Source: [Phialemoniopsis] sp. UDSM-2020 | Lineage: Eukaryota > Ascomycota > Sordariomycetes > Thyridiales > Thyridiaceae | Direction: 5' to 3' | DNA: 64,000 bases | Assembly: GCA_018873225.1 (NCBI GenBank) | Contig: JAEILZ010000001.1 | Span: 6,696,001-6,760,000 of the forward strand | Shown: positions 1 to 64,000 of the stretch, piece by piece | Layout: every line of letters begins with the position of its first letter | How positions within the stretch are numbered: position 1 is the first letter of the stretch | Made by a program: the position numbers and the translations under genes | The notes under the pieces: model-generated | What the model was told of the DNA's origin: nothing | Database searches by the model: none | The model's input: the letters and a program-made list of their open reading frames with translations, nothing else

Positions 1-165
1 GCTTACCCCAATCCAGTCCTTGATAAGGAAAGTCGAGCTTTTTTCTGACTTCTAGGTTTAAGCATTAGCAGCATGGAGTCAATTAGTCCCTACAATTCAC
101 AAGTCATCATGGAAGGTGAAAGACATAAGCAATCTGTTGGTATTGCTACTGCTCATTAAATGTCG

Positions 166-1939
166 CTACCTAATGACCGCGATAAGATTCGGCAGTGGCT
201 TCAAGTCCGGGTTGGTAAACATAGTGCGAGCTTGAATACTCTCCCACAGAGGTGTTGAGTAATATTGCTTCCATTCCTGCCCGTTTAGCCTTGACCGTTC
301 TAGGAACTCGGGGAATGTCATCGCAGAGACGACATTATCATCTTCAACCGAACGCAATGCGGCCGAGGCAAGTTGAATCCAGAAATAGGCCTTGGTCTCC
401 GAGTAGGGAGGTATACTTGGACTCACTGCCCTGTGCCGGATGGTCGATGTCTGCAGGGTCTCAAAAGCCTGCTTCACTACCACACCACGACGAACGCCTA
501 ACCTCGCGGCGCTTTGAGCAACTGTGAACCCGAATTCAAGTAGACGGCCAGAGTCGTCGGTTGTTGCTGGCGTGATGGCAACGTGGCTGCTTTCGTCTAT
601 ACCTCCAGCGGCAGGAGGGAATGGTTGGAGGTCTGGTGGGAGCCACGACTCTTTCGCCTTCGGAGAAAACATGAGGTCTTTCGAGTAGTAGTCATTCCAA
701 AGGCCAGAGTCCATAAGGCTTGGGCTGTTGGAGAGGACGTCGCCGAACTGGTCGCGAGTGGGAAAGCTGGACAATCCCAAATCTGTCTGATACATGGATG
801 CGGCTCGGAAGAGATGCAGAATCCAGAATATAGTCATAGTTCTATGACAGGAGAACAAAGGTCAGATATGAATCTCATATAGCGATTGAGTACATACCGA
901 TGGGTGGTGTTCCGGAATCTCTGAGGATTCGTTGCCCTGAGCCTTTCGAGATGCTCAATAAAAGCTTCGGAGTACTCGAAGATGCTGTTGGTGGATGGCA
1001 CTTGCTCAAGCATGACAAGGTACCCAGCTCTCAGATGAGCATAATGATCCCAAATCTCGAGTTCGCCCGAAACGAAGGCATCCCAAAAGGCAGTGGCGGG
1101 CAGGGATGTGGCTGCTGCGCCTTGAATTCTTGCTCTCAATTCCTGGTCGGAAGGCCGCTGCGAGACAACTTCCTGGGTGGTGCGTGGACTGGCTTGTCCA
1201 CTAGGCCGGCCTGCCGATGCAGATTTCGTTAACGTCATTTGGACCTCGTCCAGCATTGCATTTGTTTGGCTGCCATATTTTGCGCTGAAGCCTTGGAGGT
1301 TCAGAATCTTGAACGATATCTGCGGCTGATACCCAGAGGCAGCTTCGGTGAACTTGCTTGATATCTCTTCCAACAGCTTTTGCCGCTCGTTCGGGGAAAC
1401 GATGTCTTGTTTGTTCGGCAATAAGAATATAGTTTGAGCTTCCGCCTGTTTCAACATTTCCAAGGTTAATTTGAAGTCTTCTACTGCTTCATCTATGCGA
1501 TCCTGATCGGAGCAATCCAAGAGAAAGAGGCCAAAAGTTTCGTTTGTTATGTAGTGCCGTATTAACGGGCGCATCTGGTCGCAGCCTGTAGATGAAACCA
1601 AGGACATTGTCAGTTGTTCCAAGGCTATCCCGTGGCTTAAAATGAGTCCCACGCATCAAAGCAAAAGATGGAACCTACCACCGATATCCCATAGCTCAAA
1701 GCTTGAGCCGCTGTGGTGCGTGACTGTCTCGACATTGAAGCCTATGGTTGGAATAGTCTGGAAAGTCTTTCCAAGTTTCAACTGGTACAGGAGGGTCGTT
1801 TTCCCGCAATAATCGAGGCCCAGGATGACGCCACGGTATTGGTGGCCCTTGCCAAAGAGCCAACTACCCAGTCCTAGTCAAGGTCAGCTGATGCAAAGAT
1901 TTATGTAGGCCAGAGTTGGCGTGATTGTGGCTTACCCAT
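166..1939 (-). CDS. ARF-like small GTPase with long C-terminal extension
   Basis: Exons 1936-1939, 1679-1873, 898-1585 and 166-841 join in frame to a 520-aa protein. The 4-nt first exon (ATG G) restores an ARF-type start Met-Gly, a likely N-myristoylation site. The GTPase domain fills residues 1-180: P-loop GLDYCGKT (20-27), switch I PTIGFNVE (43-50), WDIGG (62-66) and NKQD (123-126). Ordinary ARFs have Gln right after the WDxGG motif; here it is Cys67, so intrinsic GTP hydrolysis may be weak. About 340 residues follow the GTPase fold, with FWDAF- and [12 protein letters not shown] segments that I cannot assign to a family. Membrane-linked GTP signalling or trafficking is the likely role by family; the function of the extension is unknown. 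The ARF call is certain, and the last intron (842-897) is supported by frame continuity. Confidence 0.85.
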
Positions 1940-2865
1940 CTTGATAATCCTTGCTTAGGATTGTATTTCTTTGAGAAGTTTTCATATAGATGAACTGTCA
2001 GCCGCACCAACATACACACGGGGAGAATAGTCTTTGAAGCATTGAACTGAACAACGTTTTCAGGCTCCAGAATTAACTAAACTAGGCAGTCAAGCCATGG
2101 TGTCTTCAAGTGGACTTTGGTGCTCCACGTGATCCGCTCCAGAAGTCTCAGACATACCTGCAACTCTCGTCACGAGCACTATGATCAGAGCAAATACTCC
2201 AATTCTGTGAGGATGCATTCATGCCACCTGATGAGGCTCCCATTTAGATGCGCCACTATTAGCAGCGTTATTTGCTCCAGCCGTGGCTACCATATTGCCA
2301 TCAACGTTGCAGTGTGGAGGCATGGTACTGAACAGATCAAGCTACCTCTCACCTCTATTGAATTTCCAGTGCAGAGAGGCTCTCAGGTTCTTAGAATATC
2401 TGACCCGGGCCCCGAAGATGTATTACTCGTAGTAAAACACATTTCGTGCCATGGTACCTGACAAGAACCTTGTTGTGCATGTGAGCCTCCCTTCCGGAAG
2501 AGCCCTGAGCTTACCGATCGGAGCATCGGGTGGTTCCCGGAGTGTGCCACTCCCTGCCGCAGCACTGCCCCCCCACTGACATCACGAAGCGTCGCACGGA
2601 GAGACCTGGCGCCTCTTCCCCGCATCGAGACCCCGCCCCGAGCGAATCCCATTAGAATGCCTTCCCATTCGGGCATTTCCACGCGGAGCTGTTTCGTTCG
2701 CTTACTAGGATCACGTAAATCCCGAGATCTGTTTCGCAAGACGTAGTGGTTAAATCTCATCTTGGCTGCGAGAGTCAACATCGTCAAAGTGCATCGCACC
2801 AGCATCTGATCCGTCTCGCAAGTGCAAAGTATCGCCCACCCCGAAGATAAATCTCATTAGCAGCC
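1940..2865. other. Intergenic, divergent promoter region
   Basis: This stretch lies between the start of the ARF-like gene (minus) and the start of the SDR gene (plus). Open frames at 2117-2461 (+) and 2383-2805 (-) show no domain, codon bias or splice continuation. I see no gene here; it should carry both promoters. Confidence 0.6.
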
Positions 2866-3758
2866 ATGATAGGAAGACTCGACGGCAAGGTCGCCATCGT
2901 CACCGGCGGCGCCTCCGGTTTCGGCAAGGGCGTGGCGGCCAAGTTCGCCGAGGAGGGCGCCAAGGTCATCATCGCGGACCTGTCGCAGGAGAACGGCGAG
3001 CCCGTGGCGCGCGAGCTGGGCTGCGACTTTGTCGTCGCCGACGTGACGAACCGCGACCACTGGAAGCAGCTGCTGCAGACGGCCGTCGACAAGCACGGCG
3101 GGCTCGACATCGTCGTCAACAACGCCGGCGCTTCGTACGCCAACAAGGCGACCGAGACGGTGACGGAGCGCGACTTTGACCTCTGCTTCAACGTCAACGT
3201 CAAGTCCATCTACCTGTCGGCGAGCGTCATCGTGCAGTACTTCCTCAACAACAAGCGGCCCGGCTGCTTCATCCAGATGGCGTCGACGGCGGGCACGCGC
3301 CCGCGGCCCGGGCTGACGTGGTATAACGCGTCCAAGGCGGCGGTCATCAACGCAAGCAAGACCATGGCGGTCGAGTATGGGCCCAAGCAAATCCGCTTCA
3401 ATACCGTCAGTCCCGTTGTGGGCAGCACGGGCATGTAAGTGAACGCCAGCCGCCTACATGCCAGTTTCCTCGGCAGAATTCAAACTGATTTCCATGCCAT
3501 CACAGGACTCATCTGTTCCTTGGAAAGCCGGACACCGAGGAGAACCGGGCGGGCTTCGTGTCTACGATCCCCATCGGCCGGCCATCCACGCCCAAGGACG
3601 TTGCCAACGCGTGCTGCTACTTGGCGAGCGACGAGGCAGAGTTTATCACTGGGGTAAATCTGGAGGTAGGCTGCCTAGGTACCCAGATGGAACAGCCACA
3701 AGTCTCAATACTGACAATACCTTCTCTAATCTAGGTCGACGGTGGCCGGTGTGTGTAG
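2866..3758 (+). CDS. Short-chain dehydrogenase/reductase (classical SDR)
   Basis: Exons 2866-3434, 3506-3665 and 3735-3758 give a 250-aa NAD(P)-dependent oxidoreductase. It has the Rossmann motif TGGASGFG at residues 13-20, NNAG in the middle, Ser in MASTAG, and the catalytic Tyr-x3-Lys in YNASK; the end VNLEVDGGRCV is the usual SDR C-terminus. The length matches the 250-aa classical SDR family (3-oxoacyl-ACP reductase and sugar/alcohol dehydrogenase-like members). The substrate is not determinable. It is the first of three same-strand, GC-rich genes with the aldehyde dehydrogenase at 4352 and the DapA-family gene at 6745, so an oxidation step in the same small catabolic route is plausible. 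The final exon is only 24 nt but is required for the normal C-terminus. Confidence 0.9.
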
Positions 3759-4351
3759 CGGGATCGTCTGTTTGGTGTAGCACGTCCTCAGGGTTCTGAG
3801 TGATGAGGTGACGTCAGGGGAGCGCAATATGTAACTCACGATACTTCAAATTGAAAAGAATTCTAGTGAATACATTCCATCCGTAATGCCTCGCAGCACC
3901 TGAGCCTAAAGGCCCTCGAGCTCATGATACCAATGTGAATCATTCCACCTTGCTTTGGGTGCCGAACACTCATGCCGAGTGAAACCGCCCGTGAGCTGAA
4001 GCGGCCGAAGCCGGCGATCCTTAGCGGGCAGCTCGGTATTACTTTAGCGGACCTCAGCGTGTCTAGCCACTGTGTTCTCCACTAAACGGCCGCCCAACCC
4101 CGCGCCGAACACGCCCCCATACGTACATGTAGTGACAGGGAAGTTTCGAGTGGAGGAAGGACAGTGGAGCGTGCCACAACATCATCACCGTTCATTCGGG
4201 CAACATCAATACGACACGGACCCGGCAGCCAAGACACTCCCCAAGGAGACCAGTCATATACTCACCGGAATCTGAAGCAGTTTCATCGACGAATAGTTAC
4301 GATTACCTGACTGTTACCAACTCGGCAAGCAAACGAGGCAAAACAGCAAGC
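3759..4351. other. Intergenic
   Basis: This holds the 3' side of the SDR and the presumed promoter of the aldehyde dehydrogenase. Several CGG/CCG triplets lie at 3990-4060, which could serve Zn2Cys6 regulators but are not diagnostic. No gene is seen. Confidence 0.55.
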
Positions 4352-5928
4352 ATGCCGTCCACCATCCACTCCGTGGAGCCCGTGCCTCCCTTCGAGCTCC
4401 AGGACCCGACCCTGCTCAAGACACAATGCCACGTCAACGGCAACTGGGTCCCCGCCAAGTCCAAGAAGAACTTCCAAGTTATCGACCCGGGCACCGGCAA
4501 GCCCTGGGCCCAGTGCCCGGACTGCGGCGCCGACGACGTCGAGCCCGCCGTCCAGGCCGCCCACGCCGCCTTCGCGACCTACTCGCGCACGACGCCGCGC
4601 CGCCGCGCCCAGCTCGTGCTCGAGTGGCACCGCCTGATCCAGGCCTCGCGCGAGGACGTCGCCCGCATCCTCGTCCACGAGACCGGCAAGCCGCTCGCCG
4701 AGGCCCTGGGCGAGGTCGACTACGCGCTGACCTTTGTGTGGTGGTTCGCCGGCGAGGCTGAGAGGGCGCACCAGGGCACCACCGTCGTGTCGGCCATCCC
4801 CGGCCGCAGGGCCATGGTCATCAAGCAGCCCATCGGCGTCGTGGCGGCGCTGGTGCCGTGGAACTTCCCCGTCGCCTTGATGCTGCGCAAGGCCGCTGCC
4901 GCGCTCGCTGCCGGCTGCACCATGGTTATCAAGCCGTCGCCCGAGACACCGCTCACGTCTCTCGCCCTCGTAGAGCTGGCTGTGCGCGCCGGTATCCCTA
5001 CAGGTGCACTGGGCGTTCTGACGACGAGCCTAGGAAACACGCCGGCCGTGGCCGAGGCGCTGAGTGTGCATGATCTCGTCAAGGTGGTCAGCTTCACGGG
5101 CAGCACCAGGGTCGGCAAGCTGATCGCTCAAATATGTGCCAAGAACCTCAAGCGAACCGTTCTCGAGCTCGGCGGCAACTGCCCCTTCATCGTGTTCGAC
5201 GACGCCAACGTGGACCAGGCCATCGAGCAGTTCATGGCGCTCAAGTGGAGGCACGCAGGGCAGGCATGCGTGTCGGCAAACCGACTCTACGTGCAGAGCG
5301 GCATCTACGACTCCTTTGTGCAGAAGGTCGTGGCTAAGACCCGCCAGCTCAAGGTCGGGCACGGCATGGAGGAAGGCACGACGATGGGCGCCTTGACGAC
5401 TCCGCAGTCACTCGACCGAGCCGAAGAGATGTTTGCCGACGCAGTTGCCAAGGGTGCAAAGGTAGTACTCGGCAGTGGTAAGCGGGCGGGCTCTGATGGA
5501 TACTTCTATGACCCCACGATCGTGGTTGATGCCCAGGACGATATGAAGATCAGTAACGAAGAGATCTTCACCCCACTGCTCGGCATCTCCAGGTTCGAGA
5601 CGGAAGAAGAGGTAGTTGAGAGGGCGAACAACACCCCGCTGGGGCTGACGAGTTATGTCTTTACCAAGAATGTTGATCGGCTGTGGCGGATGTTCGAGAA
5701 TCTGCAGGCGGGCATGATCGGTCTGGTAGGTTTATGGCCTTGACCCCCGCGTAGTGACAGTTGCTGACATGTCGCATCGGACAGAACACCGGCAACAATT
5801 CCTCTGCGGAGGCGCCGTTCGGGGGCATCAAGGAGAGCGGGCATGGCAAGGAGAGTGGCAAGGACATTGCCCTGGATGAGTTCTTTGTCACCAAGACGGG
5901 GACCTTGACTGTCGAGGGACACTACTGA
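4352..5928 (+). CDS. Succinate-semialdehyde dehydrogenase-like aldehyde dehydrogenase
   Basis: Exons 4352-5725 and 5785-5928 give 505 aa, normal for the ALDH superfamily. It shows the cofactor region VPWNFP, KPSPETP, FTGST, the general-base Glu in LELGGN and the catalytic Cys in HAGQACVSANR. The second exon supplies NTG...SAEAPFGGIKESG, the ending typical of succinate-semialdehyde dehydrogenases. By family it oxidises a semialdehyde (succinic or 2-oxoglutaric) to the acid with NAD(P)+. The N-terminus has no clear mitochondrial presequence, so a cytosolic location is likely. Codon use is strongly biased to C/G-ending codons, as in the neighbouring DapA gene. Without the intron the frame would end in a false stop at about 5743. 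Confidence 0.92.
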
Positions 5929-6744
5929 CGATCTCCACTTACGAGTGCGAGGTGCTGCAAGGGATTACTAGCTGGGAAGGTGTCTGTCTGTCGACCTGAC
6001 GGTTCCAGAAATAGAGTTAGTAAAAGTATCATGGCAATTGGTGGACACGATGCGGTTCAGTCGAGATCCATCAACCCACCCCCGTTTCGGTAAACTTTTC
6101 CACCGGGAAATGCCCGATGGGAAATCTCTGGGACACACGCCCGAGGTCGGAAATGGCAAGAGATCAGGAGACATGCTTCTAATACCAATTGAACCACGTT
6201 TAGGTAAACCCGAGTCCCTCCTCATTGTATTCATTACGTGGTTTTCCTGACTGCCGTGCGGGGTGAGAGCCCATTCCACAGCGCCGGTCCAGCGTCCTAC
6301 TCCCCTTCAGGTGAGAAAGGAGCCGCTTATCCAAGGTAATCCGCCCTCCCCGGTGGAGTTTGCCCCATAGACCTAGCCTCATAGCTTATCCCCAAAGCTC
6401 TCTCGTAAACCGGGTTTGCGGAGACGGTTACCTGACTCGGGCCAAGTCTAGTATCCTAGCGTGGGGGTCACATTCTGGGAAGGAGGAGGCTCTCTTCTTT
6501 GCTCGGTTTGTGTGTGTGTGGGAGGGGGTGCGGACCACACAGTGGCGAAGGGTTCGGCCACCGTCATGATTTTAGCTGGTGTTAGTTTTGCGGGCATAGC
6601 TTGGGAGCCAGCGGGAAGTATAAAGCTAGTTGGGACGCTTCCCGCCAAAGAGGAGAAAAGAGGAGGTTCTGACGTGGGTATTAAGACAGAAGTATATCTG
6701 GCCGGTCCCAGAGGAATAAGATTCCCACAAGTCCGTCACCTACA
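5929..6744. other. Intergenic; promoter of the DapA-family gene
   Basis: No gene is seen. A TATA-like element lies at 6619-6625, about 120 bp before the next start codon. A GT-rich tract (6508-6520) followed by a purine-rich run is low complexity. Confidence 0.55.
6619..6625 (+). promoter_or_regulatory. TATA-like box upstream of the DapA-family gene
   Basis: TATAAAG lies about 120 bp 5' of the ATG at 6745, a usual fungal distance. Functional status is inferred from position only. Confidence 0.4.
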
Positions 6745-7794
6745 ATGCCTCCCTCCGCCTCAGGCTACACTTCCAACTCCAACGGCCATCACCGCGGCGG
6801 CGACACTGCTACCACCGGCAACATGTCCTCATCCCCCAGGCCGCTGGAGCGGGGCGTCTACGTCCCCACGGTCGCCTTCTTCACCCCGGACGACGAGATC
6901 GACGAGCAGACGACCCGCACACACGCCGTCAACCTCGCCCGGGCCGGCGTCGCGGGCCTCGTCACCCACGGCTCCAACGGCGAGGCCGTGCACCTCGACC
7001 ACGCCGAGCGCGCCCTCGTCACGCGCGCCACCCGCGAAGCCCTCGACGCCGCGGGCTTCGAGTCCCTCCCCGTCATTGTCGGCTGCGGCGCCCAGAGCAC
7101 CCGCGAGACGGTCCGGCTGTGCCGCGACGCCGCGCGCGCTGGCGGTGACGCCGTGCTCGTCCTGCCGCCCGCATACTACGGCCCTTTGCTCACGACTGAG
7201 CTCATCCTGCGCCACTTCCGCGCCGTCGCCGACGCGAGCCCGCTGCCCGTCCTCGTGTACAACTACCCGGGGGCCTGCAGCGGGCTGGACCTCTCGTCCG
7301 ACGCCGTCCTCGCGCTCGCCGAGCACCCCAACATCCGGGGCGTCAAGCTGACGTGCGGCAACACGGGCAAGCTCGCGCGCGTCGTCGACGGCGTGGCCAG
7401 GCTCGTGGCGGCGGGCAAGCGGGCGGCCGGGACGTGGCGGACGTTCGGCGGCAGCGCCGACTTTACGATCCAGGGGCTCGCGGCGGGCGGCGACGGCATC
7501 ATCGCGGGCAGCGCGAACCTGGCGCCGCGCGCCTGCGCCGAGGTCATGCGCCTCTGGGAGGCGGGCAAGCACGCGCAGGCGCGCGAGATGCAGGCCGTCG
7601 TGGCGCGCGGGGACTGGACCATGATCCAGGGCGGGTTCGTGTCGGTGAAGGTCGGGCTGCAAAAGTACTGCGGGTACGGCGGGGACCCGAGGTTGCCGTG
7701 CGCGCTGCCCGAGGGCGAGGCGCGGGCGCGGCAGGAGGACGGATTCGCGGAGATGATGGAGCTGGAGAGGAGGTTAGCTTCGTCGGCGTCGTGA
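6745..7794 (+). CDS. DapA-family (dihydrodipicolinate synthase-like) aldolase/dehydratase
   Basis: This is an intronless 349-aa protein. After a Ser/Gly-rich N-terminal tail (1-30) it has a complete TIM-barrel of the class I aldolase DapA/NanA family: THGSNGEA (the G-x-x-G-E pyruvate/keto-acid binding loop), the catalytic Tyr in VYNYPGA, and the Schiff-base Lys in GVKLTCGN. In fungi such proteins act as 4-hydroxy-2-oxoglutarate or 2-keto-3-deoxy-sugar-acid aldolases or dehydratases rather than in lysine synthesis, which fungi make by the aminoadipate route. The semialdehyde dehydrogenase directly upstream fits a pathway ending in a keto-acid semialdehyde. The gene is exceptionally GC-rich, with almost every third base C or G. 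A second ATG at residue 27 is possible as the true start. The exact substrate is unknown. Confidence 0.9.
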   Translation: MPPSASGYTSNSNGHHRGGDTATTGNMSSSPRPLERGVYVPTVAFFTPDDEIDEQTTRTHAVNLARAGVAGLVTHGSNGEAVHLDHAERALVTRATREALDAAGFESLPVIVGCGAQSTRETVRLCRDAARAGGDAVLVLPPAYYGPLLTTELILRHFRAVADASPLPVLVYNYPGACSGLDLSSDAVLALAEHPNIRGVKLTCGNTGKLARVVDGVARLVAAGKRAAGTWRTFGGSADFTIQGLAAGGDGIIAGSANLAPRACAEVMRLWEAGKHAQAREMQAVVARGDWTMIQGGFVSVKVGLQKYCGYGGDPRLPCALPEGEARARQEDGFAEMMELERRLASSAS

Positions 7795-8709
7795 GGGGGA
7801 TAGAGTTTGTGAGGGCGAGGACAGCTCAACATACGTTCTTGTCTCTTATCGTGGCCTGGCTATGACGGCTGGGTTATGGTATATACTAATTGAATAATAC
7901 GTTATATGTTTATACAGCTGTGATTGCCCACTGTTATGTGTGTGTTAGTCAGCTTCGTCAGCTTTGGTATGTTTTGTCCGTGTTATTAAGATTACCCGGA
8001 GCAGGGAGTATGCCCTCGTGAAGGAACAGGCTTGAACAACCACTCTGTGCAGATGCTCATCAGAATCATCCCATGAGGGCATGTGGCACGAGAAAACCCC
8101 CACAGCTCCCGGGACAGTGTGACGTGACTTGATCATTACCGGCAGAGAGCTGTCAAAGCTTGTCTTCCGGCCAATCGCACCATGTCCGGGGGGTGTTACT
8201 GCAGAAGCCGGCTTTTGACAGCTACGGAGCCAGCCTACGACTTTATCCCGACAACCTTAGCCTGATCACTCTGGGAATTAGCCAGCGATCTTATAAGAAA
8301 CGAGATATAAATATGCGTCAATCGATTGGCGTCTGCCTCCAACAACGATCTGCCGATATGAGCATCTGGGGAAATCGGACACCTTATGTCGTCAAATTGA
8401 GGGGGCGATGCTACGACAGGGTATCAGGGGTGAAGGTTATATCTGATCTGCTACCGAGAGGAGAAATTGACCAGCTCAGGCCCAAAGACCTCGTTACGCG
8501 ATGATGTGTTCTCGGCCCTGATTGTTAATTTAAGCATCTGCGGCCGTTCCGCAGCTGCACCTCCGAGAACCAGGGCTAAGAATTGGGATCTGGCCCCTAT
8601 ATAGTAGTGTCCTCTCCTTCCGGCTGTGTGACGGCAGCTGGTGTACGGCTTTGCACCAATGCTTCACCAATCTCCGCTCTACAGGTTGTAACAGCAAAGT
8701 ATCGCCATA
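7795..8709. other. Intergenic
   Basis: AT-richer DNA between the DapA-family gene and the lectin gene. The open frame at 8160-8504 has no recognisable domain or codon bias. The lectin promoter lies at the right end (TATA-like at 8598). No gene is called. Confidence 0.5.
8598..8604 (+). promoter_or_regulatory. TATA-like box of the secreted lectin gene
   Basis: TATATAG is followed by a CT-rich stretch (8609-8625), 112 bp before the ATG at 8710: the usual layout of strongly expressed fungal genes. Confidence 0.45.
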
Positions 8710-9390
8710 ATGTTGTCATACTCGCTCGTGATGCTCGCGCTCGCCGCGACTGGCTTCGCCCAGGCTCCTGAGGGGTACCGCACCGTGTACATCACCTCGA
8801 ACGTGGACAAGAAGTTTGTTGTGCAGCCAAAGACCGCGACTGCCGGCAGCACCCTCGTTGTGTATGCGCCCCGGCTCCGAGCCAAGACCCGCAGGGACCG
8901 AACTAACAGTTCAACAGGCAGACCTTGAGCAACAAGCCCGAGCAGCAGTGGTACTTGACTACTGGCAAGAGCAAGATCCAGCTCGCGGGTACCACTCTCT
9001 GTATGGATGCCGGTGCCAAGAGTAAGACCCGCCCGAAGCCTTGTTATATCAGTAGCATGGATAGCTGACTGCCGGACTACAGGCAACTGGAAGGATATGG
9101 CCAACATCACGCTCAAGGAGTGCTCCGACACAGAGGACGGCCAGAAGTGGAACGTCATGGCCGACGGCCGTATTGCTGTCGAGCTGTCCAGCCCTCGTAA
9201 GTCCACTCATTTAGTGCCCTTCTGTTAAATGTCCGGTTGCTAATGACATGATACAGAGGAGTGCATTGACCTCCAGTACATGCGCGCCACCGCCAACAAC
9301 CCGGTCGGTCTCTATGCCTGCGCCGGTCTCGGCAACACTGGAGCGGCGGACAAGGGTATCAACTGGCCTCTCGTTGACGTCACCCCGTAA
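8710..9390 (+). CDS. Small secreted protein with ricin-B-type beta-trefoil lectin fold
   Basis: Exons 8710-8861, 8918-9021, 9083-9196 and 9257-9390 make 167 aa. The first 18 residues are a signal peptide (hydrophobic LVMLALAATGFA then AQA cleavage site). The mature part of about 150 residues shows beta-trefoil hallmarks: QQW and QKW (QxW-type), LCMDAG and a final C-D/L-rich repeat, with conserved cysteines. The family binds carbohydrates, so an extracellular or wall-associated sugar-binding role is likely; no catalytic or toxin domain is present. The three introns are 56-61 bp with good GTAAG/AG borders, and all frames join exactly. Confidence 0.85.
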
Positions 9391-9570
9391 GAGAAGCATG
9401 GTAATGCAAGTGAGACCTGGTTGGGGAACGAATGGACTACCTGTAAATAGCCATTCAGAGATAAAAGCCATCCATGGTTGTTGTATCACGTTTAAGACTG
9501 CATTGTGCAGTATGGCCTATGCGGTTTCAGAAAAACTGTACAGAATTCGATGGCCACTGTCTGCCCATGT

Positions 9571-11067
9571 TCATTCTCCACTGATCTCGAACGACCCTGA
9601 CCAGAAAGGGTGACTCGGCCCCAATTCCAGCACAACGACAGGTATGTTGCGGTAGTCGTCCTTCTGCCCTACGATCTGTTCTAATTCTTTGGTCACACCC
9701 GAAAGCTGATGGAGCCAGCCGCCGTTTGGGCTTCCAGCGAGATCTGCGAGGATGTCAGGAAGCTCTCTGAGCAGCATCCGATCAAGCCGGTCGTGCAGGT
9801 GGGCCAGGGACTTGGAACTCGAGGTCCAGTACACAAAGATGTGCTGGTTTGTAAATAGAAATCTGTCCTTCAGGGCGCGCCGTATCATGGACCTCCACGC
9901 ATCCCCCTCGGCGCTTTTGGGATGTCCACACGCGACGATTGTGTCTTTTACCTCCTGAACGTATTGAGGCCGATCTGCAAGCAAGCCCATCAAGAAGTCC
10001 AGAAGCCCTTCGTCGTTGCCTCCATTCGCCGTCAGCCGCCGCTTGATACGCTCAATCTCATCGAGCCACACGCTCGTCACGACGCGTGGCCTCTGCCAAT
10101 CGACACAACCCTTCTGAGAGCACGTCTTTTGACATTCTTCAGTGCACGGGTTATGCCCATCACGCAAGCTGGAACAGTGTAATTCGCACTTCGGATCACA
10201 CTCGTGAAATGATGCGAGCAGCTTACTGCTCTGCACGTAATACTCGGCCCGCCTCTTGAGCGATTCGTCCGGTGCCGGCAGCGCTCCGAGACCGATCGCG
10301 TCCGTCATGGGGATCTGGTTGTGCACGCCGTTGAAGTACTTTGCCATCAGCGAGCTGTGCTCGAATCGCAGACAGGTCCCGCTCAGGAACCAGGCATTGT
10401 ACGTGAAGGGGACCCGCTCATGCTCCAGGTCCTCGCGCGACCCGGGCTCAAACGTCGCAGGGAACTTGCTACCACGCCTGTGCTCTACAGGCGTCTCATC
10501 GACGCTAATGGTCCCAAATGGAAAGTGACACATGTCGCGCTCGACTCGAGAGCCACGGGTCGTCCTCCGGATGCCGCTTGGAGACAAACTGATTGGTGCC
10601 GAGTCCTTGTAGATGCGGAATAGGTTGATGATATGACACATGGCTGGCCCCTCGACGATGAGGCTCGCGACCTGGATGCTAGGGTCGATCGTCTTGGAAG
10701 GGACTTTCCAGGCTAGGACGCCCTTGCCCGGCCGTATATTGAGAGCGTACAGAAGCTGAGCCCATGCGAGGCTTGAGTCGCACTGACCCTCCGGCTTGGG
10801 GTGGCCCTCCTCGTTGACAAGGTGCTCTTCGAAGGCCGCGGTGCGGAGCACGGGCTGGAGCCAGCGGCCCTGCGCGTCGACGGCCTCGGCGGCCCACTCG
10901 CCGAGCTTTGCGCGGTACTCGGTCGCCACGGAGTGCTTGGACCAGAGACCCGAGAGGGGCCGGCCGACGAGATCAACAAATGCCGACGCGAAGGTCACGG
11001 TTGATTGGCCGTCGGCGATCACTTGGCCGTATGACGTGCCGTTCGGCTTGCTGCCCTCCTCGGCCAT
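9571..11067 (-). CDS. Unknown 498-aa fungal protein with Cys-rich segment
   Basis: This is a single-exon frame of 498 aa with normal codon use. I do not recognise a family. It has no signal peptide and no obvious membrane segments. A Cys/His-rich stretch around residues 290-330 (CDPKCELHC, CTEECQKTC, CSQKGC spaced motifs) could bind zinc or form disulfides. The region after it is rich in charged helices and ends in a hydrophobic VVVLELG segment. It sits 339 bp downstream of the NACHT gene, on the same strand, and near a HET gene, so a link to self/non-self recognition is possible but purely positional. Confidence 0.65.
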   Translation of the reverse strand: MAEEGSKPNGTSYGQVIADGQSTVTFASAFVDLVGRPLSGLWSKHSVATEYRAKLGEWAAEAVDAQGRWLQPVLRTAAFEEHLVNEEGHPKPEGQCDSSLAWAQLLYALNIRPGKGVLAWKVPSKTIDPSIQVASLIVEGPAMCHIINLFRIYKDSAPISLSPSGIRRTTRGSRVERDMCHFPFGTISVDETPVEHRRGSKFPATFEPGSREDLEHERVPFTYNAWFLSGTCLRFEHSSLMAKYFNGVHNQIPMTDAIGLGALPAPDESLKRRAEYYVQSSKLLASFHECDPKCELHCSSLRDGHNPCTEECQKTCSQKGCVDWQRPRVVTSVWLDEIERIKRRLTANGGNDEGLLDFLMGLLADRPQYVQEVKDTIVACGHPKSAEGDAWRSMIRRALKDRFLFTNQHIFVYWTSSSKSLAHLHDRLDRMLLRELPDILADLAGSPNGGWLHQLSGVTKELEQIVGQKDDYRNIPVVVLELGPSHPFWSGSFEISGE

Positions 11068-11406
11068 GGTGTACGACGAGGTAGGTCCACCACGGACCAG
11101 AATACGATCTAGGACAAGAGACTGGAGTTTGCTTGAGATATCTTTCCTCGTTATCGTCTTTTGTAACAGGAGGCTTCCTACAAGACAAGTTGAAGGTCAG
11201 GTCCACGCAAAGTTGCGCACTTGTGCCTGCGGCTGAGGCGTGTCAGCGCCAAGTCTGGGCTGCATGACGCCCAAACACAGTCACGTGTGCTGCATCCGCA
11301 GGGGTCTGGGCTATGGAGGCTGCAGGTGGCTGTTCTCTATTCAATGCTGTTCAATGTTATTACATGCTTGCTCCGCCTGTCTCGCTCTATGGATTCATGA
11401 CTACTC
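11068..11406. other. Intergenic (339 bp)
   Basis: Presumed promoter of the unknown 498-aa gene and 3' end of the NACHT gene. Nothing specific is seen. Confidence 0.5.
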
Positions 11407-14400
11407 CTAAATCAGGCCTTGGAAGGTCTTCAGTCTCTTCTTCTGAGTAGAATCCATCTCAGTAGATGGCGACCGTCTCTTCAGGTCCCACGAGCCTGGT
11501 TCGACCCCTGGTTGCAAATGCTGAGTCTTGGACTTCAACAGAGTCATCAATCTCGCAGACTCATCCTTGGTGTCCTTGTCGAATGCCCCGCTCAACAGCC
11601 CGACAACACTGGCGATGTGTTCCAAGGTCTTCTTTGGCAAGTACCCTGGCCCCAGAGCTACGAGTTGCCTCTTGATCTCGTCTCGAATGGTTACTGAACT
11701 TTCCAACTCATCGTAGACCAACTCCCTTGTGGAGAAAATTCTAGATGTTCGGAGTGTCAACTGGTAGGGGCGCGTGTTCAACTTATCATCTAGTTTGGCG
11801 CCTGCATTGATGAATGCCTCTAGGGCGCGCACGAAGCCCTCGGTGTCCTTCATCATGGGTGACATGAATCCAGACAGAAACATGGCAAAGGTAGTCAGGC
11901 TTGCACCAAATGAAAAGCTGTTGCAGTTTGGCTCCGCTCCATGTTCTAGGAACTTGACTAGCAGGTCCGACCGCAACACATCGTCGATGGACTCCGGAGC
12001 GCGGATCCAACCGCAGTATTTCTGGACAAGGGAGCACCACGGTGTAGAGAAAAGTCGACCTGCTGCTTCTAAAGTCTCGTTCGGATCATGACCATGCTCC
12101 AGGAGCGCGATAATGGTCTTGACGGGGAGCGGTTTACTTTCGATCGCCACCATCAGAGCCGGACGCGCTAAACCTGAAAGATAGTCGGGCATCTGAAGAA
12201 GCTTATGTAGCAGATACACCGACATATCTCCTTCGATCAGCAAGCCCTGGAAGAACTCTGCCGGGTTGGAACTGCTTTTAAAGGGAAGTGCAGGGTTAGA
12301 CTGGCCCAGCTCGACCACAGCCTTCTCTAGCTCATCCACGAGGTTTGCCATCTCGTCCACGTGGTTTGCCGGTATCCTCGATGCATGTACCAAGGCTTCC
12401 TTTATCAGAGTATCAAATCCTTCACCAAGTCCGACTTCCAAGCCTCTGAGAAACTTGGTTGATTTGATCCAAGCAACGTAAGAGCGGCACGTTGAGATTT
12501 GTGTCTCGAAGGCTGAACTGGACTTGGCCGAAAGATATGAATACATTGCTTCTGTGTGGAGGAAGTCGCTCACAGTCCTGTGCAAGAACTCGACCCTTTG
12601 GATACGGGCGCCCTCGGAGTGGTTACTAACTTCCAGTAACCCTTGTGTTCGCGCGTTGATCCGTCGTCGAGTTTGGTCCCGCCGTTTCACAATCTCTAGC
12701 TCGCTCAGTGGCCGAATGACCATCTTCATTGCGTAAGCAGCATCGTCATACTCCATATCCTGGAAGTGAAATATCTCCCAGCGCAACGGCGAGCTTGCCG
12801 CAAGGGCGATGCGCAGCATGCCGGCCATTTTCTCATGGTAGATCGGATCCACACTCTGGAGCATGTGTTTGAAAAGATATTCGAGATCAGTCGGGAGGCT
12901 TTCGAGCCTCTTCTTCAGGTCTGCAATCGTGTCGTCGTTTGAAAGCCCCTCTCTGAGCGACTTTGTAACGAGAAACACCCAGAGGAATACACCCTCAGCT
13001 CTCTCCACGATATTGTCGATCAGTTCATCTTTGCTCACGCCCTCCATAGACCATTCTTGCCAACGAGGATGTTCCTCGAGCCGATTGCGAGCAAACAGTC
13101 GTATGTCGTCTTTTGTTCTCTGATATATCGAGAGCTTGTAGGCCGCGTTCATACCAAAGAAGTCTTCAAAGACGTTCCATGGTCTGCTTGCAACGCAAAG
13201 CTTGATGCAAGGACCCTGCAGCAAGTTCTTCAGCGCTTGACATAGCTCATAGTGATCGCCGGCAAACTCATCCAATCCGTCCACAAATACGCAGAACTTG
13301 GCAGGCAACTCTGTCAGACTGCCAACAAAATTCAGGGCTTTGGTGAGCTCGATTTGTGTCCACGGAAGTTGTTCTCTCTTCTCTTGGTGATCGCTGACTC
13401 TCTGAGGGCTGACCTGGCTGATCAATGTCGGGTATTGTCGGAAAATGTCGTAGAGCAAGGTCTGTAGCAAACCTTGCTGCGACTTTTGCATGTCGGTACC
13501 GGAGCTCCAAAAGTAGTGGCTCGCAATGACCGCTCGGTGCGGTCCTGCCCAACCCCTCACCAGCTTCTGCGTTTCAGGATGATCCGCGACGAACTTCATC
13601 AAAGTCGATTTGCCTGAACCGGCTTTGCCAGTGATCCAGAAAACACCAGTGTCCCGGCTTAGCCATTCACCGAAATGCGTTTGGAAGATCCAGTTGAAGG
13701 TATCCTTGTGCGCCTGGGGAATGGCAGCGTGGCGGACAGGTCTCGACGGAAAGCAAAGGCTCGACAGAATAGTTTGTTCTGTACTCATGTCGGATCTTGC
13801 TGATAATGACGCGCGGAGACTTTCTGCGATCCTTTCAACATCCTCGCTGGATAAGATGGGTCTCTCGGACTCTTTCTCGGCAGCAGTCTGGCTCATTCCG
13901 AGTTTAAGATCCTTGATACCCTGGGTCAGGATTTCTAGTGCATCGCCATGCTTCATACCGAGGTCCCGACTCTTTTCGGCCAGCAGCCTCATTGCGTTGT
14001 CGAGTTCGACAACCTGACGGCTGTATCTCGCCATTAGCAATGGATGAAACAAATGACATCTGTCTCATACACTCACTGAAGCAAGTACTGAAGCTGAGCC
14101 ATCATCGCATTGCGAGTCCTCGCTAAACTGGTCTCGAGGCCGTCAAGATCTTTCTTCTTAAGAGCATTCCGGACTGCGGACTTTGTAGCTTCCCAGTGTC
14201 TGCTTTTGCCGTTCTTGACAGCGACACCTTTCACGGCATTAAGGAGCAGGTCGCAGTCTGTCTTGCACTTAGCCGATAGCTCCGCAAGAGGCTTATACTC
14301 CTTGTTGGTGCCTTGATTGTCCCTTGATTCTTGGGATGCGGACCCATTCGGTGTTTTATCCAGAGCACCCAGCTTGAGGCTCAGATCTGCCAGTTTCGTA

Positions 14401-14552
14401 TAGACATCCTCTACCCCAGTGTTCTCTGTTGATAGTCCCTTGGCCGAGTGGTATGCTTGATGGGCGTCTGAGACTATGCCGGAGGCAAAGTCCACGAACT
14501 GAACTACCGCAGCGGCGACGCCTAGCGCCGAGAGTGGTTCCATGCTTTTCAC
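11407..14552 (-). CDS. NACHT-type STAND NTPase (fungal NLR-like)
   Basis: Exons 14077-14552 and 11407-14020 join across a 56-bp intron (branch-like GCTAAT, acceptor TACAG) to 1029 aa. Residues 1-190 form the hydrophobic-start helical N-terminal domain common in fungal NLR-like proteins (MEPLSALG...VQFVDFASGIV). A nucleotide-binding domain follows, with Walker A GKAGSGKS at about 290-297 and Walker B VFVDGLDEF at about 405-411, then a winged-helix-like part. The C-terminal third holds weak ankyrin-like pieces (LLEHGHDPNE, LEHGAEPN, FINAGAKLD) rather than clean repeats. By family it is an ATP-driven switch in programmed cell death or vegetative incompatibility. Translation may start at the second Met (14543). 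The unspliced frame starting at 14052 alone would lack the effector domain. Confidence 0.88.
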
Positions 14553-14962
14553 GTCCTCAGACAGGCTCGCCGCCGGACCGAAAACGCGGTTGAGGATGTC
14601 TATTACCGTGGAGTATGCGCTTTCCCTTCACGATGTCTACCACTATATTGTGAATGATCTTGGTCTTGAGTTTCAGAGCGGAAGTCGGGCTCAGTCAGAT
14701 GCTTAGGTGGCGCCTACAAGTGTGCCTTGGCGGTGGCGCTGAACGCAAGGCAGATTACAACCCTGCACGCTTTCACCAATGAAGCCGGCCAGTATCGTAA
14801 AACCCCTGCTTGACTGTCGACTAGGGGCAATCCAGGGGCGTATTCGCTGTAAGTTCACTGTCTCGCCATGTGGATCAGCACGAAAGGAGAACGATTCGCA
14901 ATTGACTAGACCGGTCAACATTGCAGTCTTCTACAATTCGTATGACAACAGGCTTTCTTGCC
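14553..14962. other. Intergenic (410 bp)
   Basis: Promoter side of the NACHT gene and 3' end of the HET gene. The short open frames here look random. Confidence 0.5.
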
Positions 14963-17170
14963 TTATACTATGATGTACCTGTCCAGAGAGCCCTTCAGTT
15001 GCTCTCGGAACTCATTTTTCATGGCGCCATGTACGTAACAAGGCCCGATCAGCTTGTAACAGCCAGTCTCGTCCTCATCCTCCCACAACATATACGGAAC
15101 CTTGCTTCCCTGTAAAATCACTATGATGGCTGGATTGCGCCCGGGGCTATCCTGACCGAGACCTAATTTTCCTCCTTTCCTAGCAAACATTGTCCCGCTA
15201 GGCCCGTACTGGCCAAGACATAGCTTTCCTCCTCTTGTGCGGAACATTGTCCTACCACCGCACATGAAGCGCGCAACTCTACCATACTTCTCGCCGTCAT
15301 CATCAGAGCCGATAGACCACGCCTTCTCTGCGCGAAGACGCTTTTGAAACTTGACAAGAGTTTTATATTTGTCGTCCTGAAGGTTCCGCAACCGGCGGAC
15401 CCATGCGAGAAAACCGCCGACATGGGCTTGGACGCGCTCCTGTGTGACGATTGTGGGGGCGGGATGTTCTCGACCAGCTGTCAATGTCATGGCTAGTTCG
15501 GTCAAAAGCTCTTTGGAGGGAGAACTCTTCATCCATGGAAATCGACTCGACGTGGCCGCGAGTTCGTCATTCACCCACTCCGCGAGGCGACTACCATCAC
15601 GAGCCTCGGTGGAGTCGTCCAGGGGTGAGGCACAGCAGGGGAACTCGTCCACTTCGCCTATCCTGATGCCTAAGGCATTGCACGTTTCCATCAAGCGGCC
15701 ACCTCTGCCTGAACGCAAGGAAAACGTTGCTCCGCTCGTGTCGGAGGTAGATGCAGCATAGTTGTGAGTATCGGAGCCTGGGAACCACAGAGGAGCATAT
15801 CTCTCGCGAACGTTCCATCTGGGAACCCAAGTTGGTATTCTCGGTTCTGAAGACCCCGAAAAGTACGCGAATGTTAATAGACTCAGGCTCTTCTCCTTAG
15901 TCATAATGTAACAGGCGACATCATGATACACATCCGCTGTCGTCTTGTTCTTGCTGTAGTCCGGGCTGAGTACACGAGGAATGACGCTTACCTTGCCCGC
16001 TCCTGGATCGAAAGGGTTGTCCGTTGAGTTGAGATTATAGTCGACCATATTGAGAATGCCGTAAACCTTGTCCTTGTCGACCCCGGCTTCGTAGTTGCGA
16101 ATCGTCCTCAGCAACGCCACCAGTGAGAAGCCACCTTGGTATGTCTGTGCCCACCACTGAAGATGGTTTGCGGCGTAAACCCCTCGCACCTGTTTCGCGT
16201 CGAATCTCACGTGTGAAAACTTGTGGAGGAGCAGACCAGCGAAGTGGCCGACGTACGCCCATTCAATTTCGTGTAGACCACAGCGGACGATTTTGATGCG
16301 TGAGAGGACGACTTCCTGAACCGGCCAGGTCCGAGTAAACCACGACTTGTTGTAGAACTCCAGGATCTTGGGTACCTGGGACGAACTGATCTGCGGGTTT
16401 TCTAGAACGGCCGTGATATTCTTGTTCAACAGCTCATCGGCACCCTCAAGTGCCAATGCACTGATTCTTGCAGCTCTCACTACCTCAGTATCTGTCACAT
16501 CTACCTGCCTCAGCTCTGCGCCGACCCTGGCCTCGATTTGCTGCCAGAAGGGCTTGTATGCTTGGATGATGGAAAGTACGGCTTCATCATCACTCCTGGG
16601 CATGCCAAGCCAGATCACGGCTCGCTGTGCATGGCGATATATCTTGCCCATGAGTGTGATCTGCTTTCCTTTCTCCCCGTCATCGCCCTGGTTGATACAT
16701 ATCTGGTCGATCCACAGCCGTCGCGCCTTGTCCGGAAAACGCAACATGGACATCGCCTCATGCAAGTCCGCCGTGATCGGTTGGTATCTGTCGCCGAGGC
16801 AAATGTGCGGCGCTTTGCGAAGATCGGGCTCGCTCGACTCCTCGCCCCATCGATAGGACAGCGCCTCATATTCGATGACTTTCGTGATCGGGCAGACGGA
16901 GAACTCGCCACGCAGCGGGTCAGCACCACTGCCCGGTCCCAGTGACAAGATACGGATCAGGCTGCCGGCGTCTGCAAGCGGTGTGTACTCATAGCGTTTG
17001 GCGATCTGTTTTTCCTCTTCGGCGATGATGTACTGACGGGGAACTGGAGCCGTCATTGGTGTGAGTTGCCCCGGATAAAGCCGCTTCCCTGGTTTGGCTT
17101 GATATTCGTAGTCGCTAGCACGCTGTGCGGCACTGCGCGATTTGACTATGAGGTTTCCATCAGCATCCAT
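14963..17170 (-). CDS. HET-domain (heterokaryon incompatibility) protein
   Basis: This is a single exon of 735 aa. The HET domain lies at about residues 100-250: YEALSYRWG (101-109), LRRLWIDQICINQ-type block (150-161, here RLWIDQICIN) and IYRHAQRAVIWLG (177-189), all hallmarks of the family. The region after 300 is the variable half typical of fungal HET proteins. The C-terminus carries a 19-aa tandem duplication of the conserved MF-x-R-x-GGKL-x-LGQ element (DNA 15137-15250). HET proteins trigger cell death or growth arrest after fusion of unlike strains. Its place directly upstream of the NACHT gene, on the same strand, suggests a joint allorecognition locus. Confidence 0.9.
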   Translation of the reverse strand: MDADGNLIVKSRSAAQRASDYEYQAKPGKRLYPGQLTPMTAPVPRQYIIAEEEKQIAKRYEYTPLADAGSLIRILSLGPGSGADPLRGEFSVCPITKVIEYEALSYRWGEESSEPDLRKAPHICLGDRYQPITADLHEAMSMLRFPDKARRLWIDQICINQGDDGEKGKQITLMGKIYRHAQRAVIWLGMPRSDDEAVLSIIQAYKPFWQQIEARVGAELRQVDVTDTEVVRAARISALALEGADELLNKNITAVLENPQISSSQVPKILEFYNKSWFTRTWPVQEVVLSRIKIVRCGLHEIEWAYVGHFAGLLLHKFSHVRFDAKQVRGVYAANHLQWWAQTYQGGFSLVALLRTIRNYEAGVDKDKVYGILNMVDYNLNSTDNPFDPGAGKVSVIPRVLSPDYSKNKTTADVYHDVACYIMTKEKSLSLLTFAYFSGSSEPRIPTWVPRWNVRERYAPLWFPGSDTHNYAASTSDTSGATFSLRSGRGGRLMETCNALGIRIGEVDEFPCCASPLDDSTEARDGSRLAEWVNDELAATSSRFPWMKSSPSKELLTELAMTLTAGREHPAPTIVTQERVQAHVGGFLAWVRRLRNLQDDKYKTLVKFQKRLRAEKAWSIGSDDDGEKYGRVARFMCGGRTMFRTRGGKLCLGQYGPSGTMFARKGGKLGLGQDSPGRNPAIIVILQGSKVPYMLWEDEDETGCYKLIGPCYVHGAMKNEFREQLKGSLDRYIIV
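15137..15250 (-). repeat. 57-bp imperfect tandem duplication inside the HET gene
   Basis: Two adjacent copies, offset by exactly 57 bp (for example AACATTGT at 15186 and 15243), encode TMFRTRGGKLCLGQ... and TMFARKGGKLGLGQ.... Most HET proteins carry this GG(R/K)-x-GLG element once. Confidence 0.8.
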
Positions 17171-19472
17171 TGTCGATTATGTGAGTCTTGCTGAGCGTAA
17201 CGTTGCAAAGAATGTCAATTTATCGAGATGACCACAGATATTGTACAATGCTAATAATGAAACATGGAAGGGATTGAAATAATGGTAGTTTGAAGATTCG
17301 CCTTATTCAAGGGCGGACTCAAGGGCTTCACGCGTGCACCTTCGATTGAAGAGCATGGCCTTCCAGGCTAGGGTGTCAAGGTGAGTCCCAAGGCCAATGG
17401 AATGGCTGGACAATCTGCCACAAAGTGGTATCGCAATCCAATAGTGTCGATGTTCTCCTAGTTAGGCTTCCCTCACACTGACATGCTTTTTAGCTGGAGG
17501 GCCGGCGTCGTGTCGATAGCCAATCGTACACGGCTGTTAGCCGCCGTGGCTCAATTTGTTGAATGCTCGGTGACTTGCTTCTACGTGCGCCCAACTTGGC
17601 TGCAACGGTCGATTCTCTTTTGCAAGACCGAAATATTTCACTGATCGGGCTTCATAAGTGGTGACTGGTCTTGTGCTCGAACAGCACGTACAAACACCAA
17701 TGCAAGTGATGCATTTTCTTCGTGGCTGCCGCGTGCTGCGCGGAGGGCTACCTCTTAGGGACTTGTATTGATAACATGATTATGGTGCTGGTTGCAGTGC
17801 ATGTGCTGTAGCAGCAGAGTCAACATCAAGTCGCATGGGAAGTGGTTGCACATAGTGCTCTGACACACCCACGTGCTCTGGCAGCACGATTAACAGAATC
17901 CAAGACGCAAGGACCTTGCTGCCATATTCCGAGCTCCTACACTACAACTTCTGTCAACGACATGATCGTCTTCAGACTAGCTGAAGTAGATCGATCCCCT
18001 AGGGGATTGCGACGTTCTCAAATCTCGAGGTGAGGGCGAAGAAGGTCAAGAGAGCAGCGACGAGGGTTTGCGGGGTAAGAAAACACGTATTAAACGATGC
18101 AGCAACATGCTGTACAACCGGGTGACAGACAGGGATAGCTGCCGCATCACCAACTCCATACTTGCCCGTTTCGTTGGCAATACGTCGTTATTTGCACTCT
18201 GATCATTCTCGGCCCGAGAGATTGCCATCCGTTCAAATCACGGCATGAGCCCTCGGGATTCGCAGGGATGGTCGTGTCTGGCCTACCAAAATAGTCCATT
18301 CGAGCTCTTGGGCTTCGTAATTTGAATCCTGCAAGGTGTCTTGGAGAATGATACCAACCCCTCGAGAAGGCATGTAGTACTATTGGTCAAAGGTCATGTA
18401 TTTGATGCGCAAGGAGATATATTGAAACATGAGCATGTCTTGGCATGTGTGTTAGAATACACGTATATACGGGACCGCGACTTCGTTGGTCGGGATGGGC
18501 GGGATGCTGCAGCTGCGGTAGCATATTGCTTGACCGGCTGTGGTGCACCCTGTCGAATTGGGTTACCCCGGTAGTTCGTTGGTGATCTGCATATGAACGA
18601 AACTTGTTTTCCCTACACGATCACGAACCGACTGCCCGCATCAACTGGCTTAAGGTCACTAGCAATGGTTTCATCTTGGTCTAGACTGTGATACTCTTCC
18701 CGACGCAGATGATCTAGGGGCCAGAGGAAAATTTGTAAGAATCGCAAAGTAAAACAAGGAAAGCAATGGACGAACATAAGCATATTTTCTTTTTAGAAAG
18801 GGTGGAAAAAAGGCAAGAAGTTGCTGATGACCGTGTCTAACTCTCAGGCGTGAATCTATATCTATGTAAACAGATAGACTGCATCTGACTGGCTGCCCTT
18901 CGCTTCAAATGGGAGCCCTGCTTCATATTTGTTGACGACCACATTACATGGCAGACATAGGTGCATGGAATTTTATGCGCAAGGGAAGGTCCTGCTGGTG
19001 TAGTTAAGGTAGCCATGCAGCCTGCAGGCCACCATTTGATGCCGACTGCAGATGTGTTCAAGGCTGTTTCCATCCAACGTATCTGTTGGACTGGGCTCTG
19101 AAGACTTTGATTGGTGCAATATGCAGGGAAAATGCAGCGTCACATTACTCCTACGTCCTCTGTGATCCATCATTGGACTATATGGTCAAGGGTTCAGGGA
19201 GCCTGCACAAAGAACTGCGTCAACTTCCTACCGGTCAAGACTGCATTACGTTTTGGAGGGCATGCGAAGTAGCGAAGTGTTGAGTACGAAATATATCAGG
19301 GGACACCATAGCCATCCTCGAGCGAGTATGTCCAGCCCAAAGTCTAGATGCGTAATTGCTGTTTCGGAGCACATTCATCGACCTCTCTGGTGTGGTGAAT
19401 TCTATCTTCCCACTATTGTGTTTGCGTCTTCCCAGCATCTCTTGTCGGATCATACTACAACTCCCCTACGGG
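17171..19472. other. 2.3-kb gene-free divergent spacer
   Basis: This lies between the HET gene (minus) and the P450 gene (plus). I checked both strands: only short open frames without domains or splice continuity. GC content is near 48% without a clear RIP signature, and there is no tRNA T-loop. It may hold long promoters or a decayed gene; nothing can be supported. Confidence 0.5.
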
Positions 19473-21306
19473 ATGCAGCTACCAAGCCTCTCGGTCCCCT
19501 TGTTGGGAGGCTTAGTTGCCCTCTACATCATCTTTTCGTCCGTCTATACCTGGTATCGTCTTCGCCATGTGAAAGGCCCGTTCCTCGCATCCTTCTCCTA
19601 CTTGTTCATACTGTACACAGAGCTCGCCTTCCGCCAGGGTGACCGATGGGGAGAGATCGCCAAGCGATACGGCAAACTCGTCCGCATAGGGCCCAATGAT
19701 GTTCTTACCTCTGACCCGGACGTCGTTCGTCGAATGAGTGCGGCGCGATCCCGCTATACGCGTTCAAGCTTCTACAAGTCGCTAAGGCTGACCGCGAATC
19801 ACGATCACCTATTCTCTCTCACCGACACAACCAGTCATGATAAGCTCAAGGCCCAAATGACCCACGGATACGGCGGCAAGGACGTGCCCAGCCTCGAAAG
19901 CGATATCGATGAGGTACTGTCTAAACTGGTCGACTTATTGAAGTCAAAATACGTCAAATCAGGCAAGCAATTTGACCTTGCTGCGATATCTCATTACTTC
20001 ACCTCGGACGTTCTTAGTAAGATTGCTTACGGCAAAGACTTCGGGTACTTGAAGAGCGAGGCGGATGTATATGGCCTCATTGAAGAGGGCCAATTCTTTA
20101 CCAAAACGCTAGCTATCTGCTCTGAGGTTCCCTGGTTGAGCGCGGTGTTCATGAATGAAACACTTCAAGGTTTGCTTGGCCCGAAGCCAGATGACGACAA
20201 AGGCTTTGGGGTTGTCCTCGGGTAAGTCACACCCGGTCGAAATCAACCCCACTGTGGCCTCAATGACAAGAGCAGGCTATCGAAGAAGGTTGTCGCGGAA
20301 CGTTTCGAGCCAGATGCTAAGGATCGGCTCGATATGCTCGTATGTGACCAATTTCTCAGATACCAAGGCACGCTAGCAGATGCTTACCAGGGAAACCAAA
20401 TAGGGATCCTTCGTGAGGCATGGCCTTTCTCAAAGGGCGTGCGAAGCCGAAGTCCCCTTCCAGATCGTGGCTGGATCCGACACCACGGCTAGGGCAATAC
20501 GTGGTACTCTGCTGTACTTGCTAGCTTCACCCTGCGCATACCAGGCTCTACAACGAGAGATTGACACTGCAATCACCAAAGGCAACGTGTCCAGCATCGC
20601 AACAGCCAACGAGGGGCGAGAGCTGCCGTATTTACAAGTATATTTACAACAGTCACTTTGTCTTTGCTGGCTTGTGTACTCATTAACTCCTGTTCTCGTA
20701 GGGTTGCATCTATGAGGGTCTTCGTCTTAGTCTTCCAGCCACCATTCTGGCCATCAAGCAAACTCCACCAGAAGGTTCGCAATCATGCCAATGAACCCTG
20801 ATTATTTTGATTGAGGCTTTTCTGACCATATGTCATCATGTAGGGGACACGATCGAAGGTCACTTCCTTCCTGGCGGCGTGCGTGTTGGCGTTGCTATCA
20901 AAGCGATCATGAGGAGCACAGAAGTATTTGGTGAGGACGCCGACGTCTTCCGCCCCGAGAGGTGGGTCGACCTTGACCCTACCGAAGAGCGCCTGATGAG
21001 GGATACGGTCGAGTTGATCTTTGGCTACGGGCGATGGGGCTGTAGCGGTAAGCCTGTCGCGATGATGGAGCTGAACAAGGTCTTCATCCAGGTATGTTGA
21101 TGTGTTCCTGAAGGCTTTATGAAGCCTTCCTAGGGTTTCTACTACTGATCCTGTCGTAGCTGCTACGAAACTTTGACTTCCAACTTGTAAACCCAATGAA
21201 CCCGGTCGAAAAGTGCGCCAACATCAATATCTACATGGAAAAAGGCATGTGGGCAAAGGTGATGGATCGTGATGCGGCAACTCCAACGCAACGGGATGGA
21301 AACTAA
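19473..21306 (+). CDS. Cytochrome P450, pisatin-demethylase-like
   Basis: Exons 19473-20221, 20276-20339, 20404-20637, 20702-20774, 20844-21091 and 21160-21306 give 504 aa. It has an N-terminal membrane anchor (residues 5-25), I-helix AGSDTTA, K-helix EGLR, FRPERW, and the heme loop FGYGRWGCSGKP with the Cys ligand. The wording around FVRHGL...CEAEVPFQIVAGSDTTA and the heme region recalls the CYP57/pisatin-demethylase-like group, which demethylates or hydroxylates plant phenolics. It is ER-bound and needs P450 reductase. Its five introns made it look broken in raw frames, but every junction is clean and the gene is intact. An in-frame upstream ATG at 19356 would add 39 residues before the anchor; I prefer 19473. 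Confidence 0.88.
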
Positions 21307-21491
21307 GTGCAGTGCTCTTTACTTGTGAGATTGACTTTGCTTTGGTTGAGACAGGTTTGCTTGCTCCAGGTAGTCTGTAGGCGACACATATTGTCGGAGA
21401 AAGCCAGTCTGCATTTCTACTTGTCTAGTCTAAGAGTGGTATGAATTTATCGTGCAGACTGAAATCGCTTTGACCTCTGTTTCTTGCTTCT

Positions 21492-23681
21492 TCACAACAT
21501 TTTCATCCAACCAACTGGCCTCCCGCCGACGACCGACCTGGCAAGAAGTACCACCATCGTCTTGTCCGCCGCGACCGACGCCGTAGGTTTCGGCCGATCA
21601 ACGGGGAACACTGGTCTTCGAGTAGCCGTTCGAATCACAAAATGAAAAACGGCCTCACCATCGGCACTGGCGGATGCTTTCGATGGCGTAATGCATACAT
21701 CATGTGACGGCACTGTCTTGCCATTGAGTGCGATTTCTATGAGTGGCAAAGTGTCCGGGTTTAGCGAGTCTTCTCTCACGTAGAGGTGCCCCTCAATCAC
21801 GATTTGTTGCTCGGATCCCGTGGAGTTTTCCTCGACACTTTCGCATTTATGGACTGTAATTTCTGGTCTTGGGCTTCTTCGAGCGACTGGGGAAGAAGTG
21901 CGGCTAACCAAGTCCGAGTCGAGAGCTGGCGTGAACGGCGGCGGCATGCGATGTTTTGTCCTCGTTTCGAAAGCAATTGCGTATTTCAAAAGATTCACAT
22001 CGTCGTTCGCGCAACCTACAAAGGTCACATTGACAGGCATCCGCTTCTGACGCATGACACCCATGGGAACCGAGACAGTTGGGATACCGAGGTGCCGGAG
22101 TGCTCGGTTCCCGTTGCTGTACCAAACGCCATTCTGTCGTGCGAGCAATGCGCTTTCATAATTGGACTCTGCATCTTCGGGACCGACATCTCCGTTTGCC
22201 GGAAACGCAACGCAGTCACAGCCTATGCCCGCCAACCAATCTTCTAGAAGTCGCTTCCGCATCTCTTCACAGGCGAATACCGCGTCCCTCATTCTCGTCA
22301 CGCCGTAGATAGACGACTCTTGAATATAATTCGTGAGTTCGGGGAAGATGATTGCATTTTTGGGATCAACCACCTTTAGGTCTGCTGGCGTGCGGTCTGG
22401 CATAATTCGATGGAGGTCAACAGAGGAGAGACCAGGGAGCTGAGGATCCTTGTTGCGCAAGAGGGTGTCGTTCCATGCGTTTGCTATGACTGAGCTGCGT
22501 TCGGTAGCATACCAATTGTCTGGCAGACCGGGACAGCCTGCTGGGAGACGGTGTGGGTTCTCATATGCTGTGACACAGGGAAAGTCATCCGTGATCACAA
22601 TTTCCGCCCCCAATGATTCCAGATCCTTTCTCGCTTGCTCCCACAGCTCGAGAACTTCATCGCAAGCGTGTACCGCATCTGTACCGGGGGGAGGTGCATC
22701 GCCGATATACATTTGTGGCACGGCTATCCGTAAACCCGCCAGCGAAGTGTGCTGCTGCAGTTCCTTGAAAGAGCTCGGCTTCTTGGGTTGCTCTGTTGCA
22801 AGCTTGATGTAGTTTTGGTCTCGCCAAAAGTCGCCTTCTGTTACCGGGTCTCTCATGGTGACCACATCCAAGAGAAGTAACATGTCTGACATTGTACGTG
22901 TATGCGGGACAACAACATCACACAAGACATGTAAGGGCCAGTTACCTCGGATTGATATCCAACCGCGTGAAGGTGTGTATGCGACTACAGCATTGTTTGA
23001 AGCAGGCGCTCTGCCGGAAGATACTGTTTCCTCGCCCATGCCAAAGGCGGCAAATGAAGCTGATGTCGATACGCCCGATCCGTTCGAAGATCCTGACCAG
23101 TATGCCGCCGCCAGGTATTTAGGGTTATAGGGGCTCTCGGCGCGGCCGTAGACACCACGCTGCATACCTCCATAGGCCATGGCAGGCATATTGGTCCGCC
23201 CGAGCAACACGGCGCCGCCCTTGTCCCGAAGCGTCTCGACAGTGAAGGCGTCCTCGGAGGCGACCAAGTTGACAAAGGCGGGCGACCCGCAGGCCGCAGT
23301 CATGTCGCGAACCATGTAGCTGTCCTTGACGGTAAAGGGAAGGCCCTCTAGGAGTCTCACTGGGTGGCCTGCCGCACGGCGGTCGTCGGACAAGACTGCC
23401 TCATGAAAGACAGACTCATTGAGGACGGGGATGGAGTTCAAGGTGGGGCCGTTGCAATCGAAGGCGCTGATGCGCTGGAGGAACCGCGCGACGAGATCTA
23501 CGCTGGTCAGGAGACCAGACTGTAGCGCGGCCTGAAGGTCATCGAGAGATGCATTGGTGATATCGATTGTCTCCATGGTAGGTGGTGGCGACGACCAGTA
23601 GGCGGAAGAAGACATTCGATGCGTTGTCGAGAAGTTTCGTTGGCTCTCAGGATCCATCGAGTAGAAATGGATGAAATGCAC
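21492..23681 (-). CDS. Amidase-signature hydrolase
   Basis: This is an intronless frame of up to 729 aa. It has the amidase-signature Ser-cisSer-Lys triad: Lys119 in PFTVKDS, the GSSNGSG loop (197-203) and Ser222 in GEETVSSGRAPA. The following residues match fungal amidases that hydrolyse carboxamides to acid and ammonia. About 120 C-terminal residues after the catalytic domain form a beta-rich tail of unknown use. The likely start is one of the internal Mets (23657, 23615 or 23576; METIDITN at 23576 begins the conserved part), because the first 35 residues are low in conservation signals. It is convergent with the P450 gene, with stop codons 186 bp apart. The substrate is unknown. Confidence 0.87.
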   Translation of the reverse strand: MHFIHFYSMDPESQRNFSTTHRMSSSAYWSSPPPTMETIDITNASLDDLQAALQSGLLTSVDLVARFLQRISAFDCNGPTLNSIPVLNESVFHEAVLSDDRRAAGHPVRLLEGLPFTVKDSYMVRDMTAACGSPAFVNLVASEDAFTVETLRDKGGAVLLGRTNMPAMAYGGMQRGVYGRAESPYNPKYLAAAYWSGSSNGSGVSTSASFAAFGMGEETVSSGRAPASNNAVVAYTPSRGWISIRGNWPLHVLCDVVVPHTRTMSDMLLLLDVVTMRDPVTEGDFWRDQNYIKLATEQPKKPSSFKELQQHTSLAGLRIAVPQMYIGDAPPPGTDAVHACDEVLELWEQARKDLESLGAEIVITDDFPCVTAYENPHRLPAGCPGLPDNWYATERSSVIANAWNDTLLRNKDPQLPGLSSVDLHRIMPDRTPADLKVVDPKNAIIFPELTNYIQESSIYGVTRMRDAVFACEEMRKRLLEDWLAGIGCDCVAFPANGDVGPEDAESNYESALLARQNGVWYSNGNRALRHLGIPTVSVPMGVMRQKRMPVNVTFVGCANDDVNLLKYAIAFETRTKHRMPPPFTPALDSDLVSRTSSPVARRSPRPEITVHKCESVEENSTGSEQQIVIEGHLYVREDSLNPDTLPLIEIALNGKTVPSHDVCITPSKASASADGEAVFHFVIRTATRRPVFPVDRPKPTASVAADKTMVVLLARSVVGGRPVGWMKML

Positions 23682-23878
23682 CCACTGAGCGATCAGGTTG
23701 TACTTATGCCAGCTAGTGCCTGAATACGTTAGCGATACCGGACAGAACCAGCGAAAATCCCCTAGATGAAAATGGAACGGGCTATCGCTAGTGACCGTTA
23801 GGGAGTGCTTGGCTCACTCTAGGTCTGTGATAACACCACTAAGCCCTGATAACGGCGATGCAGGTGTTGTTGAGAACA

Positions 23879-23908
23879 ACTACTATCTTTCCTTATCAAG
23901 ATAGTAGT
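23879..23908. repeat. 11-bp perfect inverted repeat (hairpin)
   Basis: ACTACTATCTT, an 8-nt spacer, then AAGATAGTAGT. It could be part of a solo LTR or MITE, or a chance hairpin; copies elsewhere in the genome would decide. Confidence 0.6.
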
Positions 23909-24109
23909 GGATTATGTCTGATGCATAAGGATACATGTAATCTGCCAAACATATATAATAAGCTGCTAGAGTAGTTTCGACCTAGGTCTTATGAAGGTTG
24001 CTGATTTTCTAAATCCTTTTCTAGATAAGATCAAATAATAGATCGCAGGAATAGTACAGCTCCTTCAAGATCTGAGTCTATCCGGACCAACCATAATGAA
24101 CTACGCGAC

Positions 24110-24255
24110 CCATGGCCTATTTATCCTATATAGGAAGTTTCCTAAACTTACAGATGAAGAAACGCCTGCAACGATTTGAATCAAGTATAAGAGTTCACGG
24201 TAGGACGCGTTTGTTGACCAAAAGCTGCAGGAGGTCGGAGTTCCGACGGCTTTAA
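24110..24255 (+). pseudogene. Possible decayed coding fragment
   Basis: One frame gives protein-like text with balanced composition, interrupted by TGA (24177) and TAG (24204), each one C-to-T step from Arg or Gln. It has no start, no splice borders and no recognised domain. The AT-rich flank and nearby inverted repeat hint at a mobile-element relic hit by repeat-induced mutation. Confidence 0.25.
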
Positions 24256-24541
24256 CAAGTTAGCTGCCAATCGCGATGTTGAAACCATATCGCATGACGT
24301 CCAATGTCACACACTGACGCGGCCCTGTAAACAATCATTGATCGGGCGCTGTAGCCTGGATCTTTCCGCTGCTGTGCCGCTGCGCGCTCTGACCAGACAG
24401 CTGTTGGACCTCACAATAAGGTTTAGTGCTGTCAACGGAAATGATCGGTTGGTAGGGCGGCCAGCCTCGGCGCTCGGCCATGCACCCCGAGCAACGGAGA
24501 TAAACCCCATGCCTGGGATATCTGACGTGTAAATCGACGAA

Positions 24542-24549
24542 TATAAATA
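24542..24549 (+). promoter_or_regulatory. TATA box of the O-methyltransferase gene
   Basis: TATAAATA lies 110 bp before the ATG at 24652, the normal distance. Confidence 0.5.
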
Positions 24550-24651
24550 AAGACGGTAGTCTACGAAGATCTGATAAGATTACACGAACAGCTCAAAAAG
24601 CTTTCCCATCTTGAAGCCCATTTCTGCACGGAATCCTAAACATCCCAAAAT

Positions 24652-25311
24652 ATGGCTTCATCGTCCGACAAACTCGCCACCGTGGCAGCCATCGACAAGC
24701 TCGCCCAGAACAGCCTCCTCCGACCCAACCCGCGCCTCGACCACGCCTTAGAGAACTCCAAGGCCAAAGGCCTCGCGCCCATCGCCGTCTCCCCTCTGGC
24801 CGGCCAATTCCTCGCCCTGCAGTGCCAGCTCATCGGCGCCAAGAGCGTCCTCGAGATCGGCACACTGGGCGCCTACTCGACGATCTGGATGGCCGAGACG
24901 GGCGCCAAGGTCACGAGCCTCGAGATCAACCCCAAGCACAGGGACGTCGCGCTCGAGAACGCCAAGGGCCTCGACGTCGAAGTCGTCCTGGGCCCGGCGC
25001 TCGAGTCCCTGCCCCAGCTCGCGGAGCAGGGGCGCCGGTTCGACCTCGTCTTCATCGACGCGGACTGGGGCGAGCAGTGGGAGTATTTTGACTGGGCGGT
25101 CAGGCTCACGAGGCGGAACGGCCTGGTCTACGTGGACAACGTCGTCCGGGAGCTGCTCGAGAGCGACGCGCTCACGGCGGATAGGGAGTCGCTCGTCACG
25201 CGGGTCGGCAAGGACGACAGGGTCAAGGCCACGCTGCTGACGTCTGTGTCTTCACACAAGGGCAGAGCTGACGAGATGTTTGACGGGGTGCTGTTGGCCG
25301 TTGTGCAGTGA
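24652..25311 (+). CDS. SAM-dependent O-methyltransferase (CCoAOMT/COMT-like)
   Basis: This is an intronless 219-aa protein, the normal size of the cation-dependent caffeoyl-CoA/catechol O-methyltransferase family. SAM-binding motif I is VLEIGTLGAYST (about residues 66-77), the Glu in SLEIN binds the ribose, and LVFIDADW supplies the metal-binding Asp, followed by YVDNVV. It methylates vicinal hydroxyls of small phenolics by family. It is strongly biased to C/G-ending codons, unlike its neighbours, but like the SDR/ALDH/DapA genes at 2.9-7.8 kb. It is convergent with the MFS transporter at 25573, stops 262 bp apart, so a make-and-export pair is possible. Confidence 0.92.
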   Translation: MASSSDKLATVAAIDKLAQNSLLRPNPRLDHALENSKAKGLAPIAVSPLAGQFLALQCQLIGAKSVLEIGTLGAYSTIWMAETGAKVTSLEINPKHRDVALENAKGLDVEVVLGPALESLPQLAEQGRRFDLVFIDADWGEQWEYFDWAVRLTRRNGLVYVDNVVRELLESDALTADRESLVTRVGKDDRVKATLLTSVSSHKGRADEMFDGVLLAVVQ

Positions 25312-25572
25312 TGAAATTTCTGGTCCATGCGCTTTTGAAGCGAGCCAGCTATCATGGTAGCACCAGGGATTGAGCAGATCGAAAGGACTTGATTGAAGAG
25401 TGATTATGAATATAGTATGAGATATGAGTAGGTAATGCCAGTGTGTTTGACCGTCTATCATGCCCAACCGAGTGATTTGGGGTGTTCCAGCCCTAAACGC
25501 CAATGCCATGATGAACCAATACAGAACCGCTATATGCCAAATGGTGTGTTGCTTTTCAAAGAGTGAGGTGTT

Positions 25573-27423
25573 TTACAGGTCCTTGACAGCGAACCTAGTC
25601 CGAAGGCTCTCGCCATACTTGAGGATGATAAAGGGAGCAGGGATCATGCCCACGGCAATGAAGCCGAGCAGGCTGTTACCCCAACCCAATCCGAGCTCAT
25701 TGTACAATCTACACAGAATGTCAGTAAACAAGTCCATGGATGGCATAAGTATATCAGAATGGCTTACTTGAGACCGCACAGCGGAAGAGTTGCGCCGGCA
25801 ATGGAACGAATGACCGTGTTGGCGGCCAGAGCAGAGGCCGCGTATAGTTCGTAGGCGTCCACAAGATACATCATGATCGCCATCATGATGGACATTTGAC
25901 CTGTTGCGTGGGTTAGAAAGGAGGTCACATTGAAAGACAATTGCAGACTTACCAATGCCAATGACGCCCATGCCAATAATCGGAGCAATCCAGTGTGTGT
26001 GATAGTGCGCGGTCCACCCGTAGATGAAAAAGCCAATAGGCATGACAACCGCACCGTAAGGCAAGGCCGCGAGGCGCAGTTCGGGCTTGACCTTGCCGTC
26101 TGCCGAGATGTTCTTTGCGATCGTGCGGTTTGTATGCATGGTATACATGATCATGCCGAGCATGGAGCCAACGCCGAGGCCGAGGAAGGTCAGCCCGACG
26201 ATGTTTGTGTTGAAGTGGTAGTACATCTGGAAGACGTATGTGACAGAGGTGAAGAGGATGTACATGTAGCCAAAGACGACCGCCATGTAGATGGCGAAGA
26301 TGAAAGCGATAGGGGTGACGAGGATACGCAGCGGCCGGACAATGCTGCGGTTGAAGTAGTCTTTTTGGGACAGTCCCACGTCGAGCTTAGAGCGGAGCAG
26401 GTCGTTGCCAGTCTCCTTCCGGAGCCGGGCGGCCTTGCGCTCCAGGAGGACGGGTGCATAGGTCTCCCTCAAGACGAAGAACATTGCAAGCGACAGAGTG
26501 CCGCTGATCATCACGATCAGCCAGAACACCCATCTCCAGCCCTTTGCACTGCTCAAGAAGCCACCGATGACGGGCCCAATGATGGGGCCGAGGAGAGGCC
26601 CGACGCTGAAGGCGGCCATGGCACCTGCGCGTTTCTCTGCGTGAATCATGTCGGCGATACTACCGCCTCCATTGGTCATGGGCGCCGAGCCAAATGCGCC
26701 GGCAAGGAAACGAAGGACGATAAGGGCGGGCAACGAGGGCGCCAGTGCGCAGCCGACGTTGAAAGCGACGAAGCAGACATTGCAGACATGGTAGACCACG
26801 GTGCGGCCGTAAATCTCCGAAAGGGGCGCCATGAACATGGGGCCAAACGCGAAACCGAGCACATACACACTGACCACAAAGGCAGCGAGCTCCGTGTTTG
26901 AGCTCTTGAACTCGCGCATGAGCTCGGGCACGCCAGGGGCGAAGCATGACGAGCCCAGGGGTGTGACAAAAGTCAGGGCGCTGATGATGGCGCAACATGT
27001 ATACTTGCGCCAGTTGGGCCAGTTGTAAGGGTTCGCCGGGTCATCGGGGCCGTCCCACCAGACGATGTTTGCGTCGTCGATCTCGGCATCATCTTCTGCT
27101 GCCGGGGCGCCGTCAGGAGCACCAGCAGTCTTCTCGATGTCGGCGCCAGCGGCTGATGCCTGACTCCGAGAGCGGGCGAGGGCGACCGAGTTTTTCCTCT
27201 GGAGGGCGATTGACGTTTTGCGCTTCTCCTCCGTCTCCTTCGTCAGGATGTATCCGGTGCTAGACGGGATGTCGGCATCGTGCCCCTCATCCTTGGCCTG
27301 TTCGATGGTCCGTTGCCGACGCAGCTCCTCGGCAGGATCTTGGACTGGGGTCGTGCTTCGAGAGCTCGAGCTCGCCGTGGTGGGCGTGTCGTCGCCAGCC
27401 ATCTCGTCCTGGCTTTTTGCCAT
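25573..27423 (-). CDS. MFS transporter, DHA1 (polyamine/drug:H+ antiporter) type
   Basis: Exons 25953-27423, 25768-25900 and 25573-25708 give 579 aa. A charged 130-residue cytoplasmic N-terminus ends in VWWDGPDDPANPYNW, the signature of fungal DHA1/TPO-type transporters, then 12 membrane segments follow, with LSEIYGR after TM2/3 and a GGSIADMIHAEKRA loop. The second and third exons restore GQMSIMMAIMMYLVDAYELYAASALAANTVIRS (in pieces across the junctions) and the normal C-terminus; reading through the introns would give a false tail. Such proteins export polyamines, drugs or metabolites at the plasma membrane. It is next to and convergent with the O-methyltransferase gene. Confidence 0.92.
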   Translation of the reverse strand: MAKSQDEMAGDDTPTTASSSSRSTTPVQDPAEELRRQRTIEQAKDEGHDADIPSSTGYILTKETEEKRKTSIALQRKNSVALARSRSQASAAGADIEKTAGAPDGAPAAEDDAEIDDANIVWWDGPDDPANPYNWPNWRKYTCCAIISALTFVTPLGSSCFAPGVPELMREFKSSNTELAAFVVSVYVLGFAFGPMFMAPLSEIYGRTVVYHVCNVCFVAFNVGCALAPSLPALIVLRFLAGAFGSAPMTNGGGSIADMIHAEKRAGAMAAFSVGPLLGPIIGPVIGGFLSSAKGWRWVFWLIVMISGTLSLAMFFVLRETYAPVLLERKAARLRKETGNDLLRSKLDVGLSQKDYFNRSIVRPLRILVTPIAFIFAIYMAVVFGYMYILFTSVTYVFQMYYHFNTNIVGLTFLGLGVGSMLGMIMYTMHTNRTIAKNISADGKVKPELRLAALPYGAVVMPIGFFIYGWTAHYHTHWIAPIIGMGVIGIGKSAIVFQCDLLSNPRNRSNVHHDGDHDVSCGRLRTIRGLCSGRQHGHSFHCRRNSSAVRSQVSHSDILMPSMDLFTDILCRLYNELGLGWGNSLLGFIAVGMIPAPFIILKYGESLRTRFAVKDL

Positions 27424-28442
27424 CGAAGTTTGGCGCGAAAATTCAGCTACTTGCTTTGGGTCGAAGCGGGTATGTTCTTCGTGTTAGATGTTGGAGGATA
27501 GGTGTAAGTGGTATGGATGGACATGGGAATAGAGCCAAGGCCGGTATATAATCGTTTGGAAGCCTGAGAAACGAGAGATAGAAAACATCAAGGAGTCAAA
27601 CAGTCAAACGGACCTCGAGACAAGAATGGCGAAAATGCCGTCGCAAAGAGGTAAATAACCATGTCGGCGCTTGGTACAGCTGGCCCACTTGGAAGGCATC
27701 TTGAGGGTTCTAGCACCTGTTCTTAGACCCCGAGTCCCGATCCATTGATCTGTCTTAGAGCCGGCTAGCACCCATCCAGCTTAGCGATGCACAAAAGTGC
27801 ACAACTTGGCATGGAATTCCGTTCCGGGGTATGCAAACAAGCTCCAAGGTCGGCGTCCAGATGCCCAATCCCCGCCGATGCACCCACTAATGCCCTGTTT
27901 TGTCGCCTGATGCTCCCCTTTATCTGATCAGAGTGCGAGAGGGTGAAGGGTCCTCGCGCGCTTCAATTCACCGGCGAGCGAACGGAGCTATTTCGCGAAT
28001 TTGGTGGAAGCACCTGATGCTCCCCCGCTCACACCCTTCGCCTGCGTATGATGTGCATGGGCACCATGCCATTTCCAGTACTACCTTGATCCTACAGCTA
28101 GGTTGGATGATTATTGTTGAGATCTGTTCCGTACACTAAACTCCGTGCTTACCGTACTAGCGGGGAGCCAGGCTCCCCGTCCTCCGTTGTGTCCCAAACC
28201 CGTGTTTGCCATGTGGCCAAGACCGGCATCGGGCGCCTCAGGAACGCCGGCTGACGTGCAATGAATCGAGAAGCCAACAATACTCTCTCTTTATTTGATA
28301 GCTAGTGATCATCATCATCAAGGTAGTCTGGACAAATTTGATCAAGTGCGCGATACGAGACAAAACTTGAGCACAAGGTTTGGCGAGCGCTCCAAGACAT
28401 TGCACACCGGGCAAAATGAGTGTCCGCTTGGGCTAGTCCGCC
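27424..28442. other. Intergenic (1.0 kb)
   Basis: Promoter of the DHA1-type transporter (TATATA at 27545-27550) and 3' side of the TRI12-like transporter. A short CAT/ATC microsatellite lies at 28309-28320. No gene is seen. Confidence 0.5.
27545..27550 (-). promoter_or_regulatory. TATA-like box of the DHA1 transporter gene
   Basis: TATATA lies about 122 bp upstream of the ATG at 27423 on the minus strand. The call rests on position only. Confidence 0.35.
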
Positions 28443-30468
28443 TCACTCGACCACCTTGGACGCGGGCGCATTTTCATACTTGTGCACCTCGTTCTTCATG
28501 ATCACGGCCCGCGCATTGTTCTTCTTTGCCCGGTCCGTGCTCACAGTGCACGCCGCCGCGATAGTCGCCAGCACTCCAAAGGCGATGGCGACCAGGTACA
28601 CCATGCTGAAGCCCTTCACGTACGACTCCTTGGCCGCCTCGATCGCCAGCTGGACGAGTCGCGGCGTGACGCCGGCCACCTTGCCGTACGCGGCCGCCGT
28701 GTTGACTTGCCCTGCCGACACGAGGCCAGCCAGAAGGCCATCCGAGTACGGCACGCCGGCCGCTTCGATAGCGCCTCGCATCTCGCCCGGCAGGACCTGA
28801 GCGAAGCGATTGGAATAAATGGCCGTGTAGATCGCCGTCGCGACCGCGCCGCCAAACAGGCGGAACGTGCCCGCCAGGCCCACCGCAACACCGCTAATCA
28901 AACCCATCTTGTCAGCACCCTGGATCCATCAAAATTATGCTTAAAATGATCCGCGGTGGGGATACCCACGGAAATAAAAAACTTACACATCTTGCTGATC
29001 CTCGAGACCAAATGACAACATGGTGAACGACAGCAGCTGCGGCGGCGTGATCATAGCCGCCGCGAGCACGACGGTGACGATGGCCTGCGCCTTGTCCGAC
29101 GAGCCCACCGACGCCATGGACGCGATGAGCGCCGTCTGCGCGACCATGAAGGCGATGAGCTGCCACTTCTCGTGGTGCAGGCGGTGGCACACAAAGATGG
29201 TGATGAGCGCCGCGAGCCAGGTGCCGCACGAGAAGATGAGGGCGTAGACGCCCTTCATGATGGTGTCCTCGGGCTTGACGAAGAAGGCCTGCGACTGCTT
29301 GGGCCACAGCACGTTCATGCTGTAGTAGAGCATGCCGCCGACGAAGCAGACGACGATGACCATGTCGAACCTGTTCAGTACCTAGTCAGCAACGCCGTTC
29401 ATCTCACTGCTGGAGTGCAAATAGACTTACTCTCGAACGCGCTTGAATAGCTTCGGCGGGAACAATGGGTATTTGAGGTCTGCATACGCACACCAAAAGC
29501 CGACCGCGATGAAGCAGCAGCCTCCTACGACAATGGGAGCGATGGTTCCGGGGTGACTCCACGGGTACGTACGTCCGCCAAAATTCACTCCGAGCAGGAA
29601 CAGGACACCGCCTGTCAAGAAGAGAAAGACACCGACATAGTCAAGCTCTGCAAGCAGTTGCAGCTTGGTCTTACCATCCTCACGGTGCTTCATCTCAAAG
29701 TCTGGGGGTTTGTAGAAGAGGAAGAGCAGGATGAAAGCGAAGCAGTGGTAGGCAAAGAGATACCAGTAACAGCCGCGCCATCCGATAGGCTGGTAGGCAA
29801 TGAAGGCGTAGGCCACGACTGGCGAGCTGAATGCGAGGGCTAGCGAGAAGTCGAGGCCCCCGACGGCGATGATCCGGTAGCGGTTGGGGACAATCTCTTG
29901 GACACAGCCGTAGCAAAGTTCTTGGAACCCGCTTCCGATACCGAACAGTGCACCAGAGACGATCATCATGTTAATGCTCGTCCCGTTGGCGCCAACCAGT
30001 GTGCCGCAGATGGAGATGAGGGCGCCGGTTATCATAAAGTATCGACGGCCGAAGATGTCGGATAGACGGCCCCCGATGGAGATGAGGATGGAGGCACCCA
30101 GTGTCCAGGTCAGCGTGATCCATGTCGAGTTAGGGTCAGGCCCGAGTTCTGCGTTGATGAAAGGCAGGGTCGTTGCGGGGATCAGCATGGTCATCATGTA
30201 GGCGTTGAGCTGACCGCACATGGCCTGTCAAAGAAACGATTGGGTGAGTTTTCAATGGCACCTCGCGATCGCAAGCTGGAGACTGGAGACTTACAAGGAA
30301 AGCAAGTATCACTTCCTTGGTCAGCTTGCCTTCTCCGTGATCCTCAGCCAACGCCATGATGGGAGGTTCTGTAGTGTTCTCAACATGAGCGTGCATCTCC
30401 AAGTCAGACTTCCCATGGTGAGTTGTGATGACCTCGTCCGAGGCCGATGGCGCGGGAGAGATTGCCAT
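28443..30468 (-). CDS. MFS transporter, TRI12-like (14-TM efflux type)
   Basis: Exons 30295-30468, 29431-30224, 28987-29370 and 28443-28893 give 600 aa. It has a short acidic/His N-terminus, then the TRI12-type start AMCGQLNAYMMTMLIPATTL, GGRLSDIFGRRYF, GFQELCYGCVQEIVPNRYR, and near the end EDQQDVGVAVGLAGTFR. That last junction shows the acceptor is 28894 and not the more distal AG. The family named after the trichothecene efflux pump exports fungal metabolites and siderophores; the substrate here is unknown. It opens the oxidative gene block on its left side. Confidence 0.9.
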
Positions 30469-31027
30469 CCTTCTATTGCGGTGTAAACCAACCTGCAGAC
30501 AGACTTGACACTACGAAGAATTCGAAAGTATCAATGACACTGCATGGTATGATTTCTGCAAGGGACGAAACTGAGCAAGATCAGAAGTGCAGAAGAGTGT
30601 GTGTTTCTGGGGTCCATGTTGTCCTCCTTTAAGACAGGATCTGCAATTGAGAGGTCGACTTGAACTTCTTGACGGGATTGTTTATCCATCGCATGCATGG
30701 GGTTGTGGCCCGTTGGATTTTGCGTTTAACTTGTTTTGTCTGCAGATCATTCACTTTTCGCTTCCAACCCCGCAACAACCCCAGATTTCGGATCCGAGCG
30801 CGGAGAAAGGTAACCAGCGGCACGGGAAAGCCGCACAGACTGACATGTCAAGAAATGTAACAATCAGAATGAATTGTGGGTGGATTTAGGGGCGCGTATC
30901 ATCAAGGAGTCTCCTCCTACGTTGGTAAAGCAGCGATGGGGTGGAAAGTGGTCCGCCATCAGCTACATGAAGTCGCGAGGATTGCGAAGACAGTAAAGTC
31001 AATGTGATAGCTTACAGAGAACTTGAA
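30469..31027. other. Intergenic (559 bp)
   Basis: Promoter of the TRI12-like transporter and 3' side of the P450 gene. Nothing specific is seen. Confidence 0.5.
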
Positions 31028-32930
31028 TCAATCTGACCAGCTCTCTCCTTGACCAGCCACTTTCTCCTTCCACTCGCTCTCCAGCAAAGCCTCGATCTTG
31101 GCACTTCGAACCTTGAAATCCACATTGAAATGTCGACCTGGCATCATGAGAAGACCCGTCTTGGTACCCACATCGTCTACAGTAAACTGCACGACCTCTC
31201 CTGTTTCCGGGTGTCGGGGATGGTGAAACTCGAACGTGTGAAGCAATCTACAGGCGACGGTAAACACGCTTCGCTCCGCCAGATGAAGTCCAGGACAAAT
31301 CCTCTTTCCGGCCCCGTAGGCGAAGTGATCCCGCTCAGCTGGGTCCGCTAGATTGCATGCAGCGGCAGCAGAGAGCTGGTAGTCAATGAATCGTTCAGGA
31401 TCAAACTTGGCTGGGTCAGGATATCGAGTATCTTCCAGATGCATGTTCCTGTGTAGTGGCACAGTTTTGTCAACGCCGTTTCGTTCAAACTTGCTAATGC
31501 ATTGTAACTAGGGAGACATACCAGTGATTCACTCGAACAACGGAACCCTTTGGGATGCGATAGCCACGGTAGACATCTTCGGCGAGTGTGTAGTGCTCGA
31601 AGCCTGTTCGAGCACATTGACTTAGTTTCAGACGGAAATGACAACCTCGTAGTTGTACTTACTCAGCGGAGAGATGCCTCTCCACCTGTAATTCTCCTTG
31701 ATGATGGCTCTGATGTATGGCAGGTTAGGTTCATCTTCCCAGGTTGGATATCTGTCCTGGCCAATGACCCTATCAAGCTCCTCGTGGGCCCTTTGAACAA
31801 CTTCAGGGTGCGTCACTAAAGCGAGGACCATAAATTCCAAGGTTGCCCCTGTCGTCTCAGAGCCTGCACCAAGAATTTCCATGCATGTGGTGGCAGCCTG
31901 AAGCTCGTCGACCTCACCTTGCGTCAGCATTTCGTTCTTGATGTCTCGCGCAACGGATGGCCGGTTTGGATGTTTTTCAGCCTCTTGCAAGGCTTCTCGG
32001 TAACACGTCAACGAGAATTCTTCTTCGAGATCCCTGAATGACTCGAGCTCTCCTAGCCAGGGCTGCAACACTCGTGGTAGCCTGCGAAGGAAAGGTAGTG
32101 TCTCGAAAACATATTTACCCGGCTGCATTGCTGTGCTGAAGTTTTCCATAACCGTTCGCATATTGACGGCGAATTCGCTTTTACTCGACAGGACACGCTT
32201 ACTGAATGCAACCGTTCTGGCGACTGACACTGCATAGCGGAGGAGCTCGTGGGAGAAGTTCTCGGGTTGGTGTCTGATGGTGTGAATTGTGGACAGAGCC
32301 TCGCGCTCTTGATATTGCAGGTACCCATCGCACTTTTTGGCACTCAAGACGTTGGAAAATACTTTCCTAAAGGACTAAGAATGCACGTCAACTTCAACCG
32401 AACTCGTCCGGCACGTCTCAGAGGTACATACGCGCCAGTGTGCACCATAAGGCATCAGTACACCTCGCCTGCCCCCGCTAACAAGCAGTCCAACCTCAGA
32501 CGGTGGTCGGGAGGAGTAGATGTTTGCTCTAAAGAACCGTGTATTTTATGTCAGCCAAGAACGATAGAAACTCAGAAGGATAGAAAACGCACCTTTGGCT
32601 GATCAATTCACGGTACACCGTAGCGTCATTTATGATGATAACATGCTGCAATCCAGTCCGATAATATGTGATAGGACCGTACTCTCTGTCATGGCATCGT
32701 CAGTCTAAGCACTGAAGCCGCGATGTTACTGATGGGAGATCTCAAGCATACTTGGCCCATTCAGTAAAGCGCTCCCATGGCCTCTGCTTTGGCTCTTCAA
32801 ATGTCATCCCTAAGAAGGGATATTGGCCCCTGGGCCCTGGAGGAAGAGGTGGCCGTCGCCAGGCCTCAAGAGTCTTGATAAAGACGAGTGCCACCGTGGC
32901 ACATAGCAGAATGACGATATATTGATACAT
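31028..32930 (-). CDS. Cytochrome P450 (OrdA-like), paralogue A
   Basis: Exons 32752-32930, 32593-32685, 32432-32528, 31663-32374, 31522-31603 and 31028-31448 give 527 aa. It has an N-terminal membrane anchor then the proline hinge PPLPPGPRG, the C-helix HWR, I-helix GAGSETT, K-helix ExxR (ENYR), the PERF motif and the heme loop FAYGAGKRICPG. The general look (KK-C-D-Y, GYRIPKGS, PTWEDEPNLPYIRAIIKE) matches the OrdA-like fungal P450s that hydroxylate or oxidise aromatic and terpenoid intermediates. The internal exons of 93, 97 and 82 nt are exactly the same lengths as in the P450 at 49825-51850, so the two are duplicates. It is divergent from the DAL5-like permease. Confidence 0.92.
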
Positions 32931-33794
32931 GTCGACGATGGCAGTTGTTCTTGTTGGTCACTCACGTGGCTGTATCGCAATTCATACTTTGCGAAACGAT
33001 GCCGGATTCTCTAGCTCCTTCTGGCAACCTTCTTCTTGTATGCACCCCAGGATCTGACCATCTTCCCCGCGTCTATCAACGTTCCACTCGGGATTCCGGT
33101 CCCAACCAAGCAGTCGTTCCGTGCGATACAGCGCCAATCAGATATGAGAGCAGCAGAGGAACTCCAACCCATTGCTGGAACGAGCCCAAGAAGAGCTATG
33201 TTCTCTTCACGCAGCTCCATGCTCCCTGGCGGCCATCAATAATGCCGGTCACGCCCGCAGCCTCCCAAACTGGGTCGACCTAGAGCATTGTGCGCTCCCG
33301 GCGCAACAGCATGACCCCGGTGTTAGGGGTTGACATCTCCGCATTATGGACCCCTAGCTGGCAAAGCCGAGCAGCTGATGCGAGACGCCATCGGAGCTCC
33401 TATGGTGGCGTGAACTCCCGCTAATATCGGAGCACCCAGTGGCTGCAAGATTAGAGCCAACGACGAGAATGGGCAAGTTTTAGGACTGGTCTCGCCTAGG
33501 CCGTCCTTGGCGGTGCTCGACTTCGTTCCCGTGTGCCGAACACGGAGCAGGAAAGCGGAGGAATGTGGAATAAGTGCCACGCTAGCCTCGGGGCCCCGGA
33601 CCTGGAAAATGCCACATCAATCCCCGATGCGGGGTGCATCCTTCTTCCCAAGGCTTTGGGATCCGGGGAAGTCGGAGGATCTGCAAAGTCTATAACAGAA
33701 GTGGTTGTGCAACTGAGGTTCCCCGGATTTCGCTCTCAGAAGTGCCAATACTATCCCTGATCACTTTAAAGTCGTTGAACAATAAGCCTTCAAG
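32931..33794. promoter_or_regulatory. Divergent promoter region, P450 A / DAL5-like permease
   Basis: An 864-bp shared upstream region. It holds five matches to the CreA consensus SYGGRG on either strand: 33315-33320, 33594-33599, 33629-33634, 33663-33668 and 33721-33726. A 10-bp palindrome CGGGGCCCCG lies at 33589-33598 and CCCCGATGCGGGG at 33622-33634. These lie on the permease side and suggest carbon-source control; binding is inferred. Confidence 0.45.
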
Positions 33795-35530
33795 ATGGCA
33801 TCCGAAGGGAAACCCAGCGAGGAGCACGTCGGCGTGACACGTTCCGTGACAGTCGCGGACAACCAGAGCCGCGATCTTGATTTGAAGCAGATCGACACAA
33901 AGCACAACGATGAAGCCCTAAAGGTTGTCGCCGGCTATGATGGCGACACAAGCTGGACACCCGAGGAAGAAAAGCGGCTCGTCAAGAAGATTGACAGGCG
34001 CCAGCTGGTCATCGTTGTCATCACGTTTGCTGTCCAGTACTACGACAAGTATCTATTTTCACATGCTGTACGTTCCCAGCAACTTGATGACTGCCTTTGT
34101 TTGTTTGTATCACAAGTCTGACCTGCGGTTTCAGGCTCTCTTCGGAATGAGACAGGACCTGAAACTGGCTGTCGGGAACCGCTATTCCATGGCCAGCTCC
34201 ATCTTCTATCTTGGATACATCGTCGGAGCATATCCTGCTACATTCATGGCGCAGAGATATCGCGTCAACCGCGTCATCTTTGCCCTTGTGTTGCTCTGGG
34301 GCATTGACGTGCTTGCGGGCGGCTTCTGCCAGACATTCGGACACCTTTACGTTCAGAGATTCTTCCTCGGTCTTTTAGAGTCCGGCATGTCTCCCGTGTG
34401 GATGTTGGTCATTGGAGGCTGGTACCTCAAGAAAGAGCAAACCTTGCGCAACGGGTGAGTCCCCCACTACTCGATCTTTGAAGACCATTGGGCCTCTTGA
34501 CTAACTCCTTTCAGTGTCTGGTTTGCTGCTGCCGCCATGACAACCATCCCTGCACCGCTGATCAACTTTGGCCTGGGACATATCCAAGGTGCACTCTCTC
34601 CCTGGAGATATATGTTCATCTTTGCGGGTAGCCTTACCATTGTCTGGTCCCTTGTCATTCTTCTCTGCATGGACTCCGACCCTGTCTCGGCTACGCATCT
34701 GAATGAACGTGAGAAGTTCATCGCCGTTTCCCGACTAAGGGAGAACAACTCTGGTGTCAGGAACACGCATTTCAAAAAGGAGCAACTGTTCGAAGTTCTG
34801 ATGAGTCTCAAATTTTGGCTTCTCTTCTTGATATCCGTCGGGATCAACACACTCACTGCGGCGTCTACCACCTTCGTGCCCCTTATCATCAACCTCGATC
34901 TCGGGTTTAGTGGCCTCAATTCTTTGCTTCTTACCATTCCCACTGGTGTCATGGGTCTTATCGTGACGGTTGGCCTTTCGTGGCTTGTGCAACGCTTCTC
35001 CCATTGGAATCTGCGTATTTGGTCGCTCTGCTTCAGCTTGGTCGTCTTGATGGTCATGTGCTTGCTGCTCTGGCAGGCACGCAGCATCCACCCTGGAGGA
35101 AAATTGGTCGTGATCTACCTTCTGGCCTTCCAGGCGGCCGCCTATGCTGTGCTCATGAGCGTCACAATTAGCAATTGTGCCGGCTACACCAAGCGGTCAG
35201 CCATGTCAGCAGGCCTGTTCGTCGGATACTGCATTGGTAAGTCCTGTCGGCCTATAGTCTTCTAATTGGAAGGTGATACTGACCACCTGAATAGGCAACT
35301 TTATTAGTCCTTTCACCTTTCTTGAGAAAGAGCTCCCTGTCTACAACACTGGTTGGGCCTTCATCATGGCCATGCAAGCCTTTTCGGCCGTGCTGTGCCT
35401 CGTATATAGGTACCTGTGTGTTCGTGATAACAAGAAGAAGGACGCAGCCGGTCACACCGAGTCTTTCGAGCACGCTTTCGAAGATGATCTGACGGATAAA
35501 ACGAATGTCAACTTCCGCTACGTCTATTAG
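33795..35530 (+). CDS. MFS permease, DAL5/allantoate-type (anion:cation symporter family)
   Basis: Exons 33795-34067, 34135-34454, 34515-35236 and 35295-35530 give 516 aa. A hydrophilic N-terminus with EEEKRLVKKIDRRQL precedes TM1 (...VQYYDKYLFSHA), then LAVGNRYSMASSIFYLGYI and FLGLLESGMSPVW, all typical of the ACS/DAL5 family; the Cys-Val-Arg C-terminus is short and acidic. Fungal members import allantoate, nicotinate, phthalate-like and other organic anions with protons. Uptake of an acidic substrate fits a catabolic reading of the cluster. Shared promoter with P450 A. Reading through the introns would give three false truncations. Confidence 0.92.
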
Positions 35531-35875
35531 GGTGGAGTATGCTCGATACTCGGCAGCTTTTAGTTTCCAGAAGGATCTTTGCACTGAGACATTTGTCAAC
35601 TTGCAATGTTCTAGTTTAGTTCGAATACTACACAAGTTCCTTTAGATCCATACTTCCTGCCGAAAGCATTATAGGTCCTAACATCTGGTAAATGACTCCA
35701 TTCAATGATCTACCCAACGAGATAAGTTATCGATATCATAGAGTTGCAAACGAGATTGGAGAGGGGTATATGCGAATGATCGTACATTTTTGAGTCTTTC
35801 AGTTGGATAGGTGGTGTTGCTCATTAACCTAGTCATGACCTCCATCTATCTTTTCCTATTTCAGTGCCTTCAACC
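35531..35875. other. Convergent 3' intergenic (345 bp)
   Basis: 3' ends of the permease (+) and the 224-aa gene (-). AT-rich and without coding signal. Confidence 0.5.
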
Positions 35876-36620
35876 TCAAAGTTCCTTGAAGGCAATGTGC
35901 ATCATTCCGACACCTGGTGGATAAGGCAGCATGAGATCCTTCACTGGGCCGATATATCTCGGGTGGAAATCTCCCTTCGCCCAGATGTCATAGTGCTGCT
36001 GTCTACTCTGCCAGCCTACCAGCACTACACTTAGCATGGTGCGACCCGAGGGGCTCTCGGCGTGGTCAACGACAGGCAAAGTATCCCAAGTGCTCTTGTT
36101 GTAGTAGGAAGGCGTCAGCTCTGGTGGTAGATGGTGCATGACACCGTCCTGCATGGCCTGTACAAAGCGCTTGATTGCCTCGAAGTCTTCGGCACTGCCA
36201 CTGGCATCAAAAGGCAGGGTGGTGATGTCAGTGATGGGAGTTGCAGCAATGCCACCCACGCTGGCCATCGTTGGGCTGACTTGTGTTCTCAGTTTGAGCG
36301 GCTCACTTCCAGGCGCCGCCAGCCGGCGGATCGTGTCTAGGGACGCCGTTGCATCCGGGTCCGACCAGCCTGGTTTCTATTATCAGCGGCGTCGGAAGGA
36401 AGATGTACGCATGCTGCAGATGGTAAGAGGTGAACGAACCAATGGCCCAGACCACAGAGTTCTCGTCCTCCTCTGTTCTTCCCCAAGCAGACCAGCTGTA
36501 CCCATTCACTTTCTTGCATTGTTTAAAATGATCCATCAACTGCCTCCCAGCGGCATTCCCGTTGTCCTCGGGTTTGACCTCGGGTACAACTTTGAAAAAT
36601 ACTAGTTCCGTGATTTCCAT
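35876..36620 (-). CDS. Unknown 224-aa protein, possibly alpha-beta-barrel-like
   Basis: Exons 36440-36620 and 35876-36369 join across a 70-bp intron, giving GWSDPDATASL at the border. The N-terminus (ITELVFFKVVPE...) and the VGWQS(R)QQHYDIW stretch resemble small fungal cluster proteins with a dimeric alpha-beta-barrel (ABM/EthD) shape, but I see no diagnostic motif. It has no signal peptide. It is divergent from an SDR over a 578-bp promoter, inside the oxidative block. Such proteins may act as monooxygenases, cyclases or ligand-binding helpers; the role is undetermined. Confidence 0.7.
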
Positions 36621-37198
36621 CTTGTTCTGTGACGGTTGCCTGCGGCTGCGACTGCGAGCGCGTCGGTGTCTGGGTTTCTTCAGAGCATCTTTTATGGAAT
36701 GTATCATATGTCCACTACTCAGCCAATTCATACTGTCTCTTAGCATTGATGAGTCGCTCGTGTCACCCGTCGAACAACGGAGCTACGTGTCTGCGGAATT
36801 GTGTGTACAGCGTAAGCCTCCACCACCTCCACCTCCACTTCCGCTCCCGACTCCACCTCAATCCCCGAACCCGTTGCACAAGGGGGTGTGGGGCTTCGCA
36901 CCTCGGACGACGGAACGAATACCAAAGTCGTGTTAATGTTACCCCGTGCTCCAATCCAGCTCCCTGTCGATTTGCCGGACTCTACGAGGTGCTCTCGTCG
37001 ATTTACCTGTATTCTCACTCCCACCACGTAGCCTAGGGCTCATTGCATGAAACGGCTCTCGTCTACAAAGGCGGCGTGCCTCCACTATCGTGTGGGCCCA
37101 TAAATACAATCAAAGCACATGCTTGATTCCTAAACATCAATAAGCGTGGCACTGTTGAACACTAAGACCCCAACTGATCACTCAAAGAATCGACAAAA
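36621..37198. promoter_or_regulatory. Divergent promoter with four GTGGAG boxes
   Basis: Upstream region shared by the 224-aa gene (-) and the SDR (+). CTCCAC (GTGGAG on the minus strand) occurs at 36818-36823, 36827-36832, 36833-36838 and 36851-36856, inside a pyrimidine-rich run. GTGGAG fits the CreA consensus SYGGRG. A TATA-like ATAAATA lies at 37100-37106, about 100 bp before the SDR start. Confidence 0.4.
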
Positions 37199-38166
37199 AT
37201 GGTGGACAAGACCGTGTGCGTACCCCTGAACCTGAATCCTGACTGGTTGATGCTGATGTCTGGGCAGAATCATCACTGGAGGAGGCAATGGTATTGGCCT
37301 GGCAACAGTGAAACAGCTCCTGAGCTCTGACAAAGTTTCCTGCGTTGTGGCGGTCGACCTCAATGTATCAAGTCTTGAGCCACTACATAAGGAGAATCCG
37401 CACAAACTGCACATCGTAGCGGGTGACGTCACGGACGAAGCAACGAATGCCAAAGCTCTCGCAACCGTTCTGGAGTATGGTGGCAAATTAACAGATTTGA
37501 TCCTCAACGCCGGGATCTTCAGGCCTGTCGGATCGCTCCCTGAAATTTCCATCGAGGCGTGGAGGAAGACATTTGACATCAACTTCTTTTCTATTGTTCA
37601 CATGGTATGTTGTAACGATACCACACCCGGGCCGATCTTGCCCAACAGTGTTTTTGTGTGACGGTCTATAAGTCACTATGGCGCTGACTAGTTCGTGGCA
37701 ATAGATTCGACTTGCTTGGCCAGAACTTCTGAAGACCAACGGCAGCATAATTGTCACCTCGAGCAGAGTGAGCCAACGGCCCGCCGAGTATTGGGCATGT
37801 TACGCGACTACCAAGAATGCACTCAACTATCTGATGTCGTGCATACCCTTGGAGACAAACCAGCTGCGTTGTGTAGCTATGACGCCTGGGGCGGTTGATA
37901 CAGATCTGATGCGGACGGCAATGAGTGGAGGTAAGCAGAGACGATACCTGGGGTTGGGAAGAGCACGCTGACATTGGATAACAGAGGATCTATCCCCCGA
38001 GATGATAAAGTTCATGAAGAACCTCAACGGCAGTGGCAACTTGTATAAGCCGGAGCAGCCAGCAAGTGGCTTCCTGAAGCTGGTGGAGTCTGGCATACCA
38101 GATTCCTTGAATGGTAAAACCGTTTTCTGGGAGGATGTCGTGAGCGACCAGGTTGCGGATCAGTAG
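37199..38166 (+). CDS. Short-chain dehydrogenase/reductase
   Basis: Exons 37199-37215, 37268-37604, 37705-37930 and 37985-38166 give 253 aa. The tiny 17-nt first exon (MVDKTV) is needed to complete the Rossmann start VIITGGGNGIG. Also present are DVTD, LNAG (variant of NNAG), Ser in VTSSR and the catalytic Tyr-x3-Lys YATTK. The C-terminus YKPEQPASGFLKLVE resembles NADP-dependent fungal SDRs of cluster type. It would interconvert an alcohol and a ketone. It lies between the 224-aa gene and the hydrolase gene, same strand as the latter. Confidence 0.9.
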
Positions 38167-38756
38167 CAAGATTTTGGGGTTTGGACTTTTAATGTCGACA
38201 CGGCTCAATACCCATTGCTTAGGGTTTTGGAATATCAAGTTTTATTATACAAGTTCGAGCTGTGAATGGTGATAGATGGGAGTGAAACAATGACATGCGT
38301 CCAGAGGATCTAACTCGTTAGAGCCACGAAATATGGCCTGCATGACCCACAGACGGACAGCAATGATGAAAAATACCCTCCTGTCTTCCTGCATGAGCGT
38401 TGTCTGCCATGCTTTCCAACTGTGGTGGGTCAGGGGTGGATGACGGCTGATCGGATGAATTTTAGGGGTCAGCCAAGCTACCACTATCCCTAAAAGCCAC
38501 TAAGAACCCGACAGTCTTTTCAAGCCCACTGGGCGGTATTACAACGCCAAGCACATCTTCGGAGTTCGGGTGGCCTGCAACTTGCGCTTCCTGCTTGCAT
38601 GACCAGTCCAGTGATGTTTATAGTCGACCAAAAAATCCCAGCATTATTGTATGTCTCAGTGAAGAGAAATCAAACGTTAATTCTGCCAACGCGATTTCGC
38701 ATAGAATAGAGAAATGGGTTCAAAGTCGCATTGCTGTGACATTGGTCATCCAGGCG
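38167..38756. other. Intergenic (590 bp)
   Basis: An open frame in phase with the hydrolase begins at 38595 and would add 54 residues without homology signal; I treat it as 5' UTR. No other gene is seen. Confidence 0.45.
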
Positions 38757-39695
38757 ATGGTGAGTCCACCCACCCATCCACTTCCCGAAAGATATTACGT
38801 TGACAGAACGTTCTCAGATCAATATCGTCCACGTGGCCGGACGAGAACCGTCGGCCAGATTCAGGTCTATGAGACCCGTCCAAACGACGGCAACTCGAAG
38901 GGCACTCTCTTCCTACTTCCAGATGGATTTGGCCTGGCGCAACACAATCTCATCCTCGCCGACATGTTTGCCGAGCGCGGCTGGATTACAATGATTCCGG
39001 ATTACTTTGAAGGTATGTCCGAAATAAGCAATTCTTTCAGTAACAGCAGAGCTGACTTGAGCCCACTTTGGGTGACTGTAGGTGATCCGCTACCTGTTGC
39101 GATTCTGAACCGAGACAAGAGCAAACCGCTTGAGTCGATCATCGACATGAAGACATGGTTTGAAAAGCACTCGCCCGAGGTTATTCAGCGGCATCTCAAG
39201 TCTTGCTACGACGACTGGGTGGCTTCGGCATCTCCCGGCGCAGAATCGGAGCGCAGTCTTCGTGCAGTGGGTTACTGCTTCGGAGGGAAATATGCATTGC
39301 GAATGTCGTCGTGGGACCGCATGGCAACGGTCGCGGCCTTCCATCCAGTGAGTGCTATTGACGAGTTGTTGTCTCGTCATTAAGGTGTCGGGAGAAGGTG
39401 CATTGTGACTAACTGCTATGCGCAGAGTCTAGTAGAAGAAAGGGATTTGACTGGATCCAACGGTACCTTTTGCCCTACATATGTAGGACTTGCGGGAGAC
39501 GATAATATGGTGCCCAGCACCCTTGGTAGTGACTTGAGCCGATGGGCGAAGGGGCAGTCCCGCACCATTGAGCAGAGGGTGTTCCCTGGGATGGCACATG
39601 GGTTCGCAGCGCGTCCCAATACAAAGGACGACTCGGTGCTGGAACAATTTAAGGCAGCTTTCGAGTACACATGTCTAGCTCTAGATACAAATTAG
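38757..39695 (+). CDS. Dienelactone-hydrolase-like alpha/beta hydrolase
   Basis: Exons 38757-39012, 39082-39347 and 39426-39695 give 263 aa, normal for the DLH family. The nucleophile elbow GYCFGGKY carries Cys instead of the usual Ser, as in true dienelactone hydrolases; the Asp is in GLAGDDN and the His in GMAHGFAAR. TLFLLPDGFGLAQHN near residue 50 is the oxyanion-side loop. The family opens enol-lactones, for instance in aromatic ring degradation. In this cluster it could open a lactone made by the Baeyer-Villiger-type enzyme at 59-61 kb (inference). It starts at the first Met after an AT-rich leader. Confidence 0.88.
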
Positions 39696-39968
39696 ATATA
39701 CAATTAGACACATAGAGCCTATTTGTAAAACCACATCGTTGTCCTCGCTTGTAGACTTTGCGGTAGAAACGGGATGGTAATCTAGGACTTGGACTGTTTG
39801 GTTCCATGTCACTCGTATTTCATCGTTCCACCTAATACGTGACATTGAAAAGCTCGAATATAATATCACAGCATGTAAACTTTGGGATTGCGCAAGGACG
39901 AAATTCTTTGATTCTGGCATAAGAGACGTGTCCTACAGAAAGAAGCGCTTGTAGTCTATCAAAGTTCC

Positions 39969-41509
39969 CTACATGGCGAACTTTCCCGCGCCTTTGCAAA
40001 ATACGTTCTGCGGGTCATACTGCTTCTTGAGAGCTAGGAGACGGTCGTAATTGACACCGAATATTTCTTGTGCCGATGAGGTTGCGATGCCTGGCCCATT
40101 TAGTCAGCATGATAAGTCCGGAACACCGCCCGATGCAGTGGCATCGATGCCTGGGAAGATACTGACCGTCATAATTGCCATACTCTCCCACGCCGTCATC
40201 CGATTTGGGCATGCTCTCCTGGAGTGCCCGGTTTACCTTTTGTCCCATCTCTCTTGTCCAGTCTCTGCACCTTTTATCATTCTGCGCACCGACCCAGCGA
40301 GTGCTGAACAGGATGTTGTAATGCTCGCCCCGGTTGGCAAAGGACATGGCAGACTGCGAAACTTGATTGACCATCTTTTGGGAAAAGAACTCCAGAAGAA
40401 TGATGGACTTGATGGCATCCGGAACCTCAGTAATAAATTGACTGTAATTATCCAGCAGGGATGTCACCAGACTTGTCGATAATGGAACTGAGAATGCGGA
40501 CCCTTTCTGTGTCTTGCGGTCGCCGTGGGTCGAGACGGTGTTCAGCATGGCGTTGACATCGCGGTAGGGCATCTCCCGCGTCAGATCAACGATGGGGCCA
40601 AGCGCAAACAAATCTGCATAGTGGTCTTTCGCTTCGGCGGACTTTCCGTTGTAAAAGATGACAGCGAGCACGCTCACCTTGCGCGCCGGCGCCGGGGCAC
40701 CTATGCCCACAACCATGCCACTTCGTCCGTCGGTCGAGACCACGAGCTTGTTTGCAAAGTCGACAACTTTGGCTAGGGAACCCGGCGCAAAGACAAGGAG
40801 TCCACCGTAGACATCATTGACTTGTTCATATCCACGGAAGGTGAAGCTCGTGGCGACGCCAAAACTCTGCCCGGCTCCACGCGCAGCCCAAAAGAGATCC
40901 GGGTTGTCAGTCTCGGACGCGTGTACGATCCGGCCATCCGCAAGTACAAGTTCGACACCCATAAGATTGTCGATCGTCAAACCGTACTTTCCAGTTAGCC
41001 AACCATATCCGCCGCCCAAGGTCAGTCCACCAACGCCGGTGTGGTTGACGGTGCCGCCGACGGTGGCAAGCCCGTACTTCGCAGCGGCGTAGTCGACGTC
41101 TTCCCAGATGGCACCTCCTTCTACTTGTATAGTCTTGTTGGCATAATCGACTGTGACATTGCGCATCTTGGTCAGGTCAACTACTAGGCCCCCCTCGGTC
41201 GAGGACGACCCAGAAGTGGAGTGACCGCCACCGACGACGGCGATCTCGAGCTTGTGCTTCCGCGCGAAAACAATAGCCTTAGACACGTCCGTGGGATTTG
41301 TTGCTTGCACAACGACTGCCTACGACGTCCCAGTGGTCAGGTTTGCAAGCAACGCGGGGTCCAGCGCTCATGATACTTACAGCTCGCTTTTCGGCAGCTT
41401 CTGACCATCTCTTGAGGCTCTTCTCATACCCATTGTCCCCTGGGACAAGGACATCTGAGCCTACTAGTGATTTCCGGAGCTCGTCAATGGGTAGAGAATC
41501 TGCCGTCAT
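39969..41509 (-). CDS. BBE-type FAD-linked oxidase
   Basis: Exons 41381-41509, 40167-41319 and 39969-40090 give 467 aa. It has an FAD-binding PCMH-type domain with VVGGGHSTSG (the His that binds FAD covalently), VNHTGVGGLTLGGGYGW, and the C-terminal berberine-bridge part NYDRLLALKKQYDPQNVF supplied by the last exon. At the place where bicovalent members carry a Cys near GVGGL, this protein has none, so single His-linked FAD is expected. It has no signal peptide, so it acts inside the cell. The family oxidises alcohols, amines or sugars, or closes rings, with O2. An in-frame non-ATG codon further upstream is not used. Confidence 0.92.
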
Positions 41510-42439
41510 CTTTTGTTGTGTGCACAAATCGTTACAAGTTACTGAGTCTGTCGAGAATGAAAGTCGGTGCCAGATATTGTACCCTAAAAGAACTCAGAAG
41601 TGTGGTCGGCGCCAGTTTTCAATTGTCTAAGCTACGACCGATTTGTTTTGTATCATACCTTTGACAGGCTTGCCATCTCTACAGTGACGCCACGAATCTA
41701 TCGACAGATATGCCTAAAGCGTATGATCTCACGCGAGCTCTCGTGGCCCCTCACTCACCTCCACATGCACTCCATTTCCGAGCCAAGCCAGCTTAGCAAA
41801 CGCGGCCGCCTGATCACATTGCTGTCGGATCGGAGGTGGAGGTGGAACGGGGATCCTCTTCCCCACAGCTCTCAAATGGTTGCGCACCACTGGGCACGGC
41901 GCGCGACGATTGACATCCTGCTACCTCGGAGGATTCCGTTCTTCGAGGGTCAATAGAATCGCACAAGTACCGCGGGCAAGACTCCGATCAGGCGTGTTGC
42001 CCTTCCTCCCAGGGCGGTCGACGCGCGCACGTGTAGATATCTCCTCTCGTACCGTAGGCTTGGACTTTCCTGGTGGGCAAGATAGATGAGTAATTAAGGG
42101 CAAATAGAATAACTCCGGGGAAAATATTCTACCCCAGCGTTCCCCGCAGTGCCCAGAGAATACATAGTAGTTAGTGTTTGACACGCCCCCTCTCTACACA
42201 ACCTCCACTAGTTCCGCACCTCACAGACGGTCAGGTGCCTGTAGACATACCTAACTGAGCTACGAGTGGCATGGCCGCATCGGCTAGGTAGAGAGTAGTA
42301 TGGTGTGAAATGCTGGATGATGTCTCGTAGTTCTCCGCATCGCACCTCAATGTGAACCTCGTTTGGGATTTCGCCTTGAATGCGCAATTCATTGGGTCAC
42401 GATTGATCGCATTCACTTTGCTCGCTCAGAGCGATATAC
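41510..42439. other. Divergent promoter region, flavin oxidase / regulator
   Basis: A 930-bp gene-free region between the BBE-type oxidase and the C2H2/Zn2Cys6 regulator. A CCGGGG box lies near 42115. No coding signal is seen. Confidence 0.45.
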
Positions 42440-45203
42440 ATGCCCTATCATCCAATGGAGGCTTGTCACATCTGCGGCAAGCTTTTCAACCGCAAGTTCG
42501 TGCCCTCTCCAGACCCGTGTGCTCAAAACCATGTGCACGATGATCTCGTAGTAGCTGACCATGCGAGTTCTTATCCAGAGACAGCTTGAAGCGGCACATG
42601 CGGCTTCATGAAAAGGGCTCAAGGCTCCGGAAGAAGTCATGCCAGCATTGTCAAAGGTCGGTTACGGCAGCGATGGGAATGGGACCGGACACTGACCCTT
42701 CTTCTTTACAGATCTAAAATCAAGTGTACAGGCACACGTCCCAAGTGCCTGGCCTGCTCACGGCGGGGATCTCGCTGCGAATACCCGAGCTCGATTGTCT
42801 CTGCAGATTCTGATGACGGCCAGCCGACGGGGCCGGACGGCCCTCCCATGGCTGAATACTTCACACCTCCCTTCGATTCTGTGGATGAGAGCAACGGCGA
42901 CACCTCTAGTTACCAGCTCCATCAGTCGTTGCCCCAGCATAGTTCGTTGCTCTCCGACCCGGGTGCTTCTGAAATCCTGCCCCAGTCCATAGCAACAGCC
43001 TCACAAGCTCTTACTAGCGATGTCACCCTTCAAGGTGCAGCGCCTGACTTCTCCCAGCCGCTTGACCTCTTCTCCAACTTTGGAGGGCTCGATACAAACT
43101 GGATCTTTGAGTCTGGCCCAGGTCTCAGCTACGACGACTTTGCTGTCGAGCCAGGCTACGCATTGGCAATGAACCTGTCCGAGTCATCACCCTATGCAGA
43201 TCACCATGTCTCACCCAACGCCCAGGAACCGACGGCGAGGTATCGTACTCGAGAGAGTTTACAAGATGATGTCTGGTTCCCAGGAACTACGAGCGCGGAC
43301 GCTGCCCGGACGGCAGATATTCCTGAGCTCTGTCCCGGTCGCTCTGATGCCTCGTTACCCCCTCCTCAACTTCAAAATGCCCGCACCCACCAACAAGATG
43401 ATGGCAGGTTGAAAAGAGCCCTCAAGACTATTCTGGAGAGGCCGTTATGGGGTCCCGTACTCTTGGGCAACTTTCCGAGCAATGCGCAGATAGATTACTG
43501 TGTTGACTTATTCTTTGCCCATTTCCAACCTGTAAGTGAATTGGTTCCCTGACAGCAGGAACGAAGCTTCATCAAAGCCACTGACTAACACTTCCAGACT
43601 CTAAGCTTTATTCATCAACCCACATTCAATCCTTCCACAGCACCAGAACCACTTCTTCTGGCGATCACGAGCATCGGAGCTAGATATAGTGGTATGAGTG
43701 GCGCTTCTGCATTTGCGAAAGCTATCGCTGAGTTGACTCGACGGATGCTTCTTAGTTCGGTAGGCATATTGACAAACAAGACGTCTCTTTTGAAAATCGC
43801 AAATTCTCTCGAATTGCTGACATGTGTCCTTCTAGGATGAGCAAGACCGGCGCACCCCGCGCTCGGAAACATATCTGACGGCACAGTTGTTACAGACCGT
43901 GAATGGGTATGGGAGCGGTGATCGGGATCTGTTCAATTATAGCAAAGAGCTTCGACCAGTTCTTGTCCAGCATGCCAGACGACTAGGTCTATTTCAGGAA
44001 CCTGTCACATCCTCTAACGATATTGGGGACATGACAAGGAGTCGCCAGGAACGATGGACGTCTTGGGTGGCATCGGAGACACAGAGGAGGCTAGGGTGGG
44101 CTATCTACGTAAGACTTGTCCGCCACCAGCCCCGGGTGGGCTTGGTTTACCATATGCAACTGGTATTGACTGACACCCCATCATAGGAACTTGACGCCGC
44201 CGTTACGATCCTCCACAACGAGCGGCCATCGATCAGTATGGGCGATGTGATGCTATGCCTGCCTGAAGAAGCCGCTCGGTGGGAAGCTCCGACGGCTTTC
44301 ACGTGGATGGCATTACATCCTTGGGAACACCAGAGTAGCAGGGAGACACTTGACTTCCGAAAGGTCGCCCGCGGGTATTTCGATGTCAGCGTGCCAGAGA
44401 CCCCTCAGCTCTCTGACGATCAACACTTGTTGATTCTCACCACCACGTTGGCCCGGTTTCTTTGGTCAATCAAGGAACTACAGGCCTCGCCTCTGATGGA
44501 TGCCGGTCCCGAACACTGGCCATTGGTGGAGCACAAGCGGACTCTGCTCGACAAGCTGGACCAGTTCTTGGCATGCCCCTATTCCGCTGGAGAAGATAAA
44601 GACGATAGAGCAGTGGCGCATATCGTCGTAAGATCATTCGTCATCCACTTGTGTCACCTCTACGCTGCGGGAGACCTGATGGACTGGCTGCCTGTTCTTC
44701 TCCACCGCGCTGGTCAGGACGCCGCTTGCCGAGCGCGGATGACCAGATGGGCCCGGGAAAGCCCTTCAAGAGTTCGGGAAGTAGCCTTTCACAGCGCCCA
44801 GATACTCTCCAAAGGCCGAGATTTTCTCTGGAACTCGCCTACACAGTCTTTCTACATCTTTTACGCAGGCGCCGCGCTATGGTGCTCTGCGAGCCTACTG
44901 TCTGCACCTGGCTGGTGCGAACAGGAGAAGGCGAACACACAACGACCTGTCCTGCATCTCAATGAACCAAATCCGGGATGCCTAGGAAGTATTGCCCCTG
45001 TGAATCAGTGGATTCAAAACGGAGGCAACGCTAGGGTAGGAACGTACGGTGTTGCGGACCTTGGCAGTGCCCAAAGCCCACAGCAAGTCTTGGAGGAGAC
45101 TATCCGTGTCCTGCGCAACATGAGGATCTGGAAGCTCTCTGATGCTTTCTCAAACATTGTGCGCAACCTGATGCTGAATGAATCAAGAGGGAGAGAGCAA
45201 TAG
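42440..45203 (+). CDS. Hybrid C2H2 + Zn2Cys6 transcription factor
   Basis: Exons 42440-42495, 42579-42656, 42712-43531, 43598-43759, 43836-44108 and 44187-45203 give 801 aa. Residues 9-29 form a C2H2 finger (C9, C12, H25, H29); residues 40-67 form a Zn2Cys6 cluster (Cys 40, 43, 50, 57, 60, 67). A Ser/Pro/Gln-rich acidic linker follows, then the fungal-specific transcription-factor domain (QTLSFIHQPTF-like start, ETQRRLGWAIY). Introns cut the C2H2 finger at Lys19 and the Zn cluster at Arg45, both phase 2, the same places as in the gene at 63329. It probably controls the surrounding cluster. Without splicing both zinc motifs are invisible. Confidence 0.93.
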
Positions 45204-45337
45204 GTATGGTAGGGGATCAATGGATCTTTGGCAAGCGGGTAAAGGAGTCGAACCGAAGTTCATCTCATGGTTGATCTATCTACACAGTAATTCGCAATTG
45301 CTCTCATGAAGTAATGACCCTTTATCATGAATGAATG

Positions 45338-46679
45338 TCAATATAGTTTTGAAACCAAGCGCTGACGATGGACACGACCCATCTTCAACTCGGATAAGCC
45401 CTTAGTGATGCCACCCAATCCGCCTTCTATAAGACGCGCTCGTACAGGTAGAATGCTACCTCTCTGCAACAACTCCTCGGCAACGGATACAAAGCTCGTT
45501 CCAAAGACTAAATCATCCTCATCGATCGATGCTGTGGGCATGTCTGGACCAAACGAGAACTCCTTGCCAAGGATCGTAAATGCCACAATGCGTACGGTCC
45601 TCACAAGGGGATTATCAATGGCAGGACAAGCCATGGTCAACGCAATATAGGTTCCCCCGGTCGATTTCATCACCGCCGCACACAGCTCGTTAGACTCGCC
45701 GGTGGAAATACAGTCTATCGTTGCAAAGCGGCACCCATCTGAAGCTGCGACAAGTGACTGCACACATGAGGGAGACCGCTACAAATGCCCACAGGAGACT
45801 TGTCAGTGGCGAGATGCTACCACGTTGAAAGTCAACCAACCCAAGGAAAAGCATGTTGGATTAGGCGGAGCTGAGAAGACTTACATAGTCAGCAACAAAG
45901 TCAGCCCCGGAACCCATTACGAAACCGAAACTTTCAGGGGAGCTAGTCGATAACACGCGCAGACCTGATCTGGTGCCCGTTGTTAGCCCCTGAGAAAGTG
46001 GTAGGCTTCCCTCCGCAGAGAATACTCCTGTCATTGCTGCTGGCTCTACTATACTTCGAGGTGGAAGACCGTATCTCACAGTTTGGCTAGCTGCACTAGC
46101 ATTGAACCGACCGCGGTCCCTCCACCATATACGAAAATGACTGGCTGCTTTGCATCGACGGGGCTTTTTGCACCTGGAAGCGGCAAAGATAAGTGCTTAT
46201 AGAGACAGAAGCCCGCCGTGAAGATGGCCGTGGGAAGTGCGGCGCCCGTTTCAAGATCCAGTTCTTCCGGGAGGCGCATGAGGAGCTGAGACGGCACCGC
46301 AACATATTCTGCGAAAGCGCCATCGTCTGGTCGTAGGTAGTTCCCTGGGAAGGGCCTAGGTCAACAGCTAAATTTCCACGATATCCCATGAGATAGATTG
46401 CAAGCTCAGCCCACCTCCTTGTGTCATCCCTGCGACACGATCCCCCACGTGCAGCCTTTGTTCATCTGGCCTAATGGCTTCAACGATTCCAGCAAGGTCG
46501 CAGCCAAGCACACCGTCCACTGGAAGTCTTGGTCTTGCCAGCATTTTCCAGTCGATCGGATTCATAGCTGTAGCCTGGACTCTGACCAGAGCTTCGCCAG
46601 GCCCCAGCTCAGGCATAGGAGATTGCGTAACAGCAGCCTCTCCAGGACCAATATGGCGAAGGACAGAGCGCAGAGCCAT
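45338..46679 (-). CDS. Enoyl-reductase-like MDR oxidoreductase (TOXD/trans-ER type)
   Basis: Exons 46415-46679, 46080-46344, 45885-45969 and 45338-45778 give 351 aa. It begins MALRSVLR...GPGEALVRV, has NPIDWK, GCDLAGIV, GDRVAG, the NADPH site VYGGGTAVGSMLVQLAKL and DYRSPSC after the third junction, all usual in zinc-free MDR enzymes grouped with LovC/TOXD-like enoyl reductases. There is no Cys/His set for zinc. It would reduce C=C bonds of an enoyl or enone substrate with NADPH. It is divergent from the flavin monooxygenase over 503 bp, suggesting joint control. No PKS partner exists in the window, so a stand-alone role is likely. Confidence 0.9.
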
Positions 46680-47182
46680 TGTGTCCTCGGCTTTACAGAG
46701 CTCAACGACGGACTACAAGGATGAAAAGAAAAAAGAAAAACAAGGCCAGTTTCCCGGCTATCTGTTTGATGGAGTTAGCCAGGGTTGGTCCCAAGCCTGG
46801 CATTGCTCAAAGGGCCGGCGCACAGACATGAACAGCCGCACACTAGTGACTCCGGGGAAATGGTCATGGCGAAGATGCGGATCGGCTCAACAGGGACCGG
46901 GATCAATCGTGGTGGGAAGGCATGGACTGTGGGGGTGGGGTCGTTGATCGGAACGCCACCACGCGAACTCCGACCATGGATGGATGGTGCCGGGTCCGGT
47001 CCCTCCTCTCGGCAGTGATGAGTTCGGCTAAAGTCGCCGAGTGGCTGAATACGGTGATGGCAACAACGCTACTCTGAACTGTCGTGTTCCGTGACTCCGA
47101 TAGAAATTGGCACAGAAGGCTTGTGGCTATCTTTACTTCCAGTGTCTCCATGGTATCAACAGCACTCACACGAAAGTCCAAA
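46680..47182. promoter_or_regulatory. Divergent promoter, enoyl reductase / flavin monooxygenase
   Basis: Contains CGG-N9-CCG at 47025-47039, an everted/inverted CGG pair of the kind bound by Zn2Cys6 dimers, and a CCGGGG (CreA-like) box near 46853. The two genes start at 46679 (-) and 47183 (+). Confidence 0.4.
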
Positions 47183-49628
47183 ATGCCTGCAGTCAAAGAC
47201 TCCTCTGCGGAGGTCAATCTCTTAGAGCTCCTGCCTGGGAAGTTCCCAAAGGCTAACATACCAGATGTCACCGATGCTGAGGCCGTGGCAGCCCATGCGC
47301 TCAGGACGTTCCCCGAGCTCGACGGTACTTGCTTCACCGAAGATGCACTATGGCGAGATACCTATGCCCTGACGGGCACTGTTCGAACATTTTATTTTCG
47401 AGATTCGGTTTCGGGCCAGCTCGCTATTCTCAATCAACGTCGGTTTATGTCTAGCGCTTCGCTCATTCCAGGTTCCGCCATGATAACGAGGCCTACGGCT
47501 GATGCTGCCTGGATCGACTGCAGGTTCACATTCTCCACTTCAGAGCCCGCGACCGAGTGCTCCGGGTTTCTTTCACTCGTTCCCGATGAGACCGGTGGCT
47601 GGAAGATCTGGGTGCTTCGGACAATTCTTGAGCAGCTGACTGGCCAACCCAACGTCGACCGTCTAGAGCCTCACAAGATCGACCACGGCGGCAGTGGGTC
47701 GAATGGAGCATGCCATATAGACGTAACCGTACCAAACGGCGATACCAATCATTTTGAAGCAGTAGTGATCGGAGGAGGCCAATGCGGTCTCAGCACTGGT
47801 GGTCGATTGCAGGCGCTTGGTGTGCCGTACGTCATTCTGGAAAAGAATGATCAAGTCGGTGATGCCTGGGGAAAGCGATACGACTCTGCCCGTTGTATGT
47901 ATTCCAATAATCAGCAGGTTGCCTGCAATGCCTTGATAAATTCACGACTGGAACTAATTTGCTTCACAAGTGCACACTGTCCGCGAATATTGTTCGTGCC
48001 ATACCCTTTGAGACGGCAGCTTAAGCTCGGACACTGACCTCTATAGCCCACTTGCCTTTCGATAGGACTTTTGGACCCGAGTATAGCGAGTATCTAAGCA
48101 AAGATGAGTTGGCAAAAGGCCACAGGAAATGGGCTGAGAAGTTTGGCGTGGTGCGTTCTCCGGGCAACCTTGAAGCTGCGGAATAAGATTACTAACCACT
48201 TCGGGTAGAACATCTGGCTTTCTACATCTGTAAACTCTGGCGAGTGGAATGAGAACTCGGGGTTGTACATACTGGGTATTTGCCGCGATGGAGAGTCTCT
48301 GCAGATCACTGCAAAGCATATCGTAATGGCTTGTGGGGCAGGCTCGGAAACTCCCGTGTTCCCAAACATCACAAACATTGTGAGCATGTCTTCAAGATTT
48401 GCTTAATACACTTATTGACAGCATCTTAGCAACGGTACCGGGGGATGATCCTACACTCTGCAGAATACAAGTCGGCAAAAGAGTGGGTAGGCAAAGCTGG
48501 GCTGGTAGTGGGAACAGCAAACACGGGTGAGTACATGGTCAAGGTCACGATACCGTGATGGATGATATTTCGCGATCCTAACTGTGACGGATGGAACAGC
48601 ACACGACGTTGCAGATGACATGTACGAAGCCGGTGTGGATGTTACTATGATACAAAGAAGTAGGACCTGTAAGTTGTCGGCTGATACGAAACAAAATAGT
48701 GACATTCTAACCGGCGGTCTTTTCCGCGTTTTGATAGATGTCTTGCCTGTTGAGTATATCAAAGATCGATATGACTGTAAGGCTCCCTCCACCCCAGATG
48801 CTGTCACACACGATATGACTATGACAGTGAATAAATATTGATGGACTGCTTCCAGTGCTGTACAACGACAAGATCCCCACGGAAATCAGTGACCGGGGAA
48901 TGTTTAGCAATCCGGTATCTATCGCTCGCCTCATCGCCTCCAACGCCTTTCATGCCATGGCTAGGGCTCAGATTGAGCGGTTCGAGTCGCTTGAACGTGC
49001 TGGGTTCAAGGTCGATCCATTCGGAGACATCCAGAACGCCCTGAATATCAGGCTTGGAGGTCACTACATCGATGTCGGGACCTCTGCTAAGATTAGCAAG
49101 GGATTGGTACGTTCATTACACTATATGCCTCCCTCACACTAGGTCCAGTATGCAAATATGTTGAGCTGACACATCTTCGCGGTGATCAGATCAAGATGAA
49201 GTCCGATGCAATTGCCATCAGTTACACCGAAGAAGGGATTCTCTTTTCGGACGGTACTGAACTAAAGGCCGACGTCATCGTTCTGGCGACTGGCTTCGTC
49301 GGGAACATGCGCCATCATGTTGCGAGCATATTCGGCCCCAAGGTGGCAAATCGTGCTGGAGATTGCTTCGGACTTAGCGGAGAAGGCGAGGTCCTGGGGG
49401 CATTCAAGCCATTACAGCGTATGTGTCGCTCGTTCAGGCCATCCTCTATTAGTGACCTATGGAAAAACCCGCTAACATTCGTCGTTGACAGAACCTGGGT
49501 TATGGTATATAGGTGGTGCTCTTGGTCATGCGAGATATTTCTCCCGTTTCATCGCTATGTCAATCAAGGCTGATAGCGTTGGAACGCCCCTTCCCGTATA
49601 TAGAGATCATCAATTTTCGGTGGTTTAA
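47183..49628 (+). CDS. Flavin-containing monooxygenase with N-terminal NTF2-like domain
   Basis: Exons 47183-47894, 48026-48150, 48209-48379, 48430-48526, 48600-48668, 48738-48776, 48856-49106, 49190-49418 and 49492-49628 give 609 aa. Residues 20-155 look like an NTF2/SnoaL-type fold; FAD binds at VVIGGGQCGLS (about 195-205); HLPFDRTFGPEY follows; the FMO fingerprint is YRGMILHSAEYKSAKEW; NADPH binds at VVGTANTAHD; and ATGFVG lies near the C-terminus. It probably oxidises a C, N or S centre with NADPH and O2. The second exon's acceptor (TTAAG at 48025) is the weakest junction but keeps frame and motif. An upstream in-frame Met at 47150 is possible. Confidence 0.87.
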
Positions 49629-49824
49629 AGACTTACTCTCTTGTTGAATCAATTTGATACAGTTGTTATTCAGGAGCCACTACTCTGGGTAGTATACCAT
49701 GTAACCCATGTGCCAACAACTGAGTCATCATAGATAGCCCCGGTTCACCCCTTCTTTTCCTATAAACATGTCCTGCAACTTCTGATCCGACTGATTCTTA
49801 TCGTGACGACCAGTATATCCCAAT

Positions 49825-51850
49825 CTACTTGTCATTCCAGCTCGTCGGCACCGTCTCACTAAAGACCTTGCTCCACTCAGTATCAAGAAGACTCCTAATT
49901 TCTGGGTTTCGTACTCCGAAACGGGCAGGGAATAGTTGCGGGTAGGAAATAAGAAGCGATGTGTATGGTACTTCAGCCAATGACACCTCTCGGCCATCGG
50001 GGCTTAAGCCCGGCTTGATGATGAATGTTTGCAAGAGCGTTGACGTCATCACAAAGAGAGATCTCTCCGCAAGGTGCAGTCCAACACAGATCCTTTTACC
50101 TCCTCCGTAGGAGAAGTGGTCGCGGCCGTCCACGTCACTGCTGTTAGCGTATGCCGCTGCGCCCAAGGGATAATTGAGGAATCGTTCTGGTTTGAACTTG
50201 TCAGGCTCATCGTATCGTGCCGGATCTCGGTGCATCGCCCTGAGAAAGGTGATACATTATTAGCATGGACAGTCTTTGGCACCTCAGCCCCCTCTAATAG
50301 ATGTCTGTGTGGAGGTCTGGGGGTGGACATGATCATGGCCCATTCCGTCGGACTTCAGTGAACGGGACCTACCAGGTGTTGATACGGACAATGGACCCCT
50401 TTGGTATGCGGTATCCATTATACACGTCTTCCTTGTCAGACCAATGAGCAAAGCCTACTGAAGCGTCAGTCCTGTTGCTCAACACACCCCACAAAGCCGA
50501 TGAACATACTGAGAGGAGCTATTGTAGACCAGCGGTGTTGCTCCTTAATTATCGCCCTTATATACGGCAAATTGGGCTCGTCTTCCCAAGTCGGGAAGCG
50601 GCCTCGACCGATCACGCGATCAAGCTCCTCGTGCGCTTTCGCGACGACATCTGGATTCATCGCGAGAGCGTGAATTATAGTAATGAGGGACGTCGACGTG
50701 GTCTCAGATCCAGTGCCTACAATCTCCATACATGTAATCGCAAATTGCAGTTCGTTCTTGGCTTCGTCCAGGTCTGTTTTCTCGACATTCCGCTTCAGAT
50801 CCAGGGCGACGCAGGGCCGCTCCGGGTATTTCTCGGCATCGGCCAGTGCGGCTTTGAGGTTGGCCATGGCGAAATTGTGTTCGTTATCTCTCATATCCTC
50901 TAGCTCGCTCTGCCAGGGACGCATGAACCTAGGGAGCCGCTGGAGGGCAGGGATGGAATCGATGATGTACTTGCCGTCGGCCATGGCCTTGGCGAACTGT
51001 TCCATCAACTTCTTGACTTGTAGGGCATACTCGTCTTGGGCACTGAGTACACGCTTGCCAAACGCGACACTTCGGGCAACGCTGATGGCATATCGATCGA
51101 TGTGGCTTTTGTAGGCATCTGGCGACTTTGCAATTTCGAAGCAGGTGGCCAGGGCTTCCCGAGCCTGAATCCCGGTATAGGTGTCGCATTTCTTGGCCGT
51201 AAGCATATTCGCGAAAGACTTTCGCACAGCCTTTACCATTGTAAGCGAGTGGTTAGCGACAACTTTTCTTGACATAAAGGCAATGATCCAGAGAGGTTGC
51301 TGTAAACCAGAGTCTTACCCGCCAGCGTGGCCCATACGGCATGAGTACGGCACGCATCCCATTTGTGAGGATTGCCCCGACGACAGAGGGAGGACGAGAA
51401 CTGTAGATTTGGGATCTTTCCATTGTGTAAGTCAGGCCCGAGGACATGCCCAGAAGAGAATGTCGGTTCGATATACCTGTGATCCAGGAACTCACGTGCG
51501 ACATGTCCATCGCTTATGATGATCACATGCTGCCAGGCTATGCGAAAGTGTATGACTGGTCCGAAATCCCTATAGTATGATTAGACGATATTACTTGCAT
51601 ATTGCAATGCTGGCCAAGAGTTATTCCTGATAGCTGTTCGATGAGTGGCAAACTGCGCTACTTACCTAGCCCATTTTGCATATTGGATCCAAGGATACTG
51701 CTTTGGTTTGTCAAAGGTCATCCCCAGGCCTGGGAACCTGCCTTTTGGTCCTGGTGGGAGAGGAAGCCTCCTCTTGGAAACGATGACGTATCGTATGAGG
51801 TTCAGGGCCGCAGCGGCAGCGACGGCCAACAGAATGGTACGAATTTCCAT
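49825..51850 (-). CDS. Cytochrome P450 (OrdA-like), paralogue B
   Basis: Exons 51666-51850, 51477-51569, 51319-51415, 50510-51230, 50373-50454 and 49825-50239 give 530 aa. The start is an Ala/Leu-rich membrane anchor and the hinge LPLPPGPKG; then MPYGPRWR (C-helix), GTGSETT (I-helix), ExxR (EQHR), FKPERF and the heme loop FSYGGGKRICVG. It is a clear relative of paralogue A at 31028-32930: same six exons, same intron phases and identical lengths for exons 2, 3 and 5 (93, 97, 82 nt). Two successive oxidations of one scaffold, or a recent duplication with new substrate, are both possible. Confidence 0.92.
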
Positions 51851-52602
51851 CTTAACGAACTTAATTCGTAGGGAAACTGAAATGACAGGAGCTAATCGTA
51901 TTGATTCAGCCTCTAGCCCGGAAACGCGGTTAGTGTTCTTCACTAAATAAAGTACTAAATGGAGGCGAGATCGTGCGGCTACTTCGGCTTCCTCGCATGA
52001 CCAACAAGCCTCGGACATTTGGTGGTGGTGAAGTCCGCTCCGGGGAGGTTCGACGCCACTGGCAACTCTTGATTTGGGGTTGATCATCGAAAGTGTGAAT
52101 CAAGTAAGGTGGGTAAGCATCGACCAGTAGAAAGAGTGTCGAGGGGGGTGGAGTCTCAGCCGTAAATGATGTAGATTCATGGCAACCCGTGCTCACGATC
52201 TCGGATGTCTTACAGCATTTAGTGTCGCAATGGCTACGTTGCGAGACACTGCCTCCAGAATTTATGAAGCAGGCAACTCAATAGATCGCGTTCATAGCGA
52301 TGAAATCGAATGCACATGAATACCAGTGTTCTCATACGAATTGCAAATCTCAACGGTGATAGTTGCAACAATCCTAGTAGCAAATCACACTACTATAACA
52401 ACATGAATACATTCCACTAGCCGACCCCTGTTCCGGCAGGCTAGACATCGCTACGCAAGAGGGTAATAGAATAATTGACAGGTTTCCTCATGGATGTACC
52501 TCAAACAATCACTGGTCAACGAGAATTATCCCATTGCCTATACATAGATATACTATGCAGTCTTATACCAATCTGAAAGTATTATTTAAATATAAAAAGC
52601 TA
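51851..52602. other. Intergenic (752 bp)
   Basis: P450 B promoter side and 3' end of the HET gene. The right end (52570-52615) is very AT-rich. No gene is seen. Confidence 0.5.
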
Positions 52603-54648
52603 TTATAAAATTGTACATACAGTATCTATTCCTAAACGTTCCCAATTCTTGCTATCTAGAACCTTGTTCAGATTAGTAGTAAATAGGCCGACTCGGACAT
52701 ATGTGTCCCGAGCTTTCGATACAGACTTTAGAATCAAGAAGTGTCTCACTTTCTTCTTTGCTGATCGTGCGTTTCTTCCAATCTCGAGAAGGTGAAAGTG
52801 CGACAAAAGAAACCACTTATGCTCATGTCTCTTGCTGTCGATATTAAGAAAATACCGCTGGCGATTTGGGGCCCTTATCCTGAAGGCTGACCGTGAGCTG
52901 AAGAACCATGTTGAACCTTCCCACCTTTCTAGCGCAAACAAGAATGTCCATAAACGCCCCTGGAGGACTAAACGACTACTCGTAGGTATCCCATACGGGC
53001 TGTCGCTTGCATATTGACACTCGGCCTCTCGTACTAGGACAAGAGCCTCCACGTCTATGGAGGCGAGTTGCACAGTTCGAGCCTGCGATCCACTTGCCCA
53101 AGACCAGCTTGGGATATTTTTTGTCGTTCCCTTGGTTTCGGAATAAGGACCTTTGATTGGATGAACCACGTCCCAAGTTAAATCTGTGACCAAGGTGTCA
53201 GACCAGAGGCCGGCGAGATATCTATCGCCGGGTCTAAATTGATGAATGTACTCGGCAACTCCGGAAAGCGCTGGTAATCGATCACTTTGTACCGTGATAT
53301 TAAGATCACAGTAGGCACCAAGTATCAGTCCCCAAATCTGAGAACGATTCAAGTTCTTGTCGTTGCTGCCTCCTTCCAAACGAGGCAATGCGTGCTTGTG
53401 GCTGATATTTGTTGTGGCATCTTCCCGCGAAGCATCATCTCTCCCGCACTCGCAGGACACGCGGCCGAAACACTGAAAGGCAATCTCACCAGGCGCGAAG
53501 AGTAGTGTTCTCGGAGATATGACCCGCTCCTGATAGCACCATGCGCGCTGAAGTAGCGGAAGCGACCTCCGGAGCTCCTCATTGTCCCAGTAGTAATAGT
53601 TATCATGTGCCTTTCGCACATATAACGGCCACATTTTGTCCGAGCTCTCGTAGCGTAGGTTTGCAATGCGCATGGCAGGTGGGCGGCTGTGCTGAACAGA
53701 GTAGAGTCCTGCCGTCGGGTCTGCGCCAGAGGCGGCTACTAGAGTCACGTATGCGTTGCCGTAGACCCGGAACATGCGGCCGGACTCATGACGCCAGTCA
53801 TCCTCATCCCCTTGGATGATGCACACGCTGTCAATCCAGAGATAATCTATGCCCATTGACCGTGACCATTGAACCGCGTGCTGAAATGTCAGCGGCAAGC
53901 TTGACCATGGCATTACAGCTTGCCTGTGGGCCAGCGTAGTCTTGGTGGTAAGGCATGCATGCTTGACCTTGCCCCAACAATAGCTCAGTGCACAGTAACG
54001 AGACTCTTGAGGTACGGATGATCCGTCCCGGAGCACGACATCGCCATCTGCGTTCTGCGGTCGTACATCAATCAAACGCGTGGGAATGAACGGGCTTGAC
54101 ACAGGGCCGCAGTGAATGTGGTGTTGATGGCAGAGCTCAATCTCATTCTTTGCCCATTCCAGGGATCGGAATGACGAGGTATCATCCGGTGGTGTCGGCA
54201 CGCCCTTGGGTATCCACTTAGGCGTGCTCCCCTTGTTGTTGGCCGCAAAGATGTCCAAGTTCATTATATCTCCATATTCTGACGGTTGCTCAAACAAAAT
54301 GGTGCAGCCAGATTCATCGACCCAGATAGCGTCTCTCTTGCCTAGCTTCACGCCTACAGCTTCCAAGGCAAGCTGAAGGATTCGACACCTGATGCAGCTC
54401 TCCTGTGCTTGCCCAGTGCCGGAATGAGGGTGAAATGTAGTGTTATCTCCGCCTCGTGGAAAGAGTGTTGCTAGGTCTCGATTCCAAGAGCATCTCAGAC
54501 AGGGGCTCTCGCTGTGACCTTGAGATGGCAACGCATGCCCACCAGGCTCAGATGTAAATACCTGCTGCTGTGCGCTGACAAGGTCTGAACACCAGGCTCT
54601 CGGAAGGACAATATCCGGGGTCGTCATTATAATGATGGACGTGGTCAC
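52603..54648 (-). CDS. HET-domain protein (second)
   Basis: This is a single exon of up to 681 aa. An N-terminal part with two CxxC pairs (CLRC at 50-53, CIRC at 85-88) may bind a metal. The HET core spans about 219-310: ALSYCWG, LWIDSVCIIQGD and the RMFRVYGNAYVTLVAA block. It then follows the usual pattern (RAWCYQERVISPRTLLF). It belongs to a different branch from the HET protein at 14963-17170, which has LSYRWG. It interrupts the metabolic block, so it is either a passenger or a boundary marker. A second Met at 54627 could be the start. The gene is intact. Confidence 0.88.
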   Translation of the reverse strand: MTTSIIIMTTPDIVLPRAWCSDLVSAQQQVFTSEPGGHALPSQGHSESPCLRCSWNRDLATLFPRGGDNTTFHPHSGTGQAQESCIRCRILQLALEAVGVKLGKRDAIWVDESGCTILFEQPSEYGDIMNLDIFAANNKGSTPKWIPKGVPTPPDDTSSFRSLEWAKNEIELCHQHHIHCGPVSSPFIPTRLIDVRPQNADGDVVLRDGSSVPQESRYCALSYCWGKVKHACLTTKTTLAHRQAVMPWSSLPLTFQHAVQWSRSMGIDYLWIDSVCIIQGDEDDWRHESGRMFRVYGNAYVTLVAASGADPTAGLYSVQHSRPPAMRIANLRYESSDKMWPLYVRKAHDNYYYWDNEELRRSLPLLQRAWCYQERVISPRTLLFAPGEIAFQCFGRVSCECGRDDASREDATTNISHKHALPRLEGGSNDKNLNRSQIWGLILGAYCDLNITVQSDRLPALSGVAEYIHQFRPGDRYLAGLWSDTLVTDLTWDVVHPIKGPYSETKGTTKNIPSWSWASGSQARTVQLASIDVEALVLVREAECQYASDSPYGIPTSSRLVLQGRLWTFLFALERWEGSTWFFSSRSAFRIRAPNRQRYFLNIDSKRHEHKWFLLSHFHLLEIGRNARSAKKKVRHFLILKSVSKARDTYVRVGLFTTNLNKVLDSKNWERLGIDTVCTIL

Positions 54649-56000
54649 TGTTAAGCTTAGTGCGAATAATATTCAGATGTCACAGCATGCGACGAGTTGG
54701 CGCCGACAGCCACAGTTGCGGGACGGTTAGCTCTGTAAGGGGCAGAACCGAGGAGATTTTCCGAGTACATGATGCAACATATATGGCCTTAAAAACTCTC
54801 AATCTACTTGCGTCCTTAAGTAGTAGCCTGACAGAGTCTTACCACCATAAGGTGACCTGGGTGTCGACTTGATGATTGGGCGGAATCTGCTAGAGTATTG
54901 AGAAAGCGGCGGTTCAGCTTTTGGGTACCAAACCTTGAAATGCACATTTCGACCCGAATTAGGCAGCAATTGTGGCTGATCTGCAGTCTAAACAAAGATC
55001 AAATCCGCTTCGCTATCTCGTAGCTCTGTAGCAATGTTGTCTATTTTGTATATGAGGTTTAGAGCTACGTAGGGTCTAAGTTTTAGTCGTTGAGTCAAAT
55101 CTAGAGTATCTAAGGACGATTTTCATTTTTATCACTTGCAGCACAGCACGTACGTAGCGCGGAAAGTCAGTGATTGAAGACTGGACGCTGAACCTGGACA
55201 TTGTTACGGCAATCGCCCGGCTCGCGCACAGACCATCTTGGGTTGCCAGCTGGCGACAGCTGCCGTGGACTTAGCGAGGTGGCCCGTGCGGGGGCCAGTG
55301 CTTAGCCACAACACAAAGCGCGCCCTGGCGCGCCCCACCACTGTAGATTTCCCTTCTTCTTCTTCATCATTCTTCCATTCTCGAATACAGCGATACTTCT
55401 GCAGCACTGCCTCATTCGATTTCCTGTGCCGTGACAGACATTACAGTAATTCATGTGCCATTTGTTCTAGAACGGTTTGTGGAGTGATTTCATCAATGCT
55501 AGTTTTGTCAGCACCGTGTTGTTTGCCGCCTGACATTTACTGACCCTGAACACCTTCAGAGGCACTTTGCAATCATCTTCGCCTCTTTAGCAAACCAACC
55601 GTAACAATGCTTCATCACCTCTTATCTTCCCCTCTAAATAGAAACACTGGATTAATAATATAAGACTGGTTAATACTTGAATATATTGATTTATCACTTT
55701 AAGCTAGTTATACTTTTCTATATATCCTCTCTTTTAGAGTTTTCAAGGCCTATATTAATTATAGTTGTAAGGAATAGATAGCTTTCCTTGAGGCTACCTA
55801 TCGGGGGGCCTCGAATGCACGAAATCGGAAGTAGGGTTACCGGGGGGGGATGGACTAGGTCGGGGTTGTGGGGGTTATATCTCATCAGTGGAACACATTC
55901 AGAATCACACTATGTCCCCTCATCGAGGGGCCAATTTGAAAGTGTTTTCGAGATAAACACGCAAAGTAAGCTCGAGATCTTATGGATTAGGCTATCTAGT
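54649..56000. other. 1.35-kb gene-free region with AT-rich island
   Basis: Upstream of the HET gene and downstream of the CoA-transferase gene. The open frames are random-looking. The stretch 55640-55790 is strongly AT-rich and TpA-rich, like repeat-induced point mutation of a former repeat. Confidence 0.5.
55640..55790. other. AT-rich, RIP-like island
   Basis: About 150 bp dominated by A/T with many TA steps, flanked by normal DNA. A degraded transposon piece is likely but no element can be named. Confidence 0.4.
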
Positions 56001-58006
56001 TCAAGAAGACGAAGTCTTGCCCTCATACGGCGCAATGCTCATGAAGTCTGGGTTCGGCTCTCCAGTCCAGCCTGGTAGGTGATAACCTGGAGGGAAAACG
56101 CCCACCGGGAAGTCTGTCCTCGTTTTCGACAGCTGAATAGGCAGACGAACTACATCCACGTCACGAAGACCCCACGCGGCTCCACTCACGGTCTGGTAAT
56201 ACTTCTTGGGCAGCGCAGACTCAAAGGGCCGATCGGCAATGAAACCTCTTACGCAGTGACGATTGCGTCCGTGGGAGACAATCTCGTCGTAGTGTCTCAT
56301 GTGACCAACGAGTTCGGGATTGCGCTTCTTCAGAGCCTCGAGTTGCTGCTCGTTGTATTGGCCGTACCGCTGCATATGCAGATCGGATACGACGAGCGAG
56401 CACTGGACGTTGTAGCAGCCTCCATTTTGACTGCGAAGAAGCAGTGCGTGGACGACACCAGCAGCGCCAGCATGTCCGGTTCTGAGTTTATGTCAGTCCA
56501 GTTCGGAGCTTAGCAAGTATTCAAAGATGACGCAACATGCAGTGGGCACTTACAGATAATCAGCATTTGGCCCGGGGAAGATGTGGGCTTCGTCAAAGCC
56601 ATTGAATCTTCCGATTGCTAGTCCGATCCCAGTAACCTTGACCTCTCTGTTAGTTATTGGGTGACTAGAGAACTAAGTATATAGTAGACATACCGTGTCC
56701 GATATCTGTGCCCAGCCGGGTCTGGTGATCCAAGGCCCCTTCCAGCCGTAGCAATTCTCCTGACAGTACACCAGACCCCGGTCCCGATTTGCAACCAAGC
56801 CAAAGACCGTGTCTCGCCCGAAGCCGAGATGCTCCAGGACAGCCGGTCGGTAGCCATCAATAAAGACGTCGACTTCTTTGATCAACTCCATGAGCTTCTT
56901 GCGTCCTTCAAAGGTCTTGAGGTTGATATCAATGCTGATCTTGCCCACGCAACCATCGAGAAGTGTGATAGGTAGCTCAGTATTGGTAGCGGAACTGACA
57001 CGAATCACAGTTGCCCCGAGCGCGGAACAGACTCTGCCAATGGTCGGGGCCGCAATAGCCCGGGCGAGCTCCAATACCTTAATGCCGGACAGTGGCCGTC
57101 GATCCGACGGATCTGAAGGTTCAGGCCACGAAGCCTTGGGCTGAGAAAAATAAGGTATCTTGTCAAGATTATACCATGGCTCATCCTTAACTGCAATGCC
57201 CTGAGTAGTTACGTGTTATCACAGAACAGAACATGACGTGGATGCCACAAAGAGAGCGCAACGAAAAAGCTGCATACCTGTGGAAGGGCTTCGAATTCTT
57301 CTTTCTCGTAGCAGATCGTCCCTGGGGTTCTATACACACTGTTGCTTTGCTCGTCGAGATCCTCAGAGTCCCACTGAGCCACGACTTCCTTGTACATATC
57401 GAGAATCTCACCCCATGATCGATTCTTTTCATTGTGCTGGGGGAGCCCGAGCATGGTGAGAAGTGGGGTTGGGTCCATGTTGCCGTGCAAGGAGTACCAA
57501 CGGCCGTCCCGAGTTTTGTAAATGTTGGTGCCGAGCTGGCGATACAATTCTCGAGTCTGGCCGTGATCCCACCTTTTCACGGCGGCCATCATCTTGTCCG
57601 AGGAGGTCAACCATTGGTCCTCGGATCGTTGGAAGAGAGCTCCAAGTCCGGCAAGCAGTGATTGCGCACTTTTCAAACACGACTGCGTGTCAACAATCAA
57701 GCAAGTCGGACATGAATGGCATCAAGGTCATACTCACACGTCAACCTCGACATCTTGTTCCAAGTCATAACGCTCCTTGGATATGGCAGCTGCAAGCGTC
57801 CCGATGTACCCGAGTAGTGCTGCTTGCGTCTCGGCACACTTGAAAGGCGTGGGGTAGAAGGGCTGTGTCTCTTCTCCGATGAATCTCACGTTGGGTACGA
57901 AATGCTGCGCTTCTTGCGGCAAGTGCAGTCGTGGATCTGAGACAATCGATTTAAAAATGCGATCAGCCTCCTGCTGGATGGAGTAGGTACTGTCTCGGTT
58001 TGTCAT
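56001..58006 (-). CDS. Class III CoA-transferase (CaiB/BaiF family)
   Basis: Exons 57740-58006, 57278-57682, 56694-57200, 56642 down to 56554, and 56001-56481 give 582 aa. It has the family's two-lobed layout: a degenerate N-terminal lobe, then GIKVLELARAIAAPTIGRVCSALGA (split here into pieces), ISIDINLKTFEGRKKLMELI, VDVFIDGYRPAVLEHLGFG and QENCYGWKGPW. The C-terminal lobe TGHAGAAGVVHALLLR appears only after splicing. Such enzymes move CoA from a donor thioester to a carboxylic acid. The first donor (GTGTGA at 57739) is the weakest site. In the cluster it could activate the acid left by ring opening for beta-oxidation (inference). Confidence 0.88.
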
Positions 58007-58375
58007 CTTAGGGGCTATCTCAGATGATCAATCAAATGGCTCGAAGAACAATACTGATGCCTTTTTGCCATCCGCATTAGAGAAGATGCATGGCATATAT
58101 CTAGTCGTGTATTCTTTTCTTGAACGAATCTGAGACGCCTTTCATGAACAATCGGACCTGCGATGTGGTCAATCCAGCCCCGAGCCGGGGCGGAGCGTGT
58201 GGATCCAGGTCGGTGCCGGATCTTCATACGGGGTTCTGATGGAGGTGCTGTCACGGGAATAGCTGATGTTTTTCACGTTGGCTGGAGCGGGATAACTACC
58301 TAGGTGGCCATTTCCAGTCCTCGGTGGGAGCGTCAATCCAATTTCTCTCTCGCTCTTCAGCAACTACAGAACAAG
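58007..58375. other. Divergent promoter, CoA-transferase / GFA-like gene
   Basis: A 369-bp region shared by two divergent genes. No further feature can be supported. Confidence 0.45.
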
Positions 58376-58849
58376 ATGTACCGCGGAAGCTGTCTATGTG
58401 GCGAGGTTGAGTTTCATGTCAATTCACCCGAGTCGCCCATCAAGGTATGGATGTCTGCCTTTTCTTTTAGGTGAATACCTACAAGTCACTAAGCGTGATT
58501 TCAGACATCTGTTTGCCATTGTTTGGAATGTCGCAAAATATCAGGCGGTGTTACCTCGCTGAACTGGACAGTCCCGTTTGACTCCGTGCAATTCGTCAAG
58601 GGAGTCCCAAGAAAATTCACGAAAAGACATGGCGAGAAGGGTTTCCTTTACATAGTCGCCTTCTGTCAAACGTGTGGTAGTCCACTATTTACCGCCCTGC
58701 CTTCCAATGACAAGATTCTCATCATCCAGGCAGGATGTCTGGATGACGCCCCCGTTTTGGCGACAACTCCATCACGAGAGCTGAATGTAGGCCATCGGGT
58801 ACCATGGAATGAGATCATTCGGGGGGCAGAGCAGAATGAAGCATATTGA
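58376..58849 (+). CDS. GFA/CENP-V-like zinc protein
   Basis: Exons 58376-58444 and 58505-58849 give 137 aa, the usual size of the family related to the glutathione-dependent formaldehyde-activating enzyme. The zinc ligands are visible: CLCG near residue 7, CHCLECRK right after the intron and FCQTCGS near residue 80. The fungal members' substrates are mostly unknown; removal of small aldehydes as S-hydroxymethyl-glutathione is the family idea. If a P450 in the block demethylates its substrate, formaldehyde would be released and this protein could handle it (inference). It is divergent from the CoA-transferase gene. Confidence 0.88.
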
Positions 58850-59089
58850 ACAAGCACCTAAGTCATAGTGATCCATATTAGCTCCGGATCTTTAGATTAT
58901 CGATCATCAAAGTTGGTGTAACTTGTGCATCAGTCAACTCATCACGAACTCTTAATTCAGCCAAAAGATATGTGATGACTTGTCACAATATATGATTATG
59001 GTGATTCGAATATGGAAAGATAGATTCTGATGGCAAGGAGTGTATGGACTTAGCTACCAGGTTCTATGAAATATTGTATTTCATTTAAT

Positions 59090-60997
59090 CTACGCCAACA
59101 ATGACTCCTGGATATGTGTATCTGAATTGCCAACCCTCCGTTCAACAACCCATTCGTTCCATCTGATCTTGCCAAGGAAACCCTTGAACTGAGAGTAAGT
59201 CCACGGCATAGTGTAGGTGATCCAGCCCGCATCGTTCTTGTAGTAACTGACGCATTCCGGCTTGGACCATACAAACCGATCTTGCTTGACTTGCACTTCG
59301 TCATTGTACGTCCTCTCCGCTTCAGCAGTCGGGTGCATGGCAATCTTCTCATTTCTCTTTGCACGCTTCACGATCTCCCTGACGGCTTTAGCTGCAAAGC
59401 GGGCCTGTAGCTCCCAGTTGTCCTGCTGCGAGTTCCAAAGCGACGCGGAGTTGGGACCGAAGCACATGAACATGTTGGGGAACTGGTTTGTGGCGACGCC
59501 ATAGAGGGCTTCGGGATGTTTGGCCCATTTGTGCTGCAGATCGAGGCCCCCGATGCCATGGACATCCATATGTTCGAGGTGCTGAGATGTGTTGAAGCCT
59601 GTTCCAAAGATGATGACGTCGAAGGGTCTCTCAGTCTCTTCGCGCGTCTTGCGCTCTGCAGACACAACCCCCCGTTCTGTGTATCGCACCAGGCTGTCGC
59701 GTAAAACCGTACAGTTTGATTTGGCCAGAGAGGTGTAGAAGTTGTCGAGTCGGAGTGGGCGCTTACAGTAGTCTATCAAATGGCCTGTTAGCTTGCCTGA
59801 AGGCGATGAGGTATGGGTTAGGGGTGTAGCTCACATTTAGAGTCGGGCCTCAACTTGGCACGTAGCTCTGGGTCCTGCACTTGCTTTTCCATGAATCTTA
59901 TTGCTTGGGCTGTCATGTCGTTGTTCTCAGGCGTATTGTCCGTGGCAGTCTTGAACGCTCCACCCATGCGAATGTTCATTCGGAAGCGGATGTAGTGGAT
60001 GAAACCCGGCACCCACTTTGCCGCCCAGCGGAACAACCTATCTTCATGTCAGCTATAAACGAGTCGTGCAGTGATAGTCATCCTACCAGCTATACTGAAA
60101 ATCATTTCGTGGAACGCAGACAGGCGGGGTCCTCATGTAGACGGTAAGGTGCTTGGTCTTGTCGATGATCTCGGGAATGATCTGAGCAGCACTAGGACCG
60201 CAACCGATCATAGCGACGTTCTTCCCAGTCAAGTCGTAGTCTTCCCTCCAATGCGCCGTGTGCCACGATATGCCCTTGTAGTTCTCACGGCCAGGTGTGT
60301 TGCCAAATTTCGGTGTATCGAGGCTTCCAACGCACTGGCAAAGCACGTCTGCTATCCAGTGAACAATCTGACCCGTACCCTTCCTTTCTACAAAGACGTG
60401 CCATGCCAGTTGCTTCTCATCCCATAGACAGGCGCGAACTAGAGTGTGAAACTGAGTGCATCGCGGCAGACCGTAGGCATAGGCAAATCGTGTGTAGTAG
60501 TCCTCGATCTGATCGCGTCTGGCGTAGAAATGGGTCCATACTGCGCCGGGAATCCGCGTCAGTGTTTGGAGATATGGCACGAGGCAAAGCTAGAGAGAGA
60601 CCGGCTTACATTTGTTGACCCAGAACGATGTTGTGTAGATGATAGCCGGTACATCGCACGCACAGCCGGGATACTTGTTCTTCGCCCAAACACCGCTGTA
60701 ACCGTCTTGGGCGTCCACGATCAATATGTCTCCGTGCTTCACAGAGCCATCGTCGAGCAAGACAGATGCTTGCTGAATACCCGTGATCCCAGCGCCAACA
60801 ATCAGGACGCGCTTCCGGTATTGGCTTGGTACCGTTGGTTCGTCCTGGACAAGCTTCTCGTAGTCGACGCCAGAGGCAGTAAACCCAGAGACGTCTCCAT
60901 ATCCGTCGCTATTGAGTGTCCCGGCATTGAAGGTCTCCACCGACTGTGGGTGACGCTCTGGTGCCTGATGCTTTTCGGGTGTTACTGGATTCGCCAT
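59090..60997 (-). CDS. Baeyer-Villiger-type flavin monooxygenase
   Basis: Exons 60610-60997, 60087-60540, 59835-60037 and 59090-59772 give 575 aa. FAD site VLIVGAGITG at 64-73; the BVMO fingerprint (F/Y)xGxxxHxxxW reads YKGISWHTAHW at 217-227; the NADPH site VAMIGCGPSAAQ follows; and the C-terminal block has FGTGFNTSQHL and MFMCFGPNSASLWNSQQDNWELQ. The long N-terminal extension (1-60) is common in fungal BVMOs. It inserts oxygen next to a ketone to give an ester or lactone with NADPH and O2. Tyr replaces the first Phe of the fingerprint. The first intron (60541-60609) leaves Leu130 at the border. Confidence 0.92.
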
Positions 60998-61599
60998 GCC
61001 TGTGTGTCGCTGGTGCCGTCTGAGATTGCATAATGATGCACTACAGACCGTCTCGCCGGCAGTTAGTGACTGCCCTACAGCACGAGATTTATACTATGGA
61101 GATCTGAACAGCTGATGGTACCTTTCAGTTTCTAAAGTCACCTCTGCCGTGTACACAGTTTCGGAGCTGGGAAGTGGTAGTGGGCGCTCCGAGTGGGTCA
61201 ACATTAATCGTACCACATGCTTAACATGAACTGACGCCCTGTCCATGCCTTCACCTAGAAATGGGCCACTAGTCGCCCTAAGCACCAGGTACCTCGGCTC
61301 CGTCATGATAGACTGAACAAACCATAGCTGCATCAGTCGAGCACTAGTCGGTCAGTCGAGGTTATCGAGAATGATGTCCAATAATTGGCGCTGAATACTT
61401 TGTATTAGAGTCAGAGCAGAAAGAGTGATGACCAGAGCTAGCTCAACATCATGTCCTTTTTTCTATATGAACTCTAGCTAGTTGTAGGTGCCAGAATAGA
61501 GGATATTCAGGCCTATCGCCCAGCGGCTGGCCGAGGCTGACCATGAGTTGCAGGTCTTGCCATGGACAAAACAAGGACAGGGCTAGAAGAACGGCTATC
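60998..61599. other. Intergenic (602 bp)
   Basis: BVMO promoter and 3' side of the last SDR. The open frame at 61094-61333 (-) has no support. No gene is seen. Confidence 0.5.
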
Positions 61600-62529
61600 C
61601 TATGTCATCAAGAAACCACCATTAACACTGAGACACACGCCGGTGATCCACTGCGACTTAGGCTCGCACAAGAACGCGATCGAATGTGCGATTTCCTCGG
61701 GCTCGGCCATCCTCGCTCCCATGGGTGTTGCATCAAGCATGGGCTGTATCTTCTTAAGAAACTCCTCTCCAGAATTCTTGAAACCGGATGTCTTGACTGG
61801 GCCGGGAGCAACTGCGTTAACAGTGGTTCCAAGCTTAGGTCCAAGCTCCCTAGTGCGAATGCGTTAGTTTGCGCGAAGCTTTGTAAAGATCTAGAATGGG
61901 ATCGGTCTCTTACAAGGCCCAGCACCGCGTGAAACTTTCGATCATCGACTTGGTGCCGTTGTATATCGTGGAGCCTACGTATCCCTGACGGGCTCCCACG
62001 CTGCTGATGCTGACGATGCGGCTGTTCCTTGTCAGGTACGGCAGCGCGGCCTGGGTTAATAGCATGGCGCCTCGAGCATTGAGGTTTACCTGCATGTCCC
62101 ATTGCTCAGGGGTCACCTCTTCCAGAGGCTTCATGATAGCAATACCAGCGTTGTTGATCAAAATGTCAATCTTGCCATATGTCTGTCGAACTGTCTCTTC
62201 TACTAGATGCTTTGGGCCCTCTTGTGTTGACAGGTCGGCCTCAACAGCAAAACATTCTGCAGCAGCGTAGCCGGGCCCTTTCTTAACAGCATCGAGTACA
62301 GCCTGGGCATCATGCCTTTGCGAATCCCAGGGGTAGTTGAGGATAACACGGGCTCCCCTTCGAGGATTAGCATCCTGGCTTCAAAGAACCGGGTCTGGCA
62401 CATTGGGAGGCAGTCTCAACCGTACCTGCTGGCGAGCTCGACGCATGTAGCCGCTCCGATGCCCCAGGCACTGCCGCTCACTAAAGCAACTTTTCCTCGC
62501 AAGGACTGCGATTCTTGATTGTTGTCCAT
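61600..62529 (-). CDS. Short-chain dehydrogenase/reductase
   Basis: Exons 62426-62529, 61914-62357 and 61600-61849 give 265 aa. The Rossmann loop is SGSAWGIG (variant of TGxxxGIG), with NNAG, the SISSVGARQG serine, catalytic Tyr-x3-Lys in YNGTK and a VAPGPV loop. The first intron uses the acceptor CGAAG at 62358, giving LASRGARVILNYP; the neighbouring AG would break the frame. The last exon supplies ITGVCLSVNGG, the standard SDR ending. It would oxidise a secondary alcohol to the ketone needed by the adjacent BVMO, or the reverse. It is divergent from the second hybrid regulator. Confidence 0.9.
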
Positions 62530-63328
62530 TGCAGCAGGGTGAAAAGGTTCAGCGGTGAAGACTGATAAAGAAGAGCAACCGGAAGGGTTCGTAAGGCTAA
62601 AAATGAGCGCGTGAATTTGAAAGTGACTCGCGTGTAAGTCTTCAGGGATCAGGTAGGCGACCCAATAGCACCCATGTTACGCGCTAGGACATGATGTACA
62701 TACAGGCTCATGTGCCAGAGGCTACTTGACTGGAACCCGCTTTCGGGGTTCGGATGTGGCATGTGGCCAGCCGAAACTCCGATATTAGTGTCTCCCTCGC
62801 GGCAAATTGACCACATGGACGGTCACAGGTGCAGCAGTGCCGTCGTGAACCGTCTCCCTCTGACCCTAATCCCCCAGTCAAACACATCAAGTAGAGACTG
62901 CAAGTCTTTAGCAAGGCGCCAGAGAGCTAAACAATTTGCTACATTTCTCTCCTGTTGGGGGAGAATTCTTCCTCCCAAACCTGTAACGAAAAGGACCCGA
63001 ACGCTTTACCAAGACTACTTTAGGCTACACTGGCCTGCTAGAGGAAAGAGCTCTAGTGCTGGCTGGAGACGCTATGGAGTCCCCGCTCCAACTAAATGGG
63101 GCCCCGCGACCCTCGTGTTGGTGGTGCGAGTGGAGGCTGAGGCTCTGGCTTTTGCTTTCCCCGCACGCTTTTCCTTGAGCGATGATCCCCTTCCTTCACT
63201 GACTTTTTTCCTTACATCCCGTGCCTTGGCTCCGTCCTATCCGTGCCATGGCATGTCTTGAGCCTGATTCCAAGTCGAATGTTTCCTTCCTTTAATCCAG
63301 CGGCTCGATATCTTTGAAGCAAGGCAGC
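62530..63328. other. Divergent promoter region (799 bp)
   Basis: Between the last SDR and the second regulator. The 62710-63261 frame (+) has no domain, and its end is a Phe/Leu/Ser run without codon bias. No gene is called. Confidence 0.45.
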
Positions 63329-64000
63329 ATGTCCTCCATTTCAGAGACGTACAGGTCTGGAAGGCAAGCTAGGTACAGCACCATCAAAGCTAAGGGGGGA
63401 CTCGCCGTTGATGTCCAAATTGGTCCGCTGACAACACGCTCTCCCTCGCAGATATCCGTGCTCTGTCTGCCCACGGTCTTTTGACCGCAGGTGCGTGTTC
63501 ATTATCAGCCATTGGCATTCATCTGAAGCCCTGTGTTGCACAAGCGACTGACCTCAACCCAAGGGATGTTCTGGCGCGACATCTGCGCATCCATGACAAG
63601 GGCCGAGCCAATCCAAGATCCAAAAGAAAGGCCTGCATTCCTTGTTCAAGGTAAGTTTCCTTACCTCTGGTGCGACGTTGCAAACCAGTCAACAACGTCT
63701 TCCGCAGTCATTCTGGCCGAGGTTCGGGCACTTTAAAACTGACCAAGGGCTGGCTCGGTAGATCCAAGATACGATGCCATGGCGAGCGTCCTTCTTGCTC
63801 TGCATGTGCGAAAAGATCATTAAGCTGCGAATATGCGTCGGCGCAGTCGACAGTTGATCGCACAAGATCTGAATCATCGCCATCATCTCCGACATCACCA
63901 AGCCTTAACAACAACTCGTCACCCTCGACCAGCGCATTGAACCCCTATACCACGCCCACGACGGCGACGCACACATCTGTAGCACCATCGCATAGTCCGA
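63329..64000 (+). CDS. Second hybrid C2H2 + Zn2Cys6 transcription factor, 5' part
   Basis: Exons 63329-63354, 63452-63490, 63564-63650 and 63762 to beyond the window edge encode at least 136 residues. A C2H2 finger lies at 12-32 (C12, C15, H28, H32) and a Zn2Cys6 cluster at 46-73 (Cys 46, 49, 56, 63, 66, 73), then a Ser/Thr/Pro-rich linker. Two introns cut the finger at Arg22 and the Zn cluster at Arg51, phase 2, exactly matching the regulator at 42440-45203. No single long frame exists, so it is easy to miss; minus-strand frames here are shadows. The 3' end is outside the window. Confidence 0.85.

Follow-up and report, generated by a model that had tools for sequence, protein, structure and literature searches.

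A putative catabolic gene cluster for a ring substrate in [Phialemoniopsis] sp. UDSM-2020

A block of genes dominated by oxidative enzymes and lacking a recognizable core biosynthetic gene raises the question of whether the locus decorates a metabolite or takes a ring compound apart. Such a block lies at 28443..64000 of the window, by which we mean the whole stretch of 64,000 nucleotides analyzed here, on contig JAEILZ010000001.1 (C1) of this fungus. By combining gene models, Pfam assignments, paralogy within the genome, and linkage in other fungi, we arrive at a reading of the block as a pathway-specific catabolic gene cluster for a ring substrate, to which we assign a probability of about 0.6. 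Its core, as judged from sequence, appears to be a BVMO, a class III CoA-transferase, a dienelactone-hydrolase (DLH) family enzyme, a P450, and a regulator.

Gene content and enzyme identity

Spliced gene models and Pfam confirm every enzyme family that the initial annotation had named: two P450s, a BVMO, an NTF2-FMO, a BBE oxidase, an enoyl-reductase-like protein, two short-chain dehydrogenases, a DLH, a class III CoA-transferase, a GFA protein, and a TRI12 transporter, together with the two regulators. The BVMO (575 aa; 59090..60997, minus strand) is counted as a core member on the basis of Pfam, structure matches, a paralogue on contig C6, and linkage elsewhere. Among its nearest solved structures, the top 16 of 49 rows, at 157.4-139.3 bits, are cyclohexanone or phenylacetone monooxygenases except for one putative monooxygenase, against 44.7 bits for the best ancestral FMO structure. 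When scored with two BVMO fingerprints, it deviates from each strict form at a single position (Y in place of F; S in place of A/G), and its C6 paralogue fits both. The core DLH-family enzyme (258 aa; 38714..39695, plus strand, its end derived by hand from the exons; Pfam E 2.5e-20) keeps the Cys-Asp-His triad in the motifs GYCFGG, GDDNM, and GMAHGF when aligned to 7jiz, itself a weak match (E 1.9e-4).

The core CoA-transferase (576 aa; 56001..58006, minus strand) departs from the usual linear domain order: residues 44-173 match profile positions 149-267 (E 1.5e-4; 21.5 bits, under the 23.3 cut-off), and the C-terminal half matches profile positions 1-207. Asp415, identified as the catalytic Asp by motif and Pfam alignment, is invariant in 20/20 aligned sequences, within the context NADYLTGHAG. 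Because the class III fold and this Asp are both kept, we place the protein in the class III family, of which it is, by its sequence, a permuted relative.

The P450 included in the core by its synteny, P450 (b) (526 aa; 49825..51850, minus strand), is 51% identical by blast to P450 (a) (527 aa; 31028..32930, minus strand; PF00067). A typed haem-loop pattern matched 0/2 of them, and by eye both carry YGxGKRICxG and ExxR. Regulator 1 (796 aa; 42455..45203, plus strand), a core member with a C6 paralogue, combines a C2H2 finger with Zn2Cys6 and Fungal_trans domains; Pfam supports Zn_clus and Fungal_trans, with C2H2 just below threshold (24.4 versus a cut-off of 25.2). Regulator 2 runs from about 63.4 kb to 66267 and thus lies mostly beyond the window. 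Its 5' part (63432..64000, plus strand, start not fixed) shows C2H2 and Zn2Cys6 fingers by eye, and its body (64015-66267, right flank), the part scanned with Pfam, matches Fungal_trans; it shares 35% identity with regulator 1 across 529 aa. As far as the presence of genes goes, the cluster encodes two regulators of its own.

Four of the remaining proteins and the two transporters are probably accessories. The four are the BBE-type flavin oxidase (39969..41509, minus strand), with EncM and 6-hydroxy-D-nicotine oxidase (6-HDNO) as nearest solved structures; an MDR/enoyl-reductase-like oxidoreductase (351 aa; 45338..46679, minus strand, end derived by hand; PF08240); an NTF2/SnoaL-type class B flavin monooxygenase (47183..49692, plus strand; ten-exon model, last exon uncertain), nearest to 8ACS, the JsFMO structure described in PMC10028610; and a GFA-family (PF04828) protein (58376..58849, plus strand; family match at 58499-58756, E 1.2e-14; apparently two exons, ends set by eye). 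A predicted TRI12-type MFS efflux transporter (28443..30357, minus strand; E 1.3e-59) is peripheral. A second MFS transporter (33795..35530, plus strand), putatively DAL5-like in the initial annotation, matches MFS_1 (E 3.5e-31) and Sugar_tr in Pfam. Short-chain dehydrogenase 1 (37199..38166, plus strand; YxxxK and TGxxxGxG) and short-chain dehydrogenase 2 (61583..62529, minus strand) both carry the conserved motifs of their family.

Two further genes were absent from the earlier list. A HET-domain protein (52844..54264, minus strand) is probably a bystander. An orphan protein of 224 aa (35876..36620, minus strand) belongs to no Pfam family, a search of this genome turned up no second copy, and its single-sequence structure prediction was set aside at a pLDDT of 36. 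Scans of the window for tRNAs and Rfam families gave no matches.

A second copy and linkage in other fungi

Four of the core genes, encoding the regulator, BVMO, DLH, and CoA-transferase, recur as a second copy on C6. By aligned stretch, identity to the window proteins is 41-65% for the BVMO, 51-64% for the CoA-transferase, 35-55% for the DLH, and 27-31% for regulator 1. The C6 copy lies near AMP-binding (acyl-CoA-synthetase), ECH_1 (enoyl-CoA-hydratase), HGLS, and intradiol-dioxygenase (hydroxyquinol-dioxygenase-like) genes, and its BVMO is about 12 kb from the hydroxyquinol-1,2-dioxygenase-like gene; such neighbors favor a catabolic locus. A gene at C8:432 kb that resembles a regulator was rejected as a further copy, since the 20 kb there hold part of an NTF2-FMO paralogue and no BVMO, CoA-transferase, or DLH matches.

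Conservation of the gene set across species was assessed by proxy, with contigs of equal size and locus tags standing in for the unread sequence of the other genomes. Homologues of the BVMO, class III CoA-transferase, and P450 share a contig in 15 of the 19 assemblies that have at least two of them, whereas control P450s (<40% identity, same kind of assemblies, 8 distinct proteins) were linked in 0/7 and 0/7, that is 0/14, comparisons; linkage of these three core genes across species is thus non-random. Where tags are readable, core homologues lie 1-8 locus tags apart, as is the case in 10 of the 15 linked assemblies. By pair, the same contig was shared by CoA-transferase and BVMO in 6/10 determinable comparisons (6/8 assemblies), by CoA-transferase and P450 in 6/9 (6/7), and by BVMO and P450 in 5/8 (5/7). 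The count leaves out unnamed metagenome matches, BVMOs below 42%, CoA-transferases below 60%, P450s of species without a partner match, and Exophiala bonariae, whose sole partner is a 34% P450; a 4,339-base contig size common to P450 match P0217 and CoA-transferase match P0027 was likewise not counted.

The composition of the linked set varies. In Fusarium poae and F. piperis the CoA-transferase and P450 are linked and a BVMO is absent among the matches listed, the BVMOs of Plenodomus lindquistii and the P450s of Xylogone lie on other contigs, and in Fonsecaea nubica the core homologues are unlinked. The linked pair in Cladophialophora immunda consists of the more distant homologues (60% and 48%), with a closer BVMO (63%) on another contig. 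The shared contig measures 8.2 Mb in Xylogone and 1.27 Mb in Paraphoma, and tags there are unreadable, so that these cases denote the same contig and not closeness. In one gene model from Fonsecaea, a CoA-transferase of the family and a DLH form a single fused protein, and this DLH shares 42% identity with the window DLH across 243 aa. The synteny in relatives proposed at the outset is accordingly found for BVMO, CoA-transferase, and P450 from contig sizes and tags, and for CoA-transferase with DLH from that single model. By this linkage, which reaches distantly related fungi, the block is more than a set of chance neighbors.

How much of the 35 kb belongs to the unit is a separate matter. It is quite conceivable, if somewhat short of even odds, that the unit is a small core of BVMO, CoA-transferase, DLH, P450, and regulator and that most other genes are unrelated to it, a view compatible with the catabolic-cluster reading. 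Clear C6 paralogues are confined to the regulator, BVMO, DLH, and CoA-transferase, and the HET gene sits inside the block, both of which fit a small core; the two related regulators, one within the block and one at its right end, speak for a larger unit. No shared promoter motif passed correction when 19 cluster and C6 promoters were compared with 40 others, divergent promoters being counted twice: the best 7-mer, CTCCACC, reached p 6.0e-5 against a Bonferroni threshold of 1.0e-5, and among 64 CGG-type combinations of pair and spacing, two reached p 0.019 and 0.033 before correction.

Proposed pathway and its alternatives

Under the reading of the block as a catabolic cluster, the P450s and short-chain dehydrogenases would convert a ring substrate to a ketone. 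Oxygen insertion by the BVMO, with possible help from the NTF2-FMO, would then yield a lactone or ester, which the DLH-family hydrolase could cleave to an acid. The class III CoA-transferase would activate this acid for entry into beta-oxidation with CoA taken from, for example, succinyl-CoA, and the C2H2-Zn2Cys6 regulators would control the cluster. We infer the order of steps, the direction of metabolism, the control by the regulators, the CoA donor, and the substrate. The initial annotation also proposed uptake of an acid and, for the GFA protein, removal of formaldehyde from P450 demethylation; both are candidate functions, and the GFA family is large in this genome, with at least 28 exon matches.

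The block extends beyond 64 kb, where the next genes encode a regulator, an ALDH, an NmrA-like protein, an FAD monooxygenase, a VAO/eugenol-oxidase-like enzyme (best structure 8s7n at 392 bits, with eugenol oxidase at 354 bits), and a Zn-alcohol dehydrogenase. It is possible, if doubtful, that the locus extends to around 77 kb on the window's scale and serves the breakdown of aryl ketones or alkylphenols, that is, lignin-type aromatics, instead of alicyclic compounds. The VAO-like enzyme would then oxidize a phenol side chain, the BVMO would turn the aryl ketone into an ester, hydrolysis would give a (hydroxy)quinol, and ring cleavage would occur elsewhere. The VAO-like enzyme, FAD_binding_3 monooxygenase, ALDH, and Zn-alcohol dehydrogenase of the right flank would suit this route, as would the hydroxyquinol-1,2-dioxygenase-like gene near the C6 BVMO and an NTF2-FMO paralogue at C1:4.73 Mb, near which is a gene sharing 27% identity with the FAD monooxygenase of the right flank across 340 aa. 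In C. immunda, the VAO/PCMH-like CLAIMM_11938 is up 18-fold on toluene, according to section 19 of PMC5595782, and stands 27-29 tags, a tag distance only, from the linked CoA-transferase and BVMO genes. Against the route, no ring-cleaving dioxygenase occurs among the gene models of window and flanks, many of them assigned by eye. Both alicyclic/terpenoid and aryl-ketone compounds survive as candidate substrate classes.

It seems unlikely that the block acts in detoxification rather than nutrition, modifying an antimicrobial compound that the TRI12 pump exports, and the two roles can coexist. The pump gene itself and two Grosmannia BVMOs named as fungal terpenoid-detoxifying enzymes in a review (PMC8120277) would agree with such a role, whereas the CoA-transferase and the beta-oxidation-type genes near the C6 copy suggest fuller breakdown.

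No core gene is seen in the 50 kb to the right of 64 kb, nor in 30 kb of left flank, where gene models on the left side and those past 79 kb on the right side were assigned by eye, without Pfam. A PKS ketosynthase is first encountered at C1:6991123, 231 kb off (50 matches genome-wide; 48/48 candidates scored); the 8 terpene synthase matches of the genome include 0 on C1, the single DMAT match is on C10 and none is near the block, and 0/14 of the NRPS candidates scored, out of 136 AMP-binding candidates, lie near the block. Genes for P450, BVMO, BBE, ER, SDR, and MFS proteins frequently serve in tailoring. That the block tailors a secondary metabolite whose core enzyme lies elsewhere or is of an unrecognized class is nevertheless distinctly improbable: this family content and an NRPS scoring that covers just 14/136 candidates leave it some room, against which stand the distance to any ketosynthase, a C1 free of terpene synthase and DMAT matches, a CoA-transferase and DLH within the core, and catabolic genes near the C6 copy. 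The catabolic role first proposed for the block therefore holds to the extent that degradation is likelier than tailoring, because no core gene is seen in the 50 kb past 64 kb and synteny was found for the BVMO, CoA-transferase, and P450.

Relation to known systems

The benzoxazolinone-detoxifying clusters of Fusarium rely on lactamase and N-acyltransferase chemistry, unlike the block, and we know of no BVMO or CoA-transferase in them. Compared by description only, they resemble it in being fungal, in acting on plant compounds, and in showing evidence of horizontal spread (PMC8120277). In passages of that source, and again by description only, Grosmannia clavigera CMQ_7007 and CMQ_6956 are fungal BVMOs tied to limonene breakdown, with no class III CoA-transferase/DLH cluster mentioned there. 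Camphor degradation (cam) in Pseudomonas putida follows a similar order of steps, from P450 through dehydrogenase, BVMO, and lactone opening to CoA activation, with a further monooxygenase forming a second lactone (PMC4097962). The cam cluster differs in being bacterial, in using a CoA synthase (ligase) where the block has a class III CoA-transferase, and in a first lactone that opens spontaneously; its OTEMO is not the nearest solved relative of the window BVMO (126.8 bits versus 157.4 for the best). For SAR202 bacteria, BVMOs, short-chain dehydrogenases, a P450, and Caib/Baif CoA-transferases have been proposed jointly for alicyclic rings, itself a prediction, which concerns expanded sets of bacterial paralogues, their BVMOs being of type II, and not a single cluster (PMC5395668).

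No description of the cluster was found in titles and the beginnings of abstracts, in a comparison that did not extend to the clusters of Gluck-Thaler & Slot 2018, and six CoA-transferase locus tags went unmentioned in full texts, supplementary files lying outside the search. Tentatively, one might envisage a ring-opening pathway of fungi that is as yet undescribed and widely dispersed, having passed as one unit from one fungal class to another. In it a BVMO and a DLH would feed a permuted class III CoA-transferase, and this genome would hold two copies, each with its own ring substrate and with its own paralogue of the C2H2-Zn2Cys6 regulator. Tools keyed to PKS/NRPS genes overlook catabolic clusters without a core gene. 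A conserved set of BVMO, class III CoA-transferase, DLH, and P450 in Fusarium, Plenodomus, and the black yeasts, which include a studied toluene degrader, would offer a testable fungal ring-opening route for plant or pollutant rings and would supply new enzymes for ring-opening chemistry, and the core is small enough for direct testing.

Gene content and extent of the oxidative block

All genes named in the initial annotation were recovered in the window by a purpose-written small spliced-gene finder followed by Pfam, with four models (the DLH-type hydrolase, enoyl reductase, first P450 and regulator 1) refined by hand. The GFA gene is placed by a family match at 58499-58756 and open frames, not by a full gene model, and the supposed DAL5-like permease is assigned by Pfam to MFS_1/Sugar_tr, the DAL5 assignment not being confirmed beyond those families. 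Two further genes were found: a HET-domain gene inside the block (52844-54264) and an orphan encoding a 224-aa protein (35876-36620) that lacks a Pfam match and of which no second copy was found in this genome. A related model, 34.7% identical to the block's HET gene over 251 aa, sits about 22-23 kb beyond the left edge of the window, and a long model at 11407-17170, possibly two merged genes, combines by eye a HET-like part with an NTPase/repeat-like part. By eye, an ALDH-like gene is followed by a DapA-like aldolase gene at 4352-7794, possibly a separate small catabolic pair.

The window occupies positions 6,696,001-6,760,000 of the 8.58-Mb contig C1, some 1.8 Mb away from the closer contig end, in a fungal genome of 44.2 Mb in 11 contigs. 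Flanking sequence was covered as well, 30 kb on the left side and 50 kb on the right. The block runs on beyond 64 kb. The body of regulator 2 lies in the right flank (64015-66267) and shares 35% identity over 529 aa with regulator 1 (42455..45203); also present are a vanillyl-alcohol/eugenol-oxidase-like flavoenzyme (73376-75410, window numbering) with an aldehyde dehydrogenase, an FAD_binding_3 monooxygenase and a Zn-alcohol dehydrogenase nearby, an NmrA-like protein and a 281-aa protein to which Pfam assigned no family. Farther right, apparent glycerol-metabolism genes and others were recognized by eye. In line with the initial annotation, no core biosynthetic gene was seen in the 50 kb past the window. 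The nearest PKS ketosynthase is 231 kb away, the contig has no match to a terpene synthase or DMAT, and none of the 14 NRPS-type candidates scored, out of 136, lies near the block.

A paralogous module on a second contig

The initial annotation proposed a possible undescribed catabolic cluster, and the catabolic reading is favoured for a conserved core of BVMO (59090..60997), class III CoA-transferase (56001..58006), DLH (38714..39695), second P450 (49825..51850) and regulator 1, the support stopping short of the suggested acid uptake, of formaldehyde clearing and of all block genes as members. The closest named relatives of the CoA-transferase and BVMO are from Fusarium poae (80%) and Ilyonectria destructans (77%), respectively, both nectriaceous fungi. 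Within the same genome, a close BVMO paralogue lies on contig C6, with a CoA-transferase match about 4 kb away. Over the 80 kb read at this locus, matches to regulator, BVMO, DLH and CoA-transferase fall within 14 kb, interspersed with a gene of the Dabb family and fragments of a further regulator. Identities to the block counterparts are 41-65% for BVMO, 35-55% for DLH and 51-64% for CoA-transferase, while the regulator, with C2H2 and Zn2Cys6 fingers by eye and of the same type as the block's, shows 27-31% to regulator 1 and 20-35% to regulator 2, depending on the stretch. The P450s, NTF2-FMO, BBE oxidase and transporters gave no close paralogue in these 80 kb, and GFA gave no match; weak matches comprise a 26% P450 fragment 39 kb off, family-level enoyl reductase matches and a 34% transporter fragment.

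Judged by gene families, the surroundings of the C6 copy are catabolic (module and neighbours, 4.09-4.117 Mb), their shared unit with the module being only putative. The stretch of about 13 kb upstream of the C6 regulator contains an AMP-binding acyl-CoA synthetase, an ECH_1 enoyl-CoA hydratase, an HGLS 2-oxoadipate dioxygenase/decarboxylase, an intradiol dioxygenase, a quinone-oxidoreductase-like gene and more regulator pieces. The intradiol dioxygenase matches best 8r2v (252 bits), labelled just 'intradiol'; scores for hydroxyquinol enzymes named as such are 219 and 163 bits, against at most 99 bits for chlorocatechol and 96 for catechol enzymes.

Enzymes, putative route and substrate class

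Key residues are kept in the DLH, SDRs and CoA-transferase (Asp415), and the BVMO deviates by one residue in each of its two fingerprints. The haem-loop pattern applied fits neither P450; by eye, both read YGxGKRICxG. The CoA-transferase has a swapped domain order, its N-half matching Pfam profile positions 149-267 (21.5 bits, below the family cut-off of 23.3) and its C-half 1-207; in an alignment along it with 20 relatives of fungal and metagenomic origin, the C-half Asp is invariant. The BBE oxidase (39969..41509) is nearest to EncM and 6-hydroxy-D-nicotine oxidase, a likeness that leaves its reaction unfixed. The NTF2-FMO (47183..49692) resembles JsFMO (8ACS, 229 bits), a flavin monooxygenase called a BVMO in the title of its paper and described as having a SnoaL-like N-terminal domain (PMC10028610); a second oxygen insertion by NTF2-FMO is therefore possible. 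An NTF2-FMO paralogue also occurs elsewhere on the window's contig (4.73-4.74 Mb); a regulator-like gene lies some 1 kb from this paralogue, and its neighbours include a relative of the FAD_binding_3 monooxygenase of the right flank.

In the probable route, a P450 would hydroxylate the substrate, an SDR would oxidize the product to a ketone, the BVMO would insert oxygen and the DLH-type enzyme would hydrolyze the product, after which the CoA-transferase would load CoA for beta-oxidation, the order of all these steps being inferred. Camphor degradation (PMC4097962) and a scheme put forward for SAR202 bacteria (PMC5395668) follow a matching gene logic, and we lean slightly toward an alicyclic or terpenoid substrate for the core. 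An aryl ketone or alkylphenol survives as the alternative, being favoured by the right-flank vanillyl-alcohol-oxidase-like enzyme and FAD monooxygenase and by the hydroxyquinol-dioxygenase-like neighbour of the module on C6.
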